Origin: an uncultured Bacteroidota bacterium
GTDB lineage: Bacteria; Bacteroidota; Bacteroidia; Chitinophagales; Chitinophagaceae
Direction of reading: 5' to 3'
Assembly: GCA_903858475.1 (NCBI GenBank)
Contig: CAIOIZ010000045.1
Coordinates: forward strand, 1 to 37,465
Length of the DNA stretch: 37,465 bases
This document shows, piece by piece, positions 1 through 37,465 of this stretch. The notes under the pieces were generated by a model. It made no database searches. It was not told the DNA's origin and was given only the letters and a program-made list of their open reading frames with translations. Each line of letters opens with the position of its first letter. The first letter of the stretch is position 1. A program made the translations under genes and the position numbers.

Positions 1-437
1 TCACTTTTATCCAAAATGAAATCATAACTTTTCTCAATTGCCAGCTTCTGAACCGCATTGTAAACCCTGTCCTGTATGGGTTTAATCAGTTCTTGCCTTT
101 TTTTAAATAGGTCTCCTTCAAATCCAAAACGCTTTTTTTGGAGCTCTCGCAATTCCTTATCCTTGTTGTAAATTTCATCTTCTCTTTTCTTTTTCAACTC
201 ATCGCTTAACATAACTTGTTCAGCATCATAATCCTTATACATTTTATCTACAATCACCTGCTTTTGTTCAATTTCTTGTTGCCATTGGTCACTGAATTGA
301 TCCAGTTTTTTTTGTGCCTCTTTGTATTCTGGTAATTTTTCTAAAATAAATTTAGAATCAATGACAGCATACCGTTGCGCATTTCCTTGAAACGATGCCA
401 TCAAAAAAGCAATCGCAATAAAAAGTATCTTTTTCAT
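1..437 (-). CDS. OmpH/Skp-family periplasmic chaperone (C-terminus cut by window edge)
   Basis: The visible 145 residues begin with a signal peptide (MKKILFIAIAFLMASFQGNA, then Q). Next comes the family-typical RYAVIDSKFILEKLPEYKEA segment and a long charged helix rich in K, E, Q and D (about residues 45-115), the coiled-coil tentacle of Skp/OmpH proteins. Skp holds unfolded outer-membrane proteins in the periplasm and hands them to the BAM complex. The gene lies 45 bp downstream of bamA on the same strand, the usual Bacteroidota arrangement, so cotranscription is likely. The start is the ATG at 437. The reading frame is open to the window edge and the last residues are missing. Family assignment rests on architecture and context and is fairly secure. 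Confidence 0.85.
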   Translation of the reverse strand, partial: MKKILFIAIAFLMASFQGNAQRYAVIDSKFILEKLPEYKEAQKKLDQFSDQWQQEIEQKQVIVDKMYKDYDAEQVMLSDELKKKREDEIYNKDKELRELQKKRFGFEGDLFKKRQELIKPIQDRVYNAVQKLAIEKSYDFILDKS

Positions 438-482
438 ATCCTTTGATTTTACATTAAACTTAAAACATTTCGAGCAATTAGT

Positions 483-3215
483 TTACTCTGGCTCCTGGCC
501 AAGCATAAACGTAAATTTAGCTGCTCCTTTCAATCCCCCTGCCTGATTATACCTGTCAAATCCTATACCATAATCAAATCCTAGCAAGCCAAACATGGGC
601 AAAAAGAACCTCATCCCTACACCAGCACTTCTGCGCAGTTTGAATGGATTATAATCTTTGAAATTATACCAACCGTTGGCTGCTTCGAAGAAACCCAGTG
701 CATAAATAGTGCTACTGGCACTAGTGCTGAATGGATAACGTAGCTCTAAAGTGTACTTGTTAAAAATTGTAAAAAACTGCGAAGGGGTTCCATTATCTGG
801 GTTGATCTTTGGGTTACTGGTTGAATAAACCGGATACCCTCTATGCGCAATAATATCGTAACCCAATAATGCAAAATTATTACTTAGCCCTGCATCTCCC
901 AATTGAAAACGTTCAAATGGAGAAATGTTTAAATCGGGATTGTATTTTCCAATAAACCCGTATTTGGCTGCCACTTTAAGAATAAATTGTTTGTTCTTTT
1001 CAGTTCCTCTTGCATTGCCAATAGGAATATACCATTCCCCATTGAAACGCCATTTGTGAAATTCGGGCAACGCATATTCATTATCAGCCTTGCTCTTAAT
1101 ACCCAACAGAGAATAAGGCAATGTAAATTGTCCGCTCAAGGAGAAATTGCTACCACTAGTGGGGAAAATAGGATTAGGACCGGCACTATTTCTGATTAAT
1201 GCAATCTTCAAGCTAATATTACTGGAAGTTCCATTTTTCAATCCTTGGAACAATTGTCCGTAATTTTTTAATTTATATTGTTGAAAATTCAAGGAATATA
1301 TCAGATTGAAATAATCATCGGGCCATTTCAATTGTTTTCCCAAAGACACCCCAACCCCAATGGTTTTGATATAAGAAGTGTCTCCGCATTTACGACAATA
1401 CTGACCGAAGTTGTCATAAGCATTGGCATATTTGGTATTAAAATAACTCACTGAAAAAGAGTTTCTTTTTTTACCCCCTAGCCAAGGTTCGGTAAAGGAG
1501 AAATTATAAGAGCGGAAAGCTCGTCCATTACTTTGAATCCTTGCACTCAATTTTTGACCATCGCCGCTAGGTAAAGGATCCCAGGTAGATTTTTTGTCAA
1601 TATTTTTAAGGGAGAAATTATTAAAGGTTACACCCAAGGTACCAGTCAGACCGATGCCTCCGCCAAAACCTGCCGAAAGCTCCAATTGGTCATTGGATTT
1701 TTCTTCTACCTCCCAGTTGATATCAACAGTACCCTCTGCTTGATTGGGCACCACTTGTGGGTTGATTTTTTCTGGATTAAAATACCCCAATTGCGACAAT
1801 TCACGCTGTGTACGAATAATATCTGCACGACTAAATTTTTCACCTGGTACGGTTCTTAATTCACGGCGAATAACATAGTCCTTGGTTTTGTCATTACCAG
1901 AAATGGTGATATTACCATAGGTAGCTTGAGGCCCTTCCCTCATTCTCAATTCAAAATCGATGGTATCGTTGTAAACAGCTGTTTCAATGGGGTCAACTTG
2001 AAAGAAAAGATACCCATCATCCATAAATAGACTACCGATATCTCCACCCTCTGCAGACAATTGTTTGCCGAGTTTTTTATTTAGTAATTCTAAATTGTAA
2101 ACATCTCCTTTTTTTATACCAAGGAAAAGATTGAGTATAGAATCAGTATATTTTGTATTGCCTCTCCAAACGATATCACCAAAATAATATTTACGTCCTT
2201 CATTTACTTTTACAAAAACATTCAAATTATTCTTAACGCTGGTGATAGTATCTGATACTATGTAGGCGTCGCGGTAACCTTGTGAATTGTAATAATCGAG
2301 CAAATTCTCCTTGTCCTCCGAATATTTTTTCTCGCTGAATTTAGAAGAACCAAAAAACTTTAACCTGAAATAAGGCTCGATAAAAGTTTTGGTTTTGGAA
2401 GGAGACAGATAACCATAATCTTGAAGATAAGATTTCAAAGAAACCATTTTAGTTGTATCGCCATAAGGGCTAGCTACATTATCAGGTTTCAAACTAGCCC
2501 TGAACATTTCCTTGGTTCCCTTCATTTGTTTTTTCAACTTGGCCGATTCCAGCAATTCATTGCCAGAAAAATTAACCGAATTAACTTTTACCTTACTGCC
2601 TTTAGTGATATAGAAAGTCAATGAAATGGCATTATTTAACTCAGGCATATCCTCTTCCTTCATTTCAATTGTCACATTTCTGAAACCTTTGTCGTAATAA
2701 AATTTACGTATAGCTTCAACTGCACTCAGCTTCATGTTTTCAGTTACAACCCTTTCTTTTGAAAGGGGTATTTTACCTTCTAAATCATCTCTTTCTCCTT
2801 TCTTAGGACCCACTAATTTAAAATTGGCCAAGCGAGGTCTTTCAGTAATGGCTATTTCAATGGTAAGATCGCGGCCCGTTAGTTTGATGAAATTAATTTC
2901 CACCTGACTTACCAGGCTTTGTTTCCATAATTTAGTGATGGCTTTGCCAAATACATCGGTGCCTGGAATCATTATTTTGTCTCCCACTGCCATTCCAGAT
3001 ATTGAAATCACCAAATTGGGGTCAAAAGCACGGGTGCCGGTAACCACGATATCGGCGATCGTATATTCCTTAGGGACCTTGGTGTCGAAAATAGCCATTA
3101 GGGCAGGGTCAATAGAAACAGGTATCGAATCAGTAGGATTTTGAGCATGAATTGCATTAGCACTCAGCATCAATATCATCAGCCATAAAACCCTTTTGTA
3201 AATAAGAAGCATCAA
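483..3215 (-). CDS. bamA: Outer membrane protein assembly factor BamA (Omp85 family)
   Basis: A 910-residue Omp85 protein, the core of the BAM machine that folds and inserts beta-barrel proteins into the outer membrane. A signal peptide ends near ANAIHAQ (about residue 25). It is followed by roughly 420 residues of POTRA repeats; segments such as GDVYNLELLNKK and GEKFSRADIIRT fit the repeat pattern. The C-terminal half is the 16-strand barrel, with TEPWLGGKKRNSFSVSYF at the barrel start and IAHRGYP near residue 790, matching the conserved RG(F/Y) motif of the L6 loop. Length is normal for Bacteroidota BamA. The start is ambiguous by one codon (MM). uppS lies 122 bp upstream and the skp-like gene 45 bp downstream, a conserved envelope-biogenesis order. 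Confidence 0.95.
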   Translation of the reverse strand: MMLLIYKRVLWLMILMLSANAIHAQNPTDSIPVSIDPALMAIFDTKVPKEYTIADIVVTGTRAFDPNLVISISGMAVGDKIMIPGTDVFGKAITKLWKQSLVSQVEINFIKLTGRDLTIEIAITERPRLANFKLVGPKKGERDDLEGKIPLSKERVVTENMKLSAVEAIRKFYYDKGFRNVTIEMKEEDMPELNNAISLTFYITKGSKVKVNSVNFSGNELLESAKLKKQMKGTKEMFRASLKPDNVASPYGDTTKMVSLKSYLQDYGYLSPSKTKTFIEPYFRLKFFGSSKFSEKKYSEDKENLLDYYNSQGYRDAYIVSDTITSVKNNLNVFVKVNEGRKYYFGDIVWRGNTKYTDSILNLFLGIKKGDVYNLELLNKKLGKQLSAEGGDIGSLFMDDGYLFFQVDPIETAVYNDTIDFELRMREGPQATYGNITISGNDKTKDYVIRRELRTVPGEKFSRADIIRTQRELSQLGYFNPEKINPQVVPNQAEGTVDINWEVEEKSNDQLELSAGFGGGIGLTGTLGVTFNNFSLKNIDKKSTWDPLPSGDGQKLSARIQSNGRAFRSYNFSFTEPWLGGKKRNSFSVSYFNTKYANAYDNFGQYCRKCGDTSYIKTIGVGVSLGKQLKWPDDYFNLIYSLNFQQYKLKNYGQLFQGLKNGTSSNISLKIALIRNSAGPNPIFPTSGSNFSLSGQFTLPYSLLGIKSKADNEYALPEFHKWRFNGEWYIPIGNARGTEKNKQFILKVAAKYGFIGKYNPDLNISPFERFQLGDAGLSNNFALLGYDIIAHRGYPVYSTSNPKINPDNGTPSQFFTIFNKYTLELRYPFSTSASSTIYALGFFEAANGWYNFKDYNPFKLRRSAGVGMRFFLPMFGLLGFDYGIGFDRYNQAGGLKGAAKFTFMLGQEPE

Positions 3216-3337
3216 TTAGTTTTTTTACAAGCGGCAAATTAAGCCCTATTATTAAAAGTATTTGTTAAAGCATCTTTCATCCTATTTTGATGACCCCTGA
3301 TGCGAAAATGTCCGTTATTCCTCATTTTGTACACCCA

Positions 3338-4084
3338 TTATTCCACCTTCAGCTGTTCACTGGTCTTGCCAAAGCGCCTTTCCCGGTTTTGAAAGTCAAT
3401 AATGGCTTCATATAGATTCTCCTTTCTAAAATCCGGCCATCTGGTATTCGTAAAATACAATTCAGCATAGGCCAGTTGATATAGCAAGAAATTACTGATT
3501 CTGTATTCTCCGCTGGTTCGAATCATCAATTCAGGGTCTGGATAATCTTTGGTAGCCAGATACTGCTGAAATGTTTTTTCATCTACCCCTGCTGAATGCA
3601 AGTTTCCTTTCTCCACATCGGCAGCAAGTTGCTGAACAGCACGAATTATTTCCCACCGGCTACTATAGCTCAGTGCCATAATCAAGTGCATCCCTGTATT
3701 AACGCTCGTTTCATCCAAAGCAGCTAGCAATTCTTCTTTGGCACTAATGGGCAACATATCGGTATCGCCAATCACATGAAGGCGAATATTATTTTTATTC
3801 AAGGTGGGCACTTCCTTTCGGATTGTTTCTACCAACAATTCCATAAGGCCGTTCACTTCATATTGAGGCCGATCCCAATTCTCGGTACTAAAGGCATACA
3901 GCGTTAAATATTGTACCCCTAATTCCGCACATCCTTCTGTGATATTTCTAACACTTTCAACCCCATGCAAATGTCCAAAAAGGCGATCCTCCCCTTTTTC
4001 TTTCGCCCAGCGACCATTGCCATCCATTATAATAGCAATATGCTTTGGAAGTCGTTCTAAGTTTATGGAATCTTTTAGGCTCAT
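3338..4084 (-). CDS. uppS: Isoprenyl transferase (undecaprenyl diphosphate synthase)
   Basis: A 248-residue cis-prenyltransferase that condenses isopentenyl diphosphate onto an allylic diphosphate to build the C55 carrier lipid for peptidoglycan and surface polysaccharides. The diagnostic motifs are all present: IAIIMDGNGRWA near residue 17, with the catalytic Asp and diphosphate-binding loop; TLYAFSTENWDRP; and the C-terminal LMIRTSGEYRISNFLLYQ followed by AYAELYFTNTRWPDF. Length is normal. The chosen ATG puts the first motif at the usual distance from the N-terminus. It lies upstream of bamA and skp on the same strand, as in many Bacteroidota. A strong hairpin lies 17-37 bp upstream of the start (separate entry). 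Confidence 0.95.
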   Translation of the reverse strand: MSLKDSINLERLPKHIAIIMDGNGRWAKEKGEDRLFGHLHGVESVRNITEGCAELGVQYLTLYAFSTENWDRPQYEVNGLMELLVETIRKEVPTLNKNNIRLHVIGDTDMLPISAKEELLAALDETSVNTGMHLIMALSYSSRWEIIRAVQQLAADVEKGNLHSAGVDEKTFQQYLATKDYPDPELMIRTSGEYRISNFLLYQLAYAELYFTNTRWPDFRKENLYEAIIDFQNRERRFGKTSEQLKVE

Positions 4085-4100
4085 TAATACTAAAATAAGC

Positions 4101-4121
4101 AGTCAGGCACAGGGCCTGACT
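4101..4121 (-). other. Hairpin in the uppS leader
   Basis: Perfect 8-bp arms AGTCAGGC and GCCTGACT flank a 5-base loop. The hairpin lies 17 bp upstream of the uppS ATG and about 140 bp downstream of the stop of the persulfide dioxygenase gene. Read on the minus strand it is followed by GCTTATTTTAG, a poor T-tract. It could be a weak terminator isolating uppS from the upstream gene, or a structure in the uppS leader. The sequence does not decide between these. Confidence 0.45.
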
Positions 4122-4260
4122 TTGGGCTGCGAAGGTAGGGAAAATGCAGCAAACTTGAGGCTGACCAAGCAAGACCTTGTTTCTGACCTTTCTTATATGG
4201 CTTGAGCCTTCCGTTGAAGCAAGCCCCCCATGGTACAACATACCCAATAAATACTATTCA

Positions 4261-5682
4261 TTACAACATGGTTGTCGGGCAAACATAATCCGTCAATGAA
4301 AAAGCATTACTGGCCTTCATGGCACTAAATCCACCTCTAATATCAATCAATCTATTATAACCTCTCGCTTTTAAAATGGAGGCAAAAATCATCGACCGGT
4401 ATCCTCCTGCGCAATAGACAAAATAGTTTTTGTTTTTATCCACCAACTTCATGCTTTCGTTGATATAATCAAGTGGAGCATTTACGGCCCCCTCAACATG
4501 TTCGCTGTCGTATTCACTTTTTTTACGTACATCCAACAGTTCTGCATTGGGCAACTTCGTCATAATACTGGCCAATTCAGCTGCATCCATTCTATAAATA
4601 GCATCGGTTTCTTTACCACTATCCTTCCAGCTTGCAAATCCACCTTTCAGAAAACCCAAGCAATAGTCATAGCCCACTCTTGCGAGTCTTCCAACCACTT
4701 CTTCTTCCTTACCAGGTTCTGCAACCAGCAATATTTGAGTTTTAACATCTGGTATCATGGCGCCTGCCCAGGGGGCAAAACTTCCATTCAGTCCTATATT
4801 AATAGCATTGGGGATGAATTCTCTTGCAAAAATATCTGCGTCTCTTGTATCGAGAATTAAGGCACCGGTTTCATTGGCCATGACTTCAAACGCATCTGCA
4901 GTCAATTCCTGTAATCCTCTTTGCATTACTTCCTCAATGGGGTCATATCCTTTAATGTTTAATAAAACATTCAATGGAAAATAAGCAGGAGGTGGTGTTA
5001 GTCCTGTTAATAAATTTTTTACAAACTGCGCTTTACTAAGCTCAGGTTGTAAGGCATAATTCACTGCTTTCTGATGACCCAGACTATCATATGTTTCTTT
5101 ACTCATATTTTTACCACAAGCACTTCCTGCGCCATGTGCAGGATACACAATGACATTATCTGCCAGGGGCATTATTTTATTGTGCAGAGAATCATATAAA
5201 TGATTAGCCAATAAATCTTCTGTTAACTCAGCTTTTACTTTTTGTGCTAAATCTGGCCTGCCCACATCTCCTATAAATAAAGTATCTCCACTAAATAATG
5301 CAATGTCTTTTCCCTGCTCATCTATTAGTAAATAGCAACAAGACTCCATGGTGTGTCCTGGTGTATGTAGTACCTTAAAGCTAATTTTCCCCACTTTGAA
5401 TATTTCGCCATCAGTAGCAATTTTTGCTTCAAAAGCAGGTGTCGCAGTTGGTCCAAATACAATGGTGGCTCCTGTAGCCTTGGCTAAATCAAGATGACCA
5501 CTTACAAAATCGGCATGAAAATGTGTTTCAAAAACATATTTGATAGTAGAACCTGATTGGCTTTCTCTAACGAGATAGGGCTTGATATCGCGAAGTGGGT
5601 CAATGACAACAGCTTCTCCATCACTTTCAATATAGTAAGCTCCCTGAGCCAAGCAACCAGTATAAATTTGTTCTATTGTCAT
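4261..5682 (-). CDS. Persulfide dioxygenase-rhodanese fusion (CstB-like, MBL fold plus two rhodanese domains)
   Basis: A 473-residue protein with an N-terminal metallo-beta-lactamase domain (about 1-240). Its metal ligands are visible in HFHADFVSGH (residues 54-63), HTPGH, SGDTLFIGD and YPAHGAGS. Two rhodanese-type domains follow. The first (about 260-355) has LLVAEPGKE where the active loop should be and no Cys, so it is probably catalytically dead. The second (about 370-465) has the active loop YCAGGYRS with Cys424. This MBL/inactive RHD/active rhodanese order matches CstB-type enzymes, which oxidise low-molecular-weight persulfides and transfer sulfane sulfur, giving thiosulfate or sulfite. 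It is probably cytoplasmic, since no signal peptide is seen. A TGAT-N4-ATCA operator and a -7 box lie upstream. A CoA-disulfide reductase-rhodanese at 25911-27599 could work in the same sulfur pathway (inference). Confidence 0.85.
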   Translation of the reverse strand: MTIEQIYTGCLAQGAYYIESDGEAVVIDPLRDIKPYLVRESQSGSTIKYVFETHFHADFVSGHLDLAKATGATIVFGPTATPAFEAKIATDGEIFKVGKISFKVLHTPGHTMESCCYLLIDEQGKDIALFSGDTLFIGDVGRPDLAQKVKAELTEDLLANHLYDSLHNKIMPLADNVIVYPAHGAGSACGKNMSKETYDSLGHQKAVNYALQPELSKAQFVKNLLTGLTPPPAYFPLNVLLNIKGYDPIEEVMQRGLQELTADAFEVMANETGALILDTRDADIFAREFIPNAINIGLNGSFAPWAGAMIPDVKTQILLVAEPGKEEEVVGRLARVGYDYCLGFLKGGFASWKDSGKETDAIYRMDAAELASIMTKLPNAELLDVRKKSEYDSEHVEGAVNAPLDYINESMKLVDKNKNYFVYCAGGYRSMIFASILKARGYNRLIDIRGGFSAMKASNAFSLTDYVCPTTML

Positions 5683-5698
5683 GGTATATGTTTTGTAG

Positions 5699-5741
5699 CA
5701 AATATGTAAAATACAAAGGTAATGTAAGGTGATATATATCA
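5699..5741 (-). promoter_or_regulatory. FNR-like operator and -7 box for the persulfide dioxygenase gene
   Basis: The palindrome TGATATATATCA (5730-5741) matches the TGAT-N4-ATCA core of FNR-family sites. Downstream on the minus strand, CATATTTG (5706 to 5699) matches TAnnTTTG at five of six fixed positions. Their centres are 33 bp apart, as expected for an activator centred near -41.5. The ATG (5682) is 17 bp beyond the box. No good TTG -33 element is present, which also fits an activator-dependent promoter. The function is inferred. Confidence 0.6.
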
Positions 5742-6010
5742 GTTGCCAGGTTGATTCCCAATAGCAATCAGTGCTTCCTTCCCCATTTTCCCAATGAAAT
5801 TCGCTTCTAATTACACCAAATTATAAAAAACTAAGGGTCAATTTAGTTGTATCGAAGGCATACACAACAGTAATGGAGGATAACTTATTGTTGCCCTTTG
5901 GAACCAATAGGAGTAATTTATGGACATATTGCAGCCCCTGTTTTTTTAAAAAAGCAGTTTCTCCCTTGGGAAATGTGCATTAAAAAAAATAAAAATTCTC
6001 TATTAAATGA
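5742..6010. other. Intergenic stretch with no recognised feature
   Basis: This is the part of the 405-bp gap between two divergent genes that lies between the operator at 5730-5741 and the SWIB promoter at 6011-6040. It is AT-rich with several A and T runs. The only ORF of note is 36 codons (5873-5983) with no protein-like character. I see no terminator, repeat or RNA gene. Confidence 0.5.
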
Positions 6011-6040
6011 TTGACTAGGTAAATAATTAATTTATATTTG
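6011..6040 (+). promoter_or_regulatory. Bacteroidota-type promoter of the SWIB gene
   Basis: TTG at 6011-6013, a 19-bp spacer, and TATATTTG at 6033-6040 match the Bacteroidota sigma-ABfr consensus (TTTG, 19-21 bp, TAnnTTTG) at every fixed position of the -7 box. The start codon is 47 bp beyond the box. This is one of the two clearest promoters in the window. Confidence 0.75.
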
Positions 6041-6087
6041 ATATCGCAAATGCCGAACACTCATTAACATTCTAAATTTTAAACAAC

Positions 6088-6471
6088 ATGGCAACAAAGA
6101 AAGCAGCTCCTAAAAAAGCAGCAAAAAAAGCAGCTCCTAAAAAAGCAGTGAAGAAAGCAGCTCCTAAAAAAGCAGCAAAAAAAGTGGCTCCTAAAAAAGT
6201 AGCAAAAAAGAAATCTGCACGTAAACCATCAGCAGCATTTATGAAAGCGCTTACTCCAAGTGCTGAATTAGCAGCTGTAGTTGGAAGCAAAGCAATTCCA
6301 CGCACAGAAGTGGTTAAAAAAATCTGGGTATATATTAAGGCGAACAAATTACAAGATTCAAAAAACAGACGCATGATTAATGCGGATGCAAAATTGAAAC
6401 TTGTATTTAGTGGAAAAGGTCAAGTATCAATGTTTGATATGGCCAAACATCTTTCCAAGCACCTTAAATAA
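6088..6471 (+). CDS. SWIB-domain protein with histone-H1-like basic tail
   Basis: A 127-residue protein with two parts. Residues 4-46 are a lysine/alanine/proline tail built from four 9-residue units (KKAAPKKAA and variants), like the C-terminal tail of histone H1 and bacterial Hc1-type proteins, so DNA or RNA binding is likely. Residues 47-127 form a SWIB/MDM2-type domain, with ALTPSAELAAVVGS, RTEVVKKIWVYIKANKLQD and NRRMINADAKLKLVF. In eukaryotes this fold occurs in SWI/SNF subunits; it is also known from chlamydiae and many Bacteroidota, where its role is little studied. The gene is monocistronic, with a strong promoter and a strong intrinsic terminator, suggesting high expression as a nucleoid-associated protein (inference). 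Confidence 0.9.
   Translation: MATKKAAPKKAAKKAAPKKAVKKAAPKKAAKKVAPKKVAKKKSARKPSAAFMKALTPSAELAAVVGSKAIPRTEVVKKIWVYIKANKLQDSKNRRMINADAKLKLVFSGKGQVSMFDMAKHLSKHLK
6097..6204 (+). repeat. Four 27-bp in-frame repeats encoding the basic tail
   Basis: Codons 4-39 of the SWIB gene form four 27-bp units translating to KKAAPKKAA, KKAAPKKAV, KKAAPKKAA and KKVAPKKVA. The DNA units are near-identical (for example repeated gcagctcctaaaaaagca), so copy number could change by slippage or recombination without breaking the frame. Confidence 0.85.
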
Positions 6472-6480
6472 TAAGGCATT

Positions 6481-6520
6481 AAAAAAAGGGATATCGAAAG
6501 ATGTCCCTTTTTTTTCTTTC
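6481..6520 (+). terminator. Rho-independent terminator of the SWIB gene
   Basis: The stem GGGATATC / GATGTCCC (one G-U pair) closes on a GAAA tetraloop. It is preceded by an A-run and followed by a run of eight or more T. It begins 10 bp after the SWIB stop codon. Confidence 0.9.
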
Positions 6521-6607
6521 GACTTCAATTTTCCCGACCTATCAATACCTCGGCTATCACTTATTGCCAATAATCCCTTCCCCTCTGCCATTCAAATTGC
6601 TTATTGC

Positions 6608-6651
6608 TGATATTAATCAGTTGTAAAACTGAAATAGGTCACGTACTATTG
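6608..6651 (+). promoter_or_regulatory. FNR-like operator and -7 box for the PFOR operon
   Basis: CTGATATTAATCAG at 6607-6620 is a perfect 14-bp palindrome containing TGAT-N4-ATCA (core 6608-6619). TACTATTG at 6644-6651 matches TAnnTTTG at five of six fixed positions. The centres are 34 bp apart. The predicted transcript would have a leader of roughly 75 nt before the ATG at 6734. The operator and its flank (followed by GTTG) closely resemble the site at 5730-5741. Regulator identity is inferred. Confidence 0.65.
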
Positions 6652-6733
6652 ACGAGCATAATTCTAACTTTCAGCGTTATTACATTGTCCCCTTTTAAAG
6701 GGCATAGCAAATTAAAATTTGAAATAATTTACC

Positions 6734-8383
6734 ATGGCGAATACAGATATTACAAAACCGGTGGACCTTACATCGCATGCAGAAGGTACAGGCCCGCTCC
6801 GTTCAACTCGGCCACTTTATGTAGATTTCATGCCTCCTTGCAATAGTGCTTGTCCTGCTGGTGAAAATATTCAGGCATGGCTATCACATGCACAAGCTGG
6901 CAACTATTTTGAGGCCTTTCAATCTATAGTAGAAGACAATCCTTTTCCGGGATTAATGGGCCGTGTTTGCGTAAAACCCTGCGAAACAGGATGCAATCGC
7001 AATCACATTGACAATACCGTGAATATTCACGCAGTAGAAAGATATATTGGAGATGAAGCCATCAAGGAACAATGGCCCATACGATGCACTGCCAAACCAA
7101 GCGGAAAACGAGTGCTAGTTGTTGGGGCCGGCCCTGGTGGGTTATCGGCTGCTTATCAATTGGCACGCATGGGACATGCCGTTGAAATTTTTGAAGCAAG
7201 TGGTCATGCAGGCGGTTTGTTATGGTCTGGCATTCCTGATTATCGTTTGCCCAAAGAAATTTTGGATGCAGAAATACAGCGGATAGTAAATATGGGCGTT
7301 AAAATTCGACTCAACTACAAAGTAAAAGATATACAAGAAGAAAAAACTGCAGGTAAGTTTGATGCGGTGTACCTGGCTATTGGAGCACAGTTGATACATT
7401 CAGAAAATTTTCAACAAGACAATTCTGTTTATATCAGAGATGCATTTAGTTTCTTTCAAGAAGTAAAAACAAATTCCTCTCCCTACTTAAGGAAAAAAGT
7501 AGTGGTGTATGGTGGTGGCAAACTCGCTTTATATCTATCGCGCATCATTAAACGCTTTGGCTCTGAAGCAGCTGTTTATTTTCCAGGAGATAAAAAATTA
7601 ATGCCTGCCTATGATTATGAAACAGAAGATGCATTGGCAGAAGGTGTAGATGTGCAATTATTAAAATCCATTAACAAAATAGAAAACAAAAAAATTACCC
7701 TTGAAAATACCAAAGTAGAGAAAGGAAAAGTAGTAGGCCTTGGTACATTCGAAACCATTGATGCAGATATTTTAATCATGGCCAATCGCCAAGAATCGGA
7801 CAGTGGATTTTTAAGAAATATCAATACAATCAAAGTAAATGAGGATGGCACAGTGCAAATTGATGCACAAAGAATGACTGGAGAAGAAGGCATTTTTGCT
7901 GGTGGTGATATGCTGCCTGGAGAAAACAGGAGTGCCACAATTGCAATAGGACATGGGAAAAAAGCAGCACGGTATATGCATGGATACCTGCTGAAAGATC
8001 CCTATCAAAAACCTGACAAACACCCAACGGCTGGTTACCGCAAATTACATATGTGGTACCAAACCGATGCGCCACAGAAAACGCAAGAAAAGCTTGCACC
8101 AACTGAAGCAATAAAAAGTTTTGAAGAAATCATTGCTGGCCTTCCTGAACCTTCCGTTCGATTTGAAGCACAACGCTGCCTAAGTTGTGGCAACTGCTTC
8201 GAATGTGATGGCTGCTTTGGTGCTTGTCCTGAAAATGCCATTATAAAATTGGGCAAGGGCAACCGATACAAATTCAATTACAATGCTTGTACTGGCTGTG
8301 CAGTTTGCTACGAACAATGCCCTTGCCATGCAATAGAAATGATTCCTGAACCTGTTAATTCAACTAACGATGTCGAAAAATAA
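6734..8383 (+). CDS. GltD-like FAD/NAD(P) oxidoreductase with C-terminal 2x[4Fe-4S] ferredoxin domain
   Basis: A 549-residue flavoprotein related to the small subunit of glutamate synthase and to PreT of dihydropyrimidine dehydrogenase. The N-terminal Fe-S domain (about 30-100) has CNSACPAG and CVKPCETGCNR. An FAD Rossmann motif, VLVVGAGPGGLSAA, lies near residue 127, a NAD(P) motif VVYGGGKLAL near 256, and the second FAD motif GIFAGGDMLPGENRS near 385. The C-terminus (from about 478) carries a ferredoxin domain with CLSCGNCFECDGCFGACP and CTGCAVCYEQCP. It probably moves electrons between NAD(P)H and ferredoxin or the neighbouring PFOR; no glutamate synthase large subunit is present. Its stop overlaps the nifJ start by 14 bp, implying translational coupling. 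The NAD(P) motif has GGGKLA rather than the common GGGNTA. Confidence 0.85.
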   Translation: MANTDITKPVDLTSHAEGTGPLRSTRPLYVDFMPPCNSACPAGENIQAWLSHAQAGNYFEAFQSIVEDNPFPGLMGRVCVKPCETGCNRNHIDNTVNIHAVERYIGDEAIKEQWPIRCTAKPSGKRVLVVGAGPGGLSAAYQLARMGHAVEIFEASGHAGGLLWSGIPDYRLPKEILDAEIQRIVNMGVKIRLNYKVKDIQEEKTAGKFDAVYLAIGAQLIHSENFQQDNSVYIRDAFSFFQEVKTNSSPYLRKKVVVYGGGKLALYLSRIIKRFGSEAAVYFPGDKKLMPAYDYETEDALAEGVDVQLLKSINKIENKKITLENTKVEKGKVVGLGTFETIDADILIMANRQESDSGFLRNINTIKVNEDGTVQIDAQRMTGEEGIFAGGDMLPGENRSATIAIGHGKKAARYMHGYLLKDPYQKPDKHPTAGYRKLHMWYQTDAPQKTQEKLAPTEAIKSFEEIIAGLPEPSVRFEAQRCLSCGNCFECDGCFGACPENAIIKLGKGNRYKFNYNACTGCAVCYEQCPCHAIEMIPEPVNSTNDVEK

Positions 8384-11300
8384 AAAATTAATCGCTACGA
8401 TCGATGGTAATGAAGCAGCTGCGTATGTGGCTTACCGTACCAATGAAGTATGTGCCATCTATCCCATCACTCCTTCTTCTACCATGGCCGAATTGGCAGA
8501 TGAGTGGGCAGCTAAAGGACTAAAAAATATTTGGGGTGCTGTTCCTGATATCATGGAAATGCAAAGTGAAGCAGGTGCAGCAGGTACTGTACACGGTGCC
8601 TTACAAACCGGCTCACTAACTACCACCTTTACTGCTTCGCAGGGATTGATGCTGATGCTACCCAACATGTATAAAATAGCAGGAGAATTAACCCCTGCCG
8701 TATTCCATGTAGCAGCCCGTTCATTGGCGGCACAAGGGTTATCCATCTTTGGTGACCACCAAGATGTAATGGCTGCTCGCACTACAGGCTTTGCTATGCT
8801 AAGTTCTGTTAGTGTACAGGAAGCCCACGACTTTGCATTGATTGCACAAGTTGCTTCTTTAAAATCTAGAATTCCCATCATCCATTTCTTTGATGGTTTT
8901 AGAACCTCCCATGAAGTAAATAAACTAGCATTACTCAGCGACGAACAAATCAGATCGATGATTCCGGATGAATTAGTTTTTGCCCATCGCAGCAGGGGAT
9001 TGAATCCAGAACATCCATTTATTAGAGGTACTGCACAAAATCCAGATATTTATTTCCAAGGCAGAGAAACGGTGAATACGTTTTACAACAATATGCCAGG
9101 CATCGTAGAAGAAGTGATGAACGATTTTGCAGCCATGACAGGAAGAAAATATGATCTCTTCCAATATACGGGCGCACCGGATGCAGAAAGAGTTATCATT
9201 ATCATGGGCTCTGGCGGAGAAACCGTTGACGAAACCATGCAAGCACTTAATGCTGCTGGTGAAAAAACTGGCTTGGTGCAAGTACGTTTGTATCGTCCTT
9301 TCTCCTTAGAGCATTTGATAAAAGCCATCCCTGCTAGTGTAAAATCTATTGCAATACTAGATCGCACTAAAGAATCTGGTGCAGCAGGAGAGCCAATGTA
9401 TCAAGATGTATTAGCTACACTCGTTGAGGCTTTGCAAAAAGGTTTAATAAAAAAATTGCCAAACCTAGTAGGTGGCAGATACGGACTTTCTTCTAAAGAG
9501 TTTACACCTGCAATGGTGAAAGCCGTGTATGATGAACTTAAAAAAGAACATCCTAAAAATGGTTTCACCATCGGCATCAATGACGATGTAACACATACAA
9601 GTCTTAGTTACGACACAAGTTTCACATTGGATGAATCTACATGGAGACAAGGATTATTCTTTGGCTTAGGTGCTGATGGCACCGTTGGTGCAAATAAAAA
9701 TACCATTAAAATTATTGGAGAAAATACAGACCTCTTTGCACAAGGCTATTTTGTATATGATTCCAAAAAATCAGGTGCCAGAACAGTATCTCATTTACGT
9801 TTTGGCCCCAATCCTATTCGCGCTCCTTACCTGATTACAAAAGCAGATTTTATAGCTTGTCATCAATTTAATTTTATTGAGAAAGTAGAAATGCTTGACT
9901 TCGCAAAAGAAGGCGCCAGCTTCCTGATCAATAGCCCTTATGACAAAAATGAGGTGTGGAGTAAAATGACAGGACAAGTACAAAAAAGCATCATTGACAA
10001 AAAATTAAAAGTATTTGTAATTGATGCAACATCGGTTGCCAGGGATACGGGTATGACTGGACGTATCAATACCATCATGCAAACCTGCTATTTTGCATTA
10101 TCAGGTGTACTGCCAAGAGAAGATGCAATTAAGCAAATTAAAAAAGCCATTGAAAAATCATATTCAAGAAAAGGACAGAAAGTAATTGATCAAAACTTTA
10201 AAGCAGTAGATGCTACTTTGGCAAATTTATACGAAGTAGACTATCCTAAAAAAGTATCAGCTGCGGTGAATGTATTGAAGATAGTGTCTGATAAAGCACC
10301 AGATTTTGTAAAAGACATTACTGCTGTAATGATGGCTGGACATGGCGATGACTTACCCGTTAGTAAAATGCCCATTGATGGCACTTATCCAAGTGGCACT
10401 ACACAGTGGGAAAAAAGAAACATATCAGACCTGGTGCCATTATGGGAACCAGATTTATGTATCCAATGTGGTAACTGTGCTTATGTTTGCCCACACAGTG
10501 TCATCCGTGCAAAATTTTATCACAAAGATTATCTTGAAAAAGCAGCTGATGGATTTAAATCAGCCCCCATTAATGCCAGAGGATTTCCAGAAACCAATTA
10601 CACGCTACAAGTATATGTAGAAGATTGTACTGGTTGTAATCTCTGCGTGGAAGTTTGTCCTGCTTCAGATCCGTCTAACCGTAGCCGTAAGGCGATTAAT
10701 ATGGGTGAAAAAGAACCAATTCTTGAAACAGAAAAGAAAAATATAGAATTTTTTGAAAATATTCCATGGAATGATCGTTCTAAAATTGATTTCTCCACTG
10801 TTCATGGTGCACAGTTCTTAGAACCGCTGTTTGAATTCTCTGGAGCCTGTGCAGGATGTGGTGAAACACCTTACTTGAAATTGTTATCACAATTATTTGG
10901 TGATCGTTTATTGGTAGCCAATGCAACAGGTTGTTCTTCCATTTATGGTGGTAACCTACCTACTACTCCATGGGCTGTCAACAAAGATGGCCGTGGCCCG
11001 GCTTGGTCTAACTCCTTGTTTGAAGACAATGCCGAATTTGGTTTAGGCATGCGTATCACTGCCGACAAACAATTAGGTTCTGCTAAACAATATTTATTGG
11101 AACTTAAAAATGAATTGGGAGAAGCACAGGTGGATGAAATTCTCAATGCCAAACAAGTATTAGAATCCGAATTGGCATTGCAGCATTTGAGAGTACAAAA
11201 ATTAAAAGAACAATTGCGTACCATGAGCTCTTCTCCTGCACAACATTTATTATCTGTAGCAGACCAATTGGTTCGTAGAAGTGTATGGCTCATCGGTGGT

Positions 11301-11945
11301 GACGGATGGGCTTATGATATCGGTTATGGAGGCCTCGATCATGCATTAGCAAGTGGCAGAAACATCAATATAATGGTGCTGGATACAGAGGTTTATTCTA
11401 ATACTGGTGGACAGTCGTCTAAATCAACCCCTACAGCGGCCACTGCTAAATTTGCTGCTGGCGGTAAATCAGGTGGCAAAAAAGATTTGGCGATGCAAGC
11501 CATCTCTTATGGAAATGTATATGTGGCAAGGGTAGCATTTGGTGCCAACCCTCAACAAACTTTGTTGGCAATGAGAGAAGCAGAAGCATATGATGGACCA
11601 TCCTTGATACTGGCTTATAGCCATTGCATTGCACACGGCTATGACTTAAAAGATGGCTTGAGTCAACAAAACAAAGCAGTTGCAAGTGGACATTGGCCAT
11701 TATTAAGATACAATCCAGTATTGAGGAAGAAAAATCAAAATCCGTTTGTATTGGATTCAACAAGACCAACGATGGCGCTGAGGGATTATGCTTACAATGA
11801 GCTAAGGTATAAAGTACTCACCATGACAAATCCTGAAGTGGCTGAAAACTTGATGCAACATGCACAAGAATTGGTAAATCTAAAATGGAAGAATTATGAG
11901 GAACTGGCTACCAAAAAAGCAAGCGATTTTGTACCCATTGGTTAA
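8370..11945 (+). CDS. nifJ: Pyruvate:ferredoxin (flavodoxin) oxidoreductase, single-chain
   Basis: A 1191-residue homodimer-type PFOR: pyruvate + CoA + oxidised ferredoxin gives acetyl-CoA + CO2 + reduced ferredoxin. Domain I begins IYPITPSSTMAELADEWA. The inserted ferredoxin domain has two [4Fe-4S] motifs, CIQCGNCAYVCP near residue 697 and CTGCNLCVEVCP near 753. The C-terminal thiamine diphosphate domain shows GACAGCGETPY, ATGCSSIYGGN and, near 975, GGDGWAYDIGYGG followed by LDTEVYSNTGGQSSKSTPTA. The family is typically oxygen-sensitive. Its position between two flavoproteins is striking. It overlaps the upstream gene by 14 bp and is separated from the DHOD-like gene by 67 bp containing a SWIB relic. 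Length and motifs are complete. Confidence 0.95.
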   Translation: MSKNKKLIATIDGNEAAAYVAYRTNEVCAIYPITPSSTMAELADEWAAKGLKNIWGAVPDIMEMQSEAGAAGTVHGALQTGSLTTTFTASQGLMLMLPNMYKIAGELTPAVFHVAARSLAAQGLSIFGDHQDVMAARTTGFAMLSSVSVQEAHDFALIAQVASLKSRIPIIHFFDGFRTSHEVNKLALLSDEQIRSMIPDELVFAHRSRGLNPEHPFIRGTAQNPDIYFQGRETVNTFYNNMPGIVEEVMNDFAAMTGRKYDLFQYTGAPDAERVIIIMGSGGETVDETMQALNAAGEKTGLVQVRLYRPFSLEHLIKAIPASVKSIAILDRTKESGAAGEPMYQDVLATLVEALQKGLIKKLPNLVGGRYGLSSKEFTPAMVKAVYDELKKEHPKNGFTIGINDDVTHTSLSYDTSFTLDESTWRQGLFFGLGADGTVGANKNTIKIIGENTDLFAQGYFVYDSKKSGARTVSHLRFGPNPIRAPYLITKADFIACHQFNFIEKVEMLDFAKEGASFLINSPYDKNEVWSKMTGQVQKSIIDKKLKVFVIDATSVARDTGMTGRINTIMQTCYFALSGVLPREDAIKQIKKAIEKSYSRKGQKVIDQNFKAVDATLANLYEVDYPKKVSAAVNVLKIVSDKAPDFVKDITAVMMAGHGDDLPVSKMPIDGTYPSGTTQWEKRNISDLVPLWEPDLCIQCGNCAYVCPHSVIRAKFYHKDYLEKAADGFKSAPINARGFPETNYTLQVYVEDCTGCNLCVEVCPASDPSNRSRKAINMGEKEPILETEKKNIEFFENIPWNDRSKIDFSTVHGAQFLEPLFEFSGACAGCGETPYLKLLSQLFGDRLLVANATGCSSIYGGNLPTTPWAVNKDGRGPAWSNSLFEDNAEFGLGMRITADKQLGSAKQYLLELKNELGEAQVDEILNAKQVLESELALQHLRVQKLKEQLRTMSSSPAQHLLSVADQLVRRSVWLIGGDGWAYDIGYGGLDHALASGRNINIMVLDTEVYSNTGGQSSKSTPTAATAKFAAGGKSGGKKDLAMQAISYGNVYVARVAFGANPQQTLLAMREAEAYDGPSLILAYSHCIAHGYDLKDGLSQQNKAVASGHWPLLRYNPVLRKKNQNPFVLDSTRPTMALRDYAYNELRYKVLTMTNPEVAENLMQHAQELVNLKWKNYEELATKKASDFVPIG

Positions 11946-11954
11946 TTAATAATA

Positions 11955-11996
11955 GAAAACAGGCGCATCATCAATGCTGATGCCGGATTATTAAAA
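11955..11996 (+). pseudogene. Relic of a SWIB-domain gene between nifJ and the DHOD-like gene
   Basis: Translated from 11955, this short stretch reads ENRRIINADAGLLK. It aligns with residues 92-104 of the intact SWIB protein (KNRRMINADAKLK). Over the 27 bases matching 6364-6390, 22 are identical, and all five differences are third codon positions (aga/agg, atg/atc, att/atc, gcg/gct, gca/gcc). That is the pattern of a coding sequence diverging under selection, not of chance. Nothing SWIB-like survives on either side. The frame starts just after the nifJ stop and is closed by TAA soon after. The stretch also contains a small hairpin (GCATCA / TGATGC), which could be an alternative reason for its retention. 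Confidence 0.6.
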
Positions 11997-12012
11997 AATA
12001 AAATTTAAGAAA

Positions 12013-13002
12013 ATGAAAATGCACGCAAAATACATGGGGTTAGATTTAAACTCCCCAATTATTGTGTCCGCCTGTACCTTATCTGAACAAACAGATAATA
12101 TTGTTAGAATGGAAGACAATGGTGCAGGGGCAGTGGTATTATTTTCATTGTTTGAAGAACAAATAAGACATGAAGAAGCAAAATTCAAATCAGTAATGTC
12201 GGAAACTTCCTATGCCTTTGCAGAAGCCTTGGATTATTTCCCTGACCTGGATGAGTTTAACATGGGCACAGATGAATATTTAGAGCATATCCGTAAAGCA
12301 AAGGAAAGGGTAAATATCCCCATCATTGGAAGTTTAAATGGAATTACCAATGAAGGTTGGATCGATTATTCTAAAATGATGGAGCAAGCCGGTGCAGATG
12401 CAATTGAAATCAACATCTTTTTCATTCCTGGCGATATCACCATGTCAACCTCCGAAGTAGAACATCGATATTTGAATATCATTTCCAATATCAAACAAAC
12501 TGTAAAAATTCCTGTAGCGGTAAAACTAAACCCCTATTTCAGTGCAATGGGCAATATGTCGTTGCGCATGAAAAATGCTGGCGCCGACGGATTGGTTTTC
12601 TTTAACCGTTTTTATCAACCCGATTTCGACATCAATGAACTTGTTTTGAAAACCGACTTACACTATAGCGAGTCAAGTGAAATCCGATTGCCTTTATTAT
12701 GGATTGCATTATTATATAATAAAGTAAAGCTTTCTCTAGCAGCTACAACAGGTGTTCAAAGCGCAGTAGAAGTTATTAAATATATTCTTGCTGGTGCCGA
12801 CGTAGTAATGACTGCCTCTTCCTTATACAAAAATGGCATTCCGTATTTGAAGACCATGAATAAAGAATTACAAGACTGGATGTATATGATGGGCTTCGAC
12901 AACTTAGAGGCATTCAGGGGAAGTATGAGCCAACAAAACATTTCAGATCCTACTGCATACGAAAGGGCTAATTACATTAAGATCTTGGATAAAGCCAAGT
13001 AA
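12013..13002 (+). CDS. Dihydroorotate dehydrogenase-like TIM-barrel flavoprotein
   Basis: A 329-residue protein with the class 1 dihydroorotate dehydrogenase/PreA fold. It starts with KYMGLDLNSPIIVSAC, has PIIGSLNGIT, then PVAVKLNPYFSAMG (FMN-binding Lys region), GADGLVFFNRFY and the late phosphate-binding region GADVVMTASSLYKNG. It is unlikely to be pyrD: where true enzymes have NxSCPN with a catalytic Cys or Ser, this one has NIFFIPGD. No Fe-S motif is present. As third gene of the PFOR operon, together with a GltD-like protein, it resembles a rearranged dihydropyrimidine-dehydrogenase pair (PreT/PreA) built around PFOR. The substrate is unknown; a role in passing electrons from PFOR or reduced ferredoxin is inference. 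Confidence 0.8.
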   Translation: MKMHAKYMGLDLNSPIIVSACTLSEQTDNIVRMEDNGAGAVVLFSLFEEQIRHEEAKFKSVMSETSYAFAEALDYFPDLDEFNMGTDEYLEHIRKAKERVNIPIIGSLNGITNEGWIDYSKMMEQAGADAIEINIFFIPGDITMSTSEVEHRYLNIISNIKQTVKIPVAVKLNPYFSAMGNMSLRMKNAGADGLVFFNRFYQPDFDINELVLKTDLHYSESSEIRLPLLWIALLYNKVKLSLAATTGVQSAVEVIKYILAGADVVMTASSLYKNGIPYLKTMNKELQDWMYMMGFDNLEAFRGSMSQQNISDPTAYERANYIKILDKAK

Positions 13003-13033
13003 GCTTAGCCTGGTTCATTGATTCCATATTATA

Positions 13034-13066
13034 AGAAAGGGATATACTTGAAGTATATCCCTTTCT
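13034..13066 (+). terminator. Terminator of the PFOR operon
   Basis: A perfect inverted repeat with 14-bp arms (AGAAAGGGATATAC / GTATATCCCTTTCT) and a TTGAA loop begins 31 bp after the DHOD-like stop. It ends in CCCTTTCTGTT, so the T-tract is moderate. It is the only strong hairpin after the three-gene operon. Confidence 0.75.
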
Positions 13067-13300
13067 GTTAGTTGGGGGTATACCCAAATTTATCCTTTAA
13101 GCTATACATGCTACTATACTCCTCCTTGCTTGGTTGAATATGCCTTCTTACCGAAAAATCCGAAACCATTCAACAAGGCCTATTCAGCTCTATTGTATTG
13201 CTATCAAAGTGCCTATTCAAAGAATTAACAAGATGGCTTGGCTATAAAGGTTACCTTACCCGAATTGCTGGCAATGATGCGGGCATTCAAATAAACTATT
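13067..13300. other. Intergenic stretch with no recognised feature
   Basis: The rest of the gap between the PFOR operon terminator and the fasciclin gene. There is a 35-codon ORF (13140-13247) without recognisable character and no clear promoter match upstream of the fasciclin gene. I see no repeat, RNA gene or gene remnant. Confidence 0.5.
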
Positions 13301-13705
13301 ATGTCAAATATTACCCAGGTGGTAAACGTAGATAAAACCCTAAAAGCCTTAAAAAAAGCGGTTCATGCTTCTGATATTGACCAAATACTCAGCAGTGCTG
13401 GCCCTTATACAATTTTCTCTCCAACTGACCAGGCTTTTGAAAAATTAGAGAAAGGCCTAATGGATAATTTACTGGAACCACAAAACAGAACAAAGTTGGC
13501 CACCCTACTCAACAATCACATAGTACACGGCAGAATATTATTTGCAGATTTAAAGCATGGTGACAAGCTTACCAACCTAAATGGAAAAGAGTTATTAATT
13601 CAGGAAAAGAATGGAAAAATAAGCATTGGTGAAATAAATGTATTGGCCCGTGATGCCAAAATTTCGAATGGGGCTATGCATGTAACAGATACCGTTATTC
13701 AATAA
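13301..13705 (+). CDS. Fasciclin (FAS1)-domain protein, apparently without signal peptide
   Basis: A 134-residue single FAS1 domain. The H1 motif GPYTIFSPTDQAFEKL lies near residue 29 and the H2 region ISNGAMHVTDTVIQ forms the extreme C-terminus, so the domain fills the whole protein. FAS1 domains usually mediate adhesion or ligand binding outside the cell. Here the N-terminus (MSNITQVVNVDKTLKALKKA) is hydrophilic and there is no signal peptide or lipobox, so the protein appears cytoplasmic or is exported in an unknown way. No alternative upstream start adding a signal peptide is visible. Function is not predicted beyond the fold. Confidence 0.85.
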   Translation: MSNITQVVNVDKTLKALKKAVHASDIDQILSSAGPYTIFSPTDQAFEKLEKGLMDNLLEPQNRTKLATLLNNHIVHGRILFADLKHGDKLTNLNGKELLIQEKNGKISIGEINVLARDAKISNGAMHVTDTVIQ

Positions 13706-13862
13706 TTTGCTGTATAATTTAAAGCTTAGATTGTAAAAAGCAAGCTGGCCAATGGCTGCTGCTTACGCCTGTTTCCACATAGTAAATATGTTTAACATAA
13801 CATTACCCATCGGAGGGTATGGAAATCTTATTAAAGTTTGCTATTTTTAACAAAACCAGTTT

Positions 13863-14708
13863 TTGAAAACTCTTATCTTATTTATTGCATCCTTTGCAGT
13901 TCACATTTGCATGGCACAACCGCGTAAGTTGTCCTCAGCAAATGATGGATTGGCCATGAAGCCCATCGAGCAAACTATTTTTTATTCGCTGGGGGATGCC
14001 CGCATACCGATTAAGATATTGCAGTTTGGGAAGAAAAAAGACATCGTATATATTAATGTACATGACAGTGAACCCACTTCAGTAGCGGCTGCCAAAGCCA
14101 TTCTTGCTCATACAGGCGGCACCATCATCAAACTAGCAAACAAAGGGAAGAGAAATATCAAATTTCGCTTGAAAAATAAAACCTATTCTTTTGACGCCAA
14201 TCGCATCTACTCAAGAGAAGGAATTGAACAAACGTTAAGGGCCAGTGGAAGAATCAGTAAAATGGCCATTGATGAAATTGAAAATTTTGGAAAGAGAATC
14301 CTGCAATTAATTCCTGACTCAACAACCTGCATCGTTTCGCTTCACAATAATACCAATGGCGATTTTTCTATAAAAAATTATCTGCCAAAAGGCGATCGAC
14401 GTATTGATGCCAAAGCAGTTTATGTAGATAGTTTGCAAGATTTTGATGACATTACGCTTACCACTGATAGTATATTGTATTTAAAAATGGTAGAAAATTG
14501 CTACAATTCTATTTGGCAAGACAATGTTAATGCAAGAAGAGATGGATCATTAAGTGTTTATTTTGGTGAAAGAAATCGGCGGTACATGAATATTGAAACA
14601 GAAAATGGAAAATTATTATTGCACATCGAAATGATAAAGAAACTACTTCAAATCTTAGAAGAATCAAATCTTACCAATATCAATTACAGCAGTACAAATA
14701 CTGAATAA
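13863..14708 (+). CDS. Secreted protein of unknown function, possible zinc-hydrolase fold, TTG start
   Basis: A 281-residue protein that I do not recognise firmly. The N-terminus MKTLILFIASFAVHICMAQ is a clear signal peptide but is only in frame from a TTG codon at 13863. An in-frame stop lies just upstream, and the next ATG would remove the signal peptide, so TTG is the likely start. The mature part has INVHDSEPTS (an HxxE arrangement) near residue 69, SFDANRIYSREGIEQTL, and later CIVSLHNNTNGDFSI. HxxE followed by a later strand ending in His resembles zinc carboxypeptidases or amidases of the M14/amidase type, but this is only suggestive. It probably acts in the periplasm. The next gene starts 36 bp downstream on the same strand. 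Confidence 0.7.
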   Translation: MKTLILFIASFAVHICMAQPRKLSSANDGLAMKPIEQTIFYSLGDARIPIKILQFGKKKDIVYINVHDSEPTSVAAAKAILAHTGGTIIKLANKGKRNIKFRLKNKTYSFDANRIYSREGIEQTLRASGRISKMAIDEIENFGKRILQLIPDSTTCIVSLHNNTNGDFSIKNYLPKGDRRIDAKAVYVDSLQDFDDITLTTDSILYLKMVENCYNSIWQDNVNARRDGSLSVYFGERNRRYMNIETENGKLLLHIEMIKKLLQILEESNLTNINYSSTNTE

Positions 14709-14744
14709 AATGTAATCTTGCCATTTCTTTTGTATTTTTAATTC

Positions 14745-15806
14745 ATGCAAACAAATTCCTTTCTGCTTTACGGAGCCAACGGCTATACAGGTACATTAAT
14801 AGCAAGATATGCAAACGAATACCAGCTTAACCCAATTTTGGCGGGAAGGAATAAAGCCGCAATTGAACCACTTGCTAAACAACTGAATCTTCCTTTTCTC
14901 ATTATTGATTTAGATGATAGCAATGCTTTAATAGAAGCATTAAGCACAGTAAAACTTGTTATTCATGCTGCGGGTCCATTTCAATATACTGCCCAACAAA
15001 TGATAGCAGCTTGTTTGAAAACAGGCACCCATTATATCGACATCAATGGCGATATCGCTGTATTTGAAATGATACAGACCTATAATGAAGCCGCAAAAAA
15101 AGCAGGTATTCTTTTAATGCCCGGAGCCGGATTTGATGTAGTGCCCACCGATTGCATTGCGATGGCTTTAAAAAACAAAATGCCAGCTGCCGTATCACTA
15201 GAATTGGCTTTTGCCACACTTGGTGGATCCATTTCACATGGCACAGCTACTACTATGGCTGGTAAAATAGGAGAAGGTGGAGCTGCCAGAGTAGGTGGAA
15301 AAATCATTCGTACTAGTTTAGGACATACAGGCAAATGGATTGATTTTGGAATCAAAAAAATATTTGTCATGAGTATCCCATGGGGAGATATTTCTACTGC
15401 CTGGTTTAGCACCCGCATTCCCAATATCACTACCTATACCGGAATTAGACCAACCATTTATATATTACTGAAACTACAACCATTGTTTAACTGGCTGCTA
15501 CGTACCAACTGGATGCGTAGTTACATTAAAAAGAAGATCAACCAAGCCCCTGCTGGCCCAACTGATGAACAAAGAGCCAAAGCAATAGGTCTGGTTTGGG
15601 GACAAGCAACTGATGCACAAGGGCAAACTGTTCACTTACGGATAAGCGCACCCGAAGGATATACACTTACAACACATAGTGCCCTATTAATTGCAAAAAA
15701 AATCTTAGCTGGTAATTTAAAAACAGGCTATCAAACACCTGCCACTGCCTATGGGGAGGGCCTCATTGATGAAATACCTGGGGTTAAAAGAATAGACAAT
15801 TTATAG
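14745..15806 (+). CDS. Saccharopine dehydrogenase-like NAD(P)-binding oxidoreductase
   Basis: A 353-residue protein with an N-terminal Rossmann motif, LLYGANGYTGTLIARY (residues 7-22), followed by PILAGRNKAAIEPLA, which fits binding of the NADP 2'-phosphate. HAAGPFQYTAQQMIAACL and THYIDINGDI are typical of the saccharopine dehydrogenase/trans-acting enoyl reductase family. GAGFDVVPTDCIA and GGSISHGTATTMAG in the middle are also family hallmarks. These proteins are cytoplasmic or membrane-associated reductases. Most bacterial members are not lysine-pathway enzymes, and the substrate here cannot be told. It ends 36 bp from the convergent T9SS protein gene with no strong terminator between them. 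Confidence 0.85.
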   Translation: MQTNSFLLYGANGYTGTLIARYANEYQLNPILAGRNKAAIEPLAKQLNLPFLIIDLDDSNALIEALSTVKLVIHAAGPFQYTAQQMIAACLKTGTHYIDINGDIAVFEMIQTYNEAAKKAGILLMPGAGFDVVPTDCIAMALKNKMPAAVSLELAFATLGGSISHGTATTMAGKIGEGGAARVGGKIIRTSLGHTGKWIDFGIKKIFVMSIPWGDISTAWFSTRIPNITTYTGIRPTIYILLKLQPLFNWLLRTNWMRSYIKKKINQAPAGPTDEQRAKAIGLVWGQATDAQGQTVHLRISAPEGYTLTTHSALLIAKKILAGNLKTGYQTPATAYGEGLIDEIPGVKRIDNL

Positions 15807-15841
15807 GATAAATAAAATAGGGCAAGAAGATGCTGTGGTAA

Positions 15842-17563
15842 CTATTTTTTTATAAATACGGTTTCTCCAATCCGTTTGCCGTTATCAAATAGATTTAGAA
15901 AATAAAGTCCTGCAGGCAAATCAGCTACGCTGGTTTTCAATATCGACTGCCCTGCCATAATTTGGCCTGAGAAAGTTTTTATTTCATGCCCATCACTGTT
16001 ATAAATTTTTGCAAGAATCAACAAATCGGATGGAGCAGTGCATTTTACTGAAAGCAAACCATGAACAGGATTGGGATAAACACTGACCAATAATTGGGGA
16101 ATGTATTTATTGATGGCAATGATATTAGAATAAATAATTCGACCAGTAATATCCACTTCCTTCAACCGATAATAATTAAGTCCGGCAGCAGGTTGTTTAT
16201 CTATCATCTCATAATCGGTTCTAATGCTCGAGTTCTGATGGCCACTAGCAACCCTGCCAATAGAACTGAAATGCTGACCATCTAAAGATCTTTCAACATC
16301 AAAGTAATTCACTGCTAATTCCTGAGCAGTAGCCCATGTTAATCCAATGCCCTCCTTGATTTCTTTTCCAGAAAAAGAAATCAAATCTATTGGGATAATG
16401 GTCAATGTTCTAGTAACCCAAATCGGGGAAGTCCAGATAATATCTCCATCTGTTTCTGTAATTTTTACAAAATAGTAAAACTCATCCCCAATGGCTGTAG
16501 GGTGAACATAAGTAAGGGTATTAGTACCCGTATTGGAACTTAGTATAGTTGCATTGAAACCTGAGCCGGGTATACCATAATACAATTCAATTTTATTAAT
16601 AGGGTCTGCTGCACCTACATTATTCATGACATCTACAATATTTACAGAAACCGTTGAGTTTAGATTGGTGTTGATGCTGGTGCCCATACAGGAGCCGTTA
16701 ATCGTAAAATTAACTTCTGCATCCCAGTCATCTGAGGCATAATAACGCATAGCCTTATACGCAGACATGATACTATCCCGTTTTAATGTAGTTGCCAGCG
16801 CAACGGTACGGGTATGATTGGTTCTGCCAAATGTGGTATAATGGTTATCGTGATCAGCAGTAGGACCCATATGGTAACCCCTTGCTAATGCCTTTAAATA
16901 AGAAGATTCATACAATGTAGGTGCCACATCAGAATAATCAGTGGTCAGGGATATTGCCGAACCACTTCTTATTGCCACTCCTGCTATTGCATTATCCGCA
17001 ATAGCTGAATAGGCAAGTGTTCCTAACAAATCGTTGTAATCAAGAGATTGAGGATGTGCCAATGTACAAAAGGCAGTAGGATAAGAATTGATGATTGGCC
17101 AAAAACTGATATAATCAGATTTAGCGCAAAAAATATCATAATTATTAGTACTACCCCAAGCTCCAGTTCCAGTTTCCCATCCTATAAGGGAAGGCATACC
17201 ATAAGTAACCACATGACCGCCTCCACTTATAACGCCCCATTCAAAACCAAACATACAAACAAAACTACCATCTACATTTGCAGTGTCGGCCTGATAAAGT
17301 CCCTTGCTATAATCAGCCACATGCATTCCTGGATTATTGGTAGCATTGTAATGATTGTGCTCCGAAATGCCCAAGTAATCCATATGATAACTACTTTTTG
17401 CAAAATAGAAATCCTGGCCCGGGTAAAAACAACCTGAGCTAGCACTGTCTTTATTTCCATCAGAATAGGAGGTATGCGCATGTATATTGCCAAAATAAAA
17501 ATTGAATTGGCAATGGGCGCTTAGTGTAAAGACTAAAAAAAATATGACTATGGTCGATCTCAT
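15842..17563 (-). CDS. PHP-type (CehA/McbA-like) metallohydrolase with T9SS type A sorting domain
   Basis: A 573-residue secreted protein. I use the ATG at 17563, ten codons inside the longest frame, because MRSTIVIFFLVFTLSAHCQ is then an N-terminal signal peptide. The catalytic domain follows at once with the PHP signature GNIHAHTSYSDG, then YLGISEHNHY, TLAHPQS and GPTADHDNH, supplying the His and Asp metal ligands of the CehA/McbA phosphoesterase group. A linker domain (LTWATAQELAVNYFDVERS) comes next. The last 80 residues (VYPNPVHGLLSVK to GLYFLNLFDNGKRIGETVFIKK) form a type IX secretion type A sorting domain. The protein should be exported across the outer membrane and may hydrolyse phosphoesters at the cell surface. 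The substrate is unknown. Confidence 0.87.
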   Translation of the reverse strand: MRSTIVIFFLVFTLSAHCQFNFYFGNIHAHTSYSDGNKDSASSGCFYPGQDFYFAKSSYHMDYLGISEHNHYNATNNPGMHVADYSKGLYQADTANVDGSFVCMFGFEWGVISGGGHVVTYGMPSLIGWETGTGAWGSTNNYDIFCAKSDYISFWPIINSYPTAFCTLAHPQSLDYNDLLGTLAYSAIADNAIAGVAIRSGSAISLTTDYSDVAPTLYESSYLKALARGYHMGPTADHDNHYTTFGRTNHTRTVALATTLKRDSIMSAYKAMRYYASDDWDAEVNFTINGSCMGTSINTNLNSTVSVNIVDVMNNVGAADPINKIELYYGIPGSGFNATILSSNTGTNTLTYVHPTAIGDEFYYFVKITETDGDIIWTSPIWVTRTLTIIPIDLISFSGKEIKEGIGLTWATAQELAVNYFDVERSLDGQHFSSIGRVASGHQNSSIRTDYEMIDKQPAAGLNYYRLKEVDITGRIIYSNIIAINKYIPQLLVSVYPNPVHGLLSVKCTAPSDLLILAKIYNSDGHEIKTFSGQIMAGQSILKTSVADLPAGLYFLNLFDNGKRIGETVFIKK

Positions 17564-17683
17564 TTCACCGAATTTTTGTTCGGCACTGTTCACTTTAATT
17601 TCAATTGATAAAATTAGACAAAATTCTACAGAATAGCTTAGATAAAATCTATGCTCGATAACAGCCTTTAGCTGAAGTAATTA

Positions 17684-19225
17684 TCAAAGTGGAATATTTC
17701 CATGTTTCTTTCTAGGCCGCTTGGCAACCTTATTCTCTAACATGGCATAAGCTTTAATTAATTTAGTGCGGGTATCTATAGGCTCAATAACTTCATCAAT
17801 AAATCCTCTTTCAGCAGCCAGGTAAGGTGTTGCAAATTTTTCGGCGTAGGCTGCTTCTTTTTCCAGTAATTTTTTTGCAGGATCTGCAGCTTCAGCAATT
17901 TCTTTTTTGAAAATAATTTCACTTGCTCCTTTGGCTCCCATCACGGCAATTTCAGCACTAGGCCAAGCGAAATTCATATCGGCACCAATATGTTTTGAAT
18001 TCATCACATCGTAGGCACCGCCATAGGCTTTTCTTATAATAACGGTTACCCTTGGCACCGTGGCCTCACTCAATGCATATAATAATTTAGCACCATTGGT
18101 TATAATGCCATTCCATTCCTGATCGGTACCAGGCAAAAAACCTGGTACATCTACCAATACCAATAATGGTATATTAAAGCAATCACAGAAGCGGGTAAAT
18201 CTGGCTCCTTTCTTAGAACTATCTATATCTAATACACCAGCTAGGCAGAGTGGTTGATTGGCCACAATACCAATACTCCTGCCGGCTAATCTCGCAAACC
18301 CAACCACAATATTTTCTGCATAATTTTTATGTACCTCAAAAAAACTATCTGCATCACAAATGCCTTCAATTACCCTACGCATATCATATGGCTGATGTGT
18401 ATTGCTGGGAATAATTTTTTCTAAATCGGGCCTTGATTCATCAACTAATGTATAGGGCAATTTCAAAACAATGTCTTCGCAATTCTGAGGTAAATAACTC
18501 AATAATTTTTTTACCTGTACAATACAATCCATGTCGTTGGTTGCTGTAAAATGAGTTACCCCCGACTTCACCGAATGGGTAGACGCACCCCCTAATTCCT
18601 CAGAACTAACTTCTTCATTGGTAACCGTTTTTACAACATTCGGCCCCGTAACAAACATATAACTGGTATGTTCTACCATGATTGTAAAATCGGTAATAGC
18701 AGGAGAATATACAGCGCCTCCTGCGCAGGGGCCCATAATAGCAGAAATTTGAGGAATAACGCCCGAGGACAGTACATTGCGATAAAAAATATCGGCATAT
18801 CCTCCGAGCGAACGAACACCTTCTTGTATCCTTGCACCGCCTGAATCATTGAGCCCCACCAATGGAGCACCTGTCTTCATTGCCAAATCCATAATCTTAC
18901 AAATTTTTTCAGCATGCGTCTCCGATAATGCACCTCCAAATACGGTGAAGTCCTGGGCAAAAACATATAGTAACCTGCCATTGACAGTGCCATATCCTGT
19001 GATGACACCATCTCCGTAATATTGCTGATCTTCCATTCCAAAATCTTTGGTACGATGCAATATCAATGCCCCTATTTCTTCGAAACTACCTTCATCCATT
19101 AACAAATAAATCCGCTCTCTTGCAGTGAGTTTCCCTTTCTTATGCTGTGTATTATTTCTTGCTTCACCGCCACCTTGCTTTCCTGCTGCTAATTTTTCTC
19201 TGAGTATTTCAATCTTTGATTTCAT
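17684..19225 (-). CDS. Acyl-CoA carboxylase, carboxyltransferase (beta) subunit, probably propionyl-CoA carboxylase
   Basis: A 513-residue carboxyltransferase with two crotonase-like halves. The first half has [20 protein letters not shown] and [20 protein letters not shown], which bind the acyl-CoA. The second has [15 protein letters not shown] and [19 protein letters not shown] for the biotin side. Length and sequence fit propionyl-CoA carboxylase beta or methylmalonyl-CoA decarboxylase alpha rather than AccD. With the biotin carboxylase and carrier genes directly upstream on the same strand (53 and 32 bp gaps), ATP-dependent carboxylation of propionyl-CoA to methylmalonyl-CoA is the likeliest reaction. 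No methylmalonyl-CoA epimerase or mutase is nearby. The preference for propionyl- over acetyl-CoA is inferred. Confidence 0.9.
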
Positions 19226-19278
19226 GTAATGCTATTTTTCTTTCAATAATAATAGAAGCCGCTTGACTTCAATCAATA

Positions 19279-20751
19279 TTATGCGAGTCTTCTTTTCCAA
19301 CTGGTTGTTTTATGATCAACAGGTCGGGCGATGGCCAATTGTTCTTTCCAATATTTCAAAGCTACCAATGATGCGATGGCTGCGTTGGCTCTTTGCTTTT
19401 CAAGCAAGGCTTCAGGTGTATAGTAATTCTTTACAAAATGCGTATCAAATTTTCCAGACACAAATGCATCGTGCTCAAAAACAAAAGTTCCAAAAGTCAA
19501 GGTAGTAGCCACTCCTTCAATTTGGTATAAGCGAATGGCTTCCTTCATTTTTTGAATGGCTTCGTTTCTATCTTTTCCATGTGTGGCTAGTTTAGCGATC
19601 ATGGGATCGTAATAAATAGGAATGGCCATTCCTTCTTCATATCCATCATCTACCCTAATCCCCTCTCCAACAGGTTTTACATATTTTGTAAGTGTACCAA
19701 TAGAAGGAAGAAAATTATTCAAGGGATCTTCTGCATATACCCTCAACTCCAATGCATGCCCATTAATTTTTAAGTCATCTTGTACAAAACTCAATTTTTC
19801 ACCTCGAGCAATTTTTATTTGCTCGGCCACCAAATCAATACCCGTTATCATTTCAGTAACTGGATGTTCTACTTGCAACCGAGTATTCATTTCTAGGAAA
19901 TAAAAATTCAATTCCGCATCCATCAAAAATTCTACTGTACCAGTACTTGTATAATTACAAGATTTGGCTACCATAACAGCAGCTTCCCCCATTTTTTTTC
20001 TTAATGCTGGTGTAAGTACAGAAGAGGGAGATTCTTCTACCACTTTCTGGTGTCTTCGTTGAATACTACATTCCCTTTCAAATAGGTGTACGATATTTCC
20101 ATGTTGATCTGCTAAAACCTGTATCTCCACATGACGCGGCGAACTCACATATTTTTCTATAAAAACGGATCCATCTCCAAAGGAGGATTTTGCTTCACTA
20201 ACAGCCCTTTGCATTTGTTCTTCCAAATCAGATTCTTTTTCTACAATTCGCATTCCTTTGCCACCACCACCTGCAGAGGCTTTTATTAGTATGGGATAGC
20301 CCACTTTAGCTGCAATTTTTTTGGCTAACGGCACCTCTTCAATAGCTTCATCGATTCCAGGCACCATCGGGATATTGAATTTTTTCACACATTCCTTTGC
20401 AGCCAATTTAGACCCCATGATCCGCATCGCAGCGGCAGTTGGCCCAATAAATACAATGCCTGCTTCTTTTACAGCTTGTGCAAAATCGGCGTTCTCACTC
20501 AAAAATCCATAGCCTGGATGAATGCCATCTACCTTCAATGATTTTGCCAGCGCAATTATTTTTTCACCATTCAAATAGGATTGTGCAGAAGGAGCAGGCC
20601 CCAAACAAACTGCTTCATCGGCAAACATTACATGCGGACTTTTTCTGTCTGCTTCAGAAAAAACTGCTACCGATTGAATACCCATTGCCCGAATAGTGCG
20701 CATAATACGCAGGGCTATTTCGCCTCGATTGGCCACTAATATTTTTTGCAT
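19279..20751 (-). CDS. accC: Biotin carboxylase subunit of acyl-CoA carboxylase
   Basis: A 490-residue biotin carboxylase that charges carrier-bound biotin with CO2 using ATP and bicarbonate. The N-terminus MQKILVANRGEIALRIMRT is diagnostic. The ATP-grasp glycine loop is KASAGGGGKGMRIV. The catalytic segment is YFLEMNTRLQVEHPVTE, followed by GHALELRVYAEDP. It lacks a fused carrier domain; the carrier is the separate gene 32 bp upstream. The C-terminal extension (after about residue 450) is basic and low in conservation. It forms one operon with the carboxyltransferase subunit downstream. Confidence 0.93.
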   Translation of the reverse strand: MQKILVANRGEIALRIMRTIRAMGIQSVAVFSEADRKSPHVMFADEAVCLGPAPSAQSYLNGEKIIALAKSLKVDGIHPGYGFLSENADFAQAVKEAGIVFIGPTAAAMRIMGSKLAAKECVKKFNIPMVPGIDEAIEEVPLAKKIAAKVGYPILIKASAGGGGKGMRIVEKESDLEEQMQRAVSEAKSSFGDGSVFIEKYVSSPRHVEIQVLADQHGNIVHLFERECSIQRRHQKVVEESPSSVLTPALRKKMGEAAVMVAKSCNYTSTGTVEFLMDAELNFYFLEMNTRLQVEHPVTEMITGIDLVAEQIKIARGEKLSFVQDDLKINGHALELRVYAEDPLNNFLPSIGTLTKYVKPVGEGIRVDDGYEEGMAIPIYYDPMIAKLATHGKDRNEAIQKMKEAIRLYQIEGVATTLTFGTFVFEHDAFVSGKFDTHFVKNYYTPEALLEKQRANAAIASLVALKYWKEQLAIARPVDHKTTSWKRRLA

Positions 20752-20783
20752 ACAATCATTTTTATTTTTTGTGGAATAAATGG

Positions 20784-21260
20784 TTATTCCAATTCAATTA
20801 ACAATTGTCCTTTTTCAACTGCTTGACCAGCTACAACAGCAATTCGTTTTATAATTGCATTGGCAGGAAGCATGATGCTATTCTCCATTTTCATGGCTTC
20901 CAATACCAAAAGTTTATGGCCAGCTTCTACAGCATCTCCCTGCTTTACTACAATCTCTAATACCAATCCTGGCATGGGCGCTTTAATTTCCTTGATTTGT
21001 CTTTCTGTGCTCAAGCCAAAGCCCATCGTATCTAAAATCGCATCTAACTCGTCTTTAATAATTACTTCATAGGAACTGCCTTCCAATTCAACGATGATTT
21101 TTTTATTCTTTAAATCAGCCGCCGTAACAGCAGCTTTTACAGAACGATGATTGGCTAATACATGGTAATGAGCAAGGGATATTTTTTCTATATCTACCTG
21201 CTGAATAGATTCATCGGTGTAAGCAAACTCAAAATCATTGGCTTTAACTGTATACTTCAT
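20784..21260 (-). CDS. Biotin carboxyl carrier subunit of acyl-CoA carboxylase
   Basis: A 158-residue carrier protein. The C-terminal biotinyl domain (about 90-158) holds LLVLEAMKMENSIMLP, with Lys124 the biotinylated residue, and begins IKAPMPGLVLEIVVKQGDAV. The first 80 residues form a separate beta-rich region seen in carriers of propionyl-CoA carboxylase-type complexes. It is the first gene of a three-gene set encoding carrier, biotin carboxylase and carboxyltransferase. The upstream gene (21308-21805, same strand) ends 47 bp before the ATG, so the transcript may begin further upstream. Confidence 0.92.
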   Translation of the reverse strand: MKYTVKANDFEFAYTDESIQQVDIEKISLAHYHVLANHRSVKAAVTAADLKNKKIIVELEGSSYEVIIKDELDAILDTMGFGLSTERQIKEIKAPMPGLVLEIVVKQGDAVEAGHKLLVLEAMKMENSIMLPANAIIKRIAVVAGQAVEKGQLLIELE

Positions 21261-21307
21261 AATATTTAAATTAAATCATGCATTAAAAAGTAGAGGGAAT
21301 GAGTGCC

Positions 21308-21805
21308 TTAATTTCTTAATGAAACAAAGTCGGTTCTACCATAAGTGCCGGGCGAAGCATGCTCACCTGCTTTAAAACGAATGTTAACAAAATTGATACC
21401 GCTGATTTCTGTTAGATTATAAGTCAACTCTGCTAAATACGAACTTGCTCCGTAGGACCCCATTTCTTGGGTGAGATAACGGCTCTTTCGAATGGCTATA
21501 AATACCGTATCCTGTGACTGGCCCAGGGAATCCACTTTTATAGCTGGGTAAGTTAAATTTAGTAAATTTAGTATACTGCTTACCGTTAGTGAATCTTTTG
21601 AAATTGGCCGAGTCCGAATCATTGTTACTCCTTTCTTTGCATTGGGGTCAGGCTCCCACAAATAATGTTCATCTGTTTTAATAGTAGGCGAATCTGACTT
21701 AATAACAAAATCAGCTTCTTTAACAGCAGCTTCCTTGTCTGCTGTTTTTGTATTGCACTGCAATAAAAAGAAAAGGGCGAAAAGCGAAAGCAATCCAAAT
21801 TTCAT
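21308..21805 (-). CDS. Lipoprotein with GerMN-like domain
   Basis: A 165-residue lipoprotein. The signal sequence ends in LLQC with the lipid-anchored Cys at 17, followed by a charged linker. Residues 75-150 (SSILNLLNLTYPAIKVDS, later TVFIAIRKSRYLTQEMG, and SYLAELTYNLTEISGINFV) resemble GerMN domains, which occur in sporulation and envelope proteins; this match is by eye and tentative. It is probably anchored in the inner or outer membrane facing the periplasm. A perfect TAnnTTTG box and an FNR-like palindrome lie upstream, so expression may depend on a redox regulator. The carboxylase operon follows 47 bp downstream and may share its transcript. Confidence 0.75.
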   Translation of the reverse strand: MKFGLLSLFALFFLLQCNTKTADKEAAVKEADFVIKSDSPTIKTDEHYLWEPDPNAKKGVTMIRTRPISKDSLTVSSILNLLNLTYPAIKVDSLGQSQDTVFIAIRKSRYLTQEMGSYGASSYLAELTYNLTEISGINFVNIRFKAGEHASPGTYGRTDFVSLRN

Positions 21806-21881
21806 GGCAAAATTTTTTAAATAATCGTTAGAATGAAAACAAACAGTTAAGTATTCACTGCATTGCCTTTCATTCAGAAGT

Positions 21882-21926
21882 CAAAGTTAAGCCGAGCTTT
21901 ATTACCCAAAAATGATTCCTATCATT
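21882..21926 (-). promoter_or_regulatory. FNR-like operator and perfect -7 box for the GerMN-like lipoprotein gene
   Basis: AATGATTCCTATCATT (21911-21926) contains TGAT-N4-ATCA within a 6-bp-arm palindrome. TAACTTTG on the minus strand (21889 to 21882) matches TAnnTTTG perfectly. Their centres are 33 bp apart. The start codon is 77 bp beyond the box. The spacing repeats that seen at 5699-5741 and 6608-6651. Confidence 0.65.
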
Positions 21927-21959
21927 ATTGGCAATATATTATCACAAAGCTTGGTAAGA

Positions 21960-22517
21960 TTATTTCAGATGGCGCAAGTCCAAGGAAGGCACTTGTCCTT
22001 TGATATCAGTAAAAAAGGCAAGGATTGATTGCATGTCTGCTTCTTCGTCATTGCTAGGCCAGCAAGGGGTTCCAATACGTAATAATTTATTTTCAAAATC
22101 AAGTCCAATAGGCACAATGGGCACTTTAGCAGTTTTTGCGATATAGTAAAACCCAGATTTTAATTTATCAACTTTTTTTCTCGTTCCTTCAGGGGCTATC
22201 CCCAATATAAAGCGATCATTGGCATCAAAAAGGGCTGCTACCTGACTCACCATTCCATGCTTACTGGATCGGTCAACGGGCGTACCACCCAGCCAACGGA
22301 ATAGCCAACCAAAGGGACCGTCAAACAGTTCTTTTTTACCAATAAATTTTGCATGGTGAATTTTCAATGCATTTCTGGCAGCGAAACCTATCAAGATATC
22401 TTTCCAACTGGTATGAGGACCAACAGCCAATACCATTTTTTTGTACTCATAGGGAAAATTCCCAACGATTTTCCAACCTCCTAATTTCCAATACAATTTC
22501 AAAAGCAAACGAAGCAT
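21960..22517 (-). CDS. PlsC-like 1-acyl-glycerol-3-phosphate acyltransferase family protein
   Basis: A 185-residue acyltransferase of the LPLAT family. It has the catalytic HX4D motif as HTSWKD near residue 34, the substrate-binding GGTPVDRSSKHG near residue 76, and the phosphate-contacting APEGTRKKV near residue 109, followed by VPIVPIGLDFENKLLR. It is short (PlsC is usually about 240 residues) and lacks a clear N-terminal membrane helix beyond the first 25 residues, so the acyl acceptor may not be lysophosphatidate. It probably acts at the inner membrane. The neighbours on both sides are on the same strand but metabolically unrelated. Confidence 0.85.
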   Translation of the reverse strand: MLRLLLKLYWKLGGWKIVGNFPYEYKKMVLAVGPHTSWKDILIGFAARNALKIHHAKFIGKKELFDGPFGWLFRWLGGTPVDRSSKHGMVSQVAALFDANDRFILGIAPEGTRKKVDKLKSGFYYIAKTAKVPIVPIGLDFENKLLRIGTPCWPSNDEEADMQSILAFFTDIKGQVPSLDLRHLK

Positions 22518-22575
22518 GCTGTAAGATAATACAATACTCCATTCATTCAGTCCGGATTGATTGGGTCCCTCCTAT

Positions 22576-23082
22576 TTACCTACATAATTCAGCAATCAAG
22601 GAAGCCTGCGATGGAAAAAGATTTGTCAATTGACTTTTATCTGCTAATTGAAAATCATCAAAATCAAATCCAGGTGCTACTGTACAGCCAACAAATGAAA
22701 ACTCAGTGCCTACTGCTGGTCTGCTCGCAAACCAAGTATTTGCCGGTACACAATATTGAAACAATTGACCTTTGGCAACATCATTACCCAATTGAATATG
22801 CTTTAATTCCTTTCCTTCTGAAAGGATAAAAATATCCAGGGCTCCTCCTGCATAAAAATGCCAACATTCATCACTTTTGATAGTATGAAAGGCAGAAAAA
22901 TTTCCCTTTTCTAATAAAAAATAAATGGCCGTTGAAAATACGCGTGGCCCTGAAAAACTAGCAGGCAATCCTTCCATAGGAATCAAGTCTTTACTCTTAT
23001 AGTTTTCCTTATACCAGCCTCCCTCGGGATGTGGAACCAATTGATATTGCTGAATAAAATGAGCAGGTTGATGCATATTCAT
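22576..23082 (-). CDS. DUF985 (COG3542) cupin protein
   Basis: A 168-residue cupin. The family-specific opening YQLVPHPEGGWYKENYKSK is followed by STAIYFLLEKGNFSAFHTIK, then SDECWHFYAGGALDIFILS with the His and Glu positions of a cupin barrel, and the terminal VAPGFDFDDFQLADKSQL. Members of this family are small cytoplasmic beta-barrels; some structures bind a metal or sugar-like ligand, but no general reaction is established. The gene is divergent from the molybdenum hydroxylase operon, sharing a 119-bp spacer. I found no convincing promoter box in either direction there. Confidence 0.88.
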   Translation of the reverse strand: MNMHQPAHFIQQYQLVPHPEGGWYKENYKSKDLIPMEGLPASFSGPRVFSTAIYFLLEKGNFSAFHTIKSDECWHFYAGGALDIFILSEGKELKHIQLGNDVAKGQLFQYCVPANTWFASRPAVGTEFSFVGCTVAPGFDFDDFQLADKSQLTNLFPSQASLIAELCR

Positions 23083-23201
23083 TATTTAAACAAGTAAGAT
23101 AATTCAAGCTACAATAAAAATTAAAAATATCGACCACTACTCCATTTTATATTAGCATAATTTGTAGTATCTTTCTATTGACAAATCTAATCTTATTCAG
23201 T

Positions 23202-23666
23202 ATGCCCCAATTTGCCATTGAAGTCAATAAAAAGAATTACACAGTAGAAGCCGATGCCGACATGCCACTATTATGGGTACTTCGAGATCTGCTAAATCTT
23301 ACTGGCACCAAATACGGGTGCGGTGTAGCCAGTTGTGGCGCCTGTACTGTAATGCTCGACGGCGAAGCAGCCTTTGCCTGCCAGCGACCTATTTCAAAAT
23401 GTGTAGGCAAAAAAATTACTACTATCGAGGGATTATCTGAAGATGGATCGCATCCAGTACAAAAGGCCTGGCAAAAAGCGAGCGTTCCGCAATGTGGGTA
23501 TTGTCAACCAGGACAAATGATGGCGGCGGCTGCATTGCTTGAAAAAAACAAAAAACCAAGCGAAGAGGAAATTAAAGAAGCAATGAATGAAAACTTATGC
23601 CGCTGTGGAACTTATCACCGCATTCAAGAAGCCATTCACTATGCCATTGATGAAATCAATCAATAA
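23202..23666 (+). CDS. Molybdenum hydroxylase [2Fe-2S] subunit (isoquinoline 1-oxidoreductase alpha-like)
   Basis: A 154-residue ferredoxin subunit with two [2Fe-2S] clusters. The plant-type one has [16 protein letters not shown] and a further Cys in AFACQRP. The second is in the helical domain, with [10 protein letters not shown] and LCRCGTYHR. It relays electrons from the molybdopterin subunit encoded next, 15 bp downstream. I chose the ATG at 23202; an in-frame TTG 24 bp upstream would only add MTNLILFS. No FAD-binding medium subunit is present, as in the isoquinoline oxidoreductase/aldehyde dehydrogenase group, whose electrons go to a cytochrome or other acceptor. Confidence 0.93.
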
Positions 23667-23681
23667 ACCAGCACAGTCAAT

Positions 23682-25889
23682 ATGAAGAAAGCAATAATTG
23701 ATCGCAGACAATTCATCAAATTGGGTTCCTTTGCATCGGGAGGATTGGCCATAGGCTTTTTATTACCTGGTCTTCCTGCATTGGCAGGTGCTCCTTTTGA
23801 TTGCGAGTTTTTTCAACCGAATGCCTATCTGAAAATAGACAAAAAAGGAAAGGTTACCATTTTTGTTGCAAAGCAAGAATCGGGGCAAGGTGTTGACACC
23901 GCATTACCAATGATTGTTGCAGAAGAATTAGAAGTTGATTTTAAAAATGTAACTGTTGCGATTGCGCCTTATGGTACATTAACAGAAGGAGCGCATGATA
24001 CGGGTGGCAGTCAAAGTGTAATGACACTTTATAGTACGCTGCGTCAAGCAGGTGCAATTGCCAAAACAATGCTCATCAGCGCAGCTGCTGCTATATGGAA
24101 AATTAAAGAATCAGCTTGTGCGGCAGACAATGGCGAAGTGGTGAATACCATCACCATGCAGCGAATAAAATATGGAGCCCTGGTTTGTCAAGCGGCTCAA
24201 CTACCCGTTCCAAAAGAAGTAGCATTAAAGAATCCCAAAGATTTCAAAATCATTGGCAAGTCGGAGAAAAGAGCCAACCTTAAAGATATCCTTACAGGCA
24301 AAACAAAATATGGTATAGATACTAAAGTAGAAGGAATGGTTTATGCCGTTGCAGAAAGATGTCCTGTGCTAGGTGGCAAACTCATCAGTGTAGATGATCG
24401 TGCTGCAATGAAAATTCCTGGGGTTTTAAAAGTAGTCAAATATGAAGGCACAGGAGCGCCTATGCATGTTCGTGCAGGCGTTGCTGTTATAGCTATCAAT
24501 ACTTGGACTGCCATTAAGGCAAGAAAATTATTAAAAATTGTTTGGGAGGAAGGGCTGCACAATAATGAAAATACAGAAACATTATTTGCTCAATTCAAAG
24601 AAAAAGCGGCCTTAGCACCACAATACGAAACCTATAGCAAGGGCAAGGTGGAATCGATTAAAGGGAAAAAGGAAATTACCGCCAGCTATGCAGCCCCTTT
24701 TTTGGCACATGCTACTATCGAACCCATGAATTTTATTGCAGCGATTAATGGAGACCAATGTGAACTCTGGGGAGGATTACAATTACCAGACTGGGCTGTC
24801 AATACAATTGCAGCCGATTTTGGCTTTAAAAAAGAAAATATCAAAATGAATCTTACCCTCATGGGTGGAGCTTTTGGCAGGAGACTACATTTTGACTTTG
24901 CAATAGAAGCAGTTAAAATTGCTAAGCAAATAGACAAGCCAGTTCAATTGGTATGGGAAAGAGCCGATGATACTAAGTTTTCTCCCTACCGACCTGCTAA
25001 TTACCATTTTTTAAAAGCTAGTATAGATGAACAAGGAAATGTACAAGCCTGGCAGCACCATGTACTAGGCACTCCAGTGGCGACTATGACCGAAGGGCCC
25101 AATACAAAAAATGCCCCAGAGATGAGTGGACTTGATAAAAGCTTCTGCTACGATTTTCCCAATATAAAAACTGGCTACACCGGCCTTGCATTCAATATCA
25201 ATAGAGGCTGGCTGAGGGCTGTAGATATTTGTGCCAATACTTTTCCAGTGGAATGCTTTATTGATGAAATTGCGATAAGCACTAAAAAAGACCCACTTGC
25301 ATACCGGTTATCCCTACTCGAAAATAGACCTGATTTTAAAACGGGCGATGACCCCGGCGCTATCCTTCAATCTCCGAGTAGAATTGCTGGAGTATTAAAA
25401 TTGGCTGCAGACAAAATCGGATGGGGAGCTACCCGTAGTCCTCAACACTTCATTGGATTGGCTACCCATAGTTTTGTTTTTGCAAAAGCGTATGCCGCAC
25501 ATGCTATTGAAATTGAATTATTGGCACCCAAAAAATTCAGGATCACAAGAGTAGTGGCAACCATTGATTGCGGACAAGTAATTAACCCAGATGGATTGCT
25601 CAACCAAATGCAAGGAGCACTGGCATTTGGACTTTCACAAACACTGATGGGCGAAATAACGGTAATGGATAGTCGTGTTGAACAGGAAGGCTTTTATGGC
25701 TACGAGATACTGCGCTTTAAAGAAATGCCTCCTGTGGAAGTATATATAGTTGAAAGCAAAGAAGAACCAGGTGGAGTTGGTGAAGTAGGTTTACCCACTG
25801 TATCACCAGCACTTTGCAATGCCTTGGCTGCAGCAGGTTACCGTCCGCGCATATTGCCAATCAGAAAAGATGGCTTTACCTGGGTCTAA
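23682..25889 (+). CDS. Molybdenum hydroxylase large subunit (isoquinoline 1-oxidoreductase beta-like), Tat-type N-terminus
   Basis: A 735-residue xanthine dehydrogenase-family subunit carrying a molybdopterin cofactor. The N-terminus IDRRQFIKLGSFASGGLAIG is a twin-arginine signal, indicating export of the folded complex to the periplasm, presumably with the signal-less Fe-S subunit as passenger. Family motifs include AKQESGQGVDTALPMIVAEE, GGSQSVMTLYSTLRQAG, LMGGAFGRRLHFDFAIEA and the C-terminal GGVGEVGLPTVSPALCNALA, whose Glu is the expected catalytic base. The substrate is probably an aldehyde or N-heterocycle but cannot be told. No molybdenum-cofactor insertion gene (XdhC-like) or cytochrome c is adjacent. 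It ends 21 bp from the convergent CoA-disulfide reductase gene. Confidence 0.92.
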   Translation: MKKAIIDRRQFIKLGSFASGGLAIGFLLPGLPALAGAPFDCEFFQPNAYLKIDKKGKVTIFVAKQESGQGVDTALPMIVAEELEVDFKNVTVAIAPYGTLTEGAHDTGGSQSVMTLYSTLRQAGAIAKTMLISAAAAIWKIKESACAADNGEVVNTITMQRIKYGALVCQAAQLPVPKEVALKNPKDFKIIGKSEKRANLKDILTGKTKYGIDTKVEGMVYAVAERCPVLGGKLISVDDRAAMKIPGVLKVVKYEGTGAPMHVRAGVAVIAINTWTAIKARKLLKIVWEEGLHNNENTETLFAQFKEKAALAPQYETYSKGKVESIKGKKEITASYAAPFLAHATIEPMNFIAAINGDQCELWGGLQLPDWAVNTIAADFGFKKENIKMNLTLMGGAFGRRLHFDFAIEAVKIAKQIDKPVQLVWERADDTKFSPYRPANYHFLKASIDEQGNVQAWQHHVLGTPVATMTEGPNTKNAPEMSGLDKSFCYDFPNIKTGYTGLAFNINRGWLRAVDICANTFPVECFIDEIAISTKKDPLAYRLSLLENRPDFKTGDDPGAILQSPSRIAGVLKLAADKIGWGATRSPQHFIGLATHSFVFAKAYAAHAIEIELLAPKKFRITRVVATIDCGQVINPDGLLNQMQGALAFGLSQTLMGEITVMDSRVEQEGFYGYEILRFKEMPPVEVYIVESKEEPGGVGEVGLPTVSPALCNALAAAGYRPRILPIRKDGFTWV

Positions 25890-25910
25890 TAAGTAGATTT
25901 GAAAATTAGA

Positions 25911-27599
25911 TTACCCAACCCCTGCTAACGCTGATTTAGAAGCTAGTGCTGATTCCGTTTGTGCAGCATTCCAACTGACATATCCCCCAGAAAGATTATA
26001 CACTTCTTCAAATCCTTCCTGACGTAGGATGCGATGAGCAAGGTATCCCCTAAGGCCTGCCTCACAATAAATATAAATTTTCTTATCCTTGGGCAATTCC
26101 TGCAATCTTTCACGAATTTCATCAACAGGAATATTAATGGCTTGTCCAATATACCCTGCTTCAAATTCTTTAACGGTTCGCACATCAAGTAATAAACTGT
26201 CTGTAGACAAATCGGCCATTTCATTCCAATAAAATACTTTTAATCGATTGGTCATTATATTTTCAGCCACAAATCCAGCCATATTCACAGGATCTTTGGC
26301 CGATGAATAAGGAGGTGCATAGGCATGTTCAAATTCTGTTAACTCAAAAATATCGCTGCCTCTTTGTATTATAGAAGACATTATATCAATTCGCTTATCT
26401 ACCCCTTCATAACCGGCAATTTGTGCGCTTAACAATTTTCCATCCACCGGCGAAAAGGCAATTTGTATGGCCATCTGCTTAGCGCCAGGATAATAGCCCG
26501 CATGTGAACCACTGTGATTGGTGGAAACAATATGAGCAATATTTGCGCTAGTCAAATGCTTCGATGCTGTACCTGCAGTTGCAACTGTCATATCAAATAC
26601 CTTAACAATTGCAGTATTGATAGCTCCTTTGTATACATATTTATTTCCTAAGACAATATTGTTGGCACAAATTCTTCCTTGCTTATTGGCTGGTCCTGCC
26701 AGATAAGTTGGCATCGATTGTTTTGTTATCGGATTGGTAAATTCAATGGCGTCACCTACTGCATAAATGGAAGGATTTGATGTTTGCAGGTATTCATTTA
26801 CAAAAATACCTTTGGAAGTACCTAATTCTAAACCTGCCATTACCGCGAGCCTGGTATCTGGCCTTACGCCAATTGATAACAATACAATGTCAGCTGACAA
26901 TTGTTCTCCATCTTTAAATTGTACATTGATTCCATCAGCTGTTTTTTCGAATCCGCTGACTGTTGTACCTAAACGCAAATCAACCCCTTTTGAACGAATA
27001 TGTTGTTGTACCAATGCCGCTACAGGAAAATCCAATGGTGCTAAAATTTGGTTGCCCATTTCAACAATGCTCACCTGCATACCAAGTGCGTGCAGATTTT
27101 CTGCCATTTCAAGGCCAATAAACCCTGCCCCGATAATAATTGCCCTGCCAAATTGATGTTCGGTTACATACTTTTTGATGGTATCTGTATCCGTAACGTT
27201 CCGAAGTGTAAATATGCCAGGCAATTGAATGCCAGGTAAAGGTGGGCGAATGGGTTCTGCCCCAGGCGAAAGCACTAATTTATCGTAAGACTCCTCATAT
27301 TTTTCTCCAGTTAAGAGATTAATAGCAGTGATTGTTTTTGCACTGGCATCCACCCCTACTACTTCCGTTGAAATGCGAACATCTATATTGAATCTTTGCC
27401 GAAAGGAACTGGCTGTTTGTACAAATAATTTATTACGGTCTTTGATTACTTCTCCAATATAATAAGGAAGCCCACAATTGGCGTAGGAGATATATTCCCC
27501 TTTTTCAAAAATTACGATTTCAGCTTTTTCATCCAATCTTCTGAGACGAGCAGCTGTACTGGCTCCTCCTGCTACTGCACCGATGATAATGTATTTCAT
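25911..27599 (-). CDS. CoA-disulfide/persulfide reductase with C-terminal rhodanese domain
   Basis: A 562-residue flavoprotein disulfide reductase. I start at the ATG at 27599, which places the FAD motif KYIIIGAVAGGASTAARLRR at the very N-terminus; the longer frame adds 11 unlikely residues. The single active-site Cys of this subgroup is Cys42 in SYANCGLPYYIG. NAD(P)H binding is at AIIIGAGFIGLEMAEN and the second FAD site at IYAVGDAIEFTNP. The last 100 residues are a rhodanese domain with active loop IYCEAGLRG. Such fusions reduce CoA persulfide, polysulfide or CoA disulfide. Together with the CstB-like gene at 4261-5682 this suggests reactive-sulfur handling. A 9-bp-arm inverted repeat lies 11 bp upstream of the ATG. 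Confidence 0.9.
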   Translation of the reverse strand: MKYIIIGAVAGGASTAARLRRLDEKAEIVIFEKGEYISYANCGLPYYIGEVIKDRNKLFVQTASSFRQRFNIDVRISTEVVGVDASAKTITAINLLTGEKYEESYDKLVLSPGAEPIRPPLPGIQLPGIFTLRNVTDTDTIKKYVTEHQFGRAIIIGAGFIGLEMAENLHALGMQVSIVEMGNQILAPLDFPVAALVQQHIRSKGVDLRLGTTVSGFEKTADGINVQFKDGEQLSADIVLLSIGVRPDTRLAVMAGLELGTSKGIFVNEYLQTSNPSIYAVGDAIEFTNPITKQSMPTYLAGPANKQGRICANNIVLGNKYVYKGAINTAIVKVFDMTVATAGTASKHLTSANIAHIVSTNHSGSHAGYYPGAKQMAIQIAFSPVDGKLLSAQIAGYEGVDKRIDIMSSIIQRGSDIFELTEFEHAYAPPYSSAKDPVNMAGFVAENIMTNRLKVFYWNEMADLSTDSLLLDVRTVKEFEAGYIGQAINIPVDEIRERLQELPKDKKIYIYCEAGLRGYLAHRILRQEGFEEVYNLSGGYVSWNAAQTESALASKSALAGVG

Positions 27600-27609
27600 T
27601 GTAATAGAT

Positions 27610-27633
27610 TTTGTGTTCGTATTAGAACACAAA
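27610..27633 (-). promoter_or_regulatory. Inverted repeat (probable operator) before the CoA-disulfide reductase gene
   Basis: TTTGTGTTC, six bases (GTATTA), GAACACAAA: perfect 9-bp arms ending 11 bp upstream of the ATG. The position would let a bound repressor block transcription or early elongation. It matches no operator I know well. A TGAT-N4-ATCT near-palindrome lies further upstream at 27683-27694. Confidence 0.6.
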
Positions 27634-27704
27634 GAAAAAAAATATAAAAACCAATGATTGTAACATTAGTTACGGTAGTAAATGATTTGCATCTGCCTTA
27701 ATCT

Positions 27705-27764
27705 AAACCTTAACCTCTACCTCAACCTCTACCTCAACCTCTACCTCTACCTCTACCTCTACCT
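27705..27764. repeat. Hexanucleotide tandem repeat (CTACCT and variants), about 10 units
   Basis: Ten consecutive 6-bp units end in ACCT: aaacct, taacct, ctacct, caacct, ctacct, caacct, then four ctacct. The array touches the stop codon of the beta-barrel gene and lies about 105 bp upstream of the CoA-disulfide reductase ATG. The run of identical units at one end suggests recent slippage. Confidence 0.9.
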
Positions 27765-28309
27765 CACTCCTTTCCCTTTTCAGACCTACCCCAACTTATT
27801 TCATAACTAAAGCCAGCCAATAAAAATTGCTGATTCAGTTGCCCCCAGGTACAATTGTATTCAATATGTGGAGACCATTTGCCCCACTGAGTTAAGATAC
27901 CAGCGCCTGTATTGAAGGACCAGAATTTTGCCTTGATGTCTTGAACAAAGTTTTCTCCCCGCACTATTTCCTTTTCAGAAGTATGACTAAATCCTGTAAG
28001 CGGGTAAAATTTCCAATTTTTGCTCAACGGCATTAGATAATGAAAATTAAAGTCAAAATCCCAAGCCGACTTTTCAGTTTCCTCTGTTCCTACTATTTTT
28101 TTAACTGTAAAGAAGCGATTCATTTCAACACCCCCCACAAAACGTTCACTAAAATGATAAAAGCCGCTAAGGTTCAGCCCATTCATATCACTGCGCATAT
28201 TACGAATGGCGGCCACATCAAAACTAGCGGCATGTTGAGCCTGTAGGCTAAAAGAAACTATGATAAAAAAAAGCATGGCTAGTAATCGATGTTCCAAATA
28301 TTTTTTCAT
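27764..28309 (-). CDS. Small outer-membrane beta-barrel-like protein
   Basis: A 181-residue protein whose start I place at 28309, so that MKKYLEHRLLAMLFFIIVSF followed by SLQAQ forms a signal peptide. The mature part alternates aromatic and polar residues in strand-like segments (GLNLSGFYHFSERFVGG, WDFDFNFHYLMPLSKNW, FWSFNTGAGILTQW, FLLAGFSYEISW), the pattern of an eight-stranded OmpW/OmpA-like barrel. No enzymatic motif is seen. The stop codon abuts a hexanucleotide repeat that could alter the C-terminus if the stop were lost. The nearest upstream gene is divergent, across about 295 bp. Confidence 0.7.
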   Translation of the reverse strand: MKKYLEHRLLAMLFFIIVSFSLQAQHAASFDVAAIRNMRSDMNGLNLSGFYHFSERFVGGVEMNRFFTVKKIVGTEETEKSAWDFDFNFHYLMPLSKNWKFYPLTGFSHTSEKEIVRGENFVQDIKAKFWSFNTGAGILTQWGKWSPHIEYNCTWGQLNQQFLLAGFSYEISWGRSEKGKE

Positions 28310-28508
28310 TTCAATGTAAATTTTAATTGATAATAAGTATTGGCTCACTAAAGCATGAGCTAGAATGCAAAAGAATTAATTATAGCCCTGCAAAGGGGTG
28401 AGCAAGATTTGAAAAAAAAGTGATTCTTATCAGTTTTAAGCATATTTCCGGAGTAAAATAACAGGTATACAGGCCAAGATGCGAAGGAATGGTATTAGCA
28501 ATTTTAAA

Positions 28509-28524
28509 TATGATAATAATCATA
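28509..28524 (+). promoter_or_regulatory. FNR-like palindrome upstream of the lipoprotein gene at 28605
   Basis: TATGATAATAATCATA has 6-bp arms and contains TGAT-N4-ATCA. It lies 80 bp upstream of the ATG at 28605, in the spacer shared with the divergent barrel gene. The best -7 match at the expected distance is TACTTATT (28546-28553), only four of six fixed positions, so this member of the set is weaker. The rest of the 295-bp spacer shows nothing else. Confidence 0.45.
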
Positions 28525-28604
28525 AATTTCAAGTCAATAAACGAGTACTTATTTACGTTATTAATATGTCCATAGAATTTAATAAACCCTTTTAAAATAA
28601 CCAT

Positions 28605-29105
28605 ATGAAAAAGCTAACATTAATCCCTGCACTGGCCATTTCCCTTTTTTTTGTCGCCTGTAAAAAAGAAGCTCCCATCAGTACTTCCCAAGATCCCGCA
28701 CTTGATCAAATGATTCTGAATACTGCCGCCCCCACTGGCATTGGCAATAATACAGGCGAATACAAGCCTACTTCAGTCAAAGCAGTAGTAAGTTCTTATA
28801 TCAACGATGGAGTGGATGAATCCGCCAATTTAAAATCATATGTATTTGAATTCCGTTCCGATCATTCCATCATTGCTACTAACAATGGCAGTATGTATTA
28901 TGGACGTTGGCAATACAGCAATCCCGATATCATCAATTTTCAATTTGATTTCTTTGTTGCACCAATAGATGGCATTAATTTCCTAAATGCAGATTGGAAA
29001 ATATTAGAGATCAATAAAACAGATATGTTGCTTAGCTCTATGGCAAGCACTTATAGTAACGGCGCTCCTGAAAAAGCAAGATTCATACGCTTTCAACTCT
29101 TATAA
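28605..29105 (+). CDS. Lipoprotein of unknown function
   Basis: A 166-residue lipoprotein with signal sequence MKKLTLIPALAISLFF, lipobox FVAC (Cys19) and KKE directly after it, a common Bacteroidota pattern. The mature region is beta-rich. VKAVVSSYINDGVDESANLK, YVFEFRSDHSIIATNNG and YYGRWQYSNPDIINFQFDF resemble small lipocalin-like lipoproteins of this phylum, in which a Gly-x-Trp strand recurs. That fold assignment is a guess. The gene stands alone with its own terminator. A TGAT-N4-ATCA palindrome lies 80 bp upstream. Confidence 0.75.
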   Translation: MKKLTLIPALAISLFFVACKKEAPISTSQDPALDQMILNTAAPTGIGNNTGEYKPTSVKAVVSSYINDGVDESANLKSYVFEFRSDHSIIATNNGSMYYGRWQYSNPDIINFQFDFFVAPIDGINFLNADWKILEINKTDMLLSSMASTYSNGAPEKARFIRFQLL

Positions 29106-29144
29106 TAACAAGTAATTTAAGTATTTATAAATTTTTTATCACAA

Positions 29145-29190
29145 GGGTTCCCCGTATAGTTTGGACACTGGACGGGGGCCCATTTTTTTT
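29145..29190 (+). terminator. Rho-independent terminator after the lipoprotein gene
   Basis: GGGTTCCCCGT and ACGGGGGCCC pair (with one bulge and a wobble) around a 15-nt loop, followed by ATTTTTTTT. It begins 39 bp after the stop codon. Confidence 0.8.
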
Positions 29191-29577
29191 ACCTAAGCAG
29201 CTCCTATTTATTTTATTAAGAAAATACTTTAAAAATCATGGCTGAGTATCAGTAGAATAAAGTGCAAAGAAGAACTGTATAAATCATTAATGATACCTAG
29301 TGGAAATACTACAAATTCATAAATAGTTATAGCACACAAATAAGTGGTATTATATAAAAAATATCATATTATTTTAATTTATTAATTACAAAGCGGTATT
29401 TCTCAAAATGATATAAGATTTATTTGAAATGAAACTTCGAGGCCAGCTTATTTTAAGTTAATAAATATTAACAATTAAGCATATAACCAAGCACAATAAT
29501 ATCTTCAAATAGTTGTTTCTACTAAAGAAACCAATTGTATGCAATTTGCATAACAAACATTTAAACTCCATATCCAA
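29191..29577. other. AT-rich intergenic stretch with palindromes near the next gene
   Basis: No ORF, RNA gene or repeat array is seen. Three palindromes stand out: ATCATTAATGAT (29283-29294), GTTTCT-N5-AGAAAC (29515-29531) and TATGCAATTTGCATA (29538-29552), the last 25 bp before the next ATG. The final two are candidate operators of the downstream gene. No clean TAnnTTTG box was found at the usual distance. Confidence 0.5.
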
Positions 29578-30090
29578 ATGAAAACAGCCCCCTCAAAATC
29601 ACCACTTCAAGTAGTTGTTCAACAAGTAAACAATAACACCACAGCTTGGATGGGTCACCGTCAAAACAGTAATGATGAAATATTTGCAGGACAAACTTTC
29701 ACCTGTCCTACAGAAGGCGATTTAGACGCCATTGAAGTTTTTTCAACCTTGGTAGTACAACCAGGTCATGCAGTGATGACGATTCACCCATTTGACCCAG
29801 AAACAAAAAAATGGGGACCCGCTATGCAAAGCACGGCCCTAGAATTAGATAAATCTGACTCAGACAGATGGATTAGCTTTCCGCAAACTGGATTACACCT
29901 AACTAAAGGTGCTCATTATGGCTTTAGACTAGAAAGCCGCGATATGTATCTTGGTCTTGGGGAAGCAGCTGGTAGCCACGAACAACCTCCTTTGCTAGGT
30001 GGCCAGGAATGGAGTGCCAATACCATTGATCCTTCAGAAAAATATTATTCCTATCTAAGTCTTGCCTTTAAAGTAGAATTAAGGGCCTAA
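29578..30090 (+). CDS. Conserved-looking beta-sandwich protein of unknown function
   Basis: A 170-residue protein without signal peptide or lipobox. AGQTFTCPTEGDLDAIEVFS, HAVMTIHPFDPETKKWG and WISFPQTGLHLTKGAHYGFR suggest a jelly-roll or carbohydrate-binding-like beta-sandwich: such modules often contain a strand describing features added to a dataset of ligands, here ending GFRLESRDMYLGLGEA. I do not recognise a named family. The protein is presumably cytoplasmic unless exported by an unusual route. It is monocistronic, with palindromes upstream and a strong bidirectional terminator downstream. Confidence 0.7.
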   Translation: MKTAPSKSPLQVVVQQVNNNTTAWMGHRQNSNDEIFAGQTFTCPTEGDLDAIEVFSTLVVQPGHAVMTIHPFDPETKKWGPAMQSTALELDKSDSDRWISFPQTGLHLTKGAHYGFRLESRDMYLGLGEAAGSHEQPPLLGGQEWSANTIDPSEKYYSYLSLAFKVELRA

Positions 30091-30111
30091 AAAATAGCAA
30101 AACATTATTTC

Positions 30112-30148
30112 ATGCATCCATTATTTAAGAATGGATGCATTTTTTTTA
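30112..30148 (+). terminator. Terminator between convergent genes
   Basis: Perfect 11-bp arms ATGCATCCATT / AATGGATGCAT surround a 7-nt loop and are followed by seven T. It lies between the stop codons of the gene at 29578-30090 and the convergent gene at 30159-30869. The minus strand has no good T-tract after the hairpin, so it serves the plus strand mainly. Confidence 0.88.
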
Positions 30149-30158
30149 CCAGCATTTA

Positions 30159-30869
30159 TTAAGGATGCTGTTGGTTAATTAGTAGCTTATCATCTTTGAA
30201 GAAAGTTTCCCCCTTGATCAGCCAAGAAAATCCGAAGGCCAACAAAGCCAGGGTTTCAAAAACAAAAGTGGGCTTGTATTGACTGAATTGCTCCTCTAAG
30301 GAAGGGATAAGAGAAAACAATGCAATAGACAGGATACAAAAAATAATAACCCATCCGCAGACTTTATAAATAGTATTACGGCTTTTTTTAGGACCACAAA
30401 GCGGAGCTGTATGATTGGTTTTGGTAAACAATACCAATGAAAAAAAAGCAAAAGTGGAAAACAATAAGGTAGCTGCTAAATAATGGGTGGTATTTGAAAA
30501 AATATTCTCACCATCTACTATTCTGGAACAGTCCCCATTGTTATTTGCGCCATAATTAGTAGGGAAAACGGCCACCAATAGAGCAAAGCTTCCAGCTAGT
30601 TTTGAGGCCATCTTATCCATGCGATCGTACCCATTATAGGTAAAGAGAAAAAGTGATACAGCACATAATGTACCTACAAATAGATTGCCCATATCCGTAT
30701 AATAAAAATGACTGATGGATGCTGGAAATGCGCAGGGCTTTTGAAAAAACAGGTGCCCTACTATTAATGCAAATGGCAATGCCATACCCAGTATTCCAAC
30801 TGCTTTTCGGATAGTTAAATAAGAAATAACATACTGTTCATTCTTGTCGTTTGAAAATGCCAAATTCAT
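30159..30869 (-). CDS. Multi-pass inner-membrane protein of unknown function
   Basis: A 236-residue protein with about six hydrophobic helices: AVGILGMALPFALIVGHLF, NLFVGTLCAVSLFLFTY, LAGSFALLVAVFP, YLAATLLFSTFAFFSLVLF, VCGWVIIFCILSIALFSLI and FVFETLALLAFGFSWLI. A conserved-looking loop, FPASISHFYYTDMG, and the periplasmic-type segment NYGANNNGDCSRIV have no assigned function that I know. The start at 30869 is followed by a short polar N-terminus. Its leader contains a long inverted repeat overlapping a candidate -7 box, suggesting tight regulation. The protein resembles DUF998-like membrane proteins only in general layout. Confidence 0.75.
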   Translation of the reverse strand: MNLAFSNDKNEQYVISYLTIRKAVGILGMALPFALIVGHLFFQKPCAFPASISHFYYTDMGNLFVGTLCAVSLFLFTYNGYDRMDKMASKLAGSFALLVAVFPTNYGANNNGDCSRIVDGENIFSNTTHYLAATLLFSTFAFFSLVLFTKTNHTAPLCGPKKSRNTIYKVCGWVIIFCILSIALFSLIPSLEEQFSQYKPTFVFETLALLAFGFSWLIKGETFFKDDKLLINQQHP

Positions 30870-30877
30870 AAAAATTC

Positions 30878-30917
30878 ATTTGAGTTAAAAAGCAATTATC
30901 TGTCTAACTCAAATTTA
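30878..30917 (-). promoter_or_regulatory. Inverted repeat overlapping a -7 box before the membrane protein gene
   Basis: Perfect 10-bp arms ATTTGAGTTA (30878-30887) and TAACTCAAAT (30905-30914) are separated by 17 bp. On the minus strand TAAATTTG (30917 to 30910) matches TAnnTTTG exactly and shares five bases with one arm. A weak TTC lies 20 bp upstream of the box. Either an operator or a leader hairpin is possible. Confidence 0.55.
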
Positions 30918-31009
30918 TATTAATATAATGATAATATGAACTGCACTGGATCATTGACCAAAACCGTTCAATAGTCTGCATTAGTCAATATGATTTTATA
31001 AATTGCAGT

Positions 31010-31234
31010 ATGGTACCATCTAAAGATCCCCTACACGGTAAAACGCTTGCCTTTATACTAGAGGCATTGGTATTGCACTATGGTTGGGAAACTTTAGGAA
31101 ATATCGTTCGGATTAATTGCTTTAACAGTAACCCAAGTATTAATTCCAGTCTTAAATTTTTACGCAAAACCGATTGGGCAAGAAAAAAAGTAGAAGCACT
31201 GTATATTGATATGCTCGACGAAATGGAAGGGTAA
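31010..31234 (+). CDS. VF530 family (DUF2132) small DNA-binding protein
   Basis: A 74-residue protein that matches the VF530 family along its whole length: [20 protein letters not shown], then [34 protein letters not shown] and [11 protein letters not shown]. The family founder is a small alpha-helical protein described as DNA-binding; the biological role is not settled. The gene is complete and stands between a divergent membrane protein gene and a convergent polyferredoxin gene. No clear promoter match was found in the 140-bp upstream spacer. Confidence 0.9.
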
Positions 31235-31268
31235 TGCAAATTTCTTACCCGCTTACTTAGCGTACGAT

Positions 31269-32324
31269 TTATTTTTCCTTATACTCGGGCCGTTTAACCC
31301 AAGACCCCTCTCTTTGTTTTCGAATTAATAACCACCAGAAGAAAAAACAAGTTATCAGTACGCAGATTACAGTTACCATCGTTTCAGAAACATATCCAGT
31401 TAGATCAATCAATAATCCATCCTCTGCAAAAATGCCATAGCCCAATAATGCAGGAATACGATACCAATAATAGCAGGAAACGGCTGCCGCTGCATAAAAA
31501 CCAATTAGTTTTTTTACTGCTGGCCCTTTCAATAATTGTTGAAGTGCTAGATATAAGCTTAAGCTGATTAATAAACCAATTAGCGGATATTTATAAATAT
31601 TCCAAACAGCCATTAATCCATCCCAAGAATGATGATCAGGCACATGAAACCATCCCCAGATAAACCCTGGCAATCCGCCAATGGTTAACAAACCACTGAT
31701 TTGATGATAGAATGTTTTCCGAGTAATCAGCGGGTGCATTTGTGGGGTTGAGTCCGGACAAGGCAAGGAGCAGTTCACGCATTCGCTGCAATGTGCATTG
31801 GGCATGGAAGCTATCGTATTACTACCATACAATTTTTCAACCGGATGAACGGGACATAAACTAGCGCACCATCCACTTTTCCAATCAAAAAACAAGCCCA
31901 TTCCAAAAGCAATCAGTGCACAACAAAATAGTAAGATTGCCGTCGCAAGACCATTGGTATTGAACAATGCATGACGCAATGGAACCAATGCATATAGAGC
32001 AATCACAGATAAAACTTGCAACCTACCTTGCCAGCGCACAGGCATTATTTTATTGCTAGAGAAATTGAATTTACGGGGAAGTAAACTGGTGGTAGCCAAT
32101 GGGCAAATATTTCTCCATAGCCCCAAAGCAACTACCAATAATGCAGGCGCCACAGGAATCAATATATTCCAAAATAGCAAAATACCGAGAGTGGGAACCC
32201 ATATTAGACAACAGAAAATAAACAAACCAATCAGCCAAAGTAAAACTTGTAATAGAAGCCACCAACGCTTATTGGCTACAGACAATGGTTTTCCTCGCAT
32301 AATATTGGTCTTTAAATCCTGCAT
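31269..32324 (-). CDS. Membrane polyferredoxin-like protein (NapH/CcoG-like Fe-S motif)
   Basis: A 351-residue membrane protein with about eight hydrophobic helices. Between the fourth and fifth lies a cytoplasmic loop with Cys153-x3-Cys157 followed by AHCSECVNCSLPCPDS, giving Cys179-x2-Cys182-x2-Cys185-x3-Cys189-Pro, a classic [4Fe-4S] motif. A second, incomplete set (the CP of Cys157, Cys74) may ligate another cluster. This layout resembles NapH, NosR and CcoG polyferredoxins, which pass electrons across or along the inner membrane, but overall similarity is limited and no partner oxidase or nitrate/nitrous-oxide gene is nearby. An FNR-like operator and -7 box lie directly upstream, which supports a role under low oxygen (inference). 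Confidence 0.75.
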   Translation of the reverse strand: MQDLKTNIMRGKPLSVANKRWWLLLQVLLWLIGLFIFCCLIWVPTLGILLFWNILIPVAPALLVVALGLWRNICPLATTSLLPRKFNFSSNKIMPVRWQGRLQVLSVIALYALVPLRHALFNTNGLATAILLFCCALIAFGMGLFFDWKSGWCASLCPVHPVEKLYGSNTIASMPNAHCSECVNCSLPCPDSTPQMHPLITRKTFYHQISGLLTIGGLPGFIWGWFHVPDHHSWDGLMAVWNIYKYPLIGLLISLSLYLALQQLLKGPAVKKLIGFYAAAAVSCYYWYRIPALLGYGIFAEDGLLIDLTGYVSETMVTVICVLITCFFFWWLLIRKQREGSWVKRPEYKEK

Positions 32325-32341
32325 GAACTAGGGTTTCTCTG

Positions 32342-32388
32342 CAATAATATCAAAACAACGCAAATTACATGGCATGATTCTCATCATG
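32342..32388 (-). promoter_or_regulatory. FNR-like operator and -7 box for the polyferredoxin gene
   Basis: CATGATTCTCATCATG (32373-32388) contains TGAT-N4-ATCA in a 6-bp-arm palindrome. TATTATTG on the minus strand (32349 to 32342) matches TAnnTTTG at five of six fixed positions, with the same ATTG ending as the box at 6644-6651. Centres are 35 bp apart and the ATG is 18 bp beyond the box. Confidence 0.6.
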
Positions 32389-32583
32389 TTTATCAGTAAT
32401 TACTTTTTTATTGAAGATTGGGCAAACCCAATAAAAGATAGCCAATGGAGATGCTAAAAATTCAAATAATTGAATGTTGCAAAAAACATTAATTTTAACC
32501 TTTTCCTTCATTAATGATCTTTTCATCGTTCATTTAAAAAAGGAATCGCTTAACTATAGTTATCAAAAACTTCAAATTAGACC

Positions 32584-32979
32584 ATGATTGAACAAACAGT
32601 AATGACCGTCATACAATGGGATTACCAAGAACCAGCACAGCCATTAACAGAGGAAGGACTCACTGGATCGGTTTCCTTTGATGTGATGAAGAAAAGAAAT
32701 GAAATTAAAAAAGGATTGGGGGTACGATTTAATTGTGAATTTTCATTCGAAAAAAAAGCGGTATTGGATTATATTGCAGAACACTCCTATGTGATTGACT
32801 TTGAAGACGTCATTGATTTAACGGAATTGCGAAATATGATTCAGAATTCCTACCTCCAATTCAAGGAAAAATATGATTTGAGAAAATTAAATACCGTTTT
32901 AAAGGATATCCCTTTGCAAGCCTTTGATGAAAGAATGTATGACCTAGCACCCATTCTTGGCCTTCTCAACGATGAATAA
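32584..32979 (+). CDS. Hypothetical cytoplasmic protein
   Basis: A 131-residue protein that I do not recognise. It has no signal peptide, membrane helix or metal-binding motif. It is acidic overall and predicted to be mixed alpha/beta, with VSFDVMKKRNEIKKGLGVRF near residue 30 and helical segments FEDVIDLTELRNMIQNSYLQ and FKEKYDLRKLNTVLKD. The upstream 100 bp contains the palindrome TAACTATAGTTA. Its stop overlaps the start of a 25-codon ORF that leads toward the SPFH gene, so the three may be cotranscribed. Confidence 0.65.
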   Translation: MIEQTVMTVIQWDYQEPAQPLTEEGLTGSVSFDVMKKRNEIKKGLGVRFNCEFSFEKKAVLDYIAEHSYVIDFEDVIDLTELRNMIQNSYLQFKEKYDLRKLNTVLKDIPLQAFDERMYDLAPILGLLNDE

Positions 32980-33049
32980 AGCTAAAGTGTTAAATGATGG
33001 GCAAGAATTAACCTATGAGGATTCAAATCTTTTGATGAACTTGCACTAA
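32972..33049 (+). CDS. Possible 25-residue small protein
   Basis: An ATG inside the last codons of the preceding gene opens a 25-codon frame (MNKAKVLNDGQELTYEDSNL, then LMNLH) that ends 11 bp before the SPFH gene. The 8-bp stop/start overlap is typical of translational coupling, and the composition is protein-like rather than AT-random. No family is recognised and it may be fortuitous. Confidence 0.3.
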   Translation: MNKAKVLNDGQELTYEDSNLLMNLH

Positions 33050-33060
33050 AATAAATTACC

Positions 33061-33966
33061 ATGTTTTTAATCATTCTAGGTTTTCTTTTATTAATCATGA
33101 TTACTGTATTAATAAAAAACAATCCTCCGTTGGCAAAATATGCAGCTGTTGGACGTTTGGCTGCTGTAGTATTAATTGTACTTGGTGTCGCAAGTGCCTG
33201 TGTAAAACAAATTGATGCTGGTGAAGTAGGGGTGAAAGTTTTATTTGGAAGTGTACAGCCTGAGGTGCTAACCAGTGGTCTTCATTTTATTAACCCGCTT
33301 TTAGATATTAAACGGGTAGATGTAAAAACGCAAAACTACACGATGAGTGGAGTACATGATGAAGGAAACAAAACGGGCGATGATGCCATTAGGGTATTGG
33401 CCAGTGATGGCTTGGAAGTAACCATCGACTTAACTGTTTTGTATCGTGTTGTGGCAGTGGATGCACCCCGTCTTCTTCGGGAAACAGGAGATGATTACAG
33501 AGATAAAATTGTACGCCCCATTACTCGTACCAAAATTAGAGACAATGCTGTTTACTATCAGGCCGTTGAATTATTCAGTACCAAAAGAGATGAATTTCAA
33601 CAACGCATTTACAAATCTATTGAAGACGATTTCAAAAAACGTGGATTATTGCTAGAACAATTACTGGTACGCAATATCACACTCCCCAATTCTGTTAAAG
33701 CCTCCATTGAATCTAAAATCAATGCAGAACAGGATGCTAAAAAAATGGAGTTCGTATTACAAAAAGAAAAACAAGAAGCAGAACGGAAAAGAGTGGAAGC
33801 ACAAGGTATTGCCGATTATCAAAAGATTATTAATACAGGCTTAACTGATCAACAGCTACAATATGAACAAATCAAAGCCATGAAAGAATTGGCACTTAGC
33901 GCAAATGCCAAAGTAATTGTAATGGGCAAAAGCAATACGCCCATCATTATTGATGGAAAGCAATAG
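33061..33966 (+). CDS. SPFH/prohibitin-family membrane protein
   Basis: A 301-residue SPFH protein. Two hydrophobic segments at the N-terminus (MFLIILGFLLLIMITVLI and GRLAAVVLIVLGVASA) anchor it. The SPFH domain follows: IDAGEVGVKVLFGSVQPEVL, SGLHFINPLLDIKRVDVKTQ and SDGLEVTIDLTVLYRV. The C-terminal third is a charged coiled coil (AEQDAKKMEFVLQKEKQEAE, RKRVEAQGIADYQ) used for ring assembly. Prohibitin/HflC-like proteins form large membrane rings that organise microdomains or modulate FtsH-type proteases. No ftsH or hflK gene is adjacent. The SDR gene starts 6 bp after its stop, so the two are an operon. Confidence 0.9.
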   Translation: MFLIILGFLLLIMITVLIKNNPPLAKYAAVGRLAAVVLIVLGVASACVKQIDAGEVGVKVLFGSVQPEVLTSGLHFINPLLDIKRVDVKTQNYTMSGVHDEGNKTGDDAIRVLASDGLEVTIDLTVLYRVVAVDAPRLLRETGDDYRDKIVRPITRTKIRDNAVYYQAVELFSTKRDEFQQRIYKSIEDDFKKRGLLLEQLLVRNITLPNSVKASIESKINAEQDAKKMEFVLQKEKQEAERKRVEAQGIADYQKIINTGLTDQQLQYEQIKAMKELALSANAKVIVMGKSNTPIIIDGKQ

Positions 33967-33972
33967 TTAGCG

Positions 33973-34692
33973 ATGGATAGCCTTAATAATAAAACGGTCG
34001 TCATTACAGGTGCATCTAGAGGAATCGGCAGGGCCATTGCATTGGCCATGCAGGTACAAGGTACGCGGCTTGCACTTATAGCCAGAACAGAATCTGAATT
34101 GTTGTCCTTGCAACAAGAAATCAAAAGCAACGGCAATCAGGTCTTAATTTTTACAGGAGACATTTCCAATGAAACTTTCGTGCAAGAAAGCATCGATGAG
34201 GTTATTCGACAATTTGGATGTATTGATATATTAATAAACAATGCAGGTATGGGCATTTTTAAACCTGCGGAAGATATCAGTTTAGAAGAATGGAATCAGG
34301 TATTTGACAGCAATACAAAAGGTAGCTTCCTAATGAGTAAGGCTGTTATACCCATCCTGAAAAAACAATCTGCTGGTCATATTATCAATATAGCGAGCGA
34401 TGTTGCTAAAAGAGTATTTGCAGGCGGTGCACTTTATTGTGCCAGTAAATATGCACAAGATGCCTTTAGTATGGCTATTCGGAAAGAACTAAGGCCTTTC
34501 AAAGTAAAAGTTAGTGTTGTTTACAGCGGACTAGTGGATTCCTATTTTCATGCCGAGCCCCAGGGAGACAGTAGTCACCATGATTGGTTAAAAAACGAAG
34601 ACATGGCAAATGCCATTGTATATATAGCCGCTCAGCCAGCTCATGTTGTAATTGATGAATTAATGATTCACCCAATTAGTCAGGACTATTAA
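33973..34692 (+). CDS. SDR-family NAD(P)-dependent oxidoreductase
   Basis: A 239-residue classical short-chain dehydrogenase. The cofactor motif is VVITGASRGIGRAIALAM (TGxxxGxG), followed by LINNAGMG (NNAG) and the catalytic Ser with YCASKYA (YxxxK). The Ser is expected in the segment INIASDVAKR. An Arg after the first Rossmann strand (IARTES) suggests NADP preference. The substrate is unknown. It is coupled to the SPFH gene 6 bp upstream. Confidence 0.93.
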   Translation: MDSLNNKTVVITGASRGIGRAIALAMQVQGTRLALIARTESELLSLQQEIKSNGNQVLIFTGDISNETFVQESIDEVIRQFGCIDILINNAGMGIFKPAEDISLEEWNQVFDSNTKGSFLMSKAVIPILKKQSAGHIINIASDVAKRVFAGGALYCASKYAQDAFSMAIRKELRPFKVKVSVVYSGLVDSYFHAEPQGDSSHHDWLKNEDMANAIVYIAAQPAHVVIDELMIHPISQDY

Positions 34693-34751
34693 GGAATACG
34701 AAAATTAATTTAAATTATTTTACTGCTATTGATTGAAGTTGATGTAGTACA

Positions 34752-34777
34752 ATAAAAATGGCTGCAGTTTGCAGCCA
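34752..34777 (-). terminator. Terminator downstream of the small secreted protein gene
   Basis: TGGCTGCA, GTT, TGCAGCCA: perfect 8-bp arms (34759-34777). On the minus strand it is followed by TTTTTATT, a good T-tract, so it should end the transcript of the gene at 34804-35130. It lies between convergent genes and may also slow transcription from the plus strand. Confidence 0.8.
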
Positions 34778-34803
34778 AGTTTGATATAAAATTTAAAGCG
34801 AGA

Positions 34804-35130
34804 TTAATATTTGATTATAGGATTTGTTCCGACAGACTTAATGGTACCCGTTGTTTTAAGCGCTTTTATATTGGCATCTTTAATGGCATTGGAATCATTT
34901 GGTTTATTGGGATCCTTAATTCCGTTTTGAGGTTTATATATTTTTACCTGAAGCGCTTTTTCAGTTAGCTTCACAACTTTTCCTCCATTTCCTAGTGCAG
35001 CTTGATTAATAGGCACTACAGTTTGCTCATTTTTTGCTACAGGTTTAACCTCTTTTGTGGCAGTGGTTGTTTGAGCTTTTAAACCGGCGAAAATCAATAA
35101 GGAGCCTAAAGCAGCAAGGATTTTTTTCAT
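34804..35130 (-). CDS. Small secreted protein of unknown function
   Basis: A 108-residue protein with signal peptide MKKILAALGSLLIFAGLKAQ. The mature part is short, basic and low in complexity: TTTATKEVKPVAKNEQTVV, then KVVKLTEKALQVKIYKPQNG, IKDPNKPNDSNAIKDANIKA and LKTTGTIKSVGTNP. It lacks Cys and any recognised motif. It is likely periplasmic or surface-exposed. It has a plausible promoter in the 63-bp divergent spacer and a clear terminator. Function unknown. Confidence 0.7.
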   Translation of the reverse strand: MKKILAALGSLLIFAGLKAQTTTATKEVKPVAKNEQTVVPINQAALGNGGKVVKLTEKALQVKIYKPQNGIKDPNKPNDSNAIKDANIKALKTTGTIKSVGTNPIIKY

Positions 35131-35149
35131 ATTTTACATTTTAATAGTA

Positions 35150-35180
35150 GAAAGATATAAAAAAATAAAGGAATATCAAA
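35150..35180 (-). promoter_or_regulatory. Probable promoter of the small secreted protein gene
   Basis: On the minus strand TTTG (35180 to 35177), a 19-bp spacer and TATCTTTC (35157 to 35150) match the Bacteroidota consensus at all -33 bases and five of six fixed -7 positions. The ATG is 19 bp beyond the box. Confidence 0.5.
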
Positions 35181-35193
35181 GAACAGGTACAGT

Positions 35194-35616
35194 ATGTTTT
35201 TACCATTTTTAAAAAAAGAAACAATCATTACACGAGCTGATCAGCTAATAGTTAGAGAAAGCCCTATTCATGGGTTAGGCGTTTTTAGTGCTATTGATTA
35301 CCAAAAAGGGGCAATCATTGAAACGGCGCCGATTATTCTGGGCAATCAACAGGATTATGAAATGCTGAAATATACTGATATGCATGATTATTATTTTTTA
35401 TTAACAGATAAAAATTATCCAATTGCCATTGGACTTGGATTTTCTAGTTGGTACAACCATGCCGCTCCTGCCAATGCCGTTTATCTTATAAATAAAAAAA
35501 AACTGACTATTCAAATTAAAGCATATCAATTTATTGCTGCTGGAGAAGAGATTACCTTAAATTATCATGGCAAGCCAGACAATCTAGCGCCGATTACTTT
35601 TAACAATGTCTTATGA
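35194..35616 (+). CDS. SET-domain protein (first of a tandem pair)
   Basis: A 140-residue minimal SET domain, the fold of protein lysine methyltransferases that use S-adenosylmethionine. The visible motifs are SPIHGLGVFSA near residue 28, FSSWYNHAAPANAVY near 89 (the NHxxxPN motif that builds the active-site pseudoknot), and AGEEITLNYHG near 116 with the catalytic Tyr region. There is no post-SET cysteine cluster. It is about the size of other bacterial stand-alone SET proteins, whose substrates are mostly unknown. Its stop overlaps the start of a second SET gene (ATGA), so the two are translated together. Confidence 0.88.
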   Translation: MFLPFLKKETIITRADQLIVRESPIHGLGVFSAIDYQKGAIIETAPIILGNQQDYEMLKYTDMHDYYFLLTDKNYPIAIGLGFSSWYNHAAPANAVYLINKKKLTIQIKAYQFIAAGEEITLNYHGKPDNLAPITFNNVL

Positions 35617-36008
35617 GTATATTATACATAAAAAAAGTGTCCGGTAAAGGAAGAGGCGTATTTAGCCGAACGCCCATTGTAGAAGGAGAGATTATTGAGC
35701 AAAGCCCTTTACTTGTAATGCCTGGCGAGGATTACGATCGACTCACCCAAAGCGTAATGGTTAATTATTGCTTTTTTTTTGACCGAGAAAAGAAGATGTT
35801 GGGATTAGCGTCTGGATTTAGCTCTATGTACAATCATCAATCTCCCTCCAATGCAACACACTCAGTTGATCCAAGTACGAAATTAATTACCATTACTGCT
35901 GTACGAAATATAGAGGCCAATGAGGAAATCTGCATAAATTACAATGGCAGTTTCGACAATGATTCATTGGATTGGTTCCAAACGCGCAACCTCTTACTTA
36001 AACAGTAA
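35613..36008 (+). CDS. SET-domain protein (second of a tandem pair)
   Basis: A 131-residue SET-domain protein, paralogous to its upstream neighbour but clearly diverged. Its motifs are SGKGRGVFSRTPI near residue 10, FSSMYNHQSPSNATH near 75 and ANEEICINYNG near 103. Like its partner it has no post-SET Cys cluster and no signal peptide. The ATGA overlap with the first SET gene implies coupled translation at similar levels, so a heterodimer is possible. The papain-fold protein gene begins 27 bp after its stop on the same strand. Confidence 0.88.
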   Translation: MSILYIKKVSGKGRGVFSRTPIVEGEIIEQSPLLVMPGEDYDRLTQSVMVNYCFFFDREKKMLGLASGFSSMYNHQSPSNATHSVDPSTKLITITAVRNIEANEEICINYNGSFDNDSLDWFQTRNLLLKQ

Positions 36009-36035
36009 AAACAAGATTTCATTGTTTTGAATCAT

Positions 36036-37022
36036 ATGCAATTCAAGTCAATAAACATATTGGTTACATTTGCTTCGAAAACAATCCTGTTGCTTAAAAA
36101 AACAATTCATATTACAGTATGGTTTTATTTGTTATTGATGGGTTTCGGTCCAAGTTTAGCATATGCACATAGCCTCCCTAAACACGATCATAACTTTGAA
36201 ATTAGTGCTGCACAAAAAAATGCGATTCGCTATCTCGATAGCATTGGGTCATTAGAAAAAAATGAGCTATGGCCGAATATCAAACCTGCCCAATATTTTG
36301 AAAACATAAAGAGAAATGTACTCGACCCCAAAACCATTTACCCTGGCAATGGCACCAACTTTTGTGGGTATGGCGCACTTACTTACCTTTTTTTAATTGA
36401 TGATCCGTTGGGTTATGCTCATGCCCTGATTCAATTGTATAAAGAGGGTCATACAAAAGTTGGAAAAGTATACTTTCGTCCTTCCGCCAGCATTAGAAAA
36501 CAGGCAGGCTTATTAAAATATAAAGGCATATTGGATATTCACCCGGCCGAACAACTTTGGTTTCTTTGTTTAGCTGATCATTTCAAAGGTTATCTAAATC
36601 TTTTTAATCACCATTATGACCCAGGTGATGAAGACAGTTTTTGGGCTTCTGTTAATTATGCCAAATTCAATCGAATGGTTAGAGCAATGTTGCGGTATAA
36701 TATCAAATGCCGTGGAGCTGATTTGCTGAGACCAGCCATTGCTGATTTATATGAATACCTCTCGGAACATTTAACCAAAGGCCCAGTAGTGCTTTATATC
36801 AACAACCGGATGGTACATAAGAAAAATCATGTTCGCATTAAATTGGGCATTCCCACCCATTTTGTAGTGGCAGAAAGTATCAGTAAAATGGACAATATCA
36901 TCACGCTTATATACTGGGATTATGGAGGAAGAACCTTGATTCAGTTGTCGCCAGAATTTTTAAAAAGAATTGTTTTTGGCATTACCACCTGTACCCAAAT
37001 AAATAAAAATGAAACGGAATAA
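36036..37022 (+). CDS. Exported protein with probable papain-fold (C39-like) cysteine peptidase domain
   Basis: A 328-residue protein. I use the ATG at 36036; a TTG nine bases upstream is also in frame. The N-terminus is basic, then hydrophobic (TVWFYLLLMGFGPSLAYA), so it is a signal peptide or anchor about 45 residues in. The later sequence has TNFCGYGALTYLFL with Cys110, IPTHFVVAESISK with His275 and IYWDYGG with Asp295. A Cys at the head of a helix with a following Gly-Tyr-Gly-Ala, then a strand with His-Phe-Val-Val and a downstream Asp, fits the C39/papain-like fold. Family membership is by eye only. Its stop overlaps the next gene by 14 bp, so the two are coupled. Confidence 0.65.
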   Translation: MQFKSINILVTFASKTILLLKKTIHITVWFYLLLMGFGPSLAYAHSLPKHDHNFEISAAQKNAIRYLDSIGSLEKNELWPNIKPAQYFENIKRNVLDPKTIYPGNGTNFCGYGALTYLFLIDDPLGYAHALIQLYKEGHTKVGKVYFRPSASIRKQAGLLKYKGILDIHPAEQLWFLCLADHFKGYLNLFNHHYDPGDEDSFWASVNYAKFNRMVRAMLRYNIKCRGADLLRPAIADLYEYLSEHLTKGPVVLYINNRMVHKKNHVRIKLGIPTHFVVAESISKMDNIITLIYWDYGGRTLIQLSPEFLKRIVFGITTCTQINKNETE

Positions 37023-37465
37023 ACTAAGTTGGTGTATATCCATTTTGGCAAGCTGTTTCATAATGGCCTGTTCCCCAAAAAATATATCTACTAGGTATTA
37101 TTTTGAAAATGAGAAGACGTTGGATCATATTGAAGAAAGTTACAAAGCGCTTTCGCATGAAAAACCATTTACTATAGGATTCACCAATCGCGCTTTCAGT
37201 ATAATAGAATTGCAGATTTTGACAGACTCGCTGGATTATGTTTATGAGTTTTCGGTTAATGAAAGCAGACTTAATGATACACTAAGCAAGTATGGATTAA
37301 ATTCAGTAAAAATAAATTCACTTATTCAGGAAATGAAAGGGATTCGTTGTACTTGGGTTAAAAATTTTGATTACTACGTTGCTGATAGAAAACAAACCCT
37401 GGTATTTATGTCCATCAAACCCTTGGCTTTACAATCCTTTTTCTCTTACAAAAAATATTATACGA
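37009..37465 (+). CDS. Lipoprotein (3' end cut by window edge)
   Basis: The 152 visible residues begin MKRNKLSWCISILASCFIMA and then CSPKN, giving a lipobox IMAC with the lipidated Cys at 21. The rest is mixed alpha/beta (TRYYFENEKTLDHIEESYKA, FTIGFTNRAFSIIELQILTD) with no recognised family. The ATG lies inside the last codons of the papain-fold gene (14-bp overlap), so a shared function at the envelope, such as an inhibitor or anchor for the peptidase, is possible (inference). The frame is open to the window edge. Confidence 0.75.
   Translation, partial: MKRNKLSWCISILASCFIMACSPKNISTRYYFENEKTLDHIEESYKALSHEKPFTIGFTNRAFSIIELQILTDSLDYVYEFSVNESRLNDTLSKYGLNSVKINSLIQEMKGIRCTWVKNFDYYVADRKQTLVFMSIKPLALQSFFSYKKYYT

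Follow-up and report, generated by a model that had tools for sequence, protein, structure and literature searches.

Candidate class II CRP/FNR-type operators of low-oxygen genes in a Chitinophagaceae genome, and a receiver-CRP protein that may act on them

What do the TGAT-N4-ATCA palindromes scattered along a short piece of Chitinophagaceae DNA control, and which protein reads them? The window, the whole stretch of DNA analysed here, comprises 37,465 nucleotides of contig CAIOIZ010000045.1. An initial annotation had listed five such palindromes, all of which lie where it placed them (5730-5741, 6608-6619, 21913-21924, 28511-28522 and 32375-32386); a sixth that it lacked occupies 28421-28432, in the intergenic region shared with 28511. 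It had assigned the sites to a single Crp/Fnr-type regulator. We propose instead that the palindromes probably switch on low-oxygen metabolism: they are likely to be class II operators of the CRP/FNR type, read by a receiver-CRP fusion protein (REC-CRP) that would form a low-oxygen switch with a FixL-like kinase.

Promoter geometry in the window and in relatives

The features of the pyruvate:ferredoxin oxidoreductase (PFOR) promoter are as follows.

6608..6619, plus strand: distal palindrome TGATATTAATCA of a tandem operator (TGAN6TCA-N10-TGAN6TCA, present in relatives too), upstream of the PFOR operon
6630..6641, plus strand: proximal palindrome TGAAATAGGTCA of the tandem, at the class II position of the relatives' common promoter, with a box at gap 23
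6644..6651, plus strand: TACTATTG, the -7 box of the initial annotation, probably not the conserved promoter
6665..6672, plus strand: -7 box TAACTTTC of the PFOR operon promoter, 5/6 consensus positions
6734..8383, plus strand: opening gene of the PFOR operon, for a GltD-like, NAD(P)-binding Fe-S protein (Pyr_redox_2, Fer4_20; NF009410)
8370..11945, plus strand: pyruvate:ferredoxin oxidoreductase (TIGR02176, 1777 bits)

The two palindromes are spaced by exactly 22 bp. The pairing of site 6608 with TACTATTG exists in the sequence as originally described, but the arrangement found in relatives uses 6630-6641 and TAACTTTC instead. Among the 14 closest PFOR-partner loci (L070-L083, a count that leaves out L099 as a near-duplicate of L075), both palindromes are perfect in nine, one half-site is broken in four and a single palindrome is present in one. 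Of the 80 named PFOR-partner loci, 11 have an exact TGATN4ATCA in the 450 bp upstream, and the others are mostly distant homologues, largely from outside the Bacteroidota. No palindrome, exact or with one mismatch, was found in five Chitinophagaceae PFOR-partner loci at 55-56% identity (L084-L088), nor in L043. Counts from a nine-base box pattern, TANNNTTTG, were left unused because the pattern was mis-specified.

The other sites of the window and their candidate promoters are listed below.

4261..5682, minus strand: CstB-like MBL-fold and rhodanese protein (Lactamase_B and two rhodanese stretches)
5699..5706, minus strand: -7 box CATATTTG, gap 23, 5/6 consensus positions
5730..5741, minus strand: palindrome TGATATATATCA, upstream of the CstB-like gene
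21882..21889, minus strand: -7 box TAACTTTG, gap 23, 6/6 consensus
21913..21924, minus strand: palindrome TGATAGGAATCA, upstream of gene 21308-21805 (minus strand)
28391..28398, minus strand: weak -7-like box CCCCTTTG, gap 22, 4/6
28421..28432, minus strand: sixth palindrome TGATAAGAATCA, upstream of outer-membrane barrel gene 27764-28348 (minus strand; probable ATG start at 28309)
28511..28522, plus strand: palindrome TGATAATAATCA, upstream of gene 28605-29105, the weakest member
28546-28553, plus strand: weak box TACTTATT, gap 23 from the 28511 palindrome, 4/6
32342..32349, minus strand: -7 box TATTATTG, gap 25 (orthologues average gap 23)
32375..32386, minus strand: palindrome TGATGAGAATCA, upstream of a weakly NapH-like polyferredoxin gene, 31269-32324 (minus strand)

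The four -7 boxes of the initial annotation were found as it described them, and at 32375 its box ties with another 5/6 match at gap 16. Its remark that no good TTG accompanies these boxes does not apply everywhere: TTG-N20-TACTATTG occurs at 6608 and TTG-N17-TAACTTTG at 21913. Gene 21308-21805, which it named GerMN-like, gave no family match in domain and family searches. The lipoprotein gene at 28605, offered as a probable target, does have its palindrome, but its box is weak; the boxes at 28421 and 28511 are no better than matches elsewhere in the same stretch.

Orthologue comparisons covered the PFOR, CstB-like and polyferredoxin sites. In all three sets, the match to TAnnTTTG peaks at gap 23, with means of 4.60/6 against 1.69 at other gaps for CstB (sd 0.44; 25 loci), 4.36/6 against 2.00 for the polyferredoxin (sd 0.46; 14 loci) and 3.63/6 against 1.85 for PFOR (sd 0.34; 19 loci, chosen for showing a palindrome and not for their box). 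A usable palindrome was present in 14 of the 22 polyferredoxin loci and missing from eight, and four of the 29 CstB loci likewise lacked one; in both sets some loci are cut by contig ends. The -7 box of Flavobacterium psychrophilum lies at -12 to -5, according to the portion of PMC9723704 available, and together with gap 23 this position would centre the palindrome at -41.5, given as the usual Fnr class II position in the available part of PMC7713065. The TGA-N6-TCA core and its distance from the box recur upstream of all three orthologue groups, which supports class II activation of the CRP/FNR type as originally suggested, insofar as promoter geometry can indicate it.

The tandem operator and a candidate activator

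The 22-bp spacing is not peculiar to the window. The 147 genomes of the family Chitinophagaceae contain 768 tandems and 20 matches to a reversed-pattern control. Palindrome pairs at distance 22 number 13 in the 30 REC-CRP loci, where other distances average 0.125; one of the 13 (L231) is the tandem locus that pointed to the fusion protein. In the PFOR loci, in which the spacing first came to notice, the corresponding values are 12 and 0.125. Four further pairs in stretches of the window's genome are the known tandems on contigs C71 and C33 and are not independent support. The CstB and polyferredoxin loci contain no pair at distance 22, and the CstB loci have four at distance 21. Genes at the 22 tandem loci inspected include ccoNO, ccoI, hydrogenase, hypC, UspA, PFOR and cydA/CstB. 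Tandems precede genes for cbb3 oxidase, NiFe hydrogenase, UspA and PFOR.

The candidate activator combines a receiver (Response_reg, 97 bits), a cNMP-binding-like domain and HTH_Crp in one protein. The receiver Asp, Thr/Ser and Lys patterns, including the phospho-acceptor Asp and the Lys that we looked for, are present in all 30 REC-CRP proteins compared, and the pattern for the first acidic pair matched 23 and failed in seven. FNR proper fits less well than a receiver-CRP fusion: 27 of the 30 proteins have no cysteine after residue 125, and the other three have two, two and one. Of the 30 best-scoring REC-CRP loci, 17 have a FixL-like kinase gene next to the fusion and 12 have ccoI there. This linkage of kinase and regulator, with cbb3 genes among the putative targets, is as in oxygen systems of the FixL/FixK type. 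The window's genome has the locus divided between two contigs: C107 ends with the kinase and the REC part, and C71 begins with the remainder of the fusion and contains the cbb3 operon and two tandems as well. The best match of the kinase PAS domain among solved structures is FixL (4.8e-14), and the G100 copy matches DosP best and then FixL. The ligand His is conserved in 18 of 18 PAS copies and the Arg in 17 of 18; both residues are also found in PAS domains that bind no heme.

The number of tandems follows the fusion protein. Family genomes with REC-CRP average 6.67 tandems and those without it 1.35 (147 genomes; Mann-Whitney p 1.6e-12, ignoring relatedness), and the corresponding values for 194 genomes of the class outside the family are 5.68 and 1.14 (p 3e-18, likewise ignoring relatedness), where absence means a best E above about 1e-80 in the family or above 1e-60 in the class. 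Exceptions run both ways, with at least four tandems despite no REC-CRP in 10 of 101 class and four of 40 family genomes, and none despite REC-CRP in six of 93 class and three of 107 family genomes. Scoring used the best 10-14 candidates per genome, which may overlook split or divergent genes where a genome is fragmented, and the window's genome was scored as positive although its gene is split across two contig ends. Several large family genomes without REC-CRP have few tandems: none in G060 (5.8 Mb), G101 (5.9 Mb) and G145 (5.4 Mb), and two in G096 (6.2 Mb).

From this co-occurrence and these gene neighbourhoods, we infer that REC-CRP binds the palindromes and that a phosphorelay, heme and oxygen as the signal lie upstream of it. 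In the mechanism we propose, low oxygen would leave the FixL-like PAS histidine kinase deoxygenated, and the kinase would then phosphorylate the fusion protein encoded beside it. The phosphorylated activator would occupy the TGA-N6-TCA core centred at -41.5 in promoters with a TAnnTTTG -7 box. At many promoters, that of PFOR included, a second dimer would sit at about -63.5, exactly 22 bp or two helical turns further upstream, and the genes activated would be those for cbb3 oxidase, NiFe hydrogenase, UspA, PFOR and electron carriers.

Other regulators, repression and background

Whether one regulator serves all of these genes, as the initial annotation supposed, is doubtful for the CstB-like gene, which may have a separate one. 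To a CRP/FNR protein with a CX5C pair, possibly sensing sulfide or persulfide, we give slightly less than even credence as the regulator at 5730. In 20 of the 29 relatives' loci, a gene of this type is found no more than 1.5 kb from the CstB-like gene. The gene-side half-site reads TGAC in 25 of 25 relatives' sites (one per locus, with two additional palindromes, in L184 and L187, set aside), whereas 26 tandems mostly have T in that place. The window's own site, however, has TGAT on both sides, the CX5C regulator of this genome (C162) lies away from the CstB-like gene and has Val in its helix where 20 others have Glu, and a CstB paralogue in G091 stands behind a tandem site.

For the window's sites as a group, another CRP/FNR protein of this genome responding to NO or oxygen, above all the one encoded on C67, is an unlikely competitor of REC-CRP. 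Two other HTH_Crp_2-domain genes are present in this genome, and the one on C67 encodes a similar recognition helix (VETVIRT), whose Glu and Arg agree with the FNR pattern. This gene adjoins a cytochrome c gene and is close to a ScdA/hemerythrin gene, and its surroundings (L264) contain class II-like sites at 9495, 10320 and 11591, which precede a DUF7670 gene, a hemerythrin/ScdA_N gene and a gene for a protein without a family match. Yet tandem number tracks REC-CRP, the one regulator type compared with it.

Repression through these palindromes, in place of class II activation, is improbable. The TTG 20 bp upstream of TACTATTG at 6644 would define a promoter covered by the proximal palindrome, and gap 8 from the 5730 palindrome holds a perfect TACCTTTG, which outscores the 5/6 box CATATTTG of the initial annotation; even so, the box averages gap 23, the class II activator position, in the three orthologue sets.

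The window contains six copies of TGAT-N4-ATCA against a mean of 1.23 in 100 shuffles (sd 1.22, maximum 5). None of the six is inside a plausible gene as judged by eye; a mechanical model places two of them in ORFs that we took as spurious. Five of seven TGAYN4RTCA sites in the window are intergenic, and the counts for other spacers are 0/4 for N3, 0/0 for N5, 0/1 for N6 and 0/1 for N2. The sites have the TGA-N6-TCA core palindrome by which we recognised CRP/FNR-type operators, and none of the six has both the preceding T and the following A of FNR proper (TTGAT-N4-ATCAA). Across the whole genome, the bare motif occurs 139 times against 62 for its reverse. Genome-wide intergenic enrichment had been expected, but in 295 kb picked without regard to regulators or tandems (15 stretches of C5, C11, C49 and C138) only one of 22 sites is intergenic, and TGAYN4RTCA shows no enrichment either (3/28). 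In five stretches picked for holding regulator or tandem sites, 13 of 16 TGAYN4RTCA sites are intergenic, a strong enrichment that depends on the selection. In the unselected stretches, the motif is thus background and no rarer inside genes than between them, which by the initial annotation's own standard counts against its reading for that part of the genome, though not for the window; the predicted regulon is accordingly small and clustered. As an account of the window's sites, chance occurrence in AT-rich intergenic DNA is scarcely credible overall and very unlikely for the PFOR, CstB and polyferredoxin sites, but may hold for 21913, 28421 or 28511: the intragenic position of 13 of the first 15 genome sites in contig order (inside long ORFs) and the unselected count speak for it, and the excess, the recurrence upstream of orthologues, the 22-bp phasing and the fixed box distance speak against it.

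Comparison with known systems

Beyond the window, we lean towards a one-protein equivalent of FixJ and FixK that would control the oxygen response across much of the Bacteroidia by direct activation from two dimers at -63.5 and -41.5. If true, this phosphorylation-gated CRP/FNR regulator would be the phylum's counterpart of FNR. We found no general oxygen regulator of Bacteroidota described in the open-licence literature searched, and nothing on the REC-CRP architecture in the available portions of PMC1183210 and PMC4999443. With the tandem operator as a simple sequence handle, regulon members can be listed for any genome, and deletion of a single gene would remove the fusion protein. If we are right, the switch of these abundant bacteria to low-oxygen life would be directly testable.

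As far as the accessible parts of the cited papers extend, three systems invite comparison. MalR of Flavobacteriales and Saprospiraceae, from a reactor meta-regulon study (PMC8510549), also belongs to the CRP/FNR family in Bacteroidota, but its predicted role is carbon sensing, unlike the oxygen role proposed here; words beginning with "receiver" or "Chitinophag" are absent from the main text of that paper in the form available. Fnr of Sphingopyxis granuli (PMC7713065) shares a palindrome at or near -41.5 and targets such as ccoN, uspA and other low-oxygen genes. It differs in that the factor proposed here mostly lacks FNR-type cysteines and has a receiver domain, the operators here include a tandem of 22-bp period with a Bacteroidota -7 box, and the gene set here includes PFOR, CstB-like and NapH-like genes. 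The rhizobial FixL-FixJ-FixK2 and hFixL-FxkR-FixK cascades (PMC7888657, PMC9104804) likewise join a FixL-type kinase, a CRP/FNR-type activator and cbb3 targets. There, FixJ and FixK are separate proteins, whereas here the receiver and the CRP activator are one, so that phosphorylation would control the CRP-type factor itself and not transcription of fixK.

Operators in the window, in the genome and upstream of orthologues

All five TGAT-N4-ATCA palindromes that the initial annotation read as an FNR-like regulon are present in the window, and a pattern search returned a sixth at 28421-28432. Six copies, a number reached in none of 100 shuffles, compare with 1.23 expected. The genome that contains the window (its contig C45) measures 3.06 Mb in 165 contigs, and the pattern occurs in it 139 times versus 62 for its reversed form. 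Judged by the first PFOR-operon protein, its closest named relatives are mostly metagenome-derived and bear the labels Chitinophagaceae, Chitinophagales or Sediminibacterium, a group to which the window probably belongs. The intergenic bias by which the annotation proposed to judge the motif was not seen in the sampled parts of the genome at large: long ORFs contain 13 of the genome's first 15 sites, and a mechanical gene model placed 1 of 22 sites between genes, the chance level, in 15 stretches (295 kb) not picked for regulators or tandems. The same model gave an intergenic share of 4/6 in the window and 7/9 in five stretches picked for regulator or tandem content. Most genomic copies therefore look like background, whereas a minority grouped in few places does not. 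The sites at 21913, 28421 and 28511 are candidate operators.

Comparison of orthologous upstream regions, also proposed in the annotation, bore out the recurrence of palindromes ahead of the PFOR, CstB-like and polyferredoxin genes. Close orthologues of the PFOR partner carry two TGA-N6-TCA palindromes in tandem, separated by N10, an arrangement absent in five Chitinophagaceae homologues of 55-56% identity (L084-L088). A single palindrome precedes the CstB-like orthologues (25 of 29 loci usable) and likewise those of the polyferredoxin (14 of 22 usable). The -7 box originally assigned to PFOR, TACTATTG, gives way to TAACTTTC, at the position that relatives share.

PFOR promoter elements in the window
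Tandem: TGATATTAATCA-gttgtaaaac-TGAAATAGGTCA
6665-6672: -7 box TAACTTTC, 23 bp past the proximal palindrome, position common to relatives

By eye, a Lys/Ala-rich, SWIB-like small protein (6088-6471) lies ahead of the PFOR operon, and a short stretch past PFOR (about 11951-11990) resembles a remnant of that small protein's coding sequence (NRRxINADA). A simple repeat of CCTCTAC/CCTCAAC units (about 27712-27770) surrounds the 3' end of an outer-membrane barrel gene.

The tandem is a real unit. It occurs 768 times in 147 family genomes versus 20 for the reversed control, and is present in 123 of them and in 134 of 198 genomes of a class-wide sample. The spacing of TGAN6TCA pairs peaks at exactly 22: the 80 PFOR loci, where the pattern was first noticed, hold 12 such pairs and 30 loci of a receiver-CRP fusion (REC-CRP) hold 13, while any other distance averages 0.125 in each set. 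No pairs at distance 22 were found in CstB or polyferredoxin loci; the CstB loci hold four at distance 21. In genome G024 (C6:776-831), three palindromes follow one another with a 22-bp period (two overlapping tandem matches) upstream of a gene read as a 4Fe-4S dicluster protein.

Palindrome-to-box spacing

A genome scan for TGATN4ATCA followed 10-40 bp on by TANNNTTG gave 21 matches, with one palindrome counted twice. The fixed spacing initially proposed held for seven, at gaps of 23-25 bp, and not for the remaining 14, spread over the other 28 gap values. Three of the seven are window sites. Three more lie in the promoters of a beta-eliminating (tryptophanase-like) lyase, a malate/lactate-family dehydrogenase and a product read as an outer-membrane protein, and the last is just a few bases ahead of a possible start. 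In the PFOR, CstB-like and polyferredoxin orthologue sets, the set-averaged box match is highest at gap 23, with individual loci differing by 1-2 bases. Since the accessible text of PMC9723704 puts the Flavobacterium psychrophilum -7 box at -12 to -5, this gap would centre the palindrome at -41.5. Most activating Fnr boxes of Sphingopyxis granuli, including those of ccoN and uspA, lie at or near -41.5 in the accessible text of PMC7713065.

Candidate regulators and the genes behind the tandems

Three HTH_Crp_2 genes occur in the window's genome. The one on C71 is the 3' end of REC-CRP, split by an assembly break; its 5' part ends C107, directly preceded by a FixL-like kinase gene. Among the 30 best-scoring relatives' loci, the kinase adjoins the fusion in 17, ccoI neighbours it in 12, and the last lies near a contig end. 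The recognition helix GTATESLIR is present in 30/30 proteins, and 27/30 have no cysteine past residue 125. The best match of the kinase PAS domain (window's genome) among solved structures is S. meliloti FixL. At the positions we take to be the FixL ligand histidine and arginine, the residue is kept in 18/18 and 17/18 kinases, respectively. With relatedness ignored, tandems number 6.67 per family genome with the fusion (n=107) versus 1.35 without (n=40; p 1.6e-12), and 5.68 (n=93) versus 1.14 (n=101; p 3e-18) outside the family; both comparisons have exceptions.

Five tandems of the window's genome
C33: ahead of a 4Fe-4S dicluster protein
C33: ahead of the NiFe-hydrogenase small subunit, hypA divergent
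C45 (window): ahead of the PFOR operon
C71: 245 bp ahead of a fused ccoNO gene
C71: 486 bp ahead of a ccoI-like gene (gene-start scan: none within 350 bp)

Among 22 tandem loci inspected, with gene names mostly read from sequence without family search, others precede ccoN, ccoI, hypC, UspA, a cydA/CstB pair, a PEP-synthase-like gene and a BON-domain-like protein; some precede lipoprotein-like or unrelated genes, and one (L229) lies inside a short ORF. This set of genes has the make-up expected of a low-oxygen regulon.

The CstB-like gene may be controlled by a different CRP/FNR protein, one that has a CX5C pair. The gene for this protein lies within 1.5 kb of the CstB-like gene in 20 of 29 relatives' loci (L159-L187), with the motif G..CA....C in 16 of the 20 (the other four are cut before it) and the helix SREV[IV]SRL; the TGA-N6-TCA sites of CstB promoters have TGAC as the gene-side half in 25/25. 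It is a candidate sulfide- or persulfide-sensing regulator, and in the copy of the window's genome (C162, L038) Val replaces the helix Glu. A second CRP/FNR gene, with helix VETVIRT (C67), lies near genes for a hemerythrin/ScdA_N protein, a DUF7670 protein, a cytochrome c-like protein and one protein without family match, several with class II-like sites; this cluster (L264, 9078-12208) is perhaps NO- or denitrification-linked.

The operators, their phasing, distance, recurrence, neighbourhood and co-occurrence are read directly from the DNA. In the mechanism that we propose, oxygen would leave the kinase heme and the kinase would become active, passing phosphate to the fused receiver; two REC-CRP dimers would then bind the tandem cooperatively and touch RNA polymerase from -41.5. 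A description of this system was not found in the accessible open-licence literature. In rhizobia, according to the accessible text of PMC7888657, a cascade of individual proteins supplies the comparable components, whereas here receiver and CRP are fused.
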